From a virus, in the IMG/VR virus record IMGVR_UViG_3300025030_000115, positions 1 to 59,052 of that record: a stretch of 59,052 nt of DNA; one strand, written 5' to 3'. The position numbers were made by a program, and so were the translations under genes. This document shows positions 1 to 59,052 of this stretch, piece by piece. Every line of letters starts with the position of its first letter. Positions within the stretch are counted from its first letter, which is position 1. The notes under the pieces were generated by a model. That model was not told the DNA's origin. It saw only the letters and a list, made by a program, of their open reading frames with translations, and made no database searches.

Positions 1-1
1 A

Positions 2-244
2 ATAAATACCCGTATAACAGTTTGGCAGGAAACTAAGGATAAGAATCTTTGGAGGCAGATAGTTCTTGATTTACCCGCTAGTTACAATTTTCTAAGTACT
101 TGGACAGGTAATTATCAGGTACTGAGAGCAATTTACCATGCCCGTAAGAACCATAAGCAAAGGGAATTCAGAGAGCTATGTGGCGGGGTAATTGCTAAAT
201 TGCCTTACAGTGAACTTATTACTTTAGAGAAGGAGACTAAATGA
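2..244 (+). CDS. C-terminal fragment of an unidentified phage protein
   Basis: An open frame runs in from the left edge and ends at TGA 242-244, overlapping the ligase ATG by 3 bases, so the two genes are translationally coupled. About 80 residues are visible. The segment is rich in Trp, Tyr and basic residues (for example TGNYQVLRAIYHARKNHK) and looks like a folded enzyme C-terminus. I do not recognise the family. The start lies outside the window. Confidence 0.6.
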   Translation: MNTRITVWQETKDKNLWRQIVLDLPASYNFLSTWTGNYQVLRAIYHARKNHKQREFRELCGGVIAKLPYSELITLEKETK

Positions 245-1599
245 AAGAATTTCAAGTGTTTAAAGATATTCAAAATACTACCTCCAAGAAAGAAAAAGAA
301 GCCATTATATATTGCAATGACACAGAAACTCTTAGAAAGATGCTTCTGTACTGTTACTCCCCTCTTCTCACGTACAGGGTTAAGCAGATTGATTTTCCAG
401 ATAAATACAATACTGTCCAACCAGATATTTCTGACGAACTGTTCCAACTACTTGACCTACTAGCTTCACACACTGTTGGGACAAATGACGCTAAAGCTAT
501 GATTAAAAGACTATTAGCCAAATGTACGGAAGACGGTGCTAATTGGGTTTGTAAGATAATTAGCAAAGACCTTAAGATAGGAATTTCTGAGTCAACCATC
601 AACAAAGCTTTTCCTGACCTCGTGCCTACTTTTAAGGTTCAGTTAGCACTTCCGATGACCGAGCCTAAGTCTGTGGAAACTAGGTGGGACACGATTACTT
701 ACCCTAACTCTTGGATTCAGGAAGTCAAGCTGGACGCTCTTAGGTGCATTGCCATGTGCGACGGAGAAAAAGTTACCTTCAGAAGTAGAGAAGGATTTGA
801 ATTTGAGTCTTTAGATTTCATGGCCAGTGAAGTTCTGAAGTTAGCTCAAGGGCGTGCTATAGTTTTAGATGGTGAAATCGTAGCAACTACTTACAATCCA
901 AACTGCAAGGTCGCTAAAAAGAACTTTGACGCAGGAACTAAATGGGTATTCCCTCAATCAAGTAGCATGGTCCGCTCAAGTAAAGGTTCGTACTCAGAAG
1001 AAGAAATGAAAAGGTGCCTTACTTACGTAGTTTGGGATGTTGTTAGCTACGATTATTTTCTGGGTCAAGGTAAAGAAGGAACTTGCAAACCTCTGAGGTA
1101 TCGTAAAACTGAACTGGTGGGTATGTTTGAGGCAACTTCTGGAATTTCAAATATTAGTTTGATTTCAAGTAGACCTGTCAAGTCCAAGGAAGGAGCTGTT
1201 GCGTACCACAAAGAAATGATCGACCAAGGCGAAGAAGGCACGATGCTGAAAGAGCTTGATGCCGTATATGAATTCAAAAGATCACCTACTGTGTTGAAAT
1301 TAAAAGATTTTTTTACAAGTGACCTGAGAATCATAGGAGCAGTAGAAGGTACTAAGGGTTCTAAGTACGAAATGTCTTTGGGCACTTTGGTGGTCAGTGA
1401 TGATGCAGATTTGGTTAGTGAAGTAGGCACTGGAATTGACGACGATCTTAGACTAAATATGTGGTTCAGGCATAAACGAGGAGAACTTGTTGGGGGAATT
1501 GTTGAAGTAATTTTTCAGGAACGCACGGCGGATAACAGTTTAAGACTCCCTGTGTTTGTTAGAGAAAGGCCGGACAAGACCTCGGTTTCCTGGGGTTGA
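241..1599 (+). CDS. ATP-dependent DNA ligase
   Basis: This gene seals nicks during phage replication and recombination. Nucleotidyltransferase motifs are visible in order: motif I EVKLDALR with the adenylated Lys163, motif III VLDGE near 209-212, motif IV EEGTMLK near 331-337, motif V KLK near 353-355, and an OB-fold C-terminus with PVFVRERPDK. The N-terminal 130 residues resemble a ligase DNA-binding domain. An oddity is that motif I is KLDA rather than the usual KxDG. Length (452 aa) fits phage ATP ligases. The ATG is preceded by GAAGGAG and overlaps the upstream stop. Family assignment is firm; the in vivo role is inferred. Confidence 0.93.
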   Translation: MKEFQVFKDIQNTTSKKEKEAIIYCNDTETLRKMLLYCYSPLLTYRVKQIDFPDKYNTVQPDISDELFQLLDLLASHTVGTNDAKAMIKRLLAKCTEDGANWVCKIISKDLKIGISESTINKAFPDLVPTFKVQLALPMTEPKSVETRWDTITYPNSWIQEVKLDALRCIAMCDGEKVTFRSREGFEFESLDFMASEVLKLAQGRAIVLDGEIVATTYNPNCKVAKKNFDAGTKWVFPQSSSMVRSSKGSYSEEEMKRCLTYVVWDVVSYDYFLGQGKEGTCKPLRYRKTELVGMFEATSGISNISLISSRPVKSKEGAVAYHKEMIDQGEEGTMLKELDAVYEFKRSPTVLKLKDFFTSDLRIIGAVEGTKGSKYEMSLGTLVVSDDADLVSEVGTGIDDDLRLNMWFRHKRGELVGGIVEVIFQERTADNSLRLPVFVRERPDKTSVSWG

Positions 1600-1612
1600 T
1601 TAAGAAGTTAAA

Positions 1613-1626
1613 TAGGTAATTACCTA
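1613..1626. repeat. Recurrent 14-bp palindrome TAGGTAATTACCTA, copy 1
   Basis: A perfect palindrome in the short gap between the ligase stop and the ribosome binding site of the PRPP synthetase-like gene; the AAAAAGGAGA that follows holds the Shine-Dalgarno sequence. Identical 14-mers occur at 25660, 38193 and 59022, all between genes. It could be a DNA operator, or a 5-bp RNA stem with an AAUU loop just upstream of translation. Confidence 0.85.
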
Positions 1627-1640
1627 AAAAGGAGAACTAA

Positions 1641-2441
1641 ATGATCTTTATAGACGGGAAGTTAGTACAATTTGGAATGTTTCCCAACAAGGAATCTAAC
1701 CTGAACTTTAATACTGTAGGATTCCACACCCACAGTGTTATCACCCTGAAGTTTGAAAGTGACCTAGACCTATTCAACCTCTACATCCTTAAAAGTTATA
1801 TGGACGAAAATGGCTGCAGAAGTCCTTATCTAAAGATACTCTACATGCCTTACAGCAGGATGGATAGAAGGAATGAGTTCTATACCTTCAACCTCAAATA
1901 TGTAAGCAATTTTATCAACAGTATGAACTTTGCACAGGTAGAGATATTTGATACACATTCTGACGTTACTTCTGCGTTAGTTGACAGGTGTATCGACAGA
2001 AGTAATATTCCCTATCTGTTTGGTAAATTTCAGAAAGAAGTCGGCACTGAAAATGCCGTCATCATGTACCCTGATGCTGGTGCTCAAAAGAGGTATGAAA
2101 AGCACTTTGCATATCCATCGGTAGTTGGCAAGAAGGCCAGAAGTTTTGGTGACGGAAAGATTTTATCCTACGAAATTACCGGAGACGCTGCTGGTAAAAA
2201 TGTCGTTATTGTTGACGACTTATGTTCCAGAGGCAGTACTTTCATGGGTGCTGCGAATGCTCTGAAAGCTGTAGGAGCAAAAGACTTGTATCTCATCGTA
2301 AGTCACTGTGAGAATACAATTTTAGAAGGCGATGTATTGAGTTCTGGGCTGTTCAAAAAAGTTTACACAACGAATAGCATAATCTCTGAATCCGAAGCTT
2401 CTGATGCTTTCTCTATTCTTAACATTTACGGAGGTAAATAA
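1641..2441 (+). CDS. prs: Ribose-phosphate pyrophosphokinase-like protein (possible Adps of NARP1)
   Basis: By family, this enzyme transfers pyrophosphate from ATP to ribose 5-phosphate to make PRPP. Visible hallmarks are the Prs-type MPYSRMDRR near residues 73-81, a spDaG-like PDAGAQKR, and the PRPP-binding loop VIVDDLCSRGST near 191-202. At 266 aa it is shorter than cellular Prs (about 315 aa). It ends 2 bp before the NAMPT-like gene, so the product probably feeds that enzyme. In phages carrying the NARP1 pathway, the homologous protein (Adps) instead pyrophosphorylates ADP-ribose; sequence alone does not tell me which substrate is used here. The start follows AAAAAGGAGA. Confidence 0.85.
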   Translation: MIFIDGKLVQFGMFPNKESNLNFNTVGFHTHSVITLKFESDLDLFNLYILKSYMDENGCRSPYLKILYMPYSRMDRRNEFYTFNLKYVSNFINSMNFAQVEIFDTHSDVTSALVDRCIDRSNIPYLFGKFQKEVGTENAVIMYPDAGAQKRYEKHFAYPSVVGKKARSFGDGKILSYEITGDAAGKNVVIVDDLCSRGSTFMGAANALKAVGAKDLYLIVSHCENTILEGDVLSSGLFKKVYTTNSIISESEASDAFSILNIYGGK

Positions 2442-2443
2442 CT

Positions 2444-4138
2444 ATGAAAACTAACTTTAAAGTTCCTGCTACCCTCGCCGCAGATTTCTATAAACTTTCG
2501 CACCGGCTACAGTACCCTGCAAAGACCGAGAAGGTCTATAGCACATGGATTCCTAGGACCAGCAGAATTACTTTCGTAGACAAAGTTGTTGCGTTTGGAT
2601 TTCAAGCATTTGTTCAGAAGTACCTTATTGAATACTTTAACGACAATTTTTTCAGCCGTCCTCTAGATGACGTGGTAGCTGAGTATAGCAGGGTAGTTAA
2701 GTACTGTCTTGGAGATAACAATCCAGACACCTCTCACATCGAAGCACTTCACTCTTTAGGTTATCTTCCGATTCTTATTAAGGCAGTTCCTGAAGGCACT
2801 TTAGTTCCTGTTCGGGTGCCTATGCTGACCATTGAAAATACTCACGAAGACTTTGGCTGGCTCACTAATTATTTGGAGACTATAGCTTCCTGTGAACTTT
2901 GGCAGAGTGCTACGAGTGCAACTATAGCTCTTGAGTACAGGAAAATTTTGGATAAGTATGCTGCACTGACCTCTGACATCCCTGAGTTTGTTGACTTCCA
3001 AGGGCACGATTTCTCTATGCGTGGCATGAGTTCTTTGGAGTCTGCAATAACTTCTGGCATGGGGCATCTGCTGTCTTTTGCGGGAACTGACACAATCCCT
3101 GCCATTTTGGGTCTTGAAAATTACTATAACGCTAATATTGAAAATGAACTTGTAGGCTGTTCAGTCCCGGCGACCGAGCACAGCGTGGCCTGTTGTGGCG
3201 GCTCTAGCTCTTCTGAAGAGGAGGCTACTTTTAGGAGGCTTATCACAGAAGTCCACCCTACTGGCATCGTCTCTTTGGTTTCTGATACATGGGACCTTTG
3301 GAATGTTCTTACAAATATCCTGCCAAACCTTAAAGAAGTTATTGACGCAAGAGACGGTAAAGTAGTTATTCGGCCTGACTCTGGAGACCCTGTAGATATT
3401 ATTTGCGGAGTTGCGATAAAATGTTACGATACGCTTGCGGATGCAAAAGAAAGTTTTAAATGGCTGATTCAAGACAGCACTGTGCATGGTGAGCCTGAAG
3501 TCACCGTAGACCTCGACAAGTTAGTATCAGTAGAGGGAGTCACCTATAAGCTGGAAGCAGACATTGGCTGGAACCGTTATGACAAGCAATATTACTACAT
3601 TGACGACATAGATATCACAGCCACTAAAGTAGATAAAACTCCAGCGATGAAAGGGGTCATAGAACTACTTTATGAAACATTTGGTGGGACTGTTAATAGC
3701 AAAGGGTTTATTCAGCTGAGCGATAAAGTGGGGGCTATTTACGGAGACTCTATTATGCTTGAAAGGGCAGAAAACATCTGTAAACGCCTTATGGACAAAG
3801 GATTTGCCTCTACCAACATTGTGCTAGGTATTGGCTCGTATACTTACCAGTACAATACGAGGGACACTTTCGGATTCGCTATGAAAGCTACACACTGTGT
3901 CATTAATGGCGTTGAGAAAAATATCTTTAAAGATCCGATTACAGACGATGGAACTAAAAAATCTCTTACTGGACGTTGTGTTGTACAGAACGTTTGTGGA
4001 TTGTTGTTAACTACTGATGGGTTGTCTGAGTTAGAAGAATATGCTGTGCTTGATAATGTGCTTCAGCCTATTTTCTGCGACGGAGTTTTGTTGGTAGAAA
4101 CTTCACTAAAAGAAATCAGAGAACGAATCAAACAATAA
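2444..4138 (+). CDS. nadV: Nicotinamide phosphoribosyltransferase-like protein (possible Namat of NARP1)
   Basis: The family condenses nicotinamide with PRPP to give NMN, the first step of NAD salvage. Typical NAMPT features are DFYKLSHRLQYP near the N-terminus, the FQGHDFSMRG segment, TEHS near residue 243, and the phosphate-binding VIRPDSGDPV near 307-316. At 564 aa it is longer than human NAMPT (491 aa). It is tightly coupled to the Prs-like gene. No NMN adenylyltransferase is seen in the window, so NMN would have to be finished by a host enzyme, unless the pair makes NAD directly from ADP-ribose as in NARP1. Confidence 0.87.
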   Translation: MKTNFKVPATLAADFYKLSHRLQYPAKTEKVYSTWIPRTSRITFVDKVVAFGFQAFVQKYLIEYFNDNFFSRPLDDVVAEYSRVVKYCLGDNNPDTSHIEALHSLGYLPILIKAVPEGTLVPVRVPMLTIENTHEDFGWLTNYLETIASCELWQSATSATIALEYRKILDKYAALTSDIPEFVDFQGHDFSMRGMSSLESAITSGMGHLLSFAGTDTIPAILGLENYYNANIENELVGCSVPATEHSVACCGGSSSSEEEATFRRLITEVHPTGIVSLVSDTWDLWNVLTNILPNLKEVIDARDGKVVIRPDSGDPVDIICGVAIKCYDTLADAKESFKWLIQDSTVHGEPEVTVDLDKLVSVEGVTYKLEADIGWNRYDKQYYYIDDIDITATKVDKTPAMKGVIELLYETFGGTVNSKGFIQLSDKVGAIYGDSIMLERAENICKRLMDKGFASTNIVLGIGSYTYQYNTRDTFGFAMKATHCVINGVEKNIFKDPITDDGTKKSLTGRCVVQNVCGLLLTTDGLSELEEYAVLDNVLQPIFCDGVLLVETSLKEIRERIKQ

Positions 4139-4150
4139 GGAGGTAGTACA

Positions 4151-4525
4151 ATGAAGCACCTTAAAATACGGGCAGAGTACAGACCTGCCTCAAAGGAAGT
4201 AGCAGTAACTCTACTAGAGCAGTCACATTTCGGCAGTGATTTCGGTAGGTTAGAATATGCTTTTAATAATGATCCTAAAAATGCTTGTGTATTTAAACAT
4301 AAGGGCATAGCAATATACAGCAGTGGGTTCTATAAACACGGGCCTCAGTATTTCTTTAAAGGTAAATACCCAAACACCGTAGAAAAAATTACCACTTGGC
4401 TCTGTGTAGGAGCTGATGCCATAAGATTTGAACGAGCTAAAGTAGAAAACTCTGTGCCGATTGGTGACTGGCCAGCCTTGAAAGCAGCTATTGAAGCCTA
4501 CAACGAATGGGGAGCCAACCAATGA
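4151..4525 (+). CDS. Small tandem-paralogue protein 1
   Basis: First of four adjacent related genes of unknown function. It is 124 aa, opens with MKHLKIRAEY and ends with AYNEWGANQ, patterns repeated in the next genes. A central EQSHFGSDFGR motif recurs as QSH, QTH or QTH followed by an FG. No signal peptide or membrane helix is seen. The start follows AAGGAGGTAGTACA. The stop overlaps the ATG of copy 2, giving coupled translation. Confidence 0.85.
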   Translation: MKHLKIRAEYRPASKEVAVTLLEQSHFGSDFGRLEYAFNNDPKNACVFKHKGIAIYSSGFYKHGPQYFFKGKYPNTVEKITTWLCVGADAIRFERAKVENSVPIGDWPALKAAIEAYNEWGANQ

Positions 4526-4895
4526 AACACATAAAAATTAGAGGTGAACTTGTAAATGAAGTTAAGAATAAAGTTAAAGTGACAATTTTGGCACAGAGCC
4601 ACGTCCATGATGAATTTGGTCAGGCATGGGGGCATGAAGGTGGTACCAGAATGTTTGAGAAAGTAGGGTACGGCTTGTACGCTCCTAGAGGTTGGCAGCC
4701 TATGGTGTATGAGGAAAAATCATTTTTTGACGGAACCTTATTTTTAATGAGCGAGGAAGTTATTAAAGATGCTAGCGAAGCTAAGTCTTTTACCTGCACT
4801 TTAGAGGAATACAAGCATCTCAAAGAGTTAGTTATAGAATACAACGAATGGGGAGCCAACCAATGAAACACATAAAAATTAGAGGGGAACTTGTA
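4499..4895 (+). repeat. 56-bp direct repeats at paralogue gene junctions
   Basis: Bases 4499-4554 and 4840-4895 are the same 56-bp sequence apart from one substitution (T at one position, G in the other). Each copy covers the 3' end of one paralogue, the overlapping stop/start, the internal Shine-Dalgarno and the first codons of the next. The offset is 341 bp, exactly one gene length. This is the mark of a recent tandem duplication by unequal recombination. Confidence 0.9.
4522..4866 (+). CDS. Small tandem-paralogue protein 2
   Basis: Second paralogue (114 aa). I place the start at the ATG in ATGA at 4522, preceded by GGGGAG 8 bases upstream, rather than an in-frame ATG 15 bases earlier, because MKHIKIRGEL then aligns with copies 1 and 3. 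It ends in EYNEWGANQ. The function is unknown. Its first and last bases lie within the 56-bp direct repeats shared with copy 3. Confidence 0.85.
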   Translation: MKHIKIRGELVNEVKNKVKVTILAQSHVHDEFGQAWGHEGGTRMFEKVGYGLYAPRGWQPMVYEEKSFFDGTLFLMSEEVIKDASEAKSFTCTLEEYKHLKELVIEYNEWGANQ

Positions 4896-5207
4896 GGCCC
4901 TAAAAGAGACAGGGTAAAAATAACCATTCTGGAACAGACACATTTCTTTAAAGATTTTGGTAATGTTACGGATAAAATGGCTGGCTCTGCCTTCACTCAC
5001 GGAGAAGGACTTTTAAACAGTGACGGCGAAGAGCCAGCATATAACAGTAGAAATATGTCCATTCATGACGGTAACTATTACCACTGGCTTTTTGTTAATG
5101 GGCGGCCGCACCACAAAGGCGATGTTGGAGAACTTTTAACACTAGAGGCTTGGGCAGTTTTGAAAGAAACCGTGAAGGCTTACAACGAATGGGGAGCAGA
5201 TAAATGA
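4863..5207 (+). CDS. Small tandem-paralogue protein 3
   Basis: Third paralogue (114 aa), starting MKHIKIRGELVG like copy 2 and ending AYNEWGADK. The middle of the protein differs from the other copies, while both ends are nearly constant. It overlaps both neighbours by 4 bases (ATGA). Conserved ends with a variable core fit diversifying selection after duplication; the function is unknown. Confidence 0.85.
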   Translation: MKHIKIRGELVGPKRDRVKITILEQTHFFKDFGNVTDKMAGSAFTHGEGLLNSDGEEPAYNSRNMSIHDGNYYHWLFVNGRPHHKGDVGELLTLEAWAVLKETVKAYNEWGADK

Positions 5208-5560
5208 GCAGACACCTAAAAATTAAATCACAATTAAATCCAGACAAAAAGACAGCAACTCTCACATGGATTTCTCAAACTCATTTTGGAAGCAATTTTG
5301 GGAACAGTAGGCCGGTTGGTGTAGAGTACGATGACTTTTTTGACCCTAAATGCGCCCACACCGTTGGTAACTTCAGTCTCGTAAGTCATCATAATAATAC
5401 ATTTAGGAAGGGTAATCTCACGTCTTTAGGAACTAGAAATAATAAATGGTTTCTATTGCCTAACCGAAAACCATGCGGTCAATTAACTACAACTATCGCA
5501 GTAGAAGACTGGCCTTGGATTAAAAAGCTGGTGGAATCTTACAATGAATTTTATAAATAA
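5204..5560 (+). CDS. Small tandem-paralogue protein 4
   Basis: Fourth and most diverged paralogue (118 aa). It keeps the lysine-rich opening (SRHLKIKSQL), the QTHFGSNFGN motif and a SYNEFYK ending. It overlaps copy 3 by 4 bases. The function is unknown. Confidence 0.85.
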   Translation: MSRHLKIKSQLNPDKKTATLTWISQTHFGSNFGNSRPVGVEYDDFFDPKCAHTVGNFSLVSHHNNTFRKGNLTSLGTRNNKWFLLPNRKPCGQLTTTIAVEDWPWIKKLVESYNEFYK

Positions 5561-5572
5561 GGAGGCACCTAA

Positions 5573-5722
5573 ATGACTAGTGAAGAGAAAGTAGAAGTTT
5601 TTAAGTGGCTAAGGAATATCTGTATTGTATCCGATTGCCCTCCCGCCAAACTGGAGTGCTACGAGTGTCCAATTGGAAAGGCTGAGAAAGAATACAAGGA
5701 GGCTATAGAAAATGATAATTGA
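5573..5722 (+). CDS. Small Cys-containing protein (49 aa)
   Basis: ATG 5573 follows a strong AAGGAGG with 7-base spacing. The 49-residue product has four cysteines (CIVSDC, then ECYEC), which could bind a metal, and a charged Lys/Glu-rich tail. It overlaps the next gene by 11 bases. No family is recognised. Confidence 0.7.
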   Translation: MTSEEKVEVFKWLRNICIVSDCPPAKLECYECPIGKAEKEYKEAIENDN

Positions 5723-6026
5723 CTATTGTAAAGATGGAGAGGCTGTTGGGGATCTTAGTGCTAAAGATTACCTGAGAAAGAAATTCAAAGAATATCCAGA
5801 CTGGCACATTCACACATCTTCTGAATGTGTTATCTTAGCTGCCAGAACTTTGGTTGTAGAAGGTGAACTTCCGGCTGATAAGATAAAATTTTGGCACGAA
5901 CACAAGTTCGTTAGTAATATAAATGAAGAGGGCAGGCTTACGCATCCCCCAAAAGATTTCTGTGACTTCACTCTTAGGTGCTTAGGGCAAATATTAAGAG
6001 GAAAAGTAATAAGGAAACTCCCATGA
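5712..6026 (+). CDS. 104-aa protein resembling the C-terminal segment of a DUF3696/OLD-type ATPase
   Basis: The segment HIHTSSECVILAARTLV followed by VEGELPADKI, a strand-rich stretch, NEEGRL and P.DFCDF resembles the H-loop and tail of SMC/OLD-like ATPases with a DUF3696-type end (ETHS..LI.R....V.EG...I......G.....P.GF). Nothing of the Walker A, signature or Walker B regions is present, so it cannot be an ATPase by itself. This resemblance is my own reading by eye. It overlaps its neighbours at both ends within the operon. Confidence 0.75.
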   Translation: MIIDYCKDGEAVGDLSAKDYLRKKFKEYPDWHIHTSSECVILAARTLVVEGELPADKIKFWHEHKFVSNINEEGRLTHPPKDFCDFTLRCLGQILRGKVIRKLP

Positions 6027-6331
6027 AAATGCAATCCACTAGAGAAAAATACCTAGTAACTAAAATGGGAGTTCAGTATAAACACTGCACAGATAACTAC
6101 ATTTTCACTGGGCAAGGGATGTGGTCTGAAGGAGAGTACTTCTACAAACTATTTAAATGGGCGCAAAATAGTTCTTGGTGGGGTTATCTGAAAAGGGATT
6201 ATATAGGTGACGAGGGAGATGGTATTTTAGGCCCACTTTACTATCCCATAGATGAATCCTACATAGACACTGAGATGCTGGCTAACGCAATCTACTCCTA
6301 TTTTATTAAGAAAGAGGAGGTTCCATTTTGA
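6023..6331 (+). CDS. Hypothetical protein, aromatic-rich (102 aa)
   Basis: The start is ATG 6023, overlapping the upstream stop as ATGA and preceded by AAGGA at 7-base spacing; an earlier in-frame ATG inside the previous gene lacks a ribosome site. The product is rich in Tyr and Trp (SSWWGYLKRDY, GPLYYP) with no recognised motif. It overlaps the helicase start by 4 bases. Confidence 0.75.
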   Translation: MKMQSTREKYLVTKMGVQYKHCTDNYIFTGQGMWSEGEYFYKLFKWAQNSSWWGYLKRDYIGDEGDGILGPLYYPIDESYIDTEMLANAIYSYFIKKEEVPF

Positions 6332-7644
6332 TAGAGGTTAGACATGTAGCTCGCGTCCAACTACCTGAGGATGAAAATGTAAAAGCCATGATTTTAAACA
6401 TGTTTTCGTACACTTCCAGAACCGGAGAATCTTTTCATAACTACTCTTACAAAGATGGAGTAGCCTATCTTCCCCCTTGCCTTCCAAAATTAGAGGTAGT
6501 TGCTAGTCTGTTAAACGAAACGGTAGTGGATAACAGAAGTTCCGGGCAAAATATATCCTCGCCTTTCATACTAAATCCAGAATTTACTTTAAGGGATTAT
6601 CAAGTAGAACCCGCCAGACAACTTTTTGAACATGCTAAAAATAACAAATCAGCAACTTTAAGTGCAGGCTGTGGAACTGGAAAAACTATAGTAGTGTCTC
6701 ATGCGGCTGGTCGTTTAAATAAGAAGATCCTTGGTATTTTAGATCAGTCGAATTTATTTCAAAATTGGGCGATTGCTTTTGATCTAATCTACGGTAAAAA
6801 AATTCAGCAACTAAAGTCAACGGACCTTGTATTCTCAGACGTGTGCATAACAACGTTTCAGATGCTACACAGGAATCCTGAGTTACTTTCTAGGATCAGG
6901 AAAGAATTCGGCTGTCTAATTTTAGATGAGTGTCATGTCGTAAAGGCTGCTACCTTCAAACAAGTTTTATCCAGACTAGATACTCAATATCGTGTAGCAT
7001 GTACGGCCACTTTCTTTAATAAAAACCTACCTTTAGGGATTCTTGAGGACTGGCTCGCCCCGGTGTCTGTTAAGATGGTAGATCAAGACGCCCTAACTCC
7101 AGAGATACGTTGGATAGACACAGGAGTAATTTGGTCTTCAGAAGAGCCTATGGACTACGCTTCCTACGTTCTTCCAGCACTTGCAGCAGATTCTAAAAGA
7201 AATGCTGTTATATTCAGTATCTTAAAACAGTGTTTGGAAGAGAAGCGTAGAACAATAGTTTGCTGCATCACAGTAAAACAAGCTAACTTTCTACATGAGA
7301 TTATGGTTAAATCTGGCGCACGATCTACCGTGTATACTGGAAGTACTACTGCCAAGAGGGACTTGGAAGTCAAAACTAAAATGAATTCTGGAGAGTTAGA
7401 CTTCATTTTTGCTTCCATGAAATTTAACAAAGGTACCGATATAGACACAGCGGATTGCATGGTTTTGGTAAGACCCAACAACAATCTTAAAGACACCCAA
7501 CAATTAACTGGGCGAGTAGTTCGGAAGGTTGAGGGGAAACCAAAACCAATAGTTTATGATTTTGCTGATGTAGGTTACTTAGCAGAAATTTTTGTAAGAA
7601 ACCGTAAAAAGTTCTATAAGAGCCTTAACTACGAAGAAGGGTAG
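6328..7644 (+). CDS. Superfamily 2 DNA helicase (UvsW/SSL2-like)
   Basis: This is an ATP-dependent nucleic-acid helicase. Walker A GCGTGKT is at residues 114-120, the DECH box at about 200-203, motif III TAT near residue 231, and motif VI QLTGRVVR near 396-403. The layout fits phage recombination helicases of the UvsW type that remodel forks and R-loops. It starts at TTG 6328, chosen because GAGGAGG lies 7 bases upstream and no better start exists. The preceding stop overlaps it by 4 bases. The specific role is inferred from the family. Confidence 0.88.
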   Translation: MIEVRHVARVQLPEDENVKAMILNMFSYTSRTGESFHNYSYKDGVAYLPPCLPKLEVVASLLNETVVDNRSSGQNISSPFILNPEFTLRDYQVEPARQLFEHAKNNKSATLSAGCGTGKTIVVSHAAGRLNKKILGILDQSNLFQNWAIAFDLIYGKKIQQLKSTDLVFSDVCITTFQMLHRNPELLSRIRKEFGCLILDECHVVKAATFKQVLSRLDTQYRVACTATFFNKNLPLGILEDWLAPVSVKMVDQDALTPEIRWIDTGVIWSSEEPMDYASYVLPALAADSKRNAVIFSILKQCLEEKRRTIVCCITVKQANFLHEIMVKSGARSTVYTGSTTAKRDLEVKTKMNSGELDFIFASMKFNKGTDIDTADCMVLVRPNNNLKDTQQLTGRVVRKVEGKPKPIVYDFADVGYLAEIFVRNRKKFYKSLNYEEG

Positions 7645-7736
7645 GCTAGGGTATGAGTGAGTTAAAAAGTCCCTCTACGGACAATCCTCGTTCGTTCTAG
7701 AGGTGGTTGTGGAGGATAATATGGAGGGTTATTACT

Positions 7737-7949
7737 ATGGAAAACACTATGACTGAGAGAGAAGCAGGCAATAAATTCTGCCCAGAAGCTTTATACAAAT
7801 TTAACATGGAAATTGCAACTTGTAAAGGCTCCGACTGTATGGCTTGGCGGTGGCATTCTGAGGAGACACTAGAGAAGGGCTATGGAGAGAAAGATGAGGT
7901 TATATCTTATGGGTACTGTGGAAAGGTGCCTTTAACATGGAATTGGTAA
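7737..7949 (+). CDS. Small Cys/Trp protein (70 aa)
   Basis: ATG 7737 is preceded by GGAGGG at about 9 bases. The core FCPEALYKFN...CKGSDCMAWRW resembles a recurring small phage protein with paired cysteines, of unknown function. Its TAA stop lies inside the GGTAATTACC palindrome core. The 92 bp before the gene hold only a weak 6-bp stem (7672-7677 with 7698-7703). Confidence 0.75.
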   Translation: MENTMTEREAGNKFCPEALYKFNMEIATCKGSDCMAWRWHSEETLEKGYGEKDEVISYGYCGKVPLTWNW

Positions 7950-7954
7950 TTACC
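7945..7954. repeat. GGTAATTACC palindrome core, partial copy
   Basis: The ten-base core of the recurrent 14-bp palindrome, overlapping the stop codon of the 70-aa gene and followed by CTAAAAGGAGG, the ribosome site region of the RNA ligase. The flanking base on the left differs from the full 14-mer. The placement matches copy 1 upstream of the Prs-like gene. Confidence 0.7.
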
Positions 7955-7970
7955 TAAAAGGAGGTAGGAG

Positions 7971-8612
7971 GTGAAGATTAAGTATCCTAGAACATACCAT
8001 CTTCCGTGGTCCGAGGGATCAACTAATGACGATAAAACTTTAGGTAACGCAAAATGTTTTGAAAATAAATTTGTGGTAGTGACTGAAAAAATGGACGGCG
8101 AAAATACTACAATGTACTATGACAGTATACATGCTAGATCGCTAGACAGTAAGCACCACCCTAGCAGAGATTGGGTAAAAGCATTCCACGCTGGCCTAGC
8201 ATACGGTATGGAAGGTTCAGCTATAAAGTTGGGTATAAATCCTTCTGATTTTCGTATTTGTGGTGAAAATGTCTACGCAAAACATTCCATACACTATAAA
8301 GAATTAGAGACATATTTCTACGGGTTCTCTGTTTGGGGCGGGGAGTACTGCCTGAGCTGGGATGATACTGCAAAGATATTTAACGAACTTGGCATAACGT
8401 CAACCCCCTTGTTATACCTAGGAGTATTTGATGAAAAAATTATAAAAAGTTTGAGTGACTACAGAGAAGGTTACGTAGTTCGTCTAGCGTCTGAATTTCA
8501 CATAACAGATTTTGCTAAGTCTGTAGCTAAATTTGTTAGGGCAAACCACGTTCAGACAGATGAACACTGGGCACATAAAGCGGTAGTACCAAACCAGCTA
8601 AGGAGAAAATAA
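7971..8612 (+). CDS. RNA ligase (T4 Rnl2-like nucleotidyltransferase family)
   Basis: This enzyme joins RNA ends through a covalent Lys-AMP. Motif I is TEKMDGEN (Lys40), motif III is GENVYAKHS near 98-106 with YFYGFSVW next to it, motif IV REGYVVR is near 165-171, and motif V KFVR is at 187-190. At 213 aa it is compact. The GTG start at 7971 follows AAGGAGG by 6 bases. A metallophosphoesterase gene follows immediately, suggesting an end-healing partner. Repair of tRNAs cut by host nucleases is inferred, not shown. Confidence 0.85.
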   Translation: MKIKYPRTYHLPWSEGSTNDDKTLGNAKCFENKFVVVTEKMDGENTTMYYDSIHARSLDSKHHPSRDWVKAFHAGLAYGMEGSAIKLGINPSDFRICGENVYAKHSIHYKELETYFYGFSVWGGEYCLSWDDTAKIFNELGITSTPLLYLGVFDEKIIKSLSDYREGYVVRLASEFHITDFAKSVAKFVRANHVQTDEHWAHKAVVPNQLRRK

Positions 8613-8613
8613 T

Positions 8614-9369
8614 ATGGCATTAGTCACGGGAGATACCCATGGTAACCTCAGCCGCTTAAAAGCATTTCTGAGATACAAACCTGAAGAGGAACACATTCTA
8701 ACAGGCGATCTAATGGACTCCTACGTAGCATCCGACACAGGTATTATAGAAACCTTTCAGTTGTTTCAGAAATCAGATGCTATTTCGGTCTACGGTAACC
8801 ATGAGGTTCCGTACCTAAAAAACTGTCCTGGACAACTCATGTGCTCTGGTCATCGCTACAATCCTACCTTCGGTCACCTTGTAAATGGCAGCAAAGATAA
8901 ATTTAAGGGATCTTACGTTCGAGACGGCTACCTAATAACCCATGCAGGAGTCGTTGAAGAAATTGGTAGCAGATTCTCTGATCTAGAATCTCTAAGCGAA
9001 TATATAAACACTGAGATAGATAAGATTGTCTATAACGAGGAGATTTGGGTAGAGTACCCTTTGTCAGATGTGTTTAATATTTCTGTTGTGAGGGGCGGTT
9101 ATCATAGGTATGGTGGACCTCTTTGGGCTGATTATAGACGAGAAAAATATGATTGCACTAAGAATCAAATCTTTGGACACTCTCACTCGGACACATTACA
9201 GATATTCTCTAGGGCAGTTAAGAACAGCGAAAAGAACTATCAACATGTTGCGGTAGATTGCAAAGAATTTTCATGCTTTAACACCAAGACGGGCGCAGCA
9301 GAGGACTTTATGTTTCCTGCATTTAAAGACGATCCTGTTGTTCGTAAGATGCTTGAGGTTGGGTTCTAA
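8614..9369 (+). CDS. Calcineurin-like metallophosphoesterase
   Basis: The two-metal phosphoesterase motifs are complete: GDTHGN (Asp7, His9), GDLMDS (Asp32), GNHE (61-64), ITHAG (His110) and FGHSHSD (His189, His191). The second block lacks the DRG of PP1-type protein phosphatases. It starts 1 base after the RNA ligase stop, with AAGGAG upstream. Pairing with an RNA ligase suggests it removes 3' or 2',3'-cyclic phosphates from broken RNA. A protein phosphatase or nucleotide hydrolase is also possible. Confidence 0.85.
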   Translation: MALVTGDTHGNLSRLKAFLRYKPEEEHILTGDLMDSYVASDTGIIETFQLFQKSDAISVYGNHEVPYLKNCPGQLMCSGHRYNPTFGHLVNGSKDKFKGSYVRDGYLITHAGVVEEIGSRFSDLESLSEYINTEIDKIVYNEEIWVEYPLSDVFNISVVRGGYHRYGGPLWADYRREKYDCTKNQIFGHSHSDTLQIFSRAVKNSEKNYQHVAVDCKEFSCFNTKTGAAEDFMFPAFKDDPVVRKMLEVGF

Positions 9370-9394
9370 CTTAACTATATAGGAGGAAGACTTA

Positions 9395-10381
9395 GTGAAA
9401 ATTATAAGAAATTTGAAGGTACCTACTGGAAATATTTTAGTGGTGTCTGGGAAGTTAGGTCAGTTAGAATTACTCTCCTTAGCAGACTACGGGCAAGCTG
9501 TGAATTTGAACCAGAACAAAGCTGTCGAAGACGGGACCCCTCTACTCCCTCTAGCAGAAAAATGGGTAATTACCATTTCAACGCAGTATGGGTGTTCTAT
9601 GGGCTGTAGTTTTTGTGATGTTCCTAAAGTCGGCAAAGGGATTAATGCTACCTACGAAGACTTACGCGACCAAGTTATTACAGGACTTGCTCTGCATCCT
9701 GAAGTAAAAGAAACCAAAAGACTTAACATTCATTTTGCAAGGATGGGCGAGCCTTCTTGGAATACAGAGACTTTAACGTTTGCTAGAAATTTACGTGAAG
9801 AGGTGCGTCCATATGTTGGAAATTCGTTAGTTCATCCAGTAGTCTCAACTATGATGCCTAGGTATAATTTAGGGTTATTTGATTATGTAAAAGAGTGGAT
9901 GGAAATTAAGAATCATGTTTATGACGGAGACGCTGGGCTACAACTTTCAATAAATTCTACAAGTGATTCTGAAAGGTATTCTATGTTCTCAGGGAATGCC
10001 CATACACTAGCTTACATTTCTAGGTTTATGGGAGAAATTGAAAGGCCAAAGGGTAGGAAAATTACCTTGAACTTCGCTGTGGCAGGTTATGAAATAGATG
10101 CTAGAAAATTGAAAGACCTATTTGACCCACAGTACTTTATCTGTAAGTTGACTCCAATGCATAAAACTACTGAGGCTACTGAAAATGGTATTGAGACGGC
10201 TGGGGATTACACCACACCGTACCCTTACTTAGAGACGGCTAAAGAACTTAGGGAAGCTGGCTTTGATGTTCTTACTTTTATAGCTTCAAAAGATGAGGAC
10301 GAAGGCAGGGTCACTTGTGGCAATGCTATTCTCTCTGGTACACTACCACACAAATACGAAGAATTGGAGGTTGGGTACTGA
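9395..10381 (+). CDS. RlmN-like radical SAM protein
   Basis: The CxxxCxxC iron-sulphur motif (Cys67, Cys71, Cys74 in STQYGCSMGCSFCD) and the order of blocks, HFARMGEPSWN, VVSTMMPR, LQLSINS, KLTPMH and TCGNAI, match RlmN-type rRNA/tRNA adenosine C2-methyltransferases. The methyl-carrying Cys355 equivalent appears kept (Cys308 in TCGN). The position of RlmN Cys118 is Thr60, and there is no other cysteine upstream of the cluster. The chemistry may therefore differ from methyl transfer. The GTG start follows AGGAGGAAGACTTA. Confidence 0.78.
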   Translation: MKIIRNLKVPTGNILVVSGKLGQLELLSLADYGQAVNLNQNKAVEDGTPLLPLAEKWVITISTQYGCSMGCSFCDVPKVGKGINATYEDLRDQVITGLALHPEVKETKRLNIHFARMGEPSWNTETLTFARNLREEVRPYVGNSLVHPVVSTMMPRYNLGLFDYVKEWMEIKNHVYDGDAGLQLSINSTSDSERYSMFSGNAHTLAYISRFMGEIERPKGRKITLNFAVAGYEIDARKLKDLFDPQYFICKLTPMHKTTEATENGIETAGDYTTPYPYLETAKELREAGFDVLTFIASKDEDEGRVTCGNAILSGTLPHKYEELEVGY

Positions 10382-10554
10382 TGGTCAAAAAACAATTTAC
10401 TTTGGCGGATTCTTTGAGGTATCCTGAAAGTTACAATTCAGATTATCTTGAAGGCTCTCATGGAAAAGATGGTTCATTACATTTTTATGGCTTTTGGGAT
10501 GAGCGTAAAAAGTGCTGGGTGCCTCTAAGTGAACTAAGATACTATTCGGGATAG
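10381..10554 (+). CDS. Hypothetical protein (57 aa)
   Basis: ATG 10381 overlaps the stop of the radical SAM gene by one base and follows TTGGAGG. The product (MVKKQFTLADSLRYPESYNS...) is aromatic-rich with no recognised motif. It belongs to the same operon. Confidence 0.65.
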   Translation: MVKKQFTLADSLRYPESYNSDYLEGSHGKDGSLHFYGFWDERKKCWVPLSELRYYSG

Positions 10555-10565
10555 GGAGACTAAAA

Positions 10566-10832
10566 ATGACTAAGATAAAAGAGATTTGGATAACTAAGAG
10601 CGGAGAAGTTCTAGACGTTGATGAGATGCCTGAAGATCATGTGAGAAATACCCTGAAGATGTTGATAAAACAAATTAGGGAAGGTAAGCTTGGTTGTCTG
10701 GGTTATCATCAGGATAGGATAAATATGGAGAGGCGGATGGAAGAACTGAGGAAGATTCATCCTAGTCTTACTACTGGGGTTAGGGAGTATGGTGATGAAT
10801 ACGATGTTTGGAAAGAGGATGGTGTTGGGTAA
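10566..10832 (+). CDS. Hypothetical phage protein (88 aa)
   Basis: ATG 10566 follows AGGGAGACTAAAA. The product opens with a short strand-rich part (IKEIWITKSGEVLDVDEMP), followed by a helical, charged stretch with DHVRNTLKMLIKQI and MERRMEELRK. This resembles a common small phage protein of unknown role. It is the last plus-strand gene before the regulatory region at 10833-11055. Confidence 0.7.
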   Translation: MTKIKEIWITKSGEVLDVDEMPEDHVRNTLKMLIKQIREGKLGCLGYHQDRINMERRMEELRKIHPSLTTGVREYGDEYDVWKEDGVG

Positions 10833-10918
10833 GAGTTGTGATAAGGATTGGTGTAAGGATAGCGGTAAGGGAGTAGATAGGGACTAAGGTAGTTGTTAGG
10901 GTAATCTTTACAGCAAAC

Positions 10919-10944
10919 CTTAGAGTCTATATTATACCTCTAAG
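10919..10944. other. 7-bp inverted repeat CTTAGAG/CTCTAAG in the 10833-11055 gap
   Basis: The arms at 10919-10925 and 10938-10944 enclose 12 AT-rich bases. On the minus strand it would form a hairpin near the 5' end of any transcript from the promoter at 10962-10990. The rest of the 10833-10915 stretch carries repeated TAAGG-type words and no convincing gene. Confidence 0.5.
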
Positions 10945-10961
10945 ACCTTCGGCCCGACCCT

Positions 10962-10990
10962 ATTATACCACAAAAGAAGCCTTTTGTCAA
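10962..10990 (-). promoter_or_regulatory. Consensus sigma-70 promoter reading leftward
   Basis: On the minus strand, TTGACA (10990-10985) is followed by a 17-base spacer and TATAAT (10967-10962), an exact match to the sigma-70 consensus with ideal spacing. Transcription would start near 10955 and run left, antisense to the plus-strand operon. No minus-strand gene lies downstream, so the product would be an antisense or small RNA if the promoter is used. Confidence 0.6.
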
Positions 10991-11035
10991 GTAAAATCTG
11001 CAATATTAGTAAAAAATAATTTTACTTGACAAAAG
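10981..11035. repeat. 17-bp perfect inverted repeat with 21-bp loop
   Basis: The arms 10981-10997 and 11019-11035 are perfect reverse complements (CTTTTGTCAAGTAAAAT and its complement). Each contains a TTGACA facing outward. It sits just past the 3' end of the GIY-YIG gene. It is AT-rich with no adjoining U-tract, so a regulator-binding site is more likely than a terminator. Confidence 0.85.
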
Positions 11036-11055
11036 AATGTAAGTGTTTAATATTA

Positions 11056-12063
11056 TTAATTTATTTTCTTTCCGCCTTTCGGACGTATACGGACGCCATT
11101 TCTGATTAGGACATTACGGGTTCCGTTGTAAGATAAACCCACAGATAAAGCAGTAGCTGGTATGGTATAACCCTCTTCATACAGCTTTACTATCTTTAGT
11201 TCTAATTCTTTTGTTGTACTTTGTTGCTTAATAGCTATCCCGTTAGATTTTAAAATTCTACTAATAAGAACTGAAGAAGCACCGAATAGTTCCTCTAATT
11301 CTGAAAAAGAAACTCCTGCGGTATACTTAGCTACTATCTCATCTGAATAGCATTCGAGTCTTCTTAGTCTTTCTGCGCTTTTGTTACTGTATTTTATTAT
11401 TTTTGGTACACTACGTCTAAGTATTCTGTATATCTCAGACCTAGACACACGGTATTTATCTATTAGACAGCCTACACTGATCCCAGACTCGTATAAACTA
11501 GAGATTTGGTTAACTTCCTGTTCTGTGAGTTTAGAACGTCGTCTAAGCACCAAGTCAGAGTCGGTATCATGCAACGCTCGATGTATGGCTGGCTTGGATA
11601 CGGCGTAGTGGTCAGATATTTTCGCAACAGAGTCACCATTTAGGTACATTTTCTTTACTTCTAGTTTATCTTTACGCGATAACTTAGAAGTAAAACCGTG
11701 GTAGGCTCCTCTTCCGCCGGGGTGTAGATTAAGTAGTGGTCCTTGTTTTATTAAGGCTCTGCCTATGCATTGGATCATTTGTTCTTCTAGTACATAAGCT
11801 TCTTCGTCAGAAAGATTGTCTTTAATTTTGATAATGTAGTCTTTAGGATCTATTCCAGAATCGAGTATACTAATAATTTTCTTCTGTTTCTTAGTTTTAT
11901 TTCTACGTTTTGCTTCAACTATGTGATGAAACATTCTCTTTCTTGAGCCCTTTCCTACATAGAAAGGCTCGTATAGAAAAGAAACATTTAGGTCTGGGTA
12001 GCTAAATTTTCCTGGCTTGGTTGGGTCGGTATAAACGTAGAGATAGCAATTTTTGATTTTCAT
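11056..12063 (-). CDS. GIY-YIG homing endonuclease with helix-turn-helix repeats
   Basis: The N-terminal GIY-YIG-type nuclease domain (CYLYVYTD...EPFYVGKGSRKR..H, LEM-3-like) is followed by four helix-turn-helix-like repeats of roughly 45-55 residues (for example VAKISDHYAVSKPAIHRAL), which suit recognition of a long DNA target. I take ATG 12063 rather than 12084 because AAAGGA lies 6 bases before it. It is the only minus-strand gene in the left arm and has its own promoter at 12113-12144, as expected for a free-standing mobile gene. The cleavage site is not identified. Confidence 0.82.
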   Translation of the reverse strand: MKIKNCYLYVYTDPTKPGKFSYPDLNVSFLYEPFYVGKGSRKRMFHHIVEAKRRNKTKKQKKIISILDSGIDPKDYIIKIKDNLSDEEAYVLEEQMIQCIGRALIKQGPLLNLHPGGRGAYHGFTSKLSRKDKLEVKKMYLNGDSVAKISDHYAVSKPAIHRALHDTDSDLVLRRRSKLTEQEVNQISSLYESGISVGCLIDKYRVSRSEIYRILRRSVPKIIKYSNKSAERLRRLECYSDEIVAKYTAGVSFSELEELFGASSVLISRILKSNGIAIKQQSTTKELELKIVKLYEEGYTIPATALSVGLSYNGTRNVLIRNGVRIRPKGGKKIN

Positions 12064-12112
12064 GTTAAGTCCTTTGGATTGCATAAGTTAATTGAGACGA
12101 GATATTCACTAA

Positions 12113-12144
12113 ATTATATACACAATCCTAGGAATATTTATTAC
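12113..12144 (-). promoter_or_regulatory. Phage-type promoter GTAATA-N18-TATATAAT (copy D)
   Basis: On the minus strand GTAATA begins at 12144 and TATATAAT covers 12120-12113, with the same 24-base offset seen in three other places. TATATAAT is followed by TT and AGTGAA. It lies about 50 bases before the GIY-YIG start codon. A diverged GGTAACTACC element lies further upstream at 12189-12198. Confidence 0.72.
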
Positions 12145-12258
12145 CACAAAATATTAATCAGTTAATTTTATTACTTTGCAAGAATTTCGGTAACTACCTA
12201 AAATATAACTAAAAAGTCTCCCAAACAGATTATTTTCTACCAATATTTAAAATAAACA

Positions 12259-12288
12259 TTGACAAACCGGCCTGTCTCGTGCTATACT
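12259..12288 (+). promoter_or_regulatory. Sigma-70-like promoter for the replication operon
   Basis: TTGACA (12259-12264), an 18-base spacer and TATACT (12283-12288). It shares the TTGACAAAC start and TATACTGG end with the promoter at 24610, implying a common early promoter class. It lies 47 bases before the TTG start of the DnaB-like helicase gene. Confidence 0.82.
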
Positions 12289-12334
12289 GGTCCTTCTTTC
12301 AGTCAAAACACTTACACAGCAAAGGAGAAATAAC

Positions 12335-13687
12335 TTGGCAATCTCAAATTCAAATTACGAACTAAGCATCATCAAAATCCTCATAGAAGGCAAGTCTCCA
12401 GAACTGCTAGTAAGACTGACACCAGAATATTTTGGAAACAAAGATGTAGGCAATCTATTTAGGGTGATTAAAAACTTCTACATAGATCACGGACAATTTC
12501 TTGGGTATGATGCTCTTAAGGCTGAACTTGAATCGAGGGTTAGGGACGCTGATAAGTGTAAGTTTCTAAGTGGTCTGGTAGATGATACTAAAGAGAGAGA
12601 TATTTCAGGACTTACTGAGTCTTACCTGATGGATGAACTTAGAAAGCAGAAGCAATTCAGGGCAGCTATTTCGGGAGTTGGGGCGGTAGTGGATGCGGTG
12701 GATAAGAAGGATGCAAATTCTGTTATAGGTAGTGTTCAAAGTTTGTACGAAAACATGTTTGCAGACAGTGTTTCGGAGAGTCTGGCTTCAGCAGACATGG
12801 TTGCTATGACTGGAAAGAAGGTGGAATTCCAATTTATAAGGACTTCTCTGGCCCAGCTAGATATTTATGGGGGTTTGATCGAGTCTGGTCTGTCAATGAT
12901 CTTAGCTGAGTCTGGCAGAGGCAAAACGCACATGGCGACTCAGTGGGCTAAGTACCATCACGATAATTATGAAGGCAGCACTTTAGTCGCTTCATGGGAA
13001 CAGGGGGCTTCTGAGCTGAGAGCTAGAATATTATCGAATGCTAGTGAGGTTGACTTAGGCACAGTGACATTGGGTAAGTATACTGACGAGGAACTTTTAA
13101 AAATAAGGCTAGCCGAGGTTAGGCATCTATGTGGCCCAGATGAGGAAGTACTTGAGTTTGCTAGAAGAACTTATAAGCTGCCAGACAAGGACTTTTGGGA
13201 GAACATCTGGACTAGTTACGAGCCACAGAAAAATCGCTTTTATCTTTTAGACACCGCGCCTGATTGGGATACTCTCTTCGTGACTATGGAGATGATGGTA
13301 CAGTCTAGAGGAGTCCGTTTCATTGTGCTTGACTACCCGGAAATCATTTCTAGACCTAGTTCTGGGGCATCGCAACCCAGGTGGGAGTTCGCTCTTAATA
13401 TGATCGGAAAACTAAAAGCATTTTGCAGACGCCATAACGTGCGCATTGTTTTTCCTGCTCAGTGGTCTGAAAGTGCTGACCATATCCGATACAACTCTGG
13501 AGCTATTAACTTTGTTGATTTAGCAGTTGCTTTAGCAGAGTCTGATGAGGATAAGGAGTATGGTACGTATACTGTCCAATTCAAGAAATACAGAAACTTT
13601 ATAGCCCCTGTAGGTGGAGGTACACCGCAAGATTTTAAGGTACTGAAACGACTGAACGTAGCTAAATTTGAAGACTTCAACTTCTAA
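12335..13687 (+). CDS. DnaB-like replicative DNA helicase
   Basis: This is a RecA-fold hexameric helicase for the replication fork. An N-terminal helical domain (about residues 1-145) precedes Walker A ESGRGKTH at 192-199 and a hydrophobic Walker B ending in VLDYPE. A late EYGTYTVQFKKYRN segment fits the arginine-finger strand region of DnaB/gp41-type enzymes. The first codon is TTG 12335, with AAAGGAG 7 bases upstream. It opens the operon that also holds the loader-like gene and primase. Assignment rests on the motifs; overall similarity to E. coli DnaB looks low. Confidence 0.85.
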   Translation: MAISNSNYELSIIKILIEGKSPELLVRLTPEYFGNKDVGNLFRVIKNFYIDHGQFLGYDALKAELESRVRDADKCKFLSGLVDDTKERDISGLTESYLMDELRKQKQFRAAISGVGAVVDAVDKKDANSVIGSVQSLYENMFADSVSESLASADMVAMTGKKVEFQFIRTSLAQLDIYGGLIESGLSMILAESGRGKTHMATQWAKYHHDNYEGSTLVASWEQGASELRARILSNASEVDLGTVTLGKYTDEELLKIRLAEVRHLCGPDEEVLEFARRTYKLPDKDFWENIWTSYEPQKNRFYLLDTAPDWDTLFVTMEMMVQSRGVRFIVLDYPEIISRPSSGASQPRWEFALNMIGKLKAFCRRHNVRIVFPAQWSESADHIRYNSGAINFVDLAVALAESDEDKEYGTYTVQFKKYRNFIAPVGGGTPQDFKVLKRLNVAKFEDFNF

Positions 13688-13700
13688 GGAGACCTAAACA

Positions 13701-14096
13701 ATGCCTCAACAAAACCAAGAACAAACCCAAGAACAAGTAACCAAACAAGAACAAACCCAACAATTTCCAACCTTCAACAAACCAGACCTATCAACCCTAA
13801 GCCACGATGACAAATGTAGATACCACGACGACGAAGAGTTTTGTACATGTGGTGCTGACACTTATGAAGAGTTAAAGGCGTACAAAACTGCTTACAAGGA
13901 ATTAGAAACAGCACTTCAAAAACTTCAAACAGAACAGGAACAACTCAAAGAACTTAATAAGAAATATAAACAGGCATTGGAGAAGATAGCCGACGAGGTG
14001 CCAGAGACATTCTACAATTCGTATGATTATTCGTGGACTCCGTGTGATACGTGTAGGTACGTAGTAGATACAGCTCAAGCAGCACTATATACCTAA
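13701..14096 (+). CDS. Gln/Glu-rich coiled-coil protein with Cys motifs (131 aa)
   Basis: The first 20 residues are almost entirely Gln, Glu, Thr and Lys. Then comes a small Cys/His patch (CRYHDDEEFCTCG), a Leu/Lys/Glu coiled coil (about residues 54-98) and a final CDTCRY. The Cys groups could bind zinc. The start follows AAGGAGACCTAAACA. The function is unknown. Confidence 0.75.
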   Translation: MPQQNQEQTQEQVTKQEQTQQFPTFNKPDLSTLSHDDKCRYHDDEEFCTCGADTYEELKAYKTAYKELETALQKLQTEQEQLKELNKKYKQALEKIADEVPETFYNSYDYSWTPCDTCRYVVDTAQAALYT

Positions 14097-14109
14097 AGGA
14101 GCCACAAAA

Positions 14110-14238
14110 ATGACTACCAAAAAATTAGAAGAAGGTAAATGCCCAAAATGCGGTTGCACTAAAAATATCGTAGTAGATACCTACCCTAGAGTATATGAAT
14201 GCTTGGAGTGCGATGCTGTATTTCTAGGTATTAATTAA
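14110..14238 (+). CDS. Zinc-ribbon mini-protein (42 aa)
   Basis: ATG 14110 has AGGAG 7 bases upstream. The 42-residue product has a CPKCGC and ECLEC pair, the classic two-knuckle zinc ribbon, and little else. It sits among other Cys-rich small genes. The function is unknown; such proteins often bind a partner or nucleic acid. Confidence 0.75.
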   Translation: MTTKKLEEGKCPKCGCTKNIVVDTYPRVYECLECDAVFLGIN

Positions 14239-14249
14239 GGAGCCCAAAA

Positions 14250-14432
14250 ATGATCTATGAAAATTCCCAAGAAGGTTTATGTCCTAAATGTGGTAATCCT
14301 CACCTAGACTCCTATGACGTAGAATTTGGTTCTGACTGGGTATCTCACAAGGTATTCTGCGACTCTTGTGATTGGTGTGGTTATGAGGTTTATTCCACAA
14401 AATTTTTAAGAATGGAGGATGGAGAGAAATGA
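14250..14432 (+). CDS. Zinc-ribbon mini-protein (60 aa)
   Basis: The product has CPKCGN near residue 11 and CDSCDWCG near residue 37, two CxxC knuckles of a zinc ribbon. It may be a relative of the 42-aa neighbour. The start follows AAGGAGCCCAAAA and the end overlaps the next start by 4 bases. Confidence 0.8.
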   Translation: MIYENSQEGLCPKCGNPHLDSYDVEFGSDWVSHKVFCDSCDWCGYEVYSTKFLRMEDGEK

Positions 14433-14593
14433 GCGAGGTTACAGAAAAGACTTTAACAATAACTTTAAAACGTTATTCAGAACTCCTCGACAAAGAAGAT
14501 TTTTTGTACTGCCTAGAAGCTGTAGGAGTGGATAACTGGGACGGGTTCAACGATGCCTTGAAAATGCACGAATACGAAGGAGATTCAGAATGA
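14429..14593 (+). CDS. Hypothetical phage protein (54 aa)
   Basis: ATG 14429 overlaps the preceding stop and 14593 overlaps the next start, so it sits in a coupled string. The product contains YSELLDKEDFLYCLEAVGVDNW, resembling a common small phage protein in which a Leu-rich helix is followed by GVDNW. Its role is unknown. Confidence 0.75.
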   Translation: MSEVTEKTLTITLKRYSELLDKEDFLYCLEAVGVDNWDGFNDALKMHEYEGDSE

Positions 14594-14958
14594 TCCTAAG
14601 ATGCCCACTGAACGCACAGATTAATGCGCTAATCTGCATATACACCTGCACAAAAAGTGTGAAGGAAGTATGCAAGGTTTATGAACAGAACTATGACAAG
14701 ATTACCAAGCTACTTATCGAACAGAAGTACCTTGATAAGTATGGTATTCCGGGGCATATTCTACCTAAATCTAGGCAACCTAAAAAAGAGTCTAAGAGGA
14801 AGCCAAAGGAGTCTATCGCCACAGTTAAACCAGCTAAAGAAACTAAACCGAAGACTGCTAAGCCTGCTAAAGACAAAGAGGCAGTTCCAGCAGCTTCGGT
14901 AAAACCTAAAAGGAAACGTAGGACGAAGGCTGAGATGGCGGTTGCTAAAGGAAGGTAG
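14590..14958 (+). CDS. Basic protein with Lys/Pro/Ala tail (122 aa)
   Basis: A folded N-terminus (about 1-55) with several Cys and an EVCKVYEQNYDKITKLL helix is followed by a disordered, strongly basic tail of KP/AK repeats ending KPKRKRRTKAEM. The tail resembles histone-like or nucleic-acid binding tails. The start overlaps the previous stop (ATGA). Function by homology is unknown; DNA binding is inferred from charge only. Confidence 0.75.
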   Translation: MILRCPLNAQINALICIYTCTKSVKEVCKVYEQNYDKITKLLIEQKYLDKYGIPGHILPKSRQPKKESKRKPKESIATVKPAKETKPKTAKPAKDKEAVPAASVKPKRKRRTKAEMAVAKGR

Positions 14959-14964
14959 GCTGCT

Positions 14965-15207
14965 ATGAAAATAAACATTCAGTACATAGGCAATGCTCGC
15001 TGTGTCTCACTTGGAGAATTAGACGTGACTGTTGATGGAACTACTTGGCAGTTTCCTTATGGATGTGTGGCTATAGATACATTAAATGACTCTTGGTATT
15101 TCGCGGACTACCCTAAAGATTTCCCTCAAGAGTTTAAAGAAGTTGTGACTGATGTTCTGAACGATTATTATCCTAGAGGCTGCAATAGTTGTGAGGGCTG
15201 TCCTTGA
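14965..15207 (+). CDS. Hypothetical protein with C-terminal Cys cluster (80 aa)
   Basis: The protein looks like a small beta fold (INIQYIGNARCVSLGELDVTVDG) and ends in CNSCEGCP, a possible metal-binding tail. The ATG at 14965 follows AAGGAAGGTAGG. It overlaps the TTG start of the loader-like gene by 4 bases. No family is recognised. Confidence 0.75.
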   Translation: MKINIQYIGNARCVSLGELDVTVDGTTWQFPYGCVAIDTLNDSWYFADYPKDFPQEFKEVVTDVLNDYYPRGCNSCEGCP

Positions 15208-16019
15208 ACAAATTCATCAAAAAGAACTACATAAGACCTTTAAGTAAAGAGTACACAGACCTTGATGCAGCGATATTCAAGAAGTACCTTCACATGCCTA
15301 AAGTGTATCTGAGAGGCATCGTAAGAAGGTATCCTAAGAATCTTAATGAAGTCCCTTTAGTGCTTCACAAGCTGCTTGAACAATGCGACTCTTATATTTG
15401 GAAAGGAGTTAAGATGGAACGTAGTAAAGAAGAAATGATTGTGGCTGTTAAGATGAAAATCTCTGGCGTTCCTCCCGCATATTTACTTAGATCAGAACTT
15501 CCAAGCACTTGTGGAACTAACCTGAAAGTCTATTCTAGCATATTGGAAGCACCAGAGTCACTTTCTAAATTAGGTAGGCTGTTGTATTTCCACAGTGGGT
15601 TTGAGGACAATTCCCTGCTGGCAGCATCTAACATAATTAAGTCAGGTGTCACGAAAGGCTTAAAATGCAAAATGACTTCTATGCCTCAATTCATGGAAGA
15701 GCTAAAGACCTTTGAAGCATCTAAGATATTAACTTCCCTAGCCGAAGCAGATATCTCTTGTCTGTATATGCTAGGCACTGTTTATGTTAAAGCTGAGTCT
15801 GGGTTCACGGAGTCTTCCTTGCTGACCTTCATAGACCAACGGAGGGTGAATAAGAAGGCAACTATTCTATCATCCCACCTAACACCCGCTGAGTTTAAGA
15901 CGAGATTTAAAATAGACCTTGATAAGCTAGGGGCAATTTGTTTTAAGATGGAGGATGAGGGTGTGGTAAATACTGTGTCGCAGTTAGCTAAAGAACTTGC
16001 TGCGTTGAGAGGAGAATAA
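15204..16019 (+). CDS. Degenerate DnaC-like AAA+ protein, candidate helicase loader
   Basis: The protein reads like a DnaC/IstB-type ATPase with the catalytic residues gone. LLYFHSGFEDNSLLAASNII (about 126-145) sits where the P-loop should be but has no GKT. DISCLYMLGT (183-192) takes the Walker B place without acidic residues. KKATILSSHLTPAEF (217-231) matches the sensor strand with its usual TSN...EL. It lies between helicase and primase genes, where a loader belongs. The start is TTG 15204 after GAGGG. CDS confidence is high; the loader reading is inference. Confidence 0.85.
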   Translation: MNKFIKKNYIRPLSKEYTDLDAAIFKKYLHMPKVYLRGIVRRYPKNLNEVPLVLHKLLEQCDSYIWKGVKMERSKEEMIVAVKMKISGVPPAYLLRSELPSTCGTNLKVYSSILEAPESLSKLGRLLYFHSGFEDNSLLAASNIIKSGVTKGLKCKMTSMPQFMEELKTFEASKILTSLAEADISCLYMLGTVYVKAESGFTESSLLTFIDQRRVNKKATILSSHLTPAEFKTRFKIDLDKLGAICFKMEDEGVVNTVSQLAKELAALRGE

Positions 16020-16020
16020 T

Positions 16021-16371
16021 ATGCTTAGAGTGATTGTGGCGGGAGGTAGAGAGTTTAACCAGAAGACTAGGCTCTTTAAATACCTCGACCAGTACCATGA
16101 AAAGACTCCTATAACTTCTGTGGTGTGCGGTATGGCTAGAGGTGCTGATAGTATTGGTAAGGAGTGGGCTGAGTCCAGAGGAGTAGCTGTAGATAAGTTT
16201 CCTGCTGATTGGGACAATTTAGGTAAGAAAGCTGGGCCTCTGAGGAATATTGATATGGCTAATAATGCAGATGCCTTGATAGCAGTTTGGGACGGAAAGA
16301 GTTCTGGAACCAAGCACATGATTAATACGGCGCGTGGTAAGGGTCTTCTAGTTACTGTGTTAAATTATTGA
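16021..16371 (+). CDS. SLOG/YspA-like (DUF2493) nucleotide-binding protein
   Basis: The fold opens with RVIVAGGREF, continues with VVCGMARGADSIGKEWA and PADW...GPLRNIDMANNADALIAVWDGKSSGT, all diagnostic of the DUF2493/YspA branch of the SLOG superfamily. It binds a nucleotide-type ligand; the ligand and reaction are unknown. It starts just after the loader-like gene, which ends AGGAGAATA. It could process or bind nucleotide signals. Confidence 0.85.
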   Translation: MLRVIVAGGREFNQKTRLFKYLDQYHEKTPITSVVCGMARGADSIGKEWAESRGVAVDKFPADWDNLGKKAGPLRNIDMANNADALIAVWDGKSSGTKHMINTARGKGLLVTVLNY

Positions 16372-16380
16372 GGTGGCTAA

Positions 16381-16587
16381 ATGCCTATAAACCCAGAAGT
16401 AGGGTTTGATACGCTACATTATGAACAATATTTAGTTAAGTATCGACTCAAAGGCAGTGACGGCGTGTGGACAACTTTAGAAGAGCTTATGTATTTTAAA
16501 GGGAAAGGCGCGCATAGAAAAATTGAAAGGTACTTACAGAAGAAGTATGGGAAGAGTATAAATGTTTTGTCTATCAAATTTTGTTAA
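16381..16587 (+). CDS. Hypothetical protein (68 aa)
   Basis: ATG 16381 follows TTGAGGTGGCTAA. The product has a LHYEQYLVKYRLKGSDGVW strand pattern and a basic C-terminus (HRKIERYLQKKYGKS). Its function is unknown. Confidence 0.7.
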   Translation: MPINPEVGFDTLHYEQYLVKYRLKGSDGVWTTLEELMYFKGKGAHRKIERYLQKKYGKSINVLSIKFC

Positions 16588-16608
16588 CTAAATTATTGAG
16601 GTAAGAAA

Positions 16609-16977
16609 ATGAGCCAAGAAATTATTGAAGGCATTAAAGGTCTGAGCGATATTATTAAGAAGTGTCAGGAGGAGCTGAAGGTTATTTTGACAGACACTGA
16701 AAAGCCTCTGCCGGAACGCTGGGAGATTTATGAGGTTGCTGTAGGAGAAAATGTTATTAATGAGTTTGCTAGTTACGGTCCCGACCTTATAACATTGTCG
16801 GAAATGAAAATTTATAATATTGAGGATTATGTACGTTGCGAAAGGTGCGAGAGGGTGGAGTACGTGAATATAGTGAATAGTTTTGAGAATTTTAATTTAA
16901 TCGAAGAAAATATTAACAAAGTAAAGAAAGAAATCCTCAGCAAGTTCCTTGAACGCGGTTTTACGTATGACTGGTAG
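16609..16977 (+). CDS. Hypothetical acidic helical protein (122 aa)
   Basis: Mostly helical and charged, with a central CERCERVEYVN that could be half of a metal site. The start is ATG 16609 after TTGAGGTAAGAAA. No family is recognised. It stands directly before primase. Confidence 0.75.
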   Translation: MSQEIIEGIKGLSDIIKKCQEELKVILTDTEKPLPERWEIYEVAVGENVINEFASYGPDLITLSEMKIYNIEDYVRCERCERVEYVNIVNSFENFNLIEENINKVKKEILSKFLERGFTYDW

Positions 16978-16985
16978 GTAATACT

Positions 16986-17924
16986 ATGGAAGTCCTAGAA
17001 ATCTTAGACAGCAGAGGCATCCCCTACGTTCCTAGAGGAGATAATGAATACGCTATAGTATGCCTCAATGCGGCTAATCACCAAGGAGGTTTTGACAGCA
17101 AGCCTAGTCTAAATATCAATGTAGAGAAACTTCAAGCCTTCTGCTTTAGCTGCGGATTCTCAATGTCTGAAACAGGGTTGACTCGCTGGCTCATCGGAGG
17201 GGAACTAGAAGACCTATCTTTGCAGACTATGGCTTTAAGGGCTAAGATAAATCGACTGAAGTTGGAAGAGACTAAAGACCTTTCAGAAGCTAGGCAGATT
17301 TTCATTCCACCTGGAGAACCTTGGGCCGAAGATAACTACAGAGGGATCAGGCTAGACACCTACCAAAAACTTGGGGCTATAAAATGTACAAGAGGTTTTT
17401 ATAGTGACCGGATAGTATTCCCTGTCTATTTACGTGGCGAATTGATTGGGGTGGATGCCAGAGCTTTGTTGGAAGGGATGCAGCCTAAATATTTGAGGAA
17501 CAAAGGATGTACTGCAAAGGAAACTTGGCTTTACCCCTTTGACTTGGTGTGTGAAAATAAACCCGAATACGTAATATTGTGTGAGGGATTGTTTGATGCT
17601 GTGAACCTAGTGGACAAGGGATTTTCTGGGCTTTGCATCTTCGGCACAAACAACTTCGGGTTAGCTAAACTTAGGCTCTTACTAGCTACTGGCTGCAGCG
17701 AGGTGGTATTATTTTTAGACAAAGATGAGGCAGGACAGGAGGCACAGAAACGAATAGGCAGTATGTTGAGCGACTGGTTACAAGTTACTGAGGCTTACAC
17801 AGATCACCTGAAAATAAAACCGGTAGATTCTTTAGCGAAAGGAAAGTTAGTTTATCAGGACTGTGGAGAATTGACTAGAGAAGAGATTTTGGAAGCTGTA
17901 GAAAATAGAACTAAATTTAAGTAG
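16986..17924 (+). CDS. DNA primase (CHC2 zinc finger and TOPRIM)
   Basis: Makes RNA primers for lagging-strand synthesis. The N-terminal zinc site has Cys26, His32, Cys53 and Cys56 (FCFSCGF) with the SLNI strand typical of CHC2. The TOPRIM core has ILCEGLFDA (Glu200) and FLDKDEAG (Asp245, Asp247). At 312 aa it is shorter than bacterial DnaG and lacks a large helicase-binding C-terminus, as in many phage primases. It is likely to work with the DnaB-like helicase in the same operon. Confidence 0.87.
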   Translation: MEVLEILDSRGIPYVPRGDNEYAIVCLNAANHQGGFDSKPSLNINVEKLQAFCFSCGFSMSETGLTRWLIGGELEDLSLQTMALRAKINRLKLEETKDLSEARQIFIPPGEPWAEDNYRGIRLDTYQKLGAIKCTRGFYSDRIVFPVYLRGELIGVDARALLEGMQPKYLRNKGCTAKETWLYPFDLVCENKPEYVILCEGLFDAVNLVDKGFSGLCIFGTNNFGLAKLRLLLATGCSEVVLFLDKDEAGQEAQKRIGSMLSDWLQVTEAYTDHLKIKPVDSLAKGKLVYQDCGELTREEILEAVENRTKFK

Positions 17925-18008
17925 CTAAGGTATCTGAGAATTAAACTTTAAGGAGGTACGGGATGATTAGTACGAAGAAATTGGTATTACCTATTTTTAG
18001 GAGTCTAA

Positions 18009-18395
18009 ATGGCGTTAACGGAACAAGAAACGAGGCAAGAGGCAGAAAAGTTTTTGGCGTGGCTCCGACGAAAATATCCAGTGTACACTGCTCAAGTGAA
18101 AGTACTGTACATAAACAAAACAGAACTAAGAGCTGGTGTAGGAGCAATGATCTATCAGTACGGTAATGTGTTTAAGATTCATGTAGCTACCAGACGTGAC
18201 TTTAAATTTGTGCTTCGTGGTCTTGCGCATGAATTTGAACATTTCCGGCAAGTTATGAATGAAGGCATACCTATGAGTAGGATCAGAACTCAGCAGGAAA
18301 AGAATGCTTGGTTTTTCGCATTACAAGCCCTCAGAGAATACAAGAAAGAAGATTCTGAAAGATGGGCTAGGATTACTGGCGAGGAAGTTACTTAA
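18009..18395 (+). CDS. HExxH zinc metallopeptidase-like protein (128 aa)
   Basis: LAHEFEHFRQ (about 72-81) is a clear HExxH zinc motif, and downstream QQEKNAWFFALQ could give the third ligand. The layout resembles small phage or ImmA/SprT-type metallopeptidases. The start is ATG 18009, with TAGGAG upstream and an in-frame TAA right before it. A substrate cannot be deduced. An overlapping 67-codon frame from 17963 with a strong AAGGAGG is probably not a gene. Confidence 0.8.
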   Translation: MALTEQETRQEAEKFLAWLRRKYPVYTAQVKVLYINKTELRAGVGAMIYQYGNVFKIHVATRRDFKFVLRGLAHEFEHFRQVMNEGIPMSRIRTQQEKNAWFFALQALREYKKEDSERWARITGEEVT

Positions 18396-18413
18396 CAAAA
18401 GGAGGACGAAATA

Positions 18414-18719
18414 ATGAAAAGGAACTACTGGGCAGTTGGGACAAGTTTGCCGGGCGGGAGCTGGATGTTTGAAGGCATCTTTTCGAGTCAAGAAAAGGCT
18501 GTGGAGGCTATTAAAGATACTGCCTCTAGTCCTTTTTGCGGAGATACTTGCTTAAGTGCTGAGGATATGTTTGTTATGTATCCTGTTGAGGTAGATAGTA
18601 TTTCACAAGGGTACGATATTTACTATGCTGATATTTTGTATAGACCTTTGAAAGAGACACCAGAAGAGGGGATTGAGAGACTGATGGAGTATAAGAAATC
18701 TGTGGACGAGGCGTACTAA
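18414..18719 (+). CDS. Hypothetical protein (101 aa)
   Basis: The start follows AAAGGAGGACGAAATA. The product begins MKRNYWAVGTSLPGGSW and has mixed alpha/beta character with no motif I can name. It ends 1 base before the Ntn hydrolase ATG, so the two are likely translated together. Confidence 0.75.
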   Translation: MKRNYWAVGTSLPGGSWMFEGIFSSQEKAVEAIKDTASSPFCGDTCLSAEDMFVMYPVEVDSISQGYDIYYADILYRPLKETPEEGIERLMEYKKSVDEAY

Positions 18720-19262
18720 ATGACTTGCATAGTTGGCTTATTGGACGGCTCTAGGGTTCTGCTCGGAGGAGATACTTGCGGGTCAAACGGATATTCCTAT
18801 GAGTCTTGTGACCATTCAAAAGTATTTAAAGTGGGTGACTTTCTGATTGGAGGTACTACCAGCTTTAGGATGCTAGACCTGCTTGAGTATAGTTTAAGTA
18901 TTCCTTACGTAACTCCTTCTGACGAGGAAAACATGGATAAGTTTATGAGGACTTCCTTTGTGTCTGCGGTTAGGACCTGTATGAAGGACGGAGGATTTAC
19001 AACGTACAAGAATTCAGTAGAAGAGATAGGGACCTTTCTAGTAGCTTACAAAAATAAACTTTGGAGAATGCAAGATGACTTGAGTATTATAACCAGAAAT
19101 GTTTATGACTCAGTTGGCTGCGGGATGTACGCTGCGGTTGGAAGTTTGCATACTACGGAGGGTATGGAGGTTAGTGCTGAAGATAGAGTTACAAAAGCCT
19201 TGGAAGCAGCGGCTAGTATAATGACTGGGGTAAAAGGTCCGTATAATATTTTGAGTACTTAA
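18720..19262 (+). CDS. Proteasome beta/HslV-like Ntn hydrolase
   Basis: After Met removal the protein starts TCIVGLLDGSRVLLGGDTCG. Counting that Thr as 1, Asp is at 17 and Lys at 33 (HSKVFKVG), the same numbers as the catalytic Thr1, Asp17 and Lys33 of proteasome beta subunits and HslV. FLIGGTTSFRMLDLLEY matches the following Gly-rich helix region. Length (180 aa) is close to HslV. It is therefore probably an N-terminal-nucleophile hydrolase and possibly a ring-forming protease. No ATPase partner of the HslU type is seen here, so a host or distant phage partner, or ATP-free action, is implied. Confidence 0.82.
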   Translation: MTCIVGLLDGSRVLLGGDTCGSNGYSYESCDHSKVFKVGDFLIGGTTSFRMLDLLEYSLSIPYVTPSDEENMDKFMRTSFVSAVRTCMKDGGFTTYKNSVEEIGTFLVAYKNKLWRMQDDLSIITRNVYDSVGCGMYAAVGSLHTTEGMEVSAEDRVTKALEAAASIMTGVKGPYNILST

Positions 19263-19287
19263 TATTTAATTGAGGAGGTTAGATTGA

Positions 19288-21831
19288 ATGATTAGCCCTA
19301 GATATTCCAAGACGGGTAAATGCTTGGTGTTACTTGATAATGCTACTCCTGAGTGGGTTAAGGAGGGTAGAGTAACACCAAGTGGGCTACAAAAATTAGT
19401 AGGGTATTTTATGCGAAATGGAATATCTTTGGATGATGTTACTTTCGCCTGTCTTACTGATACAGTAGATAAACCTAAGAGTGCAGACTACAAGATTAAA
19501 CATGAATTAATAAAAGAGATGATAGAAATATCTGCTCCCAATCTTGTAGTCACTGTTGGCGCTCAAGTGTTTGAGAAAGTCTCTATGAAGAAGGGAGTAT
19601 CTAAATACTACAAACGGCCTATAAAAGCAGCTCTGTATGGCGATTACAAGTGTCTCGCTTTGCCGAACCCACAAGCTGCTACTTACGATCCTGATATTGT
19701 AAGTATCATCGAAGATTCTATTTCTATGATTAAAACTGAAATGGAATTTCCAGAGATAGTAGAGAAGGAAAAGATCGAGACTAATTATCATATTATTAAT
19801 TCTATTAGTAAGTTTGATAAGTGGCTAGAGTATTACAAAAGTTCCGCTGTTCCAGCCTTCTCTTTTGATACTGAAACTTCGAGTTTCGACTGGTGCAAGG
19901 GTCAGCTTCTAATGATGACCTTTTCTCATAGAGAGGGTGCCAGCTATCTCATTCCAAGTACCTTCTATGGACACTGGACTCCCGAAGAATGGGATCATAT
20001 TAAAAATGGGCTTATAGAACTCTTCTCTGACGAAAAAAAATTGTGGATAGTATGGAATGGTAAATTTGATTTTCACTGGATGCATAGGCATGTAGGCGTC
20101 CCGATAAAACGTTATGGAATCTTTGACGGCTGTGTAGCATCCTTCTGTATTAATGAAAACGAACCTCACGGACTCAAAGATCACTCAGCTAAGTACACAG
20201 ATTTAGGTAATTACGATGACTTCCTAGAAGAAGAAAAGGCTAAATATTGTAAAGAGCACAAGATTAAAATGAAGGACTTTTCGTATTCCTACTTGGACTT
20301 TGACACATTAGCTCACTATGCCTTGCAAGACAGTGATGCTACATTTAGGCTGTGGAAAGTTCTTGAACCAAAACTTAAAGAAGAAGAACAAGAAGAAGTC
20401 TTTAAGATTATGATGGATAATTCTTGGATGCTGTTTCATATTGAGGAAGCAGGTTGGAAGGTAGACTTAGAGTACTGCAAAAAGTATCATGCAGAACTTA
20501 CTGAAGAAATCAATATTATAGAATTAGAGTTGGCTTCTGACAAAATGATTAAGCGTGCAGAGGAACTGATATCTTCTAGGGAACTTATTAAAGTAAATGC
20601 TAAACGTAAGACTAAGCTAAAGTCACTGCCTCAGCCTATTACGTTTAACTTTAACTCTATAGCTCACAAAAAGGTTTTATGTTTTGAAATACTAAAGTTA
20701 CCAATTATCAAGTACGTTAAAAACAAAGATAGAAAGAGTAAAGAGAAAAATCCAGCACTTGACAAAGAAGTAATTAAGGCGTGGTGTAAGGATCATGACA
20801 TTCCAGTGCTACAAAAGTTTGCTAGGTATCAAGAGATAGTCAAAGCTAGATCGACATACGTAGAAGCGGTTATGGCTAAGGAATATAAAGGCAGAGTTCA
20901 TGCCACCTTTAATTTGACCTCAGCAAAGACTGGTAGACTCTCTAGTTCAGGTGGACTTAATATGCAGAATATTAGTTCACATGGAAAAGAGGGCAAGAAG
21001 ATTAAGCGAATGTTTATTGCAGAAGACGATTGTATTTGCGTAGCTAGCGACCTAAAAGCCGCCGAGGTCAGAGCCGCAACGCTAATGAGTAATGATGCTA
21101 AGATGATTGATATTTTCAATAACACTGGCGGATTTGTTCATGAGGCTGTTGCGAAAGCTATATTTAACTTAGATGTAAGTTGTCTTGAAGAAGTAAAGGA
21201 ACAATACCCTAAAGAACGGCAGATAGCTAAATCAATTAGCTTCCTATTGCTGTATGGTGGTTCTAGTTCAGCTCTTGCAAACGCCACCGGAATTACTAGA
21301 GAACGTGCTGAAGAGATTATTCAGGAGTACTTTGATACGTACACCGGAATAAGTGATTGGATTAAGACTACTCACGAATTTATTAGGCAGAATGGTTATT
21401 CAGTATCTCTGCTTGGTAGGAAACGTAGAGTTCCTGGAGTTTTCTCTGAGGACGGTTTTGTAGTTGAACGTGCATTGCGTATGGGTCTTAATGCTATAGT
21501 TCAATCCTTTGGTGCAGACTGTCTAAATATTTCTAGCTGTAATATTCTTGCTGAAATACTTGATAGGAAACTCCCCTTTAAAATTATCTCTACGGTGCAT
21601 GATTGTATTTATCTCGAAGTACCTAAAGACATGGTTGAGGAGGCTAGAGAATTGGTAGAAAGGCATCTCAATAAATTCCCTGTCGAGAATGCCCCCATTG
21701 AACTTGTGGGTGACACTGAAGTAGGTTATTCATGGGATACTTTCACAAACGTAGACAATTACTTGGAAGAACTTAAAAACACCATTGATGAGGCCGACGA
21801 AGAAAATTCAGAAGAGGAGGAAGAAGAATGA
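19288..21831 (+). CDS. DNA polymerase, family A, with degenerate UDG-like N-terminal domain
   Basis: This is the replicative polymerase. Residues 1-155 look like a family 4 uracil-DNA glycosylase without its active site (NPQAA where HPA is expected). The 3'-5' exonuclease keeps Asp194/Glu196 (FDTET), WNGKFD and YALQDSDAT. In the polymerase domain motif A reads SDLKAAEVR (usual DYSQIELR), motif B RQIAKSISFLLLYGG, and motif C STVHDCIYLE, where Cys replaces the third residue of HDE. The catalytic Asp residues are kept. The acidic tail ends in repeated Glu. The start follows GAGGAGG. Confidence 0.92.
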   Translation: MISPRYSKTGKCLVLLDNATPEWVKEGRVTPSGLQKLVGYFMRNGISLDDVTFACLTDTVDKPKSADYKIKHELIKEMIEISAPNLVVTVGAQVFEKVSMKKGVSKYYKRPIKAALYGDYKCLALPNPQAATYDPDIVSIIEDSISMIKTEMEFPEIVEKEKIETNYHIINSISKFDKWLEYYKSSAVPAFSFDTETSSFDWCKGQLLMMTFSHREGASYLIPSTFYGHWTPEEWDHIKNGLIELFSDEKKLWIVWNGKFDFHWMHRHVGVPIKRYGIFDGCVASFCINENEPHGLKDHSAKYTDLGNYDDFLEEEKAKYCKEHKIKMKDFSYSYLDFDTLAHYALQDSDATFRLWKVLEPKLKEEEQEEVFKIMMDNSWMLFHIEEAGWKVDLEYCKKYHAELTEEINIIELELASDKMIKRAEELISSRELIKVNAKRKTKLKSLPQPITFNFNSIAHKKVLCFEILKLPIIKYVKNKDRKSKEKNPALDKEVIKAWCKDHDIPVLQKFARYQEIVKARSTYVEAVMAKEYKGRVHATFNLTSAKTGRLSSSGGLNMQNISSHGKEGKKIKRMFIAEDDCICVASDLKAAEVRAATLMSNDAKMIDIFNNTGGFVHEAVAKAIFNLDVSCLEEVKEQYPKERQIAKSISFLLLYGGSSSALANATGITRERAEEIIQEYFDTYTGISDWIKTTHEFIRQNGYSVSLLGRKRRVPGVFSEDGFVVERALRMGLNAIVQSFGADCLNISSCNILAEILDRKLPFKIISTVHDCIYLEVPKDMVEEARELVERHLNKFPVENAPIELVGDTEVGYSWDTFTNVDNYLEELKNTIDEADEENSEEEEEE

Positions 21832-22208
21832 TATTTTGTGAAAATTGTAAGTATCTCCAGTGCCCAAATCCACTTGGGTACGGCTATTATCTCGTAAAGA
21901 CAGTCTTTGTAGACCCAACCTATAAAGAAGACCCTGATCGTTCCCCTACAGTTAAACATTCGACAGATTACACTGAGTCTCCAATCTGCAACCACGCACA
22001 ATGCTTTGAAACATCCACCAAAATAACTCCAGTAACCAAACTTGTCACCACATTCAGATTCAGAGGACAAGCGCAGTTAAATAAGAATAACGACTGTAAG
22101 TTCTTTGAACTGAAGCCCGCGCCTAAAATTGAAAAGTCTTCTAAAGGTGGTTCAGTAGCAATAGTAGAAGCACCTAAGCAAAAGCCGTGGTATAAATTCT
22201 GGATGTAA
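21828..22208 (+). CDS. Hypothetical Cys-rich protein (126 aa)
   Basis: It overlaps the polymerase stop by 4 bases (ATGA). The N-terminus IFCENCKYLQCPNP and later PICNHAQC and NDCKFF suggest a metal site, and the C-terminus is a linker ending KPWYKFWM, an aromatic tail that might dock on a partner. It is probably linked to polymerase by translation; the function is unknown. Confidence 0.75.
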   Translation: MIFCENCKYLQCPNPLGYGYYLVKTVFVDPTYKEDPDRSPTVKHSTDYTESPICNHAQCFETSTKITPVTKLVTTFRFRGQAQLNKNNDCKFFELKPAPKIEKSSKGGSVAIVEAPKQKPWYKFWM

Positions 22209-22244
22209 CAACCCAACAAAAATCTATAAAAAGGTGGTGATAAA

Positions 22245-22370
22245 GTGGCAACAGTAGTACGGTGTGATAAGGAACGCTGTAAATTTAATGACGAAGGGGA
22301 ATGTGTGGCTCAGGTTATTGAACTAGACGAGGAGGGAACTTGCCTTGATTTCGAAAAATTTATCGGATAG
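22245..22370 (+). CDS. Cys-rich mini-protein (41 aa)
   Basis: GTG 22245 is preceded by AAAGGTGGTGATAAA. The product has the spacing C-x4-C-x7-C...C (VRCDKERCKFNDEGECVA...GTC), resembling small DUF1540-like metal-binding proteins. It overlaps the next gene by 26 bases in another frame. Confidence 0.65.
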   Translation: MATVVRCDKERCKFNDEGECVAQVIELDEEGTCLDFEKFIG

Positions 22371-22665
22371 TCGGGGTTCTTTTTTAAGGTCTGACACTAA
22401 ATGCTGGATTAGCTCTAGTCTATTTTTCATGTGTATCGAAAAGCTTGGCCTCAACGAAAAGATCTACTACATTCCATCTGGTATTGAGTGTACCAACGAA
22501 GAATTAGTTTTCTATGTTGACCATCTGTTCGACGAGCTAGGTCACTTAGAGATGCGTAAGAACTACTGGACAGAGGCTGAAAAGGATGCTAGAAACTACG
22601 TGACTAAGATCGGCTTCGCTTTGAGGGCTTGGGCGCGTGATGGTCATGGGATCAGGGTGGTTTGA
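22345..22665 (+). CDS. Hypothetical protein (106 aa)
   Basis: I use TTG 22345 because GAGGAGGGAA lies 7-8 bases upstream. The product starts MISKNLSDSRGSF and has an acidic middle (ELVFYVDHLFDELGHLEM) and a basic end. The start overlaps the mini-protein before it. No family is recognised. Confidence 0.7.
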   Translation: MISKNLSDSRGSFLRSDTKCWISSSLFFMCIEKLGLNEKIYYIPSGIECTNEELVFYVDHLFDELGHLEMRKNYWTEAEKDARNYVTKIGFALRAWARDGHGIRVV

Positions 22666-22889
22666 TGGTCTACTTAAATAGGTATTGTGTAGGTTGCCGA
22701 AGGTTAATTCCAGAAGACACCAATAGCCCTATCTTAGTAATAGGACAGGCTACCGTAAAATGGAACAAAAAACAACATAAACACTCCGCTAAAACTGACG
22801 GAGAATACGACTGCTTCTGCGAAATCTGTGCAGCCAGAATGATGGAGCTTATTAAGGCTCAACGAGAAAAGGGAGTAAAGGTACTATGA
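22665..22889 (+). CDS. Zinc-knuckle protein (74 aa)
   Basis: ATG 22665 overlaps the stop before it by one base. The sequence has CVGCRRLIP and, later, CFCEICAARM, a likely four-Cys zinc site separated by a basic KWNKKQHKH loop. It is coupled to the exonuclease gene by a 4-base overlap. The function is unknown. Confidence 0.75.
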   Translation: MVYLNRYCVGCRRLIPEDTNSPILVIGQATVKWNKKQHKHSAKTDGEYDCFCEICAARMMELIKAQREKGVKVL

Positions 22890-23848
22890 ATGTGTTAGTC
22901 CTAGACGTACTTAACTGCGCGTTTACTTTGAAGCATGTTAAAGAGAAAGACCCTCTGTGGCGATTTATAACAGATATTAGAAACATTATGAGTGCTAACA
23001 AAATTCACAAATGTATTCTAGCAACTGACACAGGGCAGAGTCAGTATAGGCTGTCAATGTATCCTCAGTATAAAGAGACAAGACGAGCCAGAAGGGCATC
23101 TGCGACAGAGGACGAGAAAAAGGAATTGCAGGAGTTCTTTGAGGTAGTTAATCAGTTCAAAGAAATGGCTCCTCTGTTTGGTATGGAAGTTGCTACAGTA
23201 GATAAAACTGAAGCGGATGACATTGTGGCGTACTTTGCGATTAATTCTGAGGTTGGCAACTACAAGGCCCACATTCTAAGCTCTGACACCGATTTGTTCC
23301 AGCTCCTCCGTTCGACAGTTGTTCAGAGGTCTTACGCAGAGAAAATGAAGCTAGGCGATACTGACATTCCACCTCAGATATGGGTCACGGAAGATAGGTT
23401 TAAAGAAGTATTTCAAATGACTCCCTCACAATACATGGAAGCTAAATCTATCTCAGGTGATACAGGTGATAGTATTTATTCCCCTGAAGGTGTTGGGAAG
23501 GAGACTGGCTTTAAACTTATCAGGAAATATGGAAGCATCGCTGAGGTCGAAAAGAACGTAGACGAACTTGAGATTCCTAGGTTCTCTTCAAAGGGTAGGG
23601 AAGCACTCAAAAAGGATTTCTGGATGGTTCACCGGAATGTAGAACTGGTAAGTCTTCTCCACACACCTGAAACATTCCAGAAGATTTTCGGAGAGGGGTT
23701 ACCTAAGCTAGAAGACATACTAGCTAGAGTAGATGAACCGCCAAAAGTTAATGAAGAAGCGTTGAAGGAATATTTGTTTGCGACTGGTAGGGTTAACGTC
23801 TACTACGATTTCGACAATTGGGTACGACCATTTAAAGGAGGGTACTAA
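22886..23848 (+). CDS. 5'-3' exonuclease / flap endonuclease
   Basis: Removes RNA primers and flaps. The PIN-like acidic residues are in VLDVLNC, ATDTGQS, EADDIVAYF (Asp-Asp near 113) and SSDTDLF (near 134-139). ISGDTGDS followed by GVGKETGFKLIRKYGS is the helix-three-turn-helix DNA-binding part. At 320 aa it resembles phage flap nucleases such as T5 D15. The clamp region YKETRRARRASATEDEKKEL is basic. It stands beside polymerase as in many phages. Confidence 0.9.
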   Translation: MNVLVLDVLNCAFTLKHVKEKDPLWRFITDIRNIMSANKIHKCILATDTGQSQYRLSMYPQYKETRRARRASATEDEKKELQEFFEVVNQFKEMAPLFGMEVATVDKTEADDIVAYFAINSEVGNYKAHILSSDTDLFQLLRSTVVQRSYAEKMKLGDTDIPPQIWVTEDRFKEVFQMTPSQYMEAKSISGDTGDSIYSPEGVGKETGFKLIRKYGSIAEVEKNVDELEIPRFSSKGREALKKDFWMVHRNVELVSLLHTPETFQKIFGEGLPKLEDILARVDEPPKVNEEALKEYLFATGRVNVYYDFDNWVRPFKGGY

Positions 23849-24061
23849 ATGCAACTAGTTATTAATTGGAACTACGACGAGAACGACTGTGAGGATTGTG
23901 GAGTTACTGACTCTACTGGAGCCTGTGCTACATTGGATGGAGAAACAGTTTTTAATAAACCGGCTTCTACTAGTTGTTATGAGGCTGTTTACGTTACCAG
24001 AGAAGAAGTTTTGGAAGCTGTTTTGAAGAAACTGGGTGTAGAAATCATCGACAATTATTAG
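23849..24061 (+). CDS. Hypothetical protein (70 aa)
   Basis: The ATG comes directly after the exonuclease stop, with AAAGGAGGG upstream. NWNYDENDCEDCGVTDSTGACAT gives several Cys and Asp residues. A C-terminal helix REEVLEAVLKKLGVEI ends the protein. The function is unknown. Confidence 0.75.
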   Translation: MQLVINWNYDENDCEDCGVTDSTGACATLDGETVFNKPASTSCYEAVYVTREEVLEAVLKKLGVEIIDNY

Positions 24062-24069
24062 GAGGCCCA

Positions 24070-24384
24070 ATGCTATTCGTCGGAGGAACACAGGACGGGA
24101 GAAATCATAAAATTGCGCCAGTAGAACGCTACATGTTTTACATACCATATTGGGATAAAACAACTGCGTACGGCAGATTTGGCATTACCCACACTGGATC
24201 TACTAAATTATCTACAGAAACCTACACCAGAAGAACTTACACCAACAATGATAGAGATAGGTCTTTTGTGGTAATGGCTTTGGAGTCTATGTCTGGTGAC
24301 GAGGTCATGCACAGCCTTGCTGCAGGGTATTATGAAAATAACCCTATCAAGTGGGCAAATAGTACGGACAGGAGGTACTACTAA
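24070..24384 (+). CDS. Hypothetical phage protein (104 aa)
   Basis: The start follows TAGGAGGCCCA. The product opens MLFVGGTQDGRNHKI, like a widespread small phage protein in which GG.xDG leads a beta-rich domain, and has a helical segment RSFVVMALESMSGDEVMHSL. Its role is unknown. Confidence 0.75.
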   Translation: MLFVGGTQDGRNHKIAPVERYMFYIPYWDKTTAYGRFGITHTGSTKLSTETYTRRTYTNNDRDRSFVVMALESMSGDEVMHSLAAGYYENNPIKWANSTDRRYY

Positions 24385-24385
24385 A

Positions 24386-24589
24386 ATGGACTGGCAAACT
24401 AAAGTGCTGGAAGATGGAAAAATAAAACTGGAGGGTTCTTCCTACGATGGAGCTGGGGCCTTGATCTACACCAAAGCAGATAAAACGTGCGACCTCTTTG
24501 AAATAACCCAATATGGTACAGCAGAAATCTTCTATGGTAACTACCCATACCTTGTAAAAGCGGCAGAAGTAGCTGAATCTTGGACTTAA
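24386..24589 (+). CDS. Hypothetical protein (67 aa)
   Basis: ATG 24386 is chosen because GGAGG lies about 10 bases upstream; an earlier ATG in the same frame lies inside the previous gene. The product (MDWQTKVLEDGKIKLEGSSY) appears to be a small beta-strand protein. It is the last gene before the promoter at 24610. Confidence 0.7.
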   Translation: MDWQTKVLEDGKIKLEGSSYDGAGALIYTKADKTCDLFEITQYGTAEIFYGNYPYLVKAAEVAESWT

Positions 24590-24609
24590 AAATTATTGAA
24601 AAATAAAGC

Positions 24610-24638
24610 TTGACAAACTACCGACCATGTGATATACT
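24610..24638 (+). promoter_or_regulatory. Sigma-70-like promoter of the ssDNA-binding gene
   Basis: TTGACA (24610-24615), a 17-base spacer and TATACT (24633-24638). It shares TTGACAAAC, an internal CCG.CC and TATACTGG with the 12259 promoter. Transcription should start near 24645 and give a leader of about 130 bases. Confidence 0.85.
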
Positions 24639-24660
24639 GGGTCTTCAAAGTGAGAAAAGA

Positions 24661-24762
24661 AAAGGAGGTGATGCTTGTTGCTTGCTTATTAACTATTTAA
24701 ATCTTAACTAGAAACTACTCTAACTTAACACTCTAACTTAATACTCAAAACATTACTCTAAG
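24661..24762 (+). promoter_or_regulatory. G-poor mRNA leader with full anti-SD complement
   Basis: AAAGGAGGTGAT at 24661-24672 matches the whole 16S anti-Shine-Dalgarno tail but is about 100 bases from the gene it precedes. It could only serve a tiny frame (TTG 24675, five codons). From 24685 to 24761 there is a single G, with ACTCTAACTTAA at 24717-24728 and again at 24730-24741. Such unstructured leaders suit autoregulation by a ssDNA-binding protein, as known for T4 gp32. The gene has its own AAGGAG at 24760. Confidence 0.6.
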
Positions 24763-24775
24763 GAGAATCACTCAA

Positions 24776-25648
24776 ATGGCTAAAACTACTAATGACAAAA
24801 TTACCGCTGCATACGAAGAAATGATGAACCTGCTTTCCCCCGAAGAACGCGCTGCGCTTAAGCAGATGACTGGTCAGGATCAGGGAGGTGGTGGTAGCAA
24901 AACTCCTATTGTTAAAATCAACTATAGGGAGAAGACTGCACAGGACGGTACGAAGATCGCTAAAGGTAACTTCTGTGTTGGTCAGAAAAATGCTACGGTA
25001 GACGGTAAGACTGTCATGCTTACGGCTGGTACTGACTTGGGTTCTGAACTCACAGCCGTAATTCTTAAGAAAGGGCAGCAGTTCAGTTTCTGGGACAACG
25101 ATGCTAAGAAGCGTTGCAGCTCGCAGGTTATTTGTGAGCGTGGCGAAGTACCTACCGGATACAATCTTAAAAATGTCTGCAACGACAAAAGCTGCCCTCG
25201 TCGTAAAGATGGAATTGACAAAGGTGATAAATGCACTTGTCAGTACGTTGTCTATCTTCGCCTTCCGGCTGGCACCAAACTGCCTGACGGGACACCTTGC
25301 GAAGTTGCTATGATGTACATTAAAGGCAACTCTTACATGCCTTTCCAAGCTTACATGGAAACTGAACTGAAGAGCATCCCGTCCATCGCTGTCAACACTG
25401 TTCTGTCTACCGAAGAGTGTGAGCAGGGAGCCACTCTGTTTTACGAACTGAAATTCGCTAAGGGTGCTCCGGTTACTAAGGAAGTGTTCACTGAGAATTT
25501 CCAGATGGTAAGCGGAATTAATAAGCAGCTCGTTGAGTACAAAGAAGAGCAAGCTAAAAAGATGCTGGAAGGTCCGAAAGATTCTTCTGGCGGTAGTTCA
25601 TACGGCAATGCTACTGTTGTTAATGACGAAGATAACATCGCATGGTGA
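24776..25648 (+). CDS. Putative single-stranded DNA-binding protein (gp32-like)
   Basis: Coats ssDNA in replication and recombination. Evidence is indirect: a central domain with a Cys-rich possible zinc site (Cys135, Cys140, Cys153, Cys155 in CNDKSC...CTC), where T4 gp32 also has zinc, basic/aromatic strands, and a flexible C-terminal part ending in acidic DEDNIAW, like the partner-binding tails of SSB proteins. It has its own strong promoter and leader and is followed by a terminator, as for a highly made protein. I do not see a direct family match, so the name is a proposal. Confidence 0.7.
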   Translation: MAKTTNDKITAAYEEMMNLLSPEERAALKQMTGQDQGGGGSKTPIVKINYREKTAQDGTKIAKGNFCVGQKNATVDGKTVMLTAGTDLGSELTAVILKKGQQFSFWDNDAKKRCSSQVICERGEVPTGYNLKNVCNDKSCPRRKDGIDKGDKCTCQYVVYLRLPAGTKLPDGTPCEVAMMYIKGNSYMPFQAYMETELKSIPSIAVNTVLSTEECEQGATLFYELKFAKGAPVTKEVFTENFQMVSGINKQLVEYKEEQAKKMLEGPKDSSGGSSYGNATVVNDEDNIAW

Positions 25649-25659
25649 TCTAAGTAATT

Positions 25660-25673
25660 TAGGTAATTACCTA
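25660..25673. repeat. Recurrent 14-bp palindrome, copy 2
   Basis: TAGGTAATTACCTA lies between the ssDNA-binding gene stop and the terminator hairpin. The surrounding 25 bases (25654-25678) are identical to the reverse complement of 38188-38212, where the palindrome likewise lies between a stop codon and a terminator. Confidence 0.85.
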
Positions 25674-25676
25674 TTT

Positions 25677-25703
25677 AGGAGGGTTTCGGCCCTCCTTACT
25701 TTT
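25677..25703 (+). terminator. Rho-independent terminator after the ssDNA-binding gene
   Basis: The 7-bp stem AGGAGGG/CCCTCCT (25677-25683 and 25690-25696) has a TTTCGG loop, then TTACTTTT. It probably ends or thins the abundant transcript from the promoter at 24610. No clear promoter precedes the next gene, so read-through may supply it. Confidence 0.85.
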
Positions 25704-25724
25704 AACTAATAAGGAGGCTATAAA

Positions 25725-26054
25725 ATGTTTAGCATTTTCAACCGTAAGGCAGACAAGAAATTTACCGCAGCAATTTCTGGCATTGAGAAGTACGTAGCTA
25801 AATTTGAAGAAGCTGCTAAAGCTGCCGACACAGAGATGCAAGCAGAAGAAGATAGGCTGGGCAAACTTGTGGATAAGGCTGACAAAGCCACTGAAGCGGC
25901 TTACGAGATGTACCGTCAGATTGAAATTAAGGCAATTGAGAAAGTTGACGAAGCAACGGCTAAAGCAGAAGCCCGTAAAGCAGAACTGCTGGCTATTGCA
26001 ACTAAGGCTAAAACTGCTGTAGAGAATCATAGGAAAATTTACCTGTCTAACTAA
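25725..26054 (+). CDS. Ala/Lys/Glu-rich coiled-coil protein (109 aa)
   Basis: After MFSIFNRKADKKF, nearly the whole protein is one long amphipathic helix rich in Ala, Lys and Glu (for example EEAAKAADTEMQAEED). No enzyme motif is seen. The start follows AAGGAGGC. A structural or scaffolding role is possible. Confidence 0.75.
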   Translation: MFSIFNRKADKKFTAAISGIEKYVAKFEEAAKAADTEMQAEEDRLGKLVDKADKATEAAYEMYRQIEIKAIEKVDEATAKAEARKAELLAIATKAKTAVENHRKIYLSN

Positions 26055-26066
26055 CCGGATAACTAC

Positions 26067-27038
26067 ATGAATAGCAAATTCTTAGCTGTAGCAGATTGTC
26101 ATTTCAAGTTCCTTAACGGAGTAAATAAGAAGTGGCAGCGAGCCAGATACAAAAAGTTCATAGATGATATCGTTGCTAAGTGTGTCGAGGAAGGCTTTAT
26201 TCTCATAATTGCCGGAGACACATTTGAGTCAATAAACCCTAAGAGAGATGAGTTAAAAACTTTTCTCTACTTCCTACACTCCTTAGAAAAGAACAAAATA
26301 ACAACTCTCTTAGTAAGTGGCAACCATGAGACGATTTCATCCGGCAGTAGTATTTTGGACTACTTAGAACTATCTAGGTTCTCTAACTTATACTACAGGA
26401 AAAATTACGTAGCAAATGACACGACATATCATCTGGTAAATCACGATAGCATCCACTCTTACAAGCCAACGCTAAACAAGCACAACGTACTCATCTCACA
26501 TTTCCGTTGCACAGTAAACAAATTTATAACCGAAGAAATTAACGTAGCTGAATTTACTAGCCCCTATGATCTATGCATTGTAGGGGATATTCATTCTCCG
26601 TTTGATTTTGGCAATGTATGGTACTGCAACAATCCAATCAACAAAGAATTTGAAGCAGAACCTAACTGCGGTTATTTAGAGGTTAGAAGGAAACTTACAG
26701 GATGGGACGTTCAGCGAATACCTACAGACTATCCTGCTCTGGTATTTAAGAAGTGTAATGCTAAAGAGTATGATACGTTAGATATCAAAGACACTGAAAA
26801 CTTCTACAAAATAGAAGTGGCAGGTAGTCCTCAAGAATTAAGGTTAGTGCAGCCTATCCCTAACTCCATTCTTCATAAAATTCCTTTGGTGCCAGCTTCG
26901 CTAAAGGTCGAAGAGGGAGACTCTGAAATAGTCGGAAGCACTGGCGGCGAAGAAGGACTAATCAGTTACATGAAATCAATGAAATATTCAGATCAACTTG
27001 TGTCAGACATGCTAACTGAATTAGGGAGGGAACTGTGA
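26067..27038 (+). CDS. SbcD/Mre11-like nuclease subunit (T4 gp47-like)
   Basis: Calcineurin-fold nuclease that with SbcC processes DNA ends. Motifs: ADCHF (Asp8, His10), IIAGDTFES (Asp51), SGNHET (near 88), ISHFRC and VGDIHS. Fits phage recombination nucleases gp47/D12. The start codon follows TAACTACATG with only a weak ribosome site. It is followed, after one small gene, by the SbcC partner; all are overlapping. Confidence 0.88.
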   Translation: MNSKFLAVADCHFKFLNGVNKKWQRARYKKFIDDIVAKCVEEGFILIIAGDTFESINPKRDELKTFLYFLHSLEKNKITTLLVSGNHETISSGSSILDYLELSRFSNLYYRKNYVANDTTYHLVNHDSIHSYKPTLNKHNVLISHFRCTVNKFITEEINVAEFTSPYDLCIVGDIHSPFDFGNVWYCNNPINKEFEAEPNCGYLEVRRKLTGWDVQRIPTDYPALVFKKCNAKEYDTLDIKDTENFYKIEVAGSPQELRLVQPIPNSILHKIPLVPASLKVEEGDSEIVGSTGGEEGLISYMKSMKYSDQLVSDMLTELGREL

Positions 27039-27379
27039 ACTGCATCGAAGTAGCCACCTTTACTGCTCAAATCTACGTAGGACTAAAAGTGGGCTATGGT
27101 ATTTATGAACATCCGGCTGTCGAGGCACACCGTATTTGTCAAACCTATTGTGACAAAGTAAAACTATGTGTAACTGTAACTCCGACAGCCTTTCATTACG
27201 TAGATGGTAATGAGGAGGGGGTTATCGTAGGACTTATAAATTATCCTAGATTTCCTTCTACTCCTGAGAAGATAACCGAACAGGCCGTAGAACTTGCCAA
27301 ATTACTTAAAGAAGGGCTTAACCAAAACCGAGTTAGCATCGTAACGCCTACTAAAACCATAATGCTAGGAGAGCCATGA
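27035..27379 (+). CDS. Conserved phage protein between sbcD- and sbcC-like genes (114 aa)
   Basis: GTG 27035 follows GGGAGGG at 4-5 bases and overlaps the sbcD-like stop. The C-terminal two thirds (CVTVTPTAFHYVDGNEEGVIVGLINYPRFP...) looks like a small globular protein found in various phages; I know no function. Its place between two subunits of one complex, with overlaps at both ends, hints at a shared role. Confidence 0.8.
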   Translation: MNCIEVATFTAQIYVGLKVGYGIYEHPAVEAHRICQTYCDKVKLCVTVTPTAFHYVDGNEEGVIVGLINYPRFPSTPEKITEQAVELAKLLKEGLNQNRVSIVTPTKTIMLGEP

Positions 27380-29250
27380 TAGTATTCAAAAAGATAATCG
27401 CTAAGGACTGCTTTGCTTTTGAATACTTAGAGTTCGATTTCATTTCTGGAATTCATAGCATTGTAGGGGTTAACGGAGCAAGTAAGACAAGCCTCCTCTT
27501 AGCACTGTCGCAAGGATTGTTCAACAAGAACCCCAAGAACACAAGGATAGACGATGTATCGAATTACATTACAGGCCAGCCTTATGAAATTAAAATCTTC
27601 TTCGATAAAGACGGGGATCAATTTGAAATCACTAACTCCAGAAAAAGTGGAAGCATCAATGTCAAGGTTAATGGAAAGGACATTTCCCTCAAAACCATTC
27701 CACAAAATCTAGAGCTGATTAAGAGGATTATTGGAGACGAGTATTCAACTTTTATTAATGTAACTTACCAAGCCTCTGATTCAGCACTTGACTTGCTAGA
27801 AGAATCCAGCGATGCAGCTAGAAAGAACTTCATCAGTAAGATTCTTAAGTTTGACGAGTTAGATGAAAAGCTGGCTAACTGCAAAGAGAAACTGAAAAGA
27901 CTCAAAGTTATTCACAAAGACAAACAGGATCAACTGAGTCAATGGCAAGGTAATTTGCTGCCAATGCGAGAAGTAGTTGAGAAGGTCGATATTTCTAAGT
28001 TGATTAAAGAGGTAAATCTCAGGCTAAAGGCGAGAGATTCAGCAGATTGGTATAGAAACGACAGATCAATCGCTAAGGTAGAAGAAGCCGCTAAAAGGAA
28101 AGCCTACAATGAGTACAAGAACGCAGTAGCTCAGATAGATATTGTAAGGGCTAAGTTAAGTGCTATTGAAGTGCCTTCTAGGAGTTCTGAGGTTGTTGAG
28201 AAAGAGCTGGTTAAATCAAATGAAGAACTAACTAGAGTACGATCTTCCTATACCGAGGCAGAAAATAAGCTAAATGAACTTCAAGAGCCAGAGTTAACTT
28301 GTTCTAGATGTGGCCAATCGGTAGCCGCAGAGCAAGCCCTTACGATGTATCAAGAAGATGTAGCTAAGTTTACTTCGCAGTTGAATGAAGCAAAACAGGA
28401 ACGAGGTAGGTTAATAAATATCATCAACGAACTCTCAGAACAAAAGAGAGTGTGGTCTGCTATATCTGAGTTAAGTAGTAGGAAAGATATTTTAGAAAGT
28501 GCTTTGGTAGTTGTTGAAGAGGCTGATGAAGCAAGTTACAATAAGGCTTGTGCTGACCATGACTATGCTACTCAGAACTATCGAGAAGCGGTAGAAGCAC
28601 ACACTAAAGCTACAAATGATTTAAACGCAGCGATTAGACACAACGACATGTCAGCTATGATGGAAAAGTTGAACAAGGAAGCAGCTGAGTCTAATAAACA
28701 AGCTACGGTAAGGATTAGCAAACTCACTGAAGAACTCCAAGAAGTAGAAAAGAGAATGGACCTTCTGGACAACTGGACGAGAATTCTTGGGCCTAATGGT
28801 TACAGAGTCCATAGCATGAGCCGGTTCCTTAAAGTGCTAAATCAGACTATGGATAAATATGCCGATATCATTTCAGGTGGGAGGATTAAATGCACCTTCT
28901 ATGTTACTGAAGAAGGTAAAGTAGACTTCTCTGTAGTGGACCCCGATAAGAAAGTGCCGTTCGCTAATTGGAGTAAGGGAGAGCAAGCTAGGGTTAAACT
29001 TGCCTGCCTCTTTTCGGTCATTGAGTTGCTGGAAGTCATGGGGTCTGCAAGCTACAACGTGCTAGTGCTAGATGAAATATTTAGCGCACTAGATGACGAA
29101 GGAAAGGAGGGGTTATTTGAAGTACTTTCTTATTTACGATCTAATGGTAAGTGCATCTACACTATCAGTCACACACCTTTGGTCAATCCTGTGGTGTTCG
29201 ACAGTGCTATTCAAGTGGTGAAGGAAAATGGGTTGGCTAGGATAATCTGA
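27376..29250 (+). CDS. SbcC/Rad50-like ATPase (T4 gp46-like)
   Basis: SMC-type ATPase partner of the gp47-like nuclease. The P-loop is GVNGASKT (31-38), with Ser where the last Gly of the usual GxGKS is expected. Long coiled coils flank a CSRCG zinc hook (Cys309, Cys312). The signature region is WSKGEQARVKLA and Walker B is LVLDEIFSALDDEG near 560-575, then the His-loop TISHTP. 624 aa, slightly larger than T4 gp46. Overlaps both neighbours. Confidence 0.9.
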   Translation: MIVFKKIIAKDCFAFEYLEFDFISGIHSIVGVNGASKTSLLLALSQGLFNKNPKNTRIDDVSNYITGQPYEIKIFFDKDGDQFEITNSRKSGSINVKVNGKDISLKTIPQNLELIKRIIGDEYSTFINVTYQASDSALDLLEESSDAARKNFISKILKFDELDEKLANCKEKLKRLKVIHKDKQDQLSQWQGNLLPMREVVEKVDISKLIKEVNLRLKARDSADWYRNDRSIAKVEEAAKRKAYNEYKNAVAQIDIVRAKLSAIEVPSRSSEVVEKELVKSNEELTRVRSSYTEAENKLNELQEPELTCSRCGQSVAAEQALTMYQEDVAKFTSQLNEAKQERGRLINIINELSEQKRVWSAISELSSRKDILESALVVVEEADEASYNKACADHDYATQNYREAVEAHTKATNDLNAAIRHNDMSAMMEKLNKEAAESNKQATVRISKLTEELQEVEKRMDLLDNWTRILGPNGYRVHSMSRFLKVLNQTMDKYADIISGGRIKCTFYVTEEGKVDFSVVDPDKKVPFANWSKGEQARVKLACLFSVIELLEVMGSASYNVLVLDEIFSALDDEGKEGLFEVLSYLRSNGKCIYTISHTPLVNPVVFDSAIQVVKENGLARII

Positions 29251-30767
29251 TGCTAGAAATAAAAGAAATAGATGTAGATAAAATCATAGAGCTAACCATA
29301 GAGATACAGCAAGCTAAATTTTATCCTGCTAAAAGAAAAATTCTCATATCATCTTTAACGTCACTAAAAGAATCTGAGAAATGGTTGCTCACTTTTTGTT
29401 GTTGGCAGTGCTTGTTCAACCCAAGGTTCAAAGCTATAGACGCAGATAAACTCTGTCTGTATGAACCAGCAAAAGCCAACAAAGCTACCTTTCAAGACTT
29501 CCTGAAAACAGTTAAGAAGTTTGACAGTAAAAGAGTCTCTCCGTCCCGTTTAAAACCGCTGCTACAGTTCCTAGCAAACTGCGGCGAGAAGCACCGAAAC
29601 TTTTACCTCTCACTCTTCACCAAGGATTTTATAAACTATTTTCCAGCCCTTGAAATACAAACCTTATTAGACCTAGACAGCATCAGTGGAGAGAAAGTGT
29701 ACGGAGAACCTGAGTACCTAAAGACTAGTTTTTCTGAGCTACGTTACCCCGTATCTCTACGCAGAATATCATCTAAAAAACTGACTCCTTACATTATCGC
29801 TAAAGAGCCTCTGTCAACGATGCTGTTAACAAAAACAGAAGAAGGTTACAAAAGAGTTGTCAAATCGCCTCACATAAAGATTGATATAAAACTTTCAACA
29901 ACTCCTAGATTCGCTGTTGCTGGTTTCTATGATTTAGACACGTATTATCCTACTGACTATTTTAGCTATTGGGAAAGTTGTGCTGTGTATCTTAAAGGGA
30001 TTGATCTTGACCAGCACCTTTATAGCAACCGAATAAGTGACCTAAATAACTTCGTAGATAGGAGCATGTTGGTACACACAGATTCTTCTAAGTCATATTT
30101 TGCAACGTCTGAGCAAGAAGTTATAGACGCTATTGCAGACTTGGCTAAAGGGTCAATGATTTCAGATATCTTAGTTTTGGATTCTGAGAGTACCAGAACC
30201 GGAGAAGCCTACCGAATTACTTGCAGAACTGCTTCAGGTATTATTGAGAGTGTATCTGAGAATTACATTTCTGTGTGGGCTAATGGGGAGTTGGTAAATT
30301 GCTACTACAAATTTGAAGGAAAAGAACAAGCTCTGCTGACTGCTCCTGAATTACTTAAAGATCGTGTTATGGAGTTCTACTACGTCAAAATAGGTAATAC
30401 CGAATACTCCATCGGGAAGGGGGTGTGCTGGCATCGTGAAAGGTGGAGGGAGATGCGGCTGAGAGGGACTAACGTATGGATTGATAAATGTGCGTTGTGT
30501 GGCTCTACTCAACATAAACACGCTAATAGAGGCGTCTGCATTTCCTGCGAAGCCAACCTTCATTACTACTATGATACTTACGGCGTGAATAGTTGGATAC
30601 AACCTAGCCAGCAAATGATTAAGAAACGCTATGAGTCAGTTTGGAAGCCTACCGCTTTAAATTTGGTTAAGTACAGGTATAAAGGGACAACACTAGAAGC
30701 TAATGAAATGGGTGAGTGGAGATTCGTCCAAGGAGATTTAAATGAACAAGAAATTTCAGAAACTTAA
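29250..30767 (+). CDS. 505-aa protein with ligase-like ends and a zinc finger, function unknown
   Basis: The N-terminal 130 residues (IQQAKFYPAKRKIL, CCWQCLFNPRFKAID, FLKTVKKFDSKRV, LFTKDFINYFPAL) recall the helical DNA-binding domain of ATP ligases, and ELLKDRVMEFYYVKIG...CWHRER near residues 371-396 recalls a ligase OB-fold end. No KxDG nucleophile motif is seen between them. A zinc finger CALCGSTQH...CISC follows at about 413-432. It could be a degenerate or divergent nucleotidyltransferase. This is a by-eye reading. It overlaps sbcC-like gene by one base. Confidence 0.8.
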   Translation: MLEIKEIDVDKIIELTIEIQQAKFYPAKRKILISSLTSLKESEKWLLTFCCWQCLFNPRFKAIDADKLCLYEPAKANKATFQDFLKTVKKFDSKRVSPSRLKPLLQFLANCGEKHRNFYLSLFTKDFINYFPALEIQTLLDLDSISGEKVYGEPEYLKTSFSELRYPVSLRRISSKKLTPYIIAKEPLSTMLLTKTEEGYKRVVKSPHIKIDIKLSTTPRFAVAGFYDLDTYYPTDYFSYWESCAVYLKGIDLDQHLYSNRISDLNNFVDRSMLVHTDSSKSYFATSEQEVIDAIADLAKGSMISDILVLDSESTRTGEAYRITCRTASGIIESVSENYISVWANGELVNCYYKFEGKEQALLTAPELLKDRVMEFYYVKIGNTEYSIGKGVCWHRERWREMRLRGTNVWIDKCALCGSTQHKHANRGVCISCEANLHYYYDTYGVNSWIQPSQQMIKKRYESVWKPTALNLVKYRYKGTTLEANEMGEWRFVQGDLNEQEISET

Positions 30768-31164
30768 AGATAATATGACAGATGAACAGAAAGAAGCTGT
30801 GCTAGCTAAATTGAAAGAAGCCAGAGAAGAACTTTACAACATGTCTCAAGAAGATCTGATCGAATTGCATAGAAGTACAACTGCTAAATGTCTGGAAGTT
30901 ATGATGAAGAAGAACAATGATTATACTTCTGGCGGCAGTGTCTTTGCCAACTTTAATGGTTCAACTATTCTAGGAGTTCACCCTGTAATCGGGATTCTTC
31001 TAAGGTCTATGGACAAGTTTAAGAGAATCCAAACCTTCGTAACTACCGGAGGGCTTGCTGTAGAAGGCGAAGGAGTTTTGGACGCTATAGATGACGTGGT
31101 AAATTACATGATACTTGCTAAAGGGATTATCATTGAGCAGCAACGCAGAGGTAGTAATGACTAA
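30742..31164 (+). CDS. DUF1599-like (nucleotide modification-associated) protein
   Basis: ATG 30742 has AAGGAG about 9 bases upstream and overlaps the previous gene by 26 bases. KKNNDYTSGGSVFANFNGS, then LLRSMDKFKRIQTFV and DAIDDVVNYMILAKG fit the DUF1599/Nmad1 pattern (K.nDY....FaNF...DK..Ri...D..nY). Members are common in phages and linked by context to modified nucleotide pathways; the reaction is not known. Confidence 0.78.
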   Translation: MNKKFQKLKDNMTDEQKEAVLAKLKEAREELYNMSQEDLIELHRSTTAKCLEVMMKKNNDYTSGGSVFANFNGSTILGVHPVIGILLRSMDKFKRIQTFVTTGGLAVEGEGVLDAIDDVVNYMILAKGIIIEQQRRGSND

Positions 31165-31321
31165 AAATGACTGTAGTGTTATCTCGTACATAGATGAAGA
31201 ATGTTCATGTGTAAGAACTTTTAAGTATTGGTACCTAGGAGCAGCGCAGCAGAAAGTAGAGGCTCTAAAGAAACTTGGCTATAAGTATGTATGGTGTTTT
31301 AAAAACAACCGTCAGGTGTAA
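31157..31321 (+). CDS. Hypothetical protein (54 aa)
   Basis: ATG 31157 lies in the end of the previous gene (8-base overlap) after AGAGGTAG. The product MTKNDCSVISYIDEECSC ends with a YKYVWCFKNNRQV strand. An in-frame start 42 bases earlier would overlap too far. The function is unknown. Confidence 0.65.
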   Translation: MTKNDCSVISYIDEECSCVRTFKYWYLGAAQQKVEALKKLGYKYVWCFKNNRQV

Positions 31322-31333
31322 AAAGGAAAGTTA

Positions 31334-31867
31334 ATGATTATAGGTATAGATCAATCCAAGCGAAGCACTGCCGTTGTCTGCATGGATTTGGCTGGTAGGT
31401 TAGTTGACTTCCTTCTCATAAATCCTCCTAAAGAACTTGACGGAGAAGTTCTTATAAGTTATCAATGGGACCTTATAGATAGTTTTGTGAGTGCTTACCA
31501 AAAGGATTTGAAAGGTATAGCTCTGGAAGGACTCAGCTTTAATTCTGTAGGCTCTGGTAAAGACTTGCTTGCAGGGATTTTTTGGGCAGTACGGCTAAAC
31601 CTGTACAAGAAGTTTCCTGAAATACCTGTCGGAGTTATTCCTTCTGCAAGTTGGCGTAGCGCATTTATTGACAAAGAGAAGCGGAAGAAGATTAAGGAGT
31701 TGGGTATTAAAGATGGTCTGAAAAAGGCTACTGTAGATGAACTTCCTTTCGAGGTACGTGTTAGGTTTGAGAACTATATTCGTGAGAACGGAATTAAGAA
31801 AGAGGCTCTTTGGGATTTGGCTGATGCGTTTGGGATAGCGAAGTATCGTTTGAGTTTGGAGAATTAA
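31334..31867 (+). CDS. RuvC-like Holliday junction resolvase
   Basis: RNase H-fold nuclease. GIDQSKRST has the first catalytic Asp (Asp6), LEGLSF near 64 gives Glu, and the C-terminal ALWDLADAFGIAKY supplies the final acidic pair. Length (177 aa) matches RuvC. It would resolve recombination branches before packaging, with the SbcCD-like pair and SF2 helicase upstream. The start codon is ATG 31334, after AAAAGGAAAGTTA. Confidence 0.85.
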   Translation: MIIGIDQSKRSTAVVCMDLAGRLVDFLLINPPKELDGEVLISYQWDLIDSFVSAYQKDLKGIALEGLSFNSVGSGKDLLAGIFWAVRLNLYKKFPEIPVGVIPSASWRSAFIDKEKRKKIKELGIKDGLKKATVDELPFEVRVRFENYIRENGIKKEALWDLADAFGIAKYRLSLEN

Positions 31868-31895
31868 ATTTGAAAATTTGGTAGGAAGGTGTTTT

Positions 31896-32795
31896 ATGGG
31901 TTCGTTTAAAGATTTAACTGGACAACGGTTTGGTAAATTAACTGTATTAGGTAGGGTCCATAAGACAGCGGGTAATAAGAGAACCAAGTTCTTATGTGTA
32001 TGTGATTGTGGGAACCACTCCGAAGTTCTTAGTCAGAATTTAACTAGTGGAAAAACTAACTCATGTGGATGCTTGGCTCCTTTACCTGAGGAGGCTTACC
32101 TCAACAAAACGTTCAATGCACTTACGGTAGTATCTAGAGTTGAAAGTAAAGGCAATAGTGTAATGTTACTGTGTATGTGCGCTTGCGGTAAAACTAGTAC
32201 TGTTTCTTTTAGTAATCTGAAATCAGGCAGTGTCAAATCTTGTGGGTGTGGTATCCATAGGGCTTTAAGCACCACTACTATAAATACGGATTACCCCTTT
32301 CGCACCAAAAAGAATCACGATATGGTAGGAATGGTTGTAGGGAAACTAACAGTCATTTCTAAAATTGGACCGAGAGGTAGAGATACCTACTGGTTTTGTC
32401 TCTGCGAATGTGGCGGTACAACAGAAGCCACTACCCACTACTTGAATAAAGGACTAAGGCTTTCATGTGGATGTTTGCACCACCGGACGGGCAAAGATAA
32501 TCCTACGTATAGAGGAAATGTGCCTCCTATTAGGGGAGGTTGTGATTACGAGTCATGGCGATCCTCAGTTATGCAACGAGATAATTATACGTGTGTTTCT
32601 TGCGGGGCTAAAAGAAAGATACAGGCACACCATATTATGTCCTTTAACAAATTTGGCGCATACAGATTGTTGGACATTAACGGAGTTACCTTGTGCAAGA
32701 AGTGCCACAAAGAATTTCACGGCAGCTATGGGTATGGAAATAACACACTTGGCCAGTTTTTAGAATGGCAACAACTAAAAGGATTTAAATTATGA
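31896..32795 (+). CDS. HNH homing endonuclease with three zinc-binding repeats
   Basis: Three related modules of about 55-60 residues (LTGQRFGKLTVLGRV...CDCG...SCGCL, and two more) form DNA-reading zinc domains. Then comes an HNH nuclease: CVSCGAKRKIQAHHI...GVTLCKKCHKEFHG. This is the standard make-up of free-standing phage homing endonucleases. I start at ATG 31896, with AGGAAGG upstream, so residue 2 onward matches the first repeat. Likely a selfish gene inserted beside the resolvase. Confidence 0.88.
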   Translation: MGSFKDLTGQRFGKLTVLGRVHKTAGNKRTKFLCVCDCGNHSEVLSQNLTSGKTNSCGCLAPLPEEAYLNKTFNALTVVSRVESKGNSVMLLCMCACGKTSTVSFSNLKSGSVKSCGCGIHRALSTTTINTDYPFRTKKNHDMVGMVVGKLTVISKIGPRGRDTYWFCLCECGGTTEATTHYLNKGLRLSCGCLHHRTGKDNPTYRGNVPPIRGGCDYESWRSSVMQRDNYTCVSCGAKRKIQAHHIMSFNKFGAYRLLDINGVTLCKKCHKEFHGSYGYGNNTLGQFLEWQQLKGFKL

Positions 32796-33382
32796 CCAGT
32801 ATAGCAGAAACATTCTTCAGTCAAGAACTTGGGGAAATGACTGACGATTCAATTCGCAATTTTTCAACTTATGTCTTAGATAATGCTCCAAAATATTTCG
32901 TGCTAATAAGTGCTAGCTCGACCGGGAAATTCCATCCCAGACAGTCTAATCAAAAACCTGGAGGACTAGTAAATCATACTAGAGCGGTGGTGTATTTTAT
33001 AGGCATACTTTGTAGAGGCTACAGCATTGAGGGTAAAGCTAAAGATAAGATAGTAGCTTCGGGCTGTTTTCATGATATTATAAAGCATTCGCAGCCTATG
33101 CAGAAATACTCTACTTCTTATCACCCAAAAGAGGGAGCGGACTTTGTATACTCCCTCTATAAAAAATATACAGCAGATGGTGGGGTAGTTGCAGAGGAGG
33201 ACGTTGTAGATATTTGCAGGGCGATTTGTCACCACTCAGGTAAGTGGACCGAAGAAAAATACCGCAAAAAATTTCCAGAAGAATACACTACACCAGAACT
33301 TATACTGCACCTAGCAGATTTAATCTCGGCGGGTAAAGAAGTAAACCTAGAGTTCCTTGAGCAGTCCTCTCTGATAGGTTAG
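32792..33382 (+). CDS. HD-domain phosphohydrolase
   Basis: The metal-binding set is His62 (LVNHTR), His94-Asp95 (GCFHDIIK), HHSGKW near residues 149-154 and ADLISAGKE near the end. This makes it an HD-type hydrolase that may act on nucleotides or nucleotide second messengers; the substrate cannot be told. It overlaps the HNH gene stop by 4 bases. Confidence 0.82.
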   Translation: MTSIAETFFSQELGEMTDDSIRNFSTYVLDNAPKYFVLISASSTGKFHPRQSNQKPGGLVNHTRAVVYFIGILCRGYSIEGKAKDKIVASGCFHDIIKHSQPMQKYSTSYHPKEGADFVYSLYKKYTADGGVVAEEDVVDICRAICHHSGKWTEEKYRKKFPEEYTTPELILHLADLISAGKEVNLEFLEQSSLIG

Positions 33383-33415
33383 CTCAAAAAATTCTCCAAC
33401 AAGGAGGCAAATAAA

Positions 33416-33586
33416 ATGGTTAATCAAAGCGATAACACAAAAAACAATAAACTAAAAGACCTTTACCAGCAAGCCAAGGAGGTTGAGGAGCGGTTGACTT
33501 CTCTGTCTAAAAATCAAAAGTACCTTCTCAAGAAACACGAAAGGCTGTGTAAAGAAATTATAAGGGAGGAAAAGAAACGTGGGTAA
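33416..33586 (+). CDS. Small coiled-coil protein (56 aa)
   Basis: ATG 33416 is preceded by AAGGAGG. The product is helical and charged (LKDLYQQAKEVEERLTSLSK) with a basic end EEKKRG. It overlaps the dUTPase start by 8 bases in another frame. The function is unknown. Confidence 0.7.
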   Translation: MVNQSDNTKNNKLKDLYQQAKEVEERLTSLSKNQKYLLKKHERLCKEIIREEKKRG

Positions 33587-34025
33587 TATTAATGTAGCTG
33601 TAAAAAGAACTGAAGGTACTAGACACCCGCTACCTTCCTATGCAACTGAAGGGAGTGCGGCAGTAGATTTCTATGCTCACGTAGGTGGGTCTGTAAGGCT
33701 GTTTACTGGGGATAGGGCACTTATTTCTCTAGGTGTGTCTATGGCTATCCCTAAAGGTAAAGTACTTCTACTTACTCCTAGGTCTGGGCTTGCTTTGAAA
33801 AAAGGCGTGACACTTACAAACTCGCCTGGGGTAATTGATTCTGATTATAGAGGTACTATCGGAGCCATTGTGCAGAACCTTGGTGATGACCTGCTAGTAA
33901 TTACAGATGGGGATAAAATTTGCCAAGGGGGTTTTTATGATTACGAAAGAGCAACATTTGAAGAAGTCGATGAACTGGATGACACCGAAAGAGGCACTAA
34001 CGGTTTCGGAAGCACAGGGGTCTAA
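33579..34025 (+). CDS. dut: dUTPase
   Basis: Hydrolyses dUTP to dUMP, keeping uracil out of phage DNA. The five trimeric-dUTPase motifs are seen: AAVDFYAH, PRSGLALKKGVTL, NSPGVIDSDYRGTI, the substrate strand FYDYERATFEEVDELD and the C-terminal RGTNGFGSTG. The start is GTG 33579, with GGGAGG upstream. The 3' end overlaps the ClpP-like gene by 89 bases. Confidence 0.93.
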   Translation: MGNINVAVKRTEGTRHPLPSYATEGSAAVDFYAHVGGSVRLFTGDRALISLGVSMAIPKGKVLLLTPRSGLALKKGVTLTNSPGVIDSDYRGTIGAIVQNLGDDLLVITDGDKICQGGFYDYERATFEEVDELDDTERGTNGFGSTGV

Positions 34026-34773
34026 TATTTATACTCCTAAACTTATTGGCAGGAAAACCTCTTGGACAACTAAACAAACTACCGAAACAAGTAACTGCAA
34101 TCACCGACCAGAGACTACGGGAGATTTGATTCAGGACATTTACAGAGAACACCTTCAACACAGGCAAATCATAATCAACGAAGTAATCACCGACCAGTCA
34201 GTTAGCACGGTAGCCCTTCAGATTATGAAATTCAATGAAGAAGATGATGAAAGAACTATGTGTGAGGTAGGCTATGATAGAATGTCTAACCCTATAACTT
34301 TGAAAATCTCTTCTGACGGTGGGCATGTAGATGCTGGTTTAGCTATTATTTCACAGATCGTTTCAAGCAATACTCCGGTAATTGGCGTGGCGGTTGGTGA
34401 TTGTTCCTCTATGAGTGCTTTAATCCTTATAAGTTGCCATGCCAGATTTTGCAGTAAATATGCTAGAATTATGCTACATAGCCTGTTCGGGGGCAATGCA
34501 GATAAATTTAAAGGACTGACTGAATATGCGGAAAATGTAACTAAAATCCAAGCGGTTCTGGATTCTATCGTTACAGATCGTACTCTGATTACCCAAAAAG
34601 AGCTGGATGAAATGCACGACAGAAAACGTGACTGGTTTCTGAGCAGCAGTGAGGCGGTAGAGTTGGGGGTAGTTGATGAAGTACTTGAGGTAGGAATTCA
34701 AATGAGTCCTATGAAAGCACGGAAAAAGAATGTGAAGGCTGCTGGTAAAGGGAAGGGTAAGGTTGAGGATTAA
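33937..34773 (+). CDS. ClpP-like serine protease
   Basis: A ClpP/S14-fold peptidase: ISSDGGHVDAGLAI, then GDCSSMSALIL (Ser158), ARIMLHSLFGG (His181) and RDWFLSSSEAVELGVVDEV (Asp232), so the catalytic triad is in place. Its tail is basic (KKNVKAAGKGKGKVED). I take ATG 33937, after AAGGGGG, although it lies 89 bases inside dut; there is no good start after the dut stop. Phage ClpP-like enzymes usually mature capsids, but this one is in the nucleotide-metabolism region, so the target is open. Confidence 0.85.
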   Translation: MITKEQHLKKSMNWMTPKEALTVSEAQGSNIYTPKLIGRKTSWTTKQTTETSNCNHRPETTGDLIQDIYREHLQHRQIIINEVITDQSVSTVALQIMKFNEEDDERTMCEVGYDRMSNPITLKISSDGGHVDAGLAIISQIVSSNTPVIGVAVGDCSSMSALILISCHARFCSKYARIMLHSLFGGNADKFKGLTEYAENVTKIQAVLDSIVTDRTLITQKELDEMHDRKRDWFLSSSEAVELGVVDEVLEVGIQMSPMKARKKNVKAAGKGKGKVED

Positions 34774-34817
34774 TTTGTTTGGGGAAGGATTTAAGGTTGG
34801 ATTAAGATGTAGTTAAG

Positions 34818-34849
34818 GTAATAAAAAGATAGTGTTTTAGGTATATAAT
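34818..34849 (+). promoter_or_regulatory. Phage-type promoter GTAATA-N18-TATATAAT (copy A)
   Basis: GTAATA at 34818 and TATATAAT at 34842-34849 with the same 24-base offset found on the minus strand at 12144, 44620 and 54334; then TA and AGTGTCAC. No -35 TTGACA is present. It is the only plus-strand copy and lies upstream of nrdD. The 34774-34817 stretch before it is rich in AAGG words and holds no gene. Confidence 0.75.
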
Positions 34850-34861
34850 TAAGTGTCACTA

Positions 34862-34900
34862 AAAGGGGTGGGTCAAACTGCCCCTTTAATTTTAACTTTA
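34862..34900 (+). terminator. Hairpin with T-rich tail between clpP-like gene and nrdD
   Basis: AAAGGGG (34862-34868) pairs with CCCCTTT (34881-34887), with a 12-base loop, followed by AATTTTAACTTTA. It could end transcription from the dut/clpP operon. Because promoter A would start transcripts at about 34855, the hairpin also lies at the very 5' end of nrdD mRNA and may protect it or attenuate transcription. Confidence 0.6.
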
Positions 34901-34917
34901 GTAAAGGGAGTTTTAAA

Positions 34918-36816
34918 ATGTACATTCACACCAGTAGTTATGATAAGGAATTTGTAGAGCTGATGGAGTACCTCAGAGGTAAATATCCAGCTAAGTTGTT
35001 CGATGTAGACGGCATTGGGAAGCAGCTTGATATGTGCCAATTCTCCAAGGATTTTTTTGCAGCTACCACTACCGCAGATGCTAGTGTGGATGCCAACAGT
35101 AATGTTGTAGATGTTAGTAATATCACCTACAACACGGAATTACCTAAGCCCTTTTTTAAACTTAATAGCTATTTCATTCTTTGGAAAGAGATGAGAAAGT
35201 TGTACGGGTCCGAAGTGGCTAACTCAGCTATAGAAAAACAAATTACAGGAAGCCTATATTTTCATGATGTACACGGTATTGCTTCGGCTATGAGTTATTG
35301 TTTTAACTACTCTACTTATGACATTATGCTTCTAGGGCTCCCTATGGTGACTAAAATAAAGTCGGTCCCACCTAAGCATTTGTATAGCTTCAAGTCTCAG
35401 CTAGAGCAGTTCGTAGTGCTTGCTGCTAACAGTACCCTAGGAGCTACTGGACTGGCTGATTTATTTATTGTAATGTCTTACTATGTGGCTAATATTTTAA
35501 GAACTAAATCAGATGCTGGCTTTAAATTTAGTACAGAAGAAGACTGCTGGAAATACGTGGCAGAGAATTTGGTATCTTTTATATACACCATCAACCAGCC
35601 GCTAAGGGCGTCTCAGTCCCCATTCACTAATGTCAGTATTTATGACAGTGAATTTTTAAGCAGTCTCTGTCCTAACTACATATTCCCAGACGGCAGTACT
35701 CCTAATATTAGTATTGTTAAACAGATTCAGGAATTGTTCTTAGATATTATGAACGAAGAAATGAAGAGAACCCCAATCACCTTCCCAATATCTACCGCCT
35801 GTTTTGCAGTAAATGAGGACAAGGAGATTATTGATGAAGAGTTTGCAGAAATTATTGCTAAGAAAAATCTAGAGTTTGGTTTTATCAATATATATTGCGG
35901 AAAATCTAGTACGCTCTCTAGTTGCTGTAGACTCAGAAGTGACACAGAGCACGAGTATTTTAACTCTTTTGGGTCTGGTAGTACTAAAATTGGGTCTCTA
36001 GGTGTAGTAACTGTAAACCTGCCTAAAGCCGCTGTGGAGAGTAATAAAGATCGTACCAAATTTCTGGATGCTGTAAGGAACTTAGTAGGTACTGCTGCTA
36101 GAGTTAACCACACTAAACGAGCGGTAGTAAAAAAGAGAATAGACCAAGGCATTCTTCCACTCTACTCATTAGGCTTTATGGACTTGAGTAAGCAATATTC
36201 CACAGTCGGAGTTAATGGCCTGAACGAATGTTGCGAGCTGATGGGTTATAATATTTTGACAGAGGAAGGCCAAGAATTTGTAAGTAGAATACTTGAAGTT
36301 ATAAATTCTGAAAACGATAAATTCCAAAAGGCTTACAAAACTCCACACAATACAGAGCAAATTCCTGGAGAAAACGTAAGCATTAAGTTGGCTGAGAAAG
36401 ATAGAATGTTGGGTTTTAATGACAGGTATGACCTTTACAGCAATCAGTTTATTCCGCTCACTACTAAAGCAGATGTTTTAGATAGGATAAAGCTGCAAGG
36501 TATTTTTGATAGTCAGTTCTCTGGAGGAGCCATCTGTCACGTTAACGTAGAACAGAAAATAGAAGACTACCGACAAGTTGTGGCTTTAATTAAGTCTTGT
36601 GCTAAATCTGGGGTAGTATATTGGGCGATCAACTTTAATATTCAGAGATGTGAAGAGGGTCACATGTCCGTAGGAAAACTAGACTACTGTTATTGCGGAG
36701 CTAAGATCACTGATAATTTTACTAGGGTGGTGGGGTTTTTGGTCAACGTTAAAGCTATGGCCCCAAAACGTAGAGAGGTAGATTATCCTAATAGGCAGTT
36801 TTATAAGGAAGTGTAG
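34918..36816 (+). CDS. nrdD: Anaerobic ribonucleoside-triphosphate reductase
   Basis: Makes deoxynucleotides without oxygen by glycyl-radical chemistry. Seen: the Cys-rich loop STLSSCCRLRSD, the SLGVVTVNLPKAA strand typical of NrdD, YWAINFNIQRC near the end, a metal-binding group (C...YCYCG), and the radical loop RVVGFL with Gly near residue 606. At 632 aa it is somewhat short for the family. Start ATG 34918 follows AAAGGGAG. NrdG follows after an HNH gene. Suggests replication in anoxic hosts. Confidence 0.9.
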   Translation: MYIHTSSYDKEFVELMEYLRGKYPAKLFDVDGIGKQLDMCQFSKDFFAATTTADASVDANSNVVDVSNITYNTELPKPFFKLNSYFILWKEMRKLYGSEVANSAIEKQITGSLYFHDVHGIASAMSYCFNYSTYDIMLLGLPMVTKIKSVPPKHLYSFKSQLEQFVVLAANSTLGATGLADLFIVMSYYVANILRTKSDAGFKFSTEEDCWKYVAENLVSFIYTINQPLRASQSPFTNVSIYDSEFLSSLCPNYIFPDGSTPNISIVKQIQELFLDIMNEEMKRTPITFPISTACFAVNEDKEIIDEEFAEIIAKKNLEFGFINIYCGKSSTLSSCCRLRSDTEHEYFNSFGSGSTKIGSLGVVTVNLPKAAVESNKDRTKFLDAVRNLVGTAARVNHTKRAVVKKRIDQGILPLYSLGFMDLSKQYSTVGVNGLNECCELMGYNILTEEGQEFVSRILEVINSENDKFQKAYKTPHNTEQIPGENVSIKLAEKDRMLGFNDRYDLYSNQFIPLTTKADVLDRIKLQGIFDSQFSGGAICHVNVEQKIEDYRQVVALIKSCAKSGVVYWAINFNIQRCEEGHMSVGKLDYCYCGAKITDNFTRVVGFLVNVKAMAPKRREVDYPNRQFYKEV

Positions 36817-36817
36817 T

Positions 36818-37672
36818 ATGATTGTGGATGAACTTATACGAATAAAACTGAATAATACAAATATCGAACACTTCAAATCTTTGGGTTATGAAGTCAGCAG
36901 TAGGTATGGTGAGATTATAGAAGTCAAGAGCACAGACTTATCTATATACAGTCATGTAAAAGTGAGAGCTGTATGCAATCTATGTGGAAACCAAATTTTG
37001 ATTTCAAACAGTAAGCACACACGATCAATACTTGGGAGGGGTGAGTACTTGTGCTCACCCTGCTCAAAAGGAAAATTCTCACTGGAAGAAGTGAGAGCTA
37101 TGTTAGAGGGTGCGGGGATGTTCCTGGTCAGTACTGAATATAAAAACAACAAATCTCCTATACAGTTTGTATGCCGTACTCACCCAAACACCTTACAAAA
37201 AATGTGTATTAGTGATTTCAGAAAGGGAGCTAGATGTAAGTTATGTACCGGAGGCGATTATAACAAATGGCGCAGAAAGGTAAGGGAGCTGACTACCGTA
37301 CAGTACCTGAGACAATGCACTGACGGGTGGAAGGCATATACAAAAGATTTCTGGTGTGACACTTGTGTGATTTCTAAAAACCAATCCAAAAGAAATCACG
37401 TACATCATATAATTAAGCCCTTCAAAGAAATTACTAATGAAACCTTTCAGGTGACTCAGCTGGAAGAAAGAAAATTTATAAAGGAATACTCGAAAGAAGA
37501 GTTAGAACTGCTGACCAACACTTTTAATACTATACACAAAAGTTATGGAATAGGTATTGTTATGTCACCAGAACTTCATTACAAATTTCATGCAAAGTAC
37601 GGGAAGCAAGAAAATCTAGAAGATTTTGCTGAATTTTGGGAAGAACATTCCAGCAACAGGGTTACATGCTAA
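36818..37672 (+). CDS. HNH homing endonuclease between nrdD and nrdG
   Basis: N-terminal zinc-binding parts (CNLCGNQIL...CSPCSKG; FVCRTHPN...CKLCTGG) precede an HNH-type core with CDTCVIS, HVHHIIKPF and MSPELHYKFHAKYG. The gene begins one base after nrdD and overlaps nrdG by 7 bases. Homing endonucleases commonly invade phage nrd operons. Base composition looks AT-rich like its surroundings. Confidence 0.85.
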   Translation: MIVDELIRIKLNNTNIEHFKSLGYEVSSRYGEIIEVKSTDLSIYSHVKVRAVCNLCGNQILISNSKHTRSILGRGEYLCSPCSKGKFSLEEVRAMLEGAGMFLVSTEYKNNKSPIQFVCRTHPNTLQKMCISDFRKGARCKLCTGGDYNKWRRKVRELTTVQYLRQCTDGWKAYTKDFWCDTCVISKNQSKRNHVHHIIKPFKEITNETFQVTQLEERKFIKEYSKEELELLTNTFNTIHKSYGIGIVMSPELHYKFHAKYGKQENLEDFAEFWEEHSSNRVTC

Positions 37673-38127
37673 GCCTACTAGCTACCCAATACTCACTTAG
37701 TACAATGTCCCTAGAACTATACTTTTCAGGATGCAGCGGGCCTCATTGTAAAAATTGTCATAATACTGAGTCGCACGATTTTAATAATGGCTCAAAAATA
37801 ACTGCTATAGAACTTTTCACACAAATAGAAAGTAAGGTTAATAACTCTTACGGATTAGTTAAGCAGATAATGCTATTTGGAGGCGAACCTCTAGACCAAC
37901 CACTAGATGAACTTACTGAATTAGTAAACCATACAAACACATTAAACTTACCTATCTGGCTGTTTACTAGGTATGAACTTTCAGAAGTACCTTCCAGTTT
38001 ACGTATCAGGTTTAGTTACATTAAAACTGGAAGGTACCTCGAAGAGTTTAAAGGCAAACACACACAGTATGGCATTACATTGGCAACTAGCAACCAGAAG
38101 ATTTACAAAAGAGGGTTAGACTACTAA
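37666..38127 (+). CDS. nrdG: Anaerobic NrdD-activating radical SAM enzyme
   Basis: Installs the glycyl radical in NrdD using SAM and a 4Fe-4S cluster. FSGCSGPHCKNCHN carries the cluster cysteines in a C-x4-C-x2-C pattern, one residue longer than the usual C-x3-C-x2-C. MLFGGEPLDQPLDEL and YIKTGRYLEEF...LATSNQKIY are standard NrdG segments. 153 aa, as expected. Start ATG 37666 lies inside the HNH gene end. It closes the plus-strand arm; a strong terminator follows. Confidence 0.87.
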   Translation: MLSLLATQYSLSTMSLELYFSGCSGPHCKNCHNTESHDFNNGSKITAIELFTQIESKVNNSYGLVKQIMLFGGEPLDQPLDELTELVNHTNTLNLPIWLFTRYELSEVPSSLRIRFSYIKTGRYLEEFKGKHTQYGITLATSNQKIYKRGLDY

Positions 38128-38132
38128 CCAAC

Positions 38133-38166
38133 AAAAGCCCCTACAAATTATCTTGTAGGGGCTTTT
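38133..38166. terminator. Strong bidirectional rho-independent terminator
   Basis: A perfect 14-bp stem (AAAAGCCCCTACAA and its complement; 38133-38146 with 38153-38166) and a 6-base loop. With A-rich and T-rich outer ends it works on both strands. It separates the plus-strand nrd operon from the converging minus-strand late operon. Confidence 0.95.
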
Positions 38167-38192
38167 CTCATTCATCTGAAAAATCATCTAAA

Positions 38193-38206
38193 TAGGTAAT
38201 TACCTA
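38193..38206. repeat. Recurrent 14-bp palindrome, copy 3
   Basis: TAGGTAATTACCTA between the lipase stop (38213-38215) and the terminator, followed by a second half-site ATTACCTAA. The 38188-38212 segment is the exact reverse complement of 25654-25678, starting right after the lipase stop codon. Confidence 0.85.
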
Positions 38207-38212
38207 AATTAC

Positions 38213-38809
38213 CTAAATCATAGTAAGGCCACTAAAATTCTTATCAATAAACTTGTTATAGTAGCTAATCGAATGGTCCCCAACATCCACCAACTCCTCA
38301 CCACTATCCCCGTCAGTAATACCTATCCCCTCACATTTATGTTCAAAAAGCAACCTAGGAATCATCGCTATAGGGTCATCACTCATGTAAATTCTGACAT
38401 GATCTACAGAGGATTTAAAAGACCAATATTTAAAGTACACTCTAGGCGACCCGAAGGTAACACAACCAACTCCCAATTTCTCAGCGAATAAAATAGCAAC
38501 AGCACCGCCTAAAGAATGCCCTGTAAAGATTACCTTCCGGTCGTCTCCCAACTCCTTTAGAATCTTAGGGCTAAGTTTATTAAAAGCTCTGACGAAGCCC
38601 CACGTGCTAAAGAAACTTCCAAACTTCCAAGGGATAATGTTAATGTCCCTAGCAGCATTTATAACATTGCTTGTACCTCTAATTGACACTATGGTTAAGT
38701 CTGCTAAGTGTGTAATGGAATAACCCAAGTCTTTGACCTCAGTGCAATTGTCGTAGACCTCTTCAGATAACTTGCCACATAGTCTTATTAGTTCGTTTGT
38801 AATTGGCAT
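38213..38809 (-). CDS. Class 3 (fungal-type) lipase/esterase
   Basis: The nucleophile elbow FTGHSLGGAVA (Ser99), DD near 144-145 (YMSDDPIAMIPR) and His179 (VGDHSISYY) give a full Ser-Asp-His triad of the lipase 3 family. No signal peptide is seen. It lies directly after the endolysin gene in the late operon, so it may aid lysis by attacking membrane lipids or lipoproteins. Rare among phages of this type. Start ATG 38809 after AAGGAG. Confidence 0.85.
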   Translation of the reverse strand: MPITNELIRLCGKLSEEVYDNCTEVKDLGYSITHLADLTIVSIRGTSNVINAARDINIIPWKFGSFFSTWGFVRAFNKLSPKILKELGDDRKVIFTGHSLGGAVAILFAEKLGVGCVTFGSPRVYFKYWSFKSSVDHVRIYMSDDPIAMIPRLLFEHKCEGIGITDGDSGEELVDVGDHSISYYNKFIDKNFSGLTMI

Positions 38810-38820
38810 TTGTGGGCTCC

Positions 38821-39267
38821 TTACTTATCTTCAACAGGCCATCTGTAAGCAACTACTTCGTAACTTCCCAGACCAAAACTAGATACCTTAACTTGGTCAC
38901 TCTGGTTACCGCCTAAGAGGTATATCCTACCACCTTCAATCTTCTTGAAAAACCCTACATGATTACCTGACGCAGACCCAGTAGCCTTATCCCCGCCTTT
39001 AAACTTCTGGCGAATTACTGTAATAGCACCCGCCTTCGGCTGGTCAAGTTTAGTACCCCATTTTATAAAGGATGCTGCGGCTGCGCTGTTAGTTCCTTTA
39101 ATGCCAGCCGATTTAAGGCACCAATTGACGAAGGAAGCGCACCACGGAATTTCATCCTCCTTTGCGGCTAGAGAAGTGGTGGCGTGGTATTCTATGATTC
39201 TTTTGTTTTCTCCGCCTCTGACCTCACTAACACCTATTTCCTTCTCAGCGATTTCCATCCATTTCAT
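38821..39267 (-). CDS. CHAP-like peptidoglycan hydrolase (endolysin)
   Basis: The protein matches the TIGR02594/CHAP pattern: EIGVSEVRGGENKRIIEYH, DEIPWCASFVNWC with the catalytic Cys43, GNHVGFFKKI with His103, and YLLGGNQSDQV. No signal sequence, so a holin or other exit route is needed; none is recognised in the window. It cuts the host wall at lysis (family-based inference). Start ATG 39267 follows TAGGAG. Confidence 0.85.
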   Translation of the reverse strand: MKWMEIAEKEIGVSEVRGGENKRIIEYHATTSLAAKEDEIPWCASFVNWCLKSAGIKGTNSAAAASFIKWGTKLDQPKAGAITVIRQKFKGGDKATGSASGNHVGFFKKIEGGRIYLLGGNQSDQVKVSSFGLGSYEVVAYRWPVEDK

Positions 39268-39276
39268 TTTAATCTC

Positions 39277-40944
39277 CTAGAAAATTCCCAACTCCGTATA
39301 ATCGCCCCAATAACTATCTTTCTCCGAAAAATTATTCTTGCTATAAAGGTCGCAGTGGTTTGTAAAATTCTTTCCGTGGTTAATATGGGCACTAGAATTA
39401 ACACAGTGCCAAGGACTTCTCACTAAATCAGGCTCTAGCATCACCTGCCCTCTTAGCAAAGACTCTTTAACTTTACTCTCAAAATGCACCAAAGCATCAC
39501 TAAAAAGCATGGTCATCTGGTGCAAAGGAATAGAATCGTGCACATGTCCGTAATCCTGAAAGCCCTCAGAACATACACCTTTTAAGTTAGTATTATAAAT
39601 CACCCCTCCGTCAAAGTCAGGATAATCAAAATAGCCCTCTGGATAAAGTACGTCATGCTCTAAGAAGCTGACATATTTATAAGACCCAGTAGCTTCGGCT
39701 CGGTAAAGTAGTTGAAGAATCTGCAAAGTAATGTTCAGGTGGTTGCTACTCTGAGTCTGTGCTATGAGTTCTGGGAAGGGGTTATTTTCGATAGTTTTCC
39801 AAGTGCTTGTAAGAATATCTGCCTTGCCCCTAGATACTTTCTCCAAATTACCTAAAACATTACTCACAACATTATCGTCATTGTTGTTTGTATAGAATAT
39901 TCCAAGTCTGTTACAGGTACCTTCTGGGATAATTAGATAATCATTTTCGGGGATTACTTTAGAGTACTCAACATCATCCAGTTTGTACTTAACCACTAGG
40001 TGCTTTAGTATGCCTTCTTGGGGGTCCCATCCGGCTAGGATATTATTCACGCAGACGTTAATACCGCTGCCTCTAACCAATCGTTTAAGATTAGCTGTTA
40101 CGTTAGCCCCTCCGTACGATGCTTCTATAATTTCTAACTTCACATTCTTATCCTTTGCAGCGGTTAGTTGTGTAGCTATTGAGTTAACCCTATCAGCGCC
40201 GAAATGTTCTTTTACCGGAGCTAAGTCAAGACCTAGTTCGGTAAAACCTATAACATAGTTTCTGATCCTATCGTCGTAAATCATAGGATAAGGTATATCT
40301 CCCATGCCAGTTTTGAAGAGGTGAACCCAAGACAGGAAAGGAAGACAGAGAGTTTTATGCCCTGCCTTTCTATACTTACTGTGAATGTAGCCCTCTTCCC
40401 CGCCAAAGCCTGCAAAGTCTGGATTAAATCCTAGCCAAGCATCTTTCCTACAAGCAAATAGACCAAGCCCCTGCATAGGAATTTCGTAGGGTTCTGAGTT
40501 AGGGTCTACTGAAGCAGCGCGCCAAGTCCCCCACATACCGCTTGCCCATTCATCATTGAAAGCGTCTGCATAATTAACTAGATCATCATATTTTAGAGGA
40601 CCTTGCAGAAGATCTTTACAGTCAGGATTTTTAGAAGTCCAATCTTTAAAACTAGCCATAGCACCTTCTGTGAGTAAAACATGAGTGTCAATGCACATAA
40701 CCCAGTCACCTAGAGCCTCTCTAAATACAAGGTCTCTAGGTGCTGAAGTTCCTGTTTTTTCTGTGTAAAGAATGTAGCGAGTTCCATAGGTACCGTCTAT
40801 AAAATTCTTTAACCGCGTATCTCCGTAGTTGTCTATCACTAAAATCTCAGTGTCTGTCATATCTTGATACATCAATAGAGACTGCACAGTAAACCAAACT
40901 TCAGTAAAATTGTTATAACTCGCCATTCCTATTGTTAGTTTCAT
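39277..40944 (-). CDS. Two-domain glycosyltransferase (GT2-type, GalNAc-transferase-like N-terminus)
   Basis: Residues 1-270 are a GT-A fold: TIGMASYNNFTEVW, ILVIDNYGD, and CIDTHVLL with a DxH metal motif (Asp86, His88), as in polypeptide GalNAc-transferases, then GFGGEEGYIHSKYRKAG. Residues 270-555 form a second domain with FLEHDVLYPEGYF, perhaps another transferase site. Its ATG overlaps the fibre stop by 4 bases (ATGA). Because both fibres upstream carry Thr/Pro-rich mucin-like segments, they are a candidate acceptor. A role in host surface or DNA glycosylation is also possible. Confidence 0.85.
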   Translation of the reverse strand: MKLTIGMASYNNFTEVWFTVQSLLMYQDMTDTEILVIDNYGDTRLKNFIDGTYGTRYILYTEKTGTSAPRDLVFREALGDWVMCIDTHVLLTEGAMASFKDWTSKNPDCKDLLQGPLKYDDLVNYADAFNDEWASGMWGTWRAASVDPNSEPYEIPMQGLGLFACRKDAWLGFNPDFAGFGGEEGYIHSKYRKAGHKTLCLPFLSWVHLFKTGMGDIPYPMIYDDRIRNYVIGFTELGLDLAPVKEHFGADRVNSIATQLTAAKDKNVKLEIIEASYGGANVTANLKRLVRGSGINVCVNNILAGWDPQEGILKHLVVKYKLDDVEYSKVIPENDYLIIPEGTCNRLGIFYTNNNDDNVVSNVLGNLEKVSRGKADILTSTWKTIENNPFPELIAQTQSSNHLNITLQILQLLYRAEATGSYKYVSFLEHDVLYPEGYFDYPDFDGGVIYNTNLKGVCSEGFQDYGHVHDSIPLHQMTMLFSDALVHFESKVKESLLRGQVMLEPDLVRSPWHCVNSSAHINHGKNFTNHCDLYSKNNFSEKDSYWGDYTELGIF

Positions 40945-43148
40945 AGAAGACTCTTTACTCCTGCGCTTGTTTTAATCCTTACTGCACCGTTATTTGAATA
41001 GAGTGCCAAAGATAAAATACCACTTGGTGTTTTAATTCTTAGAGGCCCGTTATTTGCTGTTAGTATTTGTACTTTAGTTGATCCTGAAAATAGTGTTATA
41101 AACGGTATGAAAGGTGCTACAGTTGTTGTATTAGTTGGTTGTGCTGTTGTAGTAGTTGGGCTAGCTGTTGTGGTCGGCTGAACTGTTGTAGTCGGGTTAA
41201 TGGTTGTGGTCGTAGCTGCCAAAGTAGTTGTAGGAACTATGGTAGTTGTTGGTTGTGCTGTTGTAGTAGTTGGGCTAGCTGTTGTAGTAGTTGGGCTAGC
41301 TGTTGTGGTCGGGCTAGCCGTAGTAGTTGCCCCCGTTATCACGTATTCCGTGCTGCTCTCGGCCTCTGTCGGCCCCCCGTTAGTCGGCACAGAGTACGCG
41401 GTGAGCGTAGTGGATGATGCAACCGCCACGTCTACCTGATTGGTTGCCGTAGTCCAGTCGGTGTCACCAGTCTTCTTGTAGTAGATCGTGGATGGACGGG
41501 TTGCCTGTAGCCGTACCGTCTGCGCCCCTACGTAAGTCCCTGCCGGTTTAGATCTGAGAGTCTGCGGGGCTACGGCGGTATCTTCCTGAAAACCGACCCA
41601 CATCCCTTTGAAAATAGTACTGTATTGCCCCCAAACGACATCGGGGGGACCAGTGTAGCGATCCCACCAGGTATTACCGCCCGATAGATTTGGTGCATTA
41701 CCCTGTGTACTGATCACCTTGCATCTGAAGTAGACAAACGCGTTAGTAGCAGCTAGTAGGTAAACTATCTCGTCCTGAAGGTAAATCCTGTTCGGGTCGT
41801 AGAGATAGACCCCTGTAGCGTGACCGTCTATCCGGAAGTAGACCTTTCTAGCTGCACCAGCTATGGAGTTAAGATCGACCTCGTAAGTACCCTCGGGATG
41901 GTAGCCGTCACCTGCGATAGATACACCATTTGCAACGACCGTATCCGACAAGAGCGCATCGGTTTCGGCGTTATAAACCTTGACCGTGACCCAATCCGAG
42001 CTTGCTGGTTTGAGCTTGTAGGCGAAGCGCAGTTCATCAAATTTATGACCAGCTTGAACCTCTACGACAGGACTAGTTGCCCCGAAATCGCCGGTCGATG
42101 GCGGCCCGCTTTCACCGGCAGTCATTAATGCGCCCTGAGTGAGAGAACGGAATACTGTCGTTGAACCGTCGGATACGGTATCCTCGACCCACACGCCCTC
42201 TGAACCGACAGTTCCCGGCTCGATACCGAGAGTAGCCCCCTCGTAGTCTTCCCACCCGACCAGAGCGCGCCAAGTAGTTCCCGCATGTCTTACCAGATAG
42301 CCGCGCCCGTAATCCCACGTTCCTGCGTAGCTGCTCATCCAGTACGGCGGCTGTTCGACCTTGGTTATGCCACCTATCCAGAATTCGCCTATTTCTGGAC
42401 TCTCGACAATCATAGTACCGGAATCAACCGCGTTGCCGTCTTGAGCCTCTTCGCCTATCCCTATGCCGCCAGTGAACCCCCACATCGGGCGGCCTGATAC
42501 CTCCACCCCATGCACATAGATCACCCTCGACCAAGCCACCCATTCGCGGGTGAACGGATAGGACATGCGGTAAGGGACTACTCCGCTGATCGCGGGAGTG
42601 TATACCGAGGGCAATGCTGTACTGCCGCCTACTGACCGCCAAGTCCCGCCATTGACCCGCATTCTGATTGTAGGACTTGGTGCATCTGGTAGATAATCCT
42701 CTTCCACCAGAGTCAGTGAACTTAGGCTGACTGCTTCAGTTACCGGCCCTGTAGTCGTTATCCCGTTGCCGCCATCGTTGAATGATGTTATGGCGGGTCT
42801 GGAGTTGGGGGTGAAAGTCCCGCTGTCAGACATCAAGGTGCAGCGGTACTGTGATTCTCCTATCAGTATTGCACCAACGGTAGCAAAACTTTCTGTCCCG
42901 ACAACCTGAGTCTGGTACTTGATGCTTTGAGCTGCCTTGTTGTCAAAGAGCGGCAGAAACAGGGTCGGCTGCGCCAATAACTGTGACTGACTGGCAGGAT
43001 CTATGATCGCTTTACCGCCCGATATGGTAAAGAAATCGGAATGAAAAAGCCACTTGTCAAAGTTACCTGCTGACCAATCCTCTACGAACACGTTACCGTT
43101 GGCGTCGAGGTAGAGGTTTACGATTTTGGTAACGGCTGGAACTGCCAT
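40941..43148 (-). CDS. Tail fibre/receptor-binding protein with Thr-rich linker (735 aa)
   Basis: A late structural protein, probably a fibre. It has Gly/Trp-rich beta domains, then a part like the CHB_HEX_C family (GAQTVRLQA...TIYYKKTGDTDW, about 543-603), a Thr/Ser/Pro linker at 605-676 (TTTASPTTT units), and two short repeats at the end (GPLRIKTPSGILSL and GAVRIKTSAGVKSL). Hand counts of three 60-base lines near 42.2-42.5 kb give 57-65% GC, well above the rest of the window. Start follows AAAGGAG. Four bases overlap the glycosyltransferase. Confidence 0.8.
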   Translation of the reverse strand: MAVPAVTKIVNLYLDANGNVFVEDWSAGNFDKWLFHSDFFTISGGKAIIDPASQSQLLAQPTLFLPLFDNKAAQSIKYQTQVVGTESFATVGAILIGESQYRCTLMSDSGTFTPNSRPAITSFNDGGNGITTTGPVTEAVSLSSLTLVEEDYLPDAPSPTIRMRVNGGTWRSVGGSTALPSVYTPAISGVVPYRMSYPFTREWVAWSRVIYVHGVEVSGRPMWGFTGGIGIGEEAQDGNAVDSGTMIVESPEIGEFWIGGITKVEQPPYWMSSYAGTWDYGRGYLVRHAGTTWRALVGWEDYEGATLGIEPGTVGSEGVWVEDTVSDGSTTVFRSLTQGALMTAGESGPPSTGDFGATSPVVEVQAGHKFDELRFAYKLKPASSDWVTVKVYNAETDALLSDTVVANGVSIAGDGYHPEGTYEVDLNSIAGAARKVYFRIDGHATGVYLYDPNRIYLQDEIVYLLAATNAFVYFRCKVISTQGNAPNLSGGNTWWDRYTGPPDVVWGQYSTIFKGMWVGFQEDTAVAPQTLRSKPAGTYVGAQTVRLQATRPSTIYYKKTGDTDWTTATNQVDVAVASSTTLTAYSVPTNGGPTEAESSTEYVITGATTTASPTTTASPTTTTASPTTTTAQPTTTIVPTTTLAATTTTINPTTTVQPTTTASPTTTTAQPTNTTTVAPFIPFITLFSGSTKVQILTANNGPLRIKTPSGILSLALYSNNGAVRIKTSAGVKSLL
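41121..41336 (-). repeat. Thr/Pro/Ser-rich repeat in the 735-aa fibre
   Basis: About 72 residues built from degenerate TTTASP / TTTTAQP units; runs of ACT/ACA/ACC codons make the DNA a degenerate short repeat. A mucin-like, probably extended linker. Confidence 0.9.
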
Positions 43149-43151
43149 AAG

Positions 43152-44540
43152 TTACTCCTTTTTCCAGTCGTCTAATGTAAAGGTCACACCGGGAGTAGCC
43201 GCTATCGGAGGCACGACTTGAAGTCTGAATGTGGATGTGCTGCTAAGATAGTTAGATGCTATTGTCGATGTTCCCTTCAACACACCATTCCGATAGTATT
43301 CAATTGTGGTTGCTGATGCGTACTTGATTTTAAGTACATCATTGACGGGGTAGGTGAACCCTGCGGCATTAATTGATTCTATCGCGTAAGGTGCGAGGTT
43401 GGATGACAGGTATGTTTCTATCCCTGAATCCTCCCCATCTTCCCAACGCTCCATATTATAGTAAAGACCTATCAGGTTACTGTTTACTGGGTTAACTATA
43501 ATCAAGCCCAGAAAACCTTTAAGCAGGTTAGTAGACGTTATCTCAGATATGCTCGACAGCTTTACCGATAGGCTGTCTCCCACTGCAAACGGTATCGGGT
43601 TTTTAGTATTAAGAAGTACGTTAGGGTTGCCCGCTGAAGGTCGAGACTGTATCTGCAACTGATTACCTACGACCTTCGCGTAAGCCTCGGCAGCTACATC
43701 TATAAACGTAGGTGCATTGAGTAAGCTGGTTTCATAGTTAGTGCCCGGTATCGAATCATCTGCTGCATTGAAGGTGATGTTAAAACCAGCCGGAGCCGCC
43801 GTCGTGGTCGTGGTGGTCGGTACTGCCGTAGTGGTGGGTGCCGTCGTGGTAGTTGTGGCGGCGACAGTTGTAGTAGGAGCCGCCGTAGTAGTTGCAGCAA
43901 CAGTAGTGGTAGTAGGACTAACCGTAGTCGTAGGCGCACTAGTAGTTGTGGGTACTAAAGTGGTTGTAGCTGCTACAGTAGTGATTGCCGAAACAGTAGT
44001 CGTAGGACCTGCCGTAGTAGTTGCGGCAACCGTTGTAGTGGGTGTTACAGTAGTCGTGGGTGCAATAGTGGTTGTCGGAGCTACAGTAGTACTAGGCACC
44101 TCAGTAGTTGTCCCTAACAAATCAGTCCTAATAACAAACGTATAGCCCTGTGCAAACAATGCATCTTCCTGTGCTTGCGTAGCAGCTTCACCTACAAGTA
44201 TTCCAGACTGACCGATTCTAGCATCTATCTTCCGAATTACTTCCTGAGTTAAATGAAAGGCAAACTCGCTATCGCCAGCGTGTATTTCAGCGAGACCTAG
44301 GTTGGGAGTCCAGTCAGTAGTTATCTGGTAAGCCGAACCAGCCACAGAAATTCCAGCGTAGTTGGGGCTGATTTTAATTTGGGTATTACTATCCACCGAT
44401 ATAACCCCGTAAATAGCAGCTACCCCGTAAACCTTAAAAGTATCCCCAACATTAACCTTACTGAGCCAAGAAGTTCCCACCCCAGTCACTACATTTGTAC
44501 CTTGATCTACAGATACTGCGCCTACCTGATACTGTGCCAT
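43152..44540 (-). CDS. Tail fibre protein with mucin-like Thr/Pro linker (462 aa)
   Basis: Residues 1-140 form a beta-rich head (VTGVGTSWLSKVNVGDTF..., a phage particle attachment-like domain), 144-250 are a Thr/Pro/Ala linker (TTTVAPTTT units), and the C-terminus (FNITFNAADD...GLYYNMERWEDGED...EYYRNGVLKGT) looks like a concanavalin-type carbohydrate-binding jelly roll. It has its own promoter (copy B). It could bind host sugars. Neighbouring glycosyltransferase may modify its linker. Confidence 0.8.
   Translation of the reverse strand: MAQYQVGAVSVDQGTNVVTGVGTSWLSKVNVGDTFKVYGVAAIYGVISVDSNTQIKISPNYAGISVAGSAYQITTDWTPNLGLAEIHAGDSEFAFHLTQEVIRKIDARIGQSGILVGEAATQAQEDALFAQGYTFVIRTDLLGTTTEVPSTTVAPTTTIAPTTTVTPTTTVAATTTAGPTTTVSAITTVAATTTLVPTTTSAPTTTVSPTTTTVAATTTAAPTTTVAATTTTTAPTTTAVPTTTTTTAAPAGFNITFNAADDSIPGTNYETSLLNAPTFIDVAAEAYAKVVGNQLQIQSRPSAGNPNVLLNTKNPIPFAVGDSLSVKLSSISEITSTNLLKGFLGLIIVNPVNSNLIGLYYNMERWEDGEDSGIETYLSSNLAPYAIESINAAGFTYPVNDVLKIKYASATTIEYYRNGVLKGTSTIASNYLSSTSTFRLQVVPPIAATPGVTFTLDDWKKE
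43791..44111 (-). repeat. Thr/Pro/Ala-rich repeat in the 462-aa fibre
   Basis: About 107 residues of imperfect 6- to 8-residue units such as APTTTV and AATTTA. The DNA is a degenerate repeat of Thr codons, a likely hot spot for length change by slippage. Confidence 0.9.
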
Positions 44541-44588
44541 ACAAGTCTCCTAACGATTTTATACTAAAACAATAAATCATTTCACTTT

Positions 44589-44620
44589 ATTATATACACT
44601 CTTTGGGTAATAAATATTAC
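44589..44620 (-). promoter_or_regulatory. Phage-type promoter GTAATA-N18-TATATAAT (copy B)
   Basis: On the minus strand GTAATA starts at 44620 and TATATAAT covers 44596-44589, then AA and AGTGAA. The GTAATA box has an inverted partner two bases on (TATTAC). It lies 49 bases before the 462-aa fibre start in a 99-bp gap that holds nothing else. Confidence 0.75.
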
Positions 44621-44639
44621 TTGGCAAGTACATTTAATA

Positions 44640-45155
44640 CTAGGCCCACCTAATTGCTTCTACTTCCTCTACTGTCCCAGCTAATTCTATTTGAGTTTTT
44701 ATGGCTCTGGCCTTTTGGTGTATAGCGTCGCCTCTCAAAGCCATAGTTATGGGTATCTGAACCATCTGAGATTTGTTTAGAGTTATTGTAGAGCTATCCT
44801 GACAAGTCCATTCTATAGAAAACTCTGGGGCAACTTGTGCAGCTTGAACTGCTATGCTAATTCTTCTGATAGCTGCTGAGTCTGAGTCAAACCTTTTGCC
44901 TAGATAATCAAAGCCAGAGAGTTCTTCTGCGTCTCTGGCTTTTTTGATTTCTTCCCACTTCATAGTTTTAGCGTCAGCTAGGTCTATCGTCGGAAGTATA
45001 GAAACCGGTTCTCCGTTGATGATGTGTGTTGCTTCCGTTGGGCAGTTGAGAAAAAATTCCTCACCTTCGAAACATTGACTTGCCGCTTGACTTATAGGAC
45101 AATCCGTATGCCTACTTATAAAACCGGTAGACACGTCATAAATAGCTATATGCAT
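44640..45155 (-). CDS. DUF4376-type tail protein, possible fibre assembly factor
   Basis: The second half (MKWEEIKKARDAEELSGFDYLGKRFDSD...AIRRISIAVQAA...IHQKARAIKTQIELA...VEAIRW) fits DUF4376, a domain common downstream of phage tail fibre genes. The N-terminus is a small beta domain. Its position after the large fibre fits a tail-associated or chaperone role. Start after AGGAGTATAATAAT. Confidence 0.78.
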   Translation of the reverse strand: MHIAIYDVSTGFISRHTDCPISQAASQCFEGEEFFLNCPTEATHIINGEPVSILPTIDLADAKTMKWEEIKKARDAEELSGFDYLGKRFDSDSAAIRRISIAVQAAQVAPEFSIEWTCQDSSTITLNKSQMVQIPITMALRGDAIHQKARAIKTQIELAGTVEEVEAIRWA

Positions 45156-45167
45156 ATTATTATACTC

Positions 45168-48100
45168 CTAACGTTTAATTGCCATTATTTCCAATGTAGG
45201 CTTATTGATCCACCTGCCGCTGCTAGCATCTGCGTATAGTGCTATAGTGTGGGACTGCCCTACGGCTAAGGCGGTTTTTGCGTTAACCCCGAATCCTTGG
45301 TAGTCCATATAATAAGTAGTAGAATAGCCTTGAGTACTCCCCACCGAAATACCATTCACACGTATCCCCATACCCGCAGCATAACCGTTAAAGTAAGCAT
45401 GCGCCCTAATCGCCACACTGACGTTACCTACTTCTGTAGGCACTGTGGTTAAATCCACTACTGTGGTACACATCTGAATGCTAGCATGTGCGGAAAAGTC
45501 CGCTGAAGTGTAAAAGTAATTCTGTCCTAGAGTTAGATACGAAAGTATTAATGCCTCGCCTTTTATCTGCAACGTATCTACATAAGCATCCCCAGTATAA
45601 ATCTTGTTGCCGTCTATAGTTGTCTCACCGGGTTTTGTCCAGTTCGTTATAGTGTTACTGGCTGTATTTGCTGTGCTTTGGGCTGCATCCGCTAAAGTTT
45701 TTGCTTTAGTAGCTATGGCATTTAGTAGCGTGGTTCTGGCATCATAGTAGTTTTTGAAGTTAGTTCTGAATGTTGCCCCTACTATATTAGATGTAGCAGT
45801 TAAATCAGTCAGTAAAGGAGTAATGTAAGTAGACAGCGTGGTGTAAGCTGTTCCATACGCTGTCTTTTCTGTAGTTATGCCAAAACTAGTAGCCTGGGTA
45901 TCATTTGCTGATTTTTCCGCTACAACTACGTCCCACTCTAATTTAACAGATTGCTTTTCTACTGGCGTTAGTTTGCTGTCTGAAGCTATGTCAGATAATA
46001 GACTATTTGCCGTTGTTGCATCTGCTAAAGCTGTTGCAGCATTGTCTCTCACGGTAGCTGCTAATGTTCCGCCCACCTTAGCTACGTCACTGGCGTACAC
46101 CATATTATCAGAGTCAGTGTATGTTACTGTGTTGAAGGCAGTAACCATAGAAACATCCCAGCCACTCTTCCATGTATCAATTGAGTAGTTAATATAACCA
46201 ACTATAACGTTCTTAACTGACACTTTAGGGTGTGACCACACAGTGTCTGCTTCCCCAATCCAAACACAAGAACTAACCCCGTCATGCCCGTAACGCACAG
46301 CGTAGTTTGCGTTCACCCCCCCTACTATAGACGATGAGGTATTAACCCACCCCACGCTACTACTATTATAACCTCCGATCAGTACGGTGAAATGTTTATT
46401 AGCTGAGTAGTTATAAACGTCCACTGAAAACTGAATCATGGTGTTTGTCCACAAAACCGGAAGTGCTATTTTGATAGCTCCTGTCACGCCCCCGCTAAAG
46501 GTGTATGAACCACCCACAGGTCTAGCTATAGTGGTTACATCACCGTCTGTGAAGTTTGCCATAGTAGCCGCCTTAGCTGCTATAGCGTTTAGTAAGGCAG
46601 TTCTAGCGTCGTAGTAGTTTTTCCAGTTAACCCTAAAAGCAGCCCCTACTATTGCAGTAGTGGTTGATAAGTTAGCGTCTGACAGCCACGCAGGTATGCC
46701 ACTGCTCCATGTGACACCAGAATTAAGGTAGTTAGCTAGACTTTGAAACGCACTATCGTAAGTAGTTTTTTCAGTTGTAATTCCAAATGAAGTAGCCTGT
46801 GTACCTATGCCCGCCTTTTCAGCAGCCACTATGTCCCACTCTTTGCGTACTGAGTATTTCTCGTTAGGAGTCAACCTACTATCAGAAGCTATATCTGTTA
46901 GCAGATTATTGGCCGTTGTAGCGTTTGCAGCCGCCGTTGTAGCGTTTGCAGCCGCCGTGTTAGCTGTAGTGACGGCAGTGTCAGCAGCGGTGTGGGCAGC
47001 ATCAGCTATAGTTTTTGCTTTGGTAGCTATAGCATTCAGCAGGGCAGTTCGTTTATCATAATAGTTCTTCCAGTTAGTTCTGAAAGTGGAGCCTACTATG
47101 GTAGTAGTAACCGACAAGTTAGCATCTGAAATCCAAGACGGAACCCCGCTACTCCACGTAACACCTGCATTTAAATAGTTAGCAAGAGCCTGAAATGAGT
47201 TTATGTAGTTAGTCTTTTCAGTCGTAATTGTGAAGGTGTCTGCCTGAGTACTTATACCGCTCCACTCTGCTGCAACAATATCCCACTCTTTGCGCACAGA
47301 GTGCTTTTCGGTGGCGGTTAGTTTGTTATCAGCAGCTATATCTGAAAGCAATGAGTTAGCTGTGTTGGCTGAGTTCTGAGCGGTGGCTGCATTAGTCAAG
47401 GCAGTAGCAGCCGTACTACTCGCCGTGGACAAGGTAGACGCGTCAGTGGAACTTATGGCAGCCAAAGAAGTAGGTTTGTCAGTTAAGTTATTATACCCCG
47501 AAGATGCTGCTCCAAAAATAACTTTACCTCTAAAAGTACCGCTGTTAAATTCAGGGCTGCCTGCTTTATCAATCTTCCAACCGGCACTTCCCGCAACATA
47601 ATTACTACTTTGTATCACATTACCTATCTTTGCGTTATCTATATCCCCATCTTTTATTGCTGCTTTAGCTATGTAAACTGTTCCTTGGTCAACTATGAAA
47701 GGTACCAATGGGGTAGCTCCTGGCCCCGCACCTACAATAGAAAATCTGTCAGCGAGTATCTCTACGTTGCTAGTTACTCCATCACTCCACAGACCTATCC
47801 CAGCTATCTTACCGTTGGCATCTACCTTCAACATCATCTTAGCACTTACTGCGGTGGTTATTGCTCCGTTTATCGCTGTGTTGGTTTGGACAGTAGTAGA
47901 ATAATTAATTAGGGCAGAAGCCGTGTTGTTATTGGCGGTAGCTACGGCCCCCGAAGAAGCAGTAGCAATAGCAGAATCAGTCGCAACCTTTGTATAATAG
48001 CTAGACAAGGAAGTGGCCAAAGATGTATTACTAACGAGAGAAGAAGTAGCTCCGGTAATAGCGGTAGCGGTTGCAGAATCCGCCTCTGCTTTAGTGTAAT

Positions 48101-48878
48101 AGCTGGATAGCGCAGTAGCTAATGAAGAGCTACTAACTAGTGAAGAAGTAGCTCCTGTAATAGCGGTAGCAGTCGCAGAATCTGCTTCTACTTTAGTGTA
48201 GTAGCTAGACAAAGCCGTAGCTAAAGAGGAGCCGCTAATGAATGAAGATGTAGCCCCAGTTATTGCTGTAGCGGTAGCAGAATCAGCCTCAGTCTTTGTG
48301 TAGTAGCTAGTTAACGCAGTAGCTAGCGACTCGTTAGTAACTGACCCCGAAGTGGCCCCTACAACTGCTTGAGCTATTGCCGTATCAGCCTCTACCTTAG
48401 TGTAGTAATAGTCCAACGCTGCGGCTCTGGCTTGGGCTTCCCCAGATACCGCAGCAGCTCTATCCAAAACTTCTTGGGCCAGTCTATCTACCAGACCGAG
48501 TTCAGGCAAGTCTATTAAGTCTATCCTGCTACTAAGTTCAGAGTGCAGCTCGCTGTCTGTAATCTGCCCCGACAGCATAGCAATAACATCCCCAACAGAC
48601 CGTACCTCGACACTCTTTTCCTCAGAGTAGTTTAAACTTAGAAAATCAATGTTTTCGGGGTCTTCAAAACTATCGTAAGCAGCTACCTTAACATAGTACA
48701 CCCCGTCATCTGAAGGGATAGTTACAGAAGTATCAGGCCCAATGCTAACCACATTACTTGCGGAAGGCGTGAAACCGCTCTCTAAAGATGCATTGATTAC
48801 ATAACCTACCACGTCAAGGTCAGGTGCCGGATTAAATGTCACTACATAATTTTTTATTCCAGCTTCTAAGTTTATCAT
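45168..48878 (-). CDS. Large central tail fibre protein with repeats (1236 aa)
   Basis: Residues 1-95 form a fibronectin-III-like domain (IKNYVVTFNPAPDLDVVGYVI). Then come 34-residue YYTK repeats (158-293), a gpJ-type C-terminal part (MLKVDANGKIAGIGLW...VDQGTVYIAKAAIKDGDI, DUF1983-like), three 110-130-residue coiled repeats with TEKxSVRKEWD and FRxNWKNYYDxRTxLLNAI, and an end with a beta domain. It continues the lambda gpJ arrangement as a separate gene. Start after AAGGATAATTT. It likely forms the host-contacting tail tip fibre. Confidence 0.85.
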   Translation of the reverse strand: MINLEAGIKNYVVTFNPAPDLDVVGYVINASLESGFTPSASNVVSIGPDTSVTIPSDDGVYYVKVAAYDSFEDPENIDFLSLNYSEEKSVEVRSVGDVIAMLSGQITDSELHSELSSRIDLIDLPELGLVDRLAQEVLDRAAAVSGEAQARAAALDYYYTKVEADTAIAQAVVGATSGSVTNESLATALTSYYTKTEADSATATAITGATSSFISGSSLATALSSYYTKVEADSATATAITGATSSLVSSSSLATALSSYYTKAEADSATATAITGATSSLVSNTSLATSLSSYYTKVATDSAIATASSGAVATANNNTASALINYSTTVQTNTAINGAITTAVSAKMMLKVDANGKIAGIGLWSDGVTSNVEILADRFSIVGAGPGATPLVPFIVDQGTVYIAKAAIKDGDIDNAKIGNVIQSSNYVAGSAGWKIDKAGSPEFNSGTFRGKVIFGAASSGYNNLTDKPTSLAAISSTDASTLSTASSTAATALTNAATAQNSANTANSLLSDIAADNKLTATEKHSVRKEWDIVAAEWSGISTQADTFTITTEKTNYINSFQALANYLNAGVTWSSGVPSWISDANLSVTTTIVGSTFRTNWKNYYDKRTALLNAIATKAKTIADAAHTAADTAVTTANTAAANATTAAANATTANNLLTDIASDSRLTPNEKYSVRKEWDIVAAEKAGIGTQATSFGITTEKTTYDSAFQSLANYLNSGVTWSSGIPAWLSDANLSTTTAIVGAAFRVNWKNYYDARTALLNAIAAKAATMANFTDGDVTTIARPVGGSYTFSGGVTGAIKIALPVLWTNTMIQFSVDVYNYSANKHFTVLIGGYNSSSVGWVNTSSSIVGGVNANYAVRYGHDGVSSCVWIGEADTVWSHPKVSVKNVIVGYINYSIDTWKSGWDVSMVTAFNTVTYTDSDNMVYASDVAKVGGTLAATVRDNAATALADATTANSLLSDIASDSKLTPVEKQSVKLEWDVVVAEKSANDTQATSFGITTEKTAYGTAYTTLSTYITPLLTDLTATSNIVGATFRTNFKNYYDARTTLLNAIATKAKTLADAAQSTANTASNTITNWTKPGETTIDGNKIYTGDAYVDTLQIKGEALILSYLTLGQNYFYTSADFSAHASIQMCTTVVDLTTVPTEVGNVSVAIRAHAYFNGYAAGMGIRVNGISVGSTQGYSTTYYMDYQGFGVNAKTALAVGQSHTIALYADASSGRWINKPTLEIMAIKR
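45690..47370 (-). repeat. Three large internal modules in the central fibre gene
   Basis: Approximate positions are 46995-47370, 46558-46915 and 45690-46010. Each encodes LLxDIAxDxKLTxxEKxSVxxEWD, then TTEKTxY and FRxNxKNYYDxRTxLLNAI. Modules one and two are closest; between two and three a beta domain is inserted. Confidence 0.85.
48000..48407 (-). repeat. Four 34-residue (102-bp) tandem repeats in the central fibre gene
   Basis: Four units beginning YYTK.EAD and containing ATAITGATSS and SLATALSS lie end to end at residues 158-293; a fifth is partial. They probably form a trimeric stalk. Confidence 0.9.
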
Positions 48879-48887
48879 AAATTATCC

Positions 48888-51800
48888 TTAAGTTATTCTA
48901 GCCGGTACTGGGTTAGCTACTTGCAATGTTTTTGGAGCAGACTCTCTTCCTAACCTATCTACTGCAATTACAGTAATACTGAAAGTTCTAACTGGCCTAC
49001 CTGCTCCGTCCACGTAATTTTGTTCGTACTTATAGTCGTAATGCTCATCATAAACCTTAGTGCTATGTCTCACAGAACCATCGGCATTCTTAATGGTTAT
49101 CTGGTATTCCTTCAACCAAGAATCCGCCGTGGCTGTTGCTAGGGCACTGTCGGTAGCTAGATCGTTGAGATTGAAGTCAACTACAGCAGGCTTCCGCCAA
49201 GTGAATTTAGCATCCTTCCCCGCAAACTCCGTAGTATTTCCCTGCCCAACTAACTGAAGACCCTTAATGCCCTTTATAAATTCCGCGTTGTCTATATACG
49301 GAGTTATGTAGAGGGTGTAGTAAGGAGTAAACTCAGTATCTCTTAGCGCCTCGGCTATACTCTGTCTAGTACCATCTGTGTAAACTGAGATACAGATGAA
49401 CTGGTATTCTCCTTCTACAGTTATCTCAGGAATGTTGACTACTCCGGTTTTGTCTATAGGAGTCTCTGAGTAAACTCCGTTAATCCCATAATAGACTATA
49501 ACTCCAGCCCACCCTAACTGAACAGGTTTTGAGTAGTAAACTCTAGCACCTGTCTTTAAGTTACCTGTAGAATCAACGTAGACGGTAGATTCAACAAGCA
49601 CATTCTTAACTGACCTCTTGATGGTATCTAAGCTGCTGTAGTTAGGCATCACTATAATTGGTAGGTCAGTAATGTCATCAGCGTCTGTGTAAATCTCGTC
49701 AAGGTACTCTACACAGGTAACTTCTATAACTTCGTCTTTGTCCCTTTTAAGAGAAATTATTTTAAAGGGCTTTATGGTGTTTGTAATGTCACCTACAATA
49801 TACAAATCATCCTTCGCTGGGGTATTTACAGGTAGTTCGTCTAAGGTAAATTCTCTGCAGATGCCCGTATTACTTGGCGTAACCGCAAATATCTCTGGAG
49901 ACTTGCCTTTACAAACTAACTGCATAGAGTATAAAACAGAAACATCCGAGCTAATTTCTACATCATCACTTACAGTTATTAGTCTGGTCTCTACATCGTA
50001 ACTTACCACCCTCCCGCCAAATCCCCACTGAGGGACGTCGTGCTGTACACCTATCACGTCCCCTACCGTAGATAGCAATCCATAAGTAGAAGTTTTAAAA
50101 GAAACAGAAGTAGTTAAGAGCTGACCAACCCTGAGAGCATATTTAGCAAGTGACTTAGCTTGATTCTCTTCGGTAACGCCAATCAACTGCAAGGTCTTTT
50201 TGCTTTCTTCCTTAGTAATGTCTAGCTGGTAATCTGGATCTTCAAGTATCAAGGTATCCTGATCGTAGTCCTTCTCTTTATTATTGAACTGGACTTCATA
50301 TACGTTAGGAAGTTGCTTGAAAGACATACCTGTTTCGACATACTCTTTAATGTTGCTCATGTTAAAGAGTTGGCTTATAGGTTTGGGTCTATCAATGTCT
50401 ATGAAAACTACCCCTTCAGTGTAGTACAAGGTAGCTCTCATCGAAGCACAAATAATAGTCAACCATTCAATAGCTGTCTTGGATTGGTCTATTACTATGT
50501 TTAGGCTGAATCTTGGTCTGGCGGATTCGTAAGCAGGGTCGTTTATATCAGTTATTACGTTACCTTCTCTCGTTACCCTAGCGTCACAGTACTGAGCCAT
50601 TATGTAAAAATTGGCCAACATTATTCCGGCTTTAGAAGGTAAAATTTTAAAGTAATCTTTAAGGCCATACCTAGAGTTAGTTATCAGATCGTACAAGCAC
50701 CACACAGGGTTGTCAGTCCACTGCTTGTCTGGTTGAAATTCACCCGTAAAACTGCCAGCCATGTACCTTCTAGTTCCATTATAATTTACCGGAACTTTGA
50801 CCTTAGTACCCTGAATTATGGACGTTACGTTAGGTAACCCCCCAGAAATGTATTCAGTAGCTTTTATAGATAAGCCCATTAAGGCTGTGTGAGGGTACAC
50901 TAAAGATTCATTGACAACTTCCACTAAATCTTTTACGTATATGGCGTCTTGGATAAGAAGATCGTCTATGTTAGATTTAGTCTCCCTCACCACAAGCAAA
51001 TCGTAGGTAGCTACTTCAGACATTGGCAGAGCTACTGAATATTCTAAGGAAGATTTGGTCTTTCCTTTCATCGTAGCTGCTTTGAATTTTTCAGTAGTAC
51101 CGTTTTCGTAGTGAGTTGTGAAGAATTCCTCGTCTGTCTTTTTCCAGTAGATTTTTAAATCTACTGAGGTTTCTTTTATATCTCCGCCAGAACTTTTATA
51201 AAGAACTGGCGCGGTGAAGTTAACAATTACTTTATCTACTGGTATACTAGTGGTCATTACAAGACCGTTGATACTTACTACTCCAGCAGGGCTTATAGAG
51301 CCTTCGGTGTCATTTGCGACCAAAAGATTGTAATCGGTAGAGTTACTTACTTGATTAAAGTTTTTCATTACAGGGCCGGTGTCAGAAGATATGGTTCCGG
51401 CTTCCTGTATTGTATATTTAGAAACGTAGAAGGCTTCTGGAATATATTGTATCTCCGGGCTGTAAACCCCATCTACCCAAGAGTTATACTCATAACTTAG
51501 CATTGCGGTTTCTACTACTTTTATTTTGTAAACTCCAGGATTGACGAAATTTACAGTAAACTTTTTAGGCGGATTGTTTTTCTCATACTTAGCAGTGAAG
51601 TCGTAGAATTTTGTGTAGTCGGAGGCATCTGAAGCTAACTTATAGTACACCCTAAAGCCATAACTTATAAATAATATCTTAGGCAGAGATACCCTAGACA
51701 GTTGTAATTCAACGCTGGTAGCCGTAGTCTCTAGGGTTCTTTCCCAACCTGTTGCGGTGATTATAGCTTGTGTCTCTGGGGTGACTACGCTAGTGGCGTC

Positions 51801-52568
51801 CACAGCAGTTACTAAAGCGCTAGAAGGTGCGGGTTGTAATTTACTACCGTACCTGTAAAGTGCCTCTATGTCCGAGGAAGGAAATGTGTAGGCTCTCCTT
51901 CCGTTTATCTCTAAAGAGTTTGGGTCGATAGAATTGATTTCGCCTTCACAAAGACCTAGTTGAAGTCTTAGCCAACTAGTGTTTCCTACTGCCCCAGTAC
52001 CTATAACGTCATTGTATGCGTTCAGTATGTGCCCACCTACACGATGAGTCCCATAAACAATACCTATCGGAGTACCTAAGACGGTAGTATTTTTGATGCC
52101 AGAGAAAGTGTATGTAGCGGAGGTATTGTTTCCAGAGTCAAAGGTTGGTAGCGATGGCGTCCCTGCTATGAGTTCACCTACCCCGCCTAGGGCCATACCA
52201 GCGCCCATCAAAGCAAGACCCGGACCCCAAGTAGCTCCCCAGTTGAATAAGCCAATAGCCATTAGAGCAGCGCCGGCAATGATCCTACCTACAGCACTTT
52301 CTCCATAAGGCACATCACAGCCTACTTCAAGTATATCTTCAGAACCAACCTTTCGGTGTATTTCCTTTACTTCTGTTATGTATTCTCCGTTTAATTTAAA
52401 AGAAGTCTTATCAGCTTCCTTACCATTATCTGCCACCAAAAATACATGCAGTTGAGGATAATCATTTAAAAGACTCTCTAACACAACACGCAGAGAATCG
52501 CCTTTGACCTCTATAGTTTCCTGAAAACTTGTATATTTAAAAAAGTATGGATCAAATTTAATTATCAT
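48888..52568 (-). CDS. Tail tip attachment protein, fused I/J type (1226 aa)
   Basis: The N-terminus (about 1-85) is a beta-grasp domain like lambda gpI, followed by a Gly/Ala-rich hydrophobic stretch (AGAALMAIGLFNW...ALMGAGMALGG). The remainder is gpJ-like: VLGTPIGIVYGTHRVGGHIL, WLRLQLGLCEGEI, ITNSRYGLKDYF and a run of beta and fibronectin-like domains. So the I and J roles appear joined in one protein. I start at ATG 52568, with AAGGA upstream; a frame start 54 bases earlier would overlap the NlpC gene too far. Recognises host and forms the tail tip. Confidence 0.85.
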   Translation of the reverse strand: MIIKFDPYFFKYTSFQETIEVKGDSLRVVLESLLNDYPQLHVFLVADNGKEADKTSFKLNGEYITEVKEIHRKVGSEDILEVGCDVPYGESAVGRIIAGAALMAIGLFNWGATWGPGLALMGAGMALGGVGELIAGTPSLPTFDSGNNTSATYTFSGIKNTTVLGTPIGIVYGTHRVGGHILNAYNDVIGTGAVGNTSWLRLQLGLCEGEINSIDPNSLEINGRRAYTFPSSDIEALYRYGSKLQPAPSSALVTAVDATSVVTPETQAIITATGWERTLETTATSVELQLSRVSLPKILFISYGFRVYYKLASDASDYTKFYDFTAKYEKNNPPKKFTVNFVNPGVYKIKVVETAMLSYEYNSWVDGVYSPEIQYIPEAFYVSKYTIQEAGTISSDTGPVMKNFNQVSNSTDYNLLVANDTEGSISPAGVVSINGLVMTTSIPVDKVIVNFTAPVLYKSSGGDIKETSVDLKIYWKKTDEEFFTTHYENGTTEKFKAATMKGKTKSSLEYSVALPMSEVATYDLLVVRETKSNIDDLLIQDAIYVKDLVEVVNESLVYPHTALMGLSIKATEYISGGLPNVTSIIQGTKVKVPVNYNGTRRYMAGSFTGEFQPDKQWTDNPVWCLYDLITNSRYGLKDYFKILPSKAGIMLANFYIMAQYCDARVTREGNVITDINDPAYESARPRFSLNIVIDQSKTAIEWLTIICASMRATLYYTEGVVFIDIDRPKPISQLFNMSNIKEYVETGMSFKQLPNVYEVQFNNKEKDYDQDTLILEDPDYQLDITKEESKKTLQLIGVTEENQAKSLAKYALRVGQLLTTSVSFKTSTYGLLSTVGDVIGVQHDVPQWGFGGRVVSYDVETRLITVSDDVEISSDVSVLYSMQLVCKGKSPEIFAVTPSNTGICREFTLDELPVNTPAKDDLYIVGDITNTIKPFKIISLKRDKDEVIEVTCVEYLDEIYTDADDITDLPIIVMPNYSSLDTIKRSVKNVLVESTVYVDSTGNLKTGARVYYSKPVQLGWAGVIVYYGINGVYSETPIDKTGVVNIPEITVEGEYQFICISVYTDGTRQSIAEALRDTEFTPYYTLYITPYIDNAEFIKGIKGLQLVGQGNTTEFAGKDAKFTWRKPAVVDFNLNDLATDSALATATADSWLKEYQITIKNADGSVRHSTKVYDEHYDYKYEQNYVDGAGRPVRTFSITVIAVDRLGRESAPKTLQVANPVPARIT

Positions 52569-52962
52569 TTTGATTATCCTTGTGCCTGAGTATGCAATGT
52601 ATCTTGCCATACCACTGACCACTTTTGTAAGAATGAACTGCTGTGCCTATTTTAGTGGTATGTATGAAATACTCAGAATCTATTATTACGCCTAGATGCT
52701 TAGGGATTCTGTGTTCAATTAAAACTACTACATCGCCTTTCCTCGGAGAGTCGGGTATCTTAAAGAAACCTTCAGACTCATAACGGGCAAGTATCAGGTT
52801 GTCCTTTAGATTAAACCAGTCCTCAACATAATCAGCGTCTGGAAGGTCTATTCCGAATTCCTTAGAGTAAATGAGTTTGACCAGTCTGTAGCAATCAGCA
52901 CCTTCTCCGACGCCAGAACCTCTAAACTTATACGGAATTTTCAAATACTCTAAGTAATTCAT
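52558..52962 (-). CDS. NlpC/P60-type tail assembly peptidase (gpK C-terminal-like)
   Basis: GVGEGADCYRLV carries the catalytic Cys24 and PKHLGVIID the His89, as in NlpC/P60 cysteine peptidases. In lambda this domain is the second half of gpK; here it is a gene of its own. It may cut tail-tip proteins or peptidoglycan. It overlaps the tail-tip start by 11 bases. Confidence 0.85.
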   Translation of the reverse strand: MNYLEYLKIPYKFRGSGVGEGADCYRLVKLIYSKEFGIDLPDADYVEDWFNLKDNLILARYESEGFFKIPDSPRKGDVVVLIEHRIPKHLGVIIDSEYFIHTTKIGTAVHSYKSGQWYGKIHCILRHKDNQNDN

Positions 52963-52963
52963 G

Positions 52964-53605
52964 TTAGAAATTTATCCTTCTGGTTTGTGTAGGAATCCCA
53001 GGGAAGCCTCCGAACCTAGCCTCGTTACCCTTCTGCCTACAGCTATCTAAGTCTTTAGTGCAGGTACTCTCAGCCCCCGCGTACATGCAAGTTTCTGGAT
53101 CTTTGAATCTCCAGTAACACATGTGAGTGAACCTTCGTCTAGGAATTTTTATACTAAAGTCACACACAGGGTCTAACTGAAATTGTACGGTCTGGTCTGT
53201 AGCAGTGTAGCTGTCAATTATAAAAGAGTCTTCTACGCAAGACAAAGGATCTGGAGACTCACCTGAATCCAGAAAACGCTCAAAGACAGTCTTAACTTCT
53301 ACACGAATTCCCCTTAAGCCTTTAAACTGTTGTAAGTAAGCCTGAAAGGTTCTCTCTGGGTTTGCCACAACAAGACTTGCTTTACTTATCTCTCCGGTCC
53401 CGGTCATCTCTATACCATTAAAAATGACCGGAAACTTTATGTAGGTAACTCCATCATAAATTACATCTTCATTTGCATCTACTATATTTATGCTAGTAGG
53501 TTCAGGAGTCGTAGGAATATCCATAAAAGTGATTAGATGATAAAGTTGGCCTTGTTCTGTTTTAGTAGTTTCTTCTCTAAATAATGCGCTTAAGTCTCTA
53601 GCCAT
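52964..53605 (-). CDS. Minor tail protein L-like
   Basis: Belongs to the phage tail L family: YHLITFMDIP, VIYDGVTYIKFPV, FQLDPVCDFSIKIPRRRFTHMCYWRFKD and a final Cys set (MCYW, ETCMYAG, STCTKD, DSCRQKG). In lambda gpL four cysteines bind a 4Fe-4S cluster; the same arrangement seems present. It helps initiate the tail tip. Overlaps the JAB gene by 16 bases. Confidence 0.88.
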   Translation of the reverse strand: MARDLSALFREETTKTEQGQLYHLITFMDIPTTPEPTSINIVDANEDVIYDGVTYIKFPVIFNGIEMTGTGEISKASLVVANPERTFQAYLQQFKGLRGIRVEVKTVFERFLDSGESPDPLSCVEDSFIIDSYTATDQTVQFQLDPVCDFSIKIPRRRFTHMCYWRFKDPETCMYAGAESTCTKDLDSCRQKGNEARFGGFPGIPTQTRRINF

Positions 53606-53895
53606 AAATAATCATCCTTTGTTACTATCAGAAATTTGTAAGGAAACCTTTTAGCAGTTTCTAGGTCTGCCTCGGAAGGTTTGCAATTATAAGGATGTGT
53701 GTGCCATATAGCAACCACCCTAGCACCTGAATTTAAAAGACTAAACCAACTGAACTTATCAAACACAAACGCATCTTTATTTCTGGACACATTTGCAATC
53801 TCAACTGTGGTTCCGTCCCCTAAAATTACCCCGCACCTTTCGCTTACTAAATTTGATAGTGCTTGTAATTTTCTAAGTGATTCCTCAGAAAGCAT
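53590..53895 (-). CDS. JAB/MPN metalloprotease-like tail protein (gpK N-terminal-like)
   Basis: JAMM signature: Glu19 (SERCGVI) and HTHPYNCKPSEAD (His65, His67, Asp77). In lambda gpK this domain is fused with NlpC/P60. Here the two halves are separate genes with L between them. At 101 aa it is a bare domain. Start TAATG overlaps the M-like gene stop. Confidence 0.88.
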   Translation of the reverse strand: MLSEESLRKLQALSNLVSERCGVILGDGTTVEIANVSRNKDAFVFDKFSWFSLLNSGARVVAIWHTHPYNCKPSEADLETAKRFPYKFLIVTKDDYLWLET

Positions 53896-54272
53896 TACAG
53901 AACCTCTTCTAGTTGAACGTCCAAGGAGTATAGAGGAGTCTTGAAGTTATGTGCGAAACTCTTAGCAGCAAAGGCTTCCATTTTAAACCTCACAGTGAAC
54001 TCTTCTTTACTTACGGGGTCAGTCCATTTAAACGCCGAGTAAGAACCTTTCCTAGCTATGTAAAAGTCTTTCAAGGTTTTGTACTGAGTGTCTGTAAGTG
54101 CCTTGTAGGAAAAGTCGAAGGTTTGCTTAAGTCTACCTTTTGGCCGGACTTCCTCAATCCCGCTGTCTGACACAAATGAGATGTTATTGCTCTTAATTCC
54201 ATAAGAAACAGGAAGCGAACAATTGGGCATAGGCTTTCCTGTAGTTGTGTCGGTAGTTGGGTACGTTTCCAT
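53895..54272 (-). CDS. Minor tail protein M-like
   Basis: Matches the Phage_min_tail family: YKALTDTQYKTLKDFYIARKG, SYSAFKWTDPVSKEEFTVRFK and a final YSLDVQLEEVL. It stands just after the tape measure gene, as M does in lambda. It has its own promoter (copy C) after the tape measure terminator. The start follows AGGAGAGAAT. Confidence 0.87.
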   Translation of the reverse strand: METYPTTDTTTGKPMPNCSLPVSYGIKSNNISFVSDSGIEEVRPKGRLKQTFDFSYKALTDTQYKTLKDFYIARKGSYSAFKWTDPVSKEEFTVRFKMEAFAAKSFAHNFKTPLYSLDVQLEEVL

Positions 54273-54302
54273 ATTCTCTCCTGTACTATGTCTTTCTACT
54301 CT

Positions 54303-54334
54303 ATTATATACAAAATGGTTCAGTATTTTATTAC
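54303..54334 (-). promoter_or_regulatory. Phage-type promoter GTAATA-N18-TATATAAT (copy C)
   Basis: On the minus strand GTAATA starts at 54334 and TATATAAT covers 54310-54303, then AG and AGTAGAAA. It lies 31 bases before the M-like start and just after the tape measure terminator, so it should drive the tail-tip operon. Confidence 0.77.
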
Positions 54335-54349
54335 TTGAGCAAAGAAAAA

Positions 54350-54375
54350 CCCTACTAAATTTTTGTTTAGTAGGG
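54350..54375 (-). terminator. Rho-independent terminator after the tape measure gene
   Basis: On the minus strand TTTAGTAGGG pairs with its complement (54366-54375 with 54350-54359), a 10-bp perfect stem with a 6-base loop, then TTTTTCTTTG. It ends the tape measure transcript just before promoter C. Confidence 0.88.
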
Positions 54376-54385
54376 GTTATTTAAT

Positions 54386-57300
54386 TTAACCTAAAGCCAT
54401 TTTTATAGTCTTTAACGTAGAACCTCTTTTAATAATATCTAAGTTGATTACGTTAATTATTTGAGCGTCGGTGGTCTGAGGAATATCATCAGGATTTACT
54501 ACGTTAACTATCTGAATCGTTCCAGCTAACCCACCCCCAGAAGGGTTTCCGCTGCTATTAGAAGAACCGCCTACCAAACCGCCAGTAGCCATTTTCCTAA
54601 TCTTGCCCATGTTAAGGTCATCCATGAAAGTAACTCCCAAGGATCTTACTACATCAGCCTTAACAACATACTCGTCAGGCATTGCCATGATGGGCACAGA
54701 GTCAATTCCGGGAGTTCCGCCTACTACTCTACCACCACCAGCGAACTTAGGGGCACTTAAACCATTAGCTCCTAATGTATAAGTTCCTGTGCTAGTAGAG
54801 GAAGACATAGCAGACCCTCCCCCACTACCCGCGCTTGACCCAAACAACCCCACTAACTGCTCTGCTGCCCAAATCACCATAAGTTTGATGTAGTACTTCT
54901 GAAGCTGACCAGCAATGTCCTGCATTACTTCCCCTAGAGTCTGTCTGAAAGACTTCCAGCTCCACTCCAGTTTGGACAATTTGCTTATGGATTGGTCTAG
55001 CAAATCAACCATTCCGTTCAGACCTGTATTTACAACCCCCAAGCCTAATTCTTCAGAATTACTTTTTACATCACCCATCCCAATAAGACCTTGAGAAGCG
55101 CCTTTCTTGAAGTTTGCTACGGGACCAGTCTCAGCTTCTTCCTTTCTTTTCCTTCTTATGGTTTCTTCCAGCTCTTTAATTTCTTCTAAAGATTCTGTTA
55201 TGAGGATGTACCTGTTAAGCTGTTTGTCCAAAACCTCCTTGTCTATGTCTGTCTTAACCATAGCAGCTTCCAAAGTTTCTATCTCAGTCTGGTAAGCTTT
55301 AGCTTTGGATTCCGTATTGGCTATCTGTGCGTCTAATATACCAAGTTCAGCTTCTCTTACCTCTGAAGAAGTTTTGGCTAAGTCTTTTTCTAATTCTAGC
55401 CTTTTGGTAGTATTTGCTAGAAGTTTGTCAGCGGCTTTTACATCTTTGTCAGAAGTGTAGAGTTCTTCTTTTTCCTTCTTCTTTTTAAGATCTGGAATTT
55501 TTGCGTTTCTAAGATCACTTCCATCACTCGCTAAATAACCTTGAGCGTCCACGACCGGATCTATACTTCTCGTATAGGCGGTAGGGTCACGTTTAATAAG
55601 ATCCTCGTATTTCTTTTTGTTCAGCTTTCCTTCTTCTGTTTTTGGAAATACGAAGGGGTCTGGCTTAGAAGGATCGTACTCAGCGCCTATGTACGTAGCT
55701 TGTTTTATGTTCTGTTCTTCTTTAAACGCCTTGAGGGTTTTTACAGTTAAATTTCTGATCTGCTCCTGAATAGCCTTCTTCTTTTCTTCATACAGAGCAG
55801 GATCGGTTTCTCCTTTAATGTCTTCCATAGCCGTAGCTAGTTCTGTTTCGAGTGACTTTAAAAGTTTCTGCTGAAGTAATTTAGCGTTGTCATTTCTGAA
55901 CCTACGCGCTGCTTCGTCTTGGTCAATTCCAGTAGGCCCGTTATTGTTAAAACGATCACCTATGCCCGGAGTTGGAGTCTTCTTGGTGTCAGACTTAGGC
56001 ATCTCGTAGGGCTTACCTTTTTTCATAGTACTGAAATTAAGGTCGTAAATGTCGTAAGTAGCATTGGGGTCTGTAGGCTCCCAACCAGAACCTGCGGCTA
56101 GTGCTGTGGAAGCCCTATCCATGTTGTCACGGTTGTTCGGGTCTGCACTGAACTGCGCCTTCCTATCTTCTCTCTTCTTATTGAAAATTTCCTGTATAGT
56201 CTCTTGATTAAGAACCTTATCACCAGACCGTAAAGGATACCCTCTTTTTTTAAGGGACGCTAATGCCTCTCTCTCCTGCTGGGCATATTCAGCCATGTCC
56301 TCATCGTAACTATTCCCTAATCCGCCCCAAGTTTTTTTAGCCTTAGCTCTATTCAAAGCACCTATAGTAGAGTTATATTTACTAAGATTCATATCAGACA
56401 TTTTTTCCATCTGATCGTTGGCTTTTTTAATGGACTCTGCAAGTTGCCCATACTTAGTTACAGAAGTATCTATGACACCATGTAGAGAGGGGGTGGTTCT
56501 AACTAGTTTCTCAAGTTCCTCTCTATGCTCTCGGGTAATTGTGTTGTTAAGTTCTCCCGCCTGAGTAGCCTTCCCATACATATCAGTGATGACTTGAAAA
56601 GCCCTCTGTGTATCACTCATATCTTTGGTCAGCTTTCTGAACTCTCGGTTAGCCTTCTCAGTTTCTGGAGAGAGACTTCCGAATTTAGCTATCAAAGCAG
56701 TTAATGCTATCCCTGCTAACGAAAGCCAGATTGTTAGAGGGTTGCTTGCTGTGAAAGCAATCAAAGCAGCTCTACAGGTATACACAGCAGTTCCTACAGC
56801 CAATAGAGCAGAAGCGACAGCTAAGACCTTTCCTTCGGTAGTCATCAAGCCACGAGTTATGTTAAGTAACGCTTGATACCCTACTCCGATTATACCGTTA
56901 AACTCAGTAATAGAGCCTATCAACTGCACGAAGGTCTGACGCAGAATATTCATTTTAGCGCCAACGCCTTCCATGACTTTACTATAGGCAACTAGAGAAG
57001 CATTTCCAAGAGATACGTTCCTTTCCATCTCTTTGAAATACTCAGCTCCCGCCGTAACTGCCGCAGAAACAGAACGCCCAGCAATCTGCCCAAACCCCTT
57101 GAGCAAGTCTTGAACAGGTATTGCCTTGCCCCCGTCAGCAGTTTGTAATGTCTTTATAATCTCACTAAATTTGTGAAGGCGAGGGTTTAACTGATCTAAC
57201 TCAAGGTTGTATGCTTTAGCTAAATCCTTAACACCCTTGGTAGGAGCCATAAGACGCGTAAGCAACTGACCTGTACCAGTACCAATAGTAGAAGCTTTAA

Positions 57301-59005
57301 CACCCATCTGAGACATGGTTGCTATGATTGCCGTGGTTTCCTGTATTGAATAACCCGCCTGTTTAGCCATAGGAGCTAAATAGTTAAATACTGTGGAAAG
57401 TTCATTTACCTCCAACTTAGCAGAGTTAAGACCAGCAGCCAAAGTATTAGCTACTATCGCAGAATTCTTAGCTTCTATTTCCCAGACGTTAAGGGCTGTG
57501 GTCATAACACGCACAGAGTTTTCGGCGCTAGACCCAGTTCCTGTAGCGAACATTGCAGTGACTTTGGAGACTAACGGGACGTCTTTTTCACTAACACCGG
57601 ACTGAGCTAACAGGTTCATCAGCTTCATAGTTTCCTGAAGATCCATTTTAGAATTTCTCGCAATGGATTCAGCAGAAAGCCCGAAGCGTTTGATACCAGC
57701 TTCCGAGGCGTTAGATATACCAGCGGTGTCTGCTAAGGCTTGGTTAAACTGTAGCAGCTCAGACACAGCAGTTCTAACTTGATTGGATATAGCAAATAGT
57801 ATGCCACGAATAGCATAGAACTCTACTAAGTGCTTTGTAACTTTGCCCAAAGATTCACCAAATAAGGTCCCTGCGCCAGTGGCTCTATGTGAGGATTTAA
57901 CAAACTCGTCGTGTGCTGCGTTAGCTTGACGTAACCTATCTACATATTTTGTGTCTACAGAAGCCCTTACAAAACCATCTCCATAGGGGTTAGGCTTGTA
58001 TTCTACCCCAGCAGTTCCTACTTGCCCATTCCAAGCTGCTTGTTGCGCTGCTTGCTTGGCTCTAGCAGTACGGTCAAGTACTTTAACAGTAGCAGCACCC
58101 GCCTCCTCTTCGTGTCTTCGTTTAGCAATGAGCATTGCATCGTGTTTTGCATTTAGCCGCGCTTCTTCTGCTGCTTCAGCTTTTCGTGCGGCAGCAGTCC
58201 GTTGAAGAACTTTAATGGTGCCTGCTCCGAGTTCTTCTTCGTACTTGCGTCTTGAAGCCAACATTGCATCGTGTTTTGCATTTAGCCGTGCTTCTTCTGC
58301 TACTTCAGATTGCTTAGCTTTTTCAGTGCGCTGTAAGATCTTTACGGTATCTGTTCCGAGTCTTTCTTCACCTTTACGTCTAGCATCCAGCATAGCATCA
58401 TGCTTAACATTTAATCTGGCTTCTTCCTCTGAGTCTGTCTTTTTACTAGCAGCAGTTCTACGAAGCATCTTTAAAGTAGTGTCACCAATTTCTTCTTCGT
58501 ATTTTCTACGAGTAGACAGCATAGCGTCGTGCTTGGTGTATAAGGCAGCTTCTTCCTTCAGGGCAGCTTTTCTATGAGCCTCATTCATTCTCTGAGCTGC
58601 TGCAAATGCCGATTGCTGCTGCTGGAAGGTGACAAATTGACTGCCAAGTTTTACTAAGTTTCCACTGTAGTTGGTGATAGTGCTGCTACTTTGGGTAATT
58701 ACCTTATTCAGCTCGCCGTGATTCAGAGCAGTTTTTGTAATAGCCCCGCTAGTCTCTTTCAATACAGCGTTGTATTTGGCTGCACCTTGCTCTACTAATT
58801 TAAACTGAGCATTGGTTAATTTAGAAAAATCTAGAGAAGTCTTTTCAGCTTTCTTGGTAGCTTCTTCTACAGCTTTGATTTGTTTAACCGCCGCATCAAC
58901 ATTTATAGACGCAAACGCTTTTTGAATATCGTCAATTATTTTTTTGAACCCTTCGTTCAGGGATACGTTTAGTTCTATACCTAACTGTTGCTTTGTATCT
59001 GGCAT
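54386..59005 (-). CDS. Tail tape measure protein
   Basis: Sets tail length and is ejected on infection. The middle (VSELLQFNQALADTAGISN...AGYSIQETTAIIATMSQMGV...GFGQIAGRS) matches the TP901 tape measure core, followed by hydrophobic segments (VLAVASALLAVGTAVY and SLAGIALTALIAKFG), long coiled coils and a Gly-rich C-terminus. Residues 151-322 are four 43-residue repeats. At 1539 aa, a rule of about 1.5 angstrom per residue suggests a tail of roughly 230 nm. Start ATG 59005 after GGAGATTG. Confidence 0.92.
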   Translation of the reverse strand: MPDTKQQLGIELNVSLNEGFKKIIDDIQKAFASINVDAAVKQIKAVEEATKKAEKTSLDFSKLTNAQFKLVEQGAAKYNAVLKETSGAITKTALNHGELNKVITQSSSTITNYSGNLVKLGSQFVTFQQQQSAFAAAQRMNEAHRKAALKEEAALYTKHDAMLSTRRKYEEEIGDTTLKMLRRTAASKKTDSEEEARLNVKHDAMLDARRKGEERLGTDTVKILQRTEKAKQSEVAEEARLNAKHDAMLASRRKYEEELGAGTIKVLQRTAAARKAEAAEEARLNAKHDAMLIAKRRHEEEAGAATVKVLDRTARAKQAAQQAAWNGQVGTAGVEYKPNPYGDGFVRASVDTKYVDRLRQANAAHDEFVKSSHRATGAGTLFGESLGKVTKHLVEFYAIRGILFAISNQVRTAVSELLQFNQALADTAGISNASEAGIKRFGLSAESIARNSKMDLQETMKLMNLLAQSGVSEKDVPLVSKVTAMFATGTGSSAENSVRVMTTALNVWEIEAKNSAIVANTLAAGLNSAKLEVNELSTVFNYLAPMAKQAGYSIQETTAIIATMSQMGVKASTIGTGTGQLLTRLMAPTKGVKDLAKAYNLELDQLNPRLHKFSEIIKTLQTADGGKAIPVQDLLKGFGQIAGRSVSAAVTAGAEYFKEMERNVSLGNASLVAYSKVMEGVGAKMNILRQTFVQLIGSITEFNGIIGVGYQALLNITRGLMTTEGKVLAVASALLAVGTAVYTCRAALIAFTASNPLTIWLSLAGIALTALIAKFGSLSPETEKANREFRKLTKDMSDTQRAFQVITDMYGKATQAGELNNTITREHREELEKLVRTTPSLHGVIDTSVTKYGQLAESIKKANDQMEKMSDMNLSKYNSTIGALNRAKAKKTWGGLGNSYDEDMAEYAQQEREALASLKKRGYPLRSGDKVLNQETIQEIFNKKREDRKAQFSADPNNRDNMDRASTALAAGSGWEPTDPNATYDIYDLNFSTMKKGKPYEMPKSDTKKTPTPGIGDRFNNNGPTGIDQDEAARRFRNDNAKLLQQKLLKSLETELATAMEDIKGETDPALYEEKKKAIQEQIRNLTVKTLKAFKEEQNIKQATYIGAEYDPSKPDPFVFPKTEEGKLNKKKYEDLIKRDPTAYTRSIDPVVDAQGYLASDGSDLRNAKIPDLKKKKEKEELYTSDKDVKAADKLLANTTKRLELEKDLAKTSSEVREAELGILDAQIANTESKAKAYQTEIETLEAAMVKTDIDKEVLDKQLNRYILITESLEEIKELEETIRRKRKEEAETGPVANFKKGASQGLIGMGDVKSNSEELGLGVVNTGLNGMVDLLDQSISKLSKLEWSWKSFRQTLGEVMQDIAGQLQKYYIKLMVIWAAEQLVGLFGSSAGSGGGSAMSSSTSTGTYTLGANGLSAPKFAGGGRVVGGTPGIDSVPIMAMPDEYVVKADVVRSLGVTFMDDLNMGKIRKMATGGLVGGSSNSSGNPSGGGLAGTIQIVNVVNPDDIPQTTDAQIINVINLDIIKRGSTLKTIKMALG
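58040..58555 (-). repeat. Four 43-residue (129-bp) tandem repeats in the tape measure gene
   Basis: Units begin EEARLNAKHDAML and contain RRKYEEELG and KVLQRTAA. Spacing is exactly 43 residues for the first three boundaries checked. Repeat number would directly alter tail length. Confidence 0.92.
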
Positions 59006-59021
59006 CTCAATCTCCGCTGTA

Positions 59022-59035
59022 TAGGTAATTACCTA
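59022..59035. repeat. Recurrent 14-bp palindrome, copy 4
   Basis: TAGGTAATTACCTA 17 bases upstream of the tape measure start codon. The far flank lies outside the window. Confidence 0.85.
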
Positions 59036-59052
59036 AAAAGAAATAGCGAACT

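Follow-up and report, generated by a model that had tools for sequence, protein, structure and literature searches.

Defences of the TIR, SIR2 and SEFIR type act through NADase effectors, which cleave NAD+ to ADP-ribose and nicotinamide. Phage and bacterial NARP1 modules counter this loss with two enzymes, Adps and Namat. NrsAB of Vibrio phage ICP1 restores NAD+ and defeats SIR2-HerA (PMC11559045), while the NARP1 pairs of Bacillus phage SPbetaL1 and of Paenibacillus foliorum restore NAD+ and defeat Kongming and SPARSA, respectively (PMC12774641). A structural study of SPbetaL1 Namat published in 2026 lists 20 residues contacting NAD+ and defines an adenine-binding selectivity clamp, composed of (i) a helix with the signature GSX(T/S)X(Q/N)X(N/V)TRD, carrying aromatic residues at positions 3 and 7, and (ii) a stacking residue of the Arg40 type in the β1-β2 loop; according to the same source, no structure of any Adps exists (PMC12774641). 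A related enzyme, HdNadV of Haemophilus ducreyi, yields NMN in E. coli if a true Prs is expressed alongside it (PMC6095924).

The DNA analysed here (the window) is the whole IMG/VR virus record IMGVR_UViG_3300025030_000115, 59,052 bases in length, which is probably a fragment of a larger phage genome. It carries a pair of genes whose sequences make it highly likely that they constitute a NARP1 module rebuilding NAD+. Judged by its residues, the pair is very probably an ordinary, functional module assembled from an already known kit; every sequence-level test of NARP1 membership that was applied gave a positive result. The Namat-like protein also contains an insert that varies between related proteins.

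The gene pair and its surroundings

The positions of the two genes and of their main features are given in Table 1. Both ORFs start with ATG and are separated by 2 bases on the same strand, a spacing that counts as adjacent for NARP1, with no gene between them, and each is preceded by a strong RBS-like GGAG(G) sequence placed 6–9 bases upstream. The 266-aa product of the first gene matches PHROG 619, “ribose-phosphate pyrophosphokinase” (E 1e-63), and the 564-aa product of the second matches PHROG 448, “nicotinamide phosphoribosyl transferase” (E 7e-197). The ORFs, their spacing, the RBS-like sites and these family matches confirmed an earlier sequence-only reading of the locus, which had described a two-gene unit encoding a Prs-like and a NAMPT-like protein.

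Table 1. Features of the adps–namat pair (window coordinates).
Feature	Position	Strand	Basis
RBS-like GGAG before adps	1631..1634	+	read from sequence
adps, ADP-ribose pyrophosphate synthetase-like, 266 aa, Prs fold family	1641..2441	+	
Adps loop DDLCSRGST, at the site of the true-Prs 5′-phosphate loop DD..DT(A/G)GT	2214..2240	+	alignment of 58 Adps/Prs; role inferred
RBS-like GGAGG for namat, within the adps 3′ end	2430..2434	+	read from sequence
namat, nicotinamide ADP-ribose transferase-like, 564 aa	2444..4138	+	
Selectivity-clamp loop YSTWIPRTSR; Arg41 corresponds to stacking Arg40 of SPbetaL1 Namat	2537..2566	+	role from PMC12774641
His246, aligned with the conserved catalytic histidine	3179..3181	+	alignment
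Arg310, corresponding to catalytic Arg306 of SPbetaL1 Namat	3371..3373	+	alignment
Exchangeable insert type A (...HGE...WNRYDKQYYYID...), residues ~323–401	3406..3647	+	
Selectivity-clamp helix GSYTYQYNTRD, residues 464–474	3833..3865	+	signature GSX(T/S)X(Q/N)X(N/V)TRD from PMC12774641

An ATP-dependent DNA ligase gene (241–1599) is the upstream neighbour of adps, and the pair is surrounded by a block of nucleotide- and DNA-metabolism genes (ligase, helicase, RNA ligase). Directly 3′ of namat lie four tandem paralogous genes (4151–5560) encoding proteins of 118–124 aa with the shared pattern MKHLKI...EQTHF..FG...YNEWGA; the two that were scanned matched neither Pfam nor PHROG. Evolution is faster in the first copy (dN/dS 0.36). 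Members of this family were also found at 5630–6348, at 7469–7825 and, upstream, at 149–679 of IMG/VR UViG_3300025030_000097 (L005), the nearest relative of the window. There, a 367-aa ORF (6362–7465) is situated between the paralogs, and it has no counterpart at that place in the window.

Several other genes of the window deserve mention. The product of a lone minus-strand gene in the early region (11056–12084) has a GIY-YIG nuclease domain and, after it, several helix-turn-helix domains, an arrangement resembling that of homing endonucleases. An HNH endonuclease (31878–32795) matches PHROG 374 in three separate stretches, perhaps through a repeated N-terminal motif. A radical-SAM-like protein (9395–10381), encoded near the RNA ligase and metallophosphoesterase genes, matches PHROG 24834, a family of unknown function, along almost its entire length. 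The anaerobic ribonucleotide reductase gene nrdD (34918–36816), which is followed by a gene for an endonuclease-matching protein (36818–37672), suggests an anaerobic or facultative host. No tRNA genes were found in the window, so tRNAs give no clue to the host. Promoter and terminator scans gave matches at chance level only, and a near-identity search of GenBank phages with the first 25 kb of the window gave no match.

Donor specificity of the Adps- and Namat-like proteins

On the Prs model (ribP_PPkin) the 266-aa protein scores 94–95 bits, under the cut-off of 113. In eight bacterial NARP1 genomes, the copies located near namat score 80–108 bits and the genomes’ own standard Prs 162–416 bits; since the score of the window protein falls within the former band, it was counted for Adps identity. 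Standard cellular Prs copies are 313–345 aa long and the tested SPbetaL1 Adps is 272 aa long. The sequence-only reading had called the Prs-like protein shorter than normal, which holds if it is measured against Prs, but its length is normal for an Adps.

In a tree of 58 sequences, the window protein clusters with the Adps proteins of SPbetaL1 and of Paenibacillus and Clostridium (support 100/99). It is separated there from the ICP1-type Adps as well as from 11 cellular proteins that are Prs or Prs-like. Alignment of these 58 sequences revealed that the ATP-side motifs are retained (PYSRMDRR, the H of DTHSD, and the K..R of the flexible loop), and that the loop DT(A/G)GT, which in true Prs binds the phosphate of ribose 5-phosphate (R5P), is replaced by SRGST. 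The loss of this loop fits an acceptor bearing ADP, instead of a free phosphate, at its 5′ end; family membership and the loop loss together argue for such an acceptor specificity.

The second protein is 61% identical to the tested and crystallised Namat of SPbetaL1 (PDB 9W5W, 9W5X). Its mean pLDDT in the predicted structure is 90.8, and the top fold match of this model is 9W5X/9W5W (E 1e-63), ahead of human NAMPT. The Nampt-like catalytic core is complete (F190, D216, R310, D312 and H246; Phe189, Asp215, Arg306, Asp308 and the catalytic His in SPbetaL1), and 18 of the 20 NAD+-contacting residues are identical. The two differing contacts are Phe392→Tyr, by which the aromatic character is kept, and Ala362→Ser, a residue common among Namats. 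The protein has all three clamp residues by which ADPR-PP is chosen in preference to PRPP (Arg41, Tyr466 and Tyr470), and the clamp helix matches the published signature with both of its aromatics. Both genes are under strong purifying selection, as indicated by comparison with L005 (dN/dS 0.031 for adps and 0.062–0.064 for the two stretches of namat that flank the insert).

In seven Nampts used for comparison, which originate from plasmids and T4-like phages (one is encoded beside an NMN adenylyltransferase gene), LLQ stands where Namats have (T/S)(Y/F)(Q/N), and both aromatics of the clamp helix are missing. A maximum-likelihood tree separated all Namats, including that of the window, from these seven proteins (100/100), with SPbetaL1 Namat as the nearest tested relative of the window protein. 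Odd clamp helices were observed in two other proteins on the Namat side of the tree, both encoded beside an Adps-like gene: GAYMYSFSLSRD in Listeria phage P100plus (locus L041, 2980–4773) and GAFCFSAIVENGNLIVATRD in Lachnospiraceae bacterium A4 (locus L037, 3986–5449). The donor specificity of these two proteins is uncertain.

The position of HdNadV shows how far such trees can be relied upon. This NMN-producing enzyme, whose structure (PDB 9KE8) is the next best solved match after 9W5X/9W5W, is 43% identical to the window Namat and is nested beside it within the Namat clade (its sequence was taken from a printed alignment), yet its three clamp positions are occupied by Glu, Gln and Arg. Similarity and phylogeny therefore do not settle function, whereas the clamp residues discriminate, and phylogeny was rejected as a sole criterion. 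The nesting of HdNadV looks like an apparent reversion from Namat to Nampt; that such a reversion can happen was counted against the NARP1 reading. It also weakens a test named in the sequence-only reading, by which grouping of the two proteins with true Prs and NadV would speak against NARP1: both do group with the tested Adps and Namat, but an NMN-producing enzyme is also found on the Namat side.

These residues bear directly on plain salvage, in which the first protein would make PRPP, the second would join PRPP and nicotinamide to NMN, and a host NMN adenylyltransferase would finish the synthesis. The automatic annotations agree with it, Namat enzymes retain PRPP/NMN activity in vitro (SPbetaL1 Namat produces NMN from PRPP roughly half as fast as human Nampt does; PMC12774641), and the close relative HdNadV works in this way with a true Prs (PMC6095924). 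This alternative, put forward in the sequence-only reading, nevertheless fails on the donor-specificity residues: the window has all three adenine-clamp residues, while HdNadV lacks all three and the seven Nampts lack both aromatics. This is the strongest single argument against plain salvage. Moreover, the first protein scores under the Prs cut-off, lacks the R5P 5′-phosphate loop and groups with tested Adps and not with Prs. Salvage by a plain Prs/NadV pair was thus rejected on the clamp residues, the Prs cut-off and the trees, and we consider it very improbable. Given the PRPP activity of SPbetaL1 Namat, the window pair may still make some contribution to salvage.

The NARP1 reading is in turn favoured by the operon, the clamp motif with its arginine, the catalytic core, both trees and the Prs score, and alignment with the tested enzymes revealed that the pair matches those of SPbetaL1, including the clamp. 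The NARP1-like pair proposed in the sequence-only reading is well supported by these results. In the proposed pathway, Adps would use ATP to transfer pyrophosphate onto the free ribose of ADP-ribose, generating ADPR-PP, from which Namat would form NAD+ in one step with nicotinamide. Such a one-step synthesis needs no NMN adenylyltransferase. A search for this family (PF01467) found none in the window or in the L005 record, both of which may be fragments, while 14 of 14 control genomes were positive; this agrees with the remark in the earlier reading that no such gene is visible. Since NADases release ADP-ribose and nicotinamide, the module would let the phage refill NAD+ after such a defence fires and continue its replication. 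We infer these reactions, expression of the pair during infection and the defeat of defences.

It may also be considered that a NARP1 pair acts as a general metabolic helper, recycling NAD+ lost to the phage’s own enzymes or to turnover, with no defence involved. NARP1 pairs are stable in bacterial chromosomes (Paenibacillus and Clostridium loci), housekeeping roles have been suggested for the chromosomal pairs (PMC12774641), and the window pair lies within a nucleotide- and DNA-metabolism block. However, ICP1 needs NARP1 against an NADase defence and pays a fitness cost for it when that defence is absent (PMC11559045). In addition, no ADP-ribosyltransferase or NAD-dependent ligase was detected among the scanned window proteins, and the DNA ligase belongs to the ATP-dependent family. 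A helper role is accordingly unlikely.

An exchangeable insert in Namat

Compared with SPbetaL1 Namat, the window protein has 73 additional residues. The length of the NAMPT-like protein is due to an insert of ~79 residues (~323–401) following RPDSGDPVDIICG, where SPbetaL1 has a 10-residue loop. At the same site, L005 Namat carries a different, 53-residue insert, and amino-acid identity outside the insert is 94%. The DNA identity of the two records, mostly 80–98% per 60-base block, falls to background at the insert; the divergent segments (242 bases in the window, 164 in L005) have sharp edges. The likeness between the two inserts is borderline (z about 2), and that of L005 resembles the insert of Pseudomonas phage LPS-5 (z 4.6–6.2).

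The window insert belongs to a class (type A) with an almost invariant core, HGE.G...WNRYDKQYYYID, which is retained across very distant Namats and occurs in those of phages or genomes linked to Bacillus, Bacteroides and Clostridium. The remaining inserts were labelled “other”, a label covering several sequence types for which no mutual relation was found, and not a family. On a tree of 47 proteins built without the insert columns, the insert state (type A/other/none) changed at least 16 times and insert presence or absence at least 12 times; these minimum counts hold for this set, which is biased towards type A since the fetch patterns included insert peptides.

Among type A proteins, the dN of the insert mostly exceeds that of the body several times over. 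Insert dS, too, is frequently elevated, a pattern that would be expected of a segment which recombination exchanges but which is generally under constraint. The dN/dS values of the insert are mostly 0.07–0.35; in two sets of pairs they are near 0.7–0.8, and in one of these sets synonymous changes are very scarce. Predicted alone, the insert forms a compact small alpha/beta unit (pLDDT 80). It gave no significant match to the PDB with Foldseek, and with VIA-align the best hits were to unrelated proteins (Z 5.2 or lower, within the range of a common arrangement); one BFVD model matched at E 3e-4 (A0A1C9LVZ4). No significant Pfam family was found, and the only significant PHROG match was to a phage NAMPT entry. 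In a scan of viral contigs for type A inserts, all 33 of the 33 ORFs read were Namats with the insert at the same position; the idea of a mobile domain shared with other proteins is thus unsupported, though the scan used the sole peptide WNRYDKQ and retains that bias.

We tentatively propose, at somewhat under even odds, that the Namat loop after RPDSGDPVDIICG is a site for exchangeable domains of 50–90 residues, swapped as cassettes while the body stays constant, which may serve as a regulatory or partner-binding module or as a decoy against a host factor targeting Namat. Candidate roles are regulation, partner binding and evasion of such a factor. The absence of the insert from the SPbetaL1, KKP_3916, Paenibacillus and ICP1 enzymes, and the fact that tested insert-less Namats work, would suit a neutral spacer loop without function. 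We find such a loop rather doubtful, because the type A core is nearly invariant in very distant Namats, the insert dN/dS is mostly well below 1 despite faster change than in the body, and the insert folds fairly confidently. The word “insertion” is absent from the structure paper (PMC12774641) and the insert is undescribed in the NARP1 literature examined; as far as we have found, the insert and its exchange are new.

Comparison with described modules

The window would add one more uncultivated phage with a module undoing NAD+ depletion. What this locus contributes beyond that is a residue-level case from the clamp, the caution raised by HdNadV and the exchangeable insert. Phage genes annotated as “Prs” and “NAMPT” can be re-read by means of the published clamp residues, even where a tree is ambiguous. 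If the insert is a functional module, it would represent an unexplored point of control or evasion in NARP1, and a swappable decoy would mean that phages and hosts have gone one round further in their contest over NAD+.

Among described systems, the NARP1 of Bacillus phage SPbetaL1 (Adps WIT26982.1, Namat WIT26983.1) is closest, with the same order of two adjacent genes, an Adps of ~40% identity and of the same length class (272 versus 266 aa), and the 61% identical Namat sharing the clamp (R, aromatic, Y) and the catalytic core. It differs in its 10-residue loop, in place of the 79-residue insert, and in having Phe, and not Tyr, at position 3 of the clamp helix. The uncultivated relative L005 (Adps 95% and Namat body 94% identical) has the same neighbours, with the DNA ligase upstream and the paralogous small genes downstream, but differs in its 53-residue insert and in the 367-aa ORF within the downstream row.

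Alicyclobacillus phage KKP_3916 and Paenibacillus NARP1 likewise have adjacent adps and namat genes and the clamp-helix signature, and the N-terminal two thirds of their Namats are 65–69% identical to that of the window; they carry no insert, KKP_3916 has Leu at the position of the clamp-loop Arg, and the Paenibacillus copies are chromosomal, unlike the window pair. NrsAB of ICP1, genetically shown to defeat SIR2-HerA, is the same two-gene module with the clamp helix GSYTYQYVTRD, but its Adps is only ~25% identical, its Namat lacks an insert and Lys occupies the clamp-loop Arg position. RyDEP-extended NARP1 of phage DyoEdafos has a gene for a RyR-domain (PF02026) glycosidase inside the operon, whereas nothing lies between adps and namat in the window; a scan of six records for this domain gave no match, nor did any positive control. 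H. ducreyi NadV (PDB 9KE8, 9KEO), although 43% identical and placed inside the Namat clade, has no adenine-clamp residues (E, Q and R instead) and makes NMN.

Follow-up and report, generated by a model that had tools for sequence, protein, structure and literature searches.

A putative late-promoter class and a candidate sigma4-like regulator in a small group of T5-like phages

The nearest known system to the promoters described here is the late promoter of Salmonella phage 7-11, which has the form GTAAtg-16-aCTA and whose sigma factor, SaPh711_gp47, is functional in vitro (PMC8948821). The early promoters of this phage are of host type, and it has been proposed that a late promoter feeds back positively on the sigma gene (PMC8948821). 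Late transcription in T4 depends on gp55, gp33 and gp45 (PMC7892883), and some T4 homing endonucleases are driven by late promoters (PMC2988022). A late promoter of Kayvirus likewise precedes a homing endonuclease, I-MsaII (PMC7698491). The early and late promoters of T5 both use sigma70 and differ mainly in the discriminator, and the mechanism of its late switch is still open (PMC7472727).

Here, we analysed a 59,052-nucleotide virus contig (the window), which carries part of a phage genome. The window belongs to a T5-like phage. Its replication genes encode DnaB, primase, family A polymerase, exonuclease and SbcC/SbcD, and nrdD is accompanied by a radical-SAM partner. The minus strand bears a lambda-like tail block that comprises the tape measure, fibres and M-, L-, K- and J-like genes. 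No close isolate was found by DNA-level comparison, and comparison with the gene order of Rhizobium phage RHEph10 gave nothing useful. Relatives were recruited from IMG/VR via the DNA polymerase, J and regulator genes. They comprise G001, G003 (105.7 kb), G011 (113 kb), G025 (113 kb), G023 and fragments, and a more distant lineage, G007/G026, with 50% GC. The window itself is G000, and the relatives' records are linear contigs that may be incomplete. Rfam gave no match in the window, and no tRNA genes were found in the G003 pieces or in three longer G001 pieces.

The putative late promoters of the window group resemble those of phage 7-11 in being bipartite, with a similar upstream box, in standing before late genes, in being accompanied by host-type, presumably early, promoters, in the presence of a phage sigma-like protein with region 4 and in the proposed feedback. 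However, the spacer is 18 and the downstream box is TATATAAT, where 7-11, a phiEco32-like phage, has 16 and aCTA, and gp47 is a full working sigma while the protein here has a recognisable region 4 only. These differences make 7-11 a parallel and do not place the window group within the 7-11 type. With T4, the group shares an AT-rich 8-base element near -10, late promoters for structural genes and some homing endonucleases, and probably more than one small protein on the host RNA polymerase. T4 late promoters have no -35 box, whereas an upstream box is conserved here; T4 gp33 bears no structural relation to sigma region 4 and on its own does not bind DNA; and gp55 has a sigma region 2, of which none was found in G003, G011 and G007, so that the sites fall outside the T4 type. 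The late class of SPO1 is like the one here in its two boxes 18 apart and its two-protein factor, gp33 and gp34, but its box sequences and host differ. In SPO1, gp34 acts as the late sigma (PMC9429907). Kayvirus has host-type early and phage-specific late classes, with some units under both, but its late promoters consist of a single long -10 box, TGTTATATTA, and lack a -35 box (PMC7698491). The likeness to T5 lies in the similar genome size, the presumed use of host RNA polymerase and the terminase, which belongs to the T5 family in the close relative G003, with about 30% identity to T5-like enterobacterial phages; unlike T5 promoters, none of the sites here has a TTGACA-like -35 hexamer.

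The two-box motif in the window and in related phages

Four sites in the window consist of GTAATA, 18 bases of spacer and TATATAAT.

12113 to 12144, minus strand: late-type promoter (GTAATA 12144-12139, TATATAAT 12120-12113), facing a GIY-YIG gene
34818 to 34849, plus strand: late-type promoter (GTAATA 34818-34823, TATATAAT 34842-34849), facing nrdD; orthologous sites in G001, G003, G011 and G025
44589 to 44620, minus strand: late-type promoter (GTAATA 44620-44615, TATATAAT 44596-44589), facing a tail-fibre gene; orthologous sites in G002, G003 and G004
54303 to 54334, minus strand: late-type promoter (GTAATA 54334-54329, TATATAAT 54310-54303), facing the minor-tail M-like gene; orthologous sites in G002, G003, G004, G011, G013 and G025

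The genes and signals around them are as follows.

11056 to 12063, minus strand: free-standing homing endonuclease gene of the GIY-YIG type (LEM-3-like GIY-YIG domain and HTH repeats by Pfam), behind the 12144 site
12259 to 12288, plus strand: host-type promoter before DnaB (TTGACA-N18-TATACT), an example of the other class, divergent from the 12144 site
34862 to 34887, plus strand: hairpin in the nrdD leader, starting 12 nt after TATATAAT
34918 to 36816, plus strand: nrdD, anaerobic ribonucleotide reductase, behind the 34818 site
43152 to 44540, minus strand: tail-fibre gene (PHROG tail fibre matches), behind the 44620 site
53895 to 54272, minus strand: minor-tail M-like gene (gene order and sequence), behind the 54334 site
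54345 to 54375, minus strand: intrinsic terminator (10-bp stem and T-run, from fold and sequence), after the tape-measure gene and directly upstream of the M promoter

A preliminary description of this DNA had placed GTAATA exactly 24 bases before TATATAAT at 12144 (-), 34818 (+), 44620 (-) and 54334 (-), with N2-AGTG or N2-AGTA after each copy. All four copies were found with these flanks, and the window has no exact match elsewhere. We also confirmed that TTGACA is absent at -35 from all four sites, that all are intergenic and directed at the next start (GIY-YIG at 12063, nrdD at 34918, fibre at 44540 and M-like at 54272), and that one directly follows a terminator, a perfect hairpin with a T-run lying just upstream of the 54334 site. 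The exact motif did not occur in 100 dinucleotide-preserving shuffles of the window, and a reversed-pattern control gave 0 matches in it. When up to 3 mismatches are allowed, the window has 21 matches against a background mean of 11, which is much nearer background, so the signal resides in the exact copies. The GIY-YIG gene shares 47% identity with a gene of G003 that has the same promoter. Orthologs of the M-like gene occur in ten records, and in the window JAB, L-, K- and J-like tail genes come after it.

The complete motif extends beyond the form first stated and reads about KTAATAAW-N15-GTATATAATA-N-AGTR. A G immediately precedes TATATAAT in 18 of 18 non-redundant sites, although this base was not a selection criterion. 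The spacing is fixed: exact TAATA-Nk-TATATAAT occurs 16 times with k=18 in G000, G003, G011 and G025, and 0-2 times for each other k from 12 to 24. A weight matrix built from the 18 non-redundant sites matched 4 times in the window, 8 in G003, 6 in G011, 7 in G025 and more in fragments, a total of 37 that is not a count of independent events because the records overlap in part and some fragments are near copies of others. The preliminary description would have been contradicted by a motif equally frequent inside genes; instead, 37/37 matrix matches are intergenic and face the next same-strand start codon, mostly at a distance of 16-120 nt, in genomes whose non-coding share is only 5-11% by our own ORF call. 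The reverse control gave a single weak match in the motif-bearing records. The forward matrix scan of G007 and G026 gave no match, and a search for an equivalent late motif there found just a weak shared element, CCYATACC-N-ATARTGAAGC, before M and the protease, which is not convincing.

A wider search, in related phages, showed that the motif recurs at orthologous positions, always with a spacer of 18. In a comparison of four promoters (M, regulator, nrdD and protease) across three lineages, the boxes are 82% and 93% identical, against 39% for the spacer and 33% for the upstream sequence. A 20-base extended pattern matched 9 stretches in the whole IMG/VR collection, 7 of them in contigs of this phage group; the two others, within coding sequence of AT-rich contigs, look like chance.

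Targets and the two promoter sets

The sites of three relatives face the following genes.

G003, 3217, minus strand: head of the terminase operon
G003, 3598, plus strand, and 52937, minus strand: two GIY-YIG genes
G003, 28248, minus strand: gene of PHROG homing-endonuclease families
G003, 58795, plus strand: small ORF, then a homing-endonuclease-like gene at 59040
G003, 75538, plus strand: nrdD
G003, 86194, minus strand: fibre gene
G003, 95725, minus strand: M gene
G011, 97207, plus strand, and G025, 81975, minus strand: additional site at the prohead protease and capsid unit

The element is therefore common to the structural block and to free-standing homing endonucleases. The strong host-type sites, TTGACA-N17-TATAAT, make up another set, which for the most part lies apart from structural genes. 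From gene content and the parallels with T4 and Kayvirus, we infer that the two sets would be early and late.

Conserved in sequence, fixed in spacing and present in several copies, the element has the marks of a promoter class, and its copies are intergenic and aimed at virion genes (terminase, capsid and tail), with nrdD and endonucleases as further targets. The four sites and the relatives' copies thus almost certainly represent a dedicated promoter class in a small group of T5-like phages, distinct from the host-type set. That this class is late is also likely, with somewhat less assurance, and the sites are predicted to initiate transcription and to act late. The original proposal of a second class, late, without TTGACA and with a phage-encoded factor, agrees with the orthologous conservation, the fixed spacing, the intergenic location, the late targets and a sigma-like gene that heads the relatives' late operon, all of these being features of sequence. 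Its view that late genes are targeted holds for the structural genes, but the targets are not structural alone and include nrdD and free-standing homing endonucleases. Ordinarily, nrdD is not a late function.

A sigma4-like protein as the candidate factor

The search for a phage sigma-like gene elsewhere, which had been recommended, led to a sigma-region-4-like gene at the head of the relatives' late operon, outside this fragment, and its role is therefore deduced from the relatives. In G003, this first gene (2779-3168, minus strand) encodes 129 aa and is followed by the terminase small subunit, two small genes and the large subunit. Residues 63-127 match PHROG sigma-factor families, and the orthologs in five genomes have phrog_1740 as best match, with E down to 2e-10. 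An AlphaFold model is confident for only about residues 66-127, residues 1-62 being not confident. Alignment of the modelled C-terminal part to structures of isolated sigma region 4 gave a TM-score by target of 0.64-0.83 and a probability near 1; the Foldseek E-values are all above 0.04, and none reaches 0.001. A profile search of solved structures placed a sigma factor at the top (E 0.007), and the match to Pfam Sigma70_r4 is weak, below the curated cut-off. The PHROG families and the confident C-terminal model identify a sigma region 4 despite that cut-off. Sigma region 2 (PF04542) was not found in G003, G011 and G007, with positive controls, and for this reason we use the name sigma4-like protein and not sigma factor. 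When the unassigned proteins of G003 were scanned with Pfam and PHROG, no sigma region 2 partner appeared among the matches listed. The regulator had no relative in a tblastn search of 50,697 phage records, and no homologs in bacterial genomes.

In three lineages (G003/G023, G011 and G025), a consensus sigma70 promoter stands upstream of the regulator gene, followed after a short distance by the late motif. This tandem arrangement suggests early synthesis followed by positive feedback. The regulator of G007/G026 is 32-37% identical to the G003 protein; the sigma70 promoter is kept and the late motif is absent. The helix expected to contact DNA also differs in G007/G026, a correlation between motif and helix that extends over two groups only. 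We consider the 129-aa protein a fairly probable factor for the late promoters, and it would read GTAATA at -35 on the host RNA polymerase. Another gene, at 29250-30767, was considered as a T5 C2-like factor and set aside; it is conserved, but without family matches.

Proposed late switch and alternative explanations

A late class on host RNA polymerase, with the sigma4-like regulator and a feedback switch, is as a whole mechanism somewhat favoured on balance. The host holoenzyme would first make the sigma4-like protein from the host sigma70 promoter. This protein would then engage host RNA polymerase, with the beta flap as the probable contact, as for sigma region 4. At the late sites, the -10 region would hold GTATATAAT and the -35 region GTAATAAA; GTAATAAA is most likely read by the sigma4-like protein and not by host sigma region 4, and the reader of GTATATAAT may be region 2 of the host sigma or an unrecognised partner. 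The late promoter copy before the regulator's own gene would close the positive-feedback loop, and structural operons and endonucleases would then be switched on. Homing-endonuclease insertions in the early region carry their own promoter copies and would therefore be expressed late. Counting against the mechanism is nrdD as a target, with a terminator-like hairpin between promoter and gene, which keeps its position and has changed in sequence in several lineages.

A more specific version is tentative, its chances being somewhat below even. It holds that the stand-alone sigma-region-4 protein takes the place of host region 4 at -35, with TATAAT still being read by region 2 of the host sigma, that the regulator activates itself, that box and recognition helix co-vary between lineages, and that the promoter was captured several times by homing endonucleases.

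An unlikely alternative is sigma appropriation (cf. T4 MotA/AsiA), by which the host sigma70 holoenzyme reads a perfect TATAAT, an unrelated phage activator binds at GTAATA and the sigma4-like protein is otherwise employed. The perfect host -10 hexamer within TATATAAT, the lack of a phage sigma region 2 in G003, G011 and G007 and the many small genes without a family match are consistent with it, but the upstream box is located where sigma region 4 binds, no candidate activator was found, and the sigma4-like gene is the only recognised sigma-like gene and has both promoter classes in three lineages.

Less likely again is that a complete alternative sigma reads the sites, either a host sigma or a phage sigma that is too divergent or encoded in unseen parts. 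The relatives' contigs, being linear and possibly incomplete, leave room for such a gene, and the upstream box resembles the GTAAtg that the complete sigma of phage 7-11 recognises (PMC8948821); against this, sigma region 2 is unmatched in the three genomes searched, where the controls were positive. The variant with a host sigma leaves the motif change between lineages and the motif's absence in G007/G026 unexplained, although those two may have another host. A T7-like phage RNA polymerase (PF00940) gave no match, the control genomes being unmatched too, and the G003 ORFs of at least 600 aa, which by match or position are polymerase, SbcC, nrdD, fibre and tail genes, include no T7-like polymerase candidate. 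That the sites serve binding or insertion in replication, packaging or homing is very improbable, since, although several copies adjoin homing-endonuclease genes, every copy faces a same-strand start codon, many adjoin structural operons without an endonuclease, and the two-box -35/-10 geometry is promoter-like.

With the sigma4-like protein on host RNA polymerase as the preferred reading, a T5-like group distant from T5 would have a clear early-to-late circuit, with one strong candidate for the regulator and a late promoter of defined form, and the late switch is therefore testable in vitro with few components. Should the protein act in this way, host RNA polymerase would be retargeted by minimal means, with a region-4 domain only. 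The phage's putative late promoter is carried by free-standing homing endonucleases of several families, a situation known from some T4 endonucleases.

The nrdD gene and its leader

The anaerobic ribonucleotide reductase gene, nrdD, lies behind a late-type promoter of the form GTAATA-N18-TATATAAT, in which TATATAAT is the downstream (-10 region) box. The region comprises the following features:
34818, late-type promoter
34862-34887, strong hairpin in the nrdD leader, starting 12 nt 3' of TATATAAT
34918-36816 (+), nrdD, 632 amino acids

The hairpin is found 12 nt past the box in the window (G000) and in the IMG/VR relatives G003 and G011, and G025 is similar; across these genomes its sequence is altered while its position is maintained. 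Should it act as a transcription terminator, it would block its own promoter. NrdD of G003 has 977 residues (L068:15639-18572), compared with 632 in the window. The approximately 336 additional residues come after residue 337, which makes an intein or similar insertion likely.

Other genes of the window

Further genes are:
4151-5560, tandem array of four small paralogues, each encoding about 120 aa and ending in a YNEW/YNEF motif
29250-30767, 505-aa protein with four cysteines in its C-terminal part
31878-32795 and 36818-37672, further homing-endonuclease-like genes lacking their own late promoter

One of the two homing-endonuclease-like genes separates nrdD from the gene for its radical-SAM partner. 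The 505-aa protein, which had no family match, is conserved throughout the lineages, at 33-41% in the distant ones. Small genes of this kind also occur in relatives, for example in G003 (21291-21647 and 25964-27064).

A palindrome in the 50% GC relatives

The palindrome ATTCA-N4-TGAAT has 26-32 exact copies per whole record in G007 (L071-L076) and G026 (L111-L115), which belong to a more distant lineage without the late motif, and no exact copies in the genomes bearing that motif. The copies are mainly intergenic, frequently located in the spacer of a sigma70 promoter or immediately 5' of a ribosome-binding site, and the palindrome looks like a genome-wide operator.
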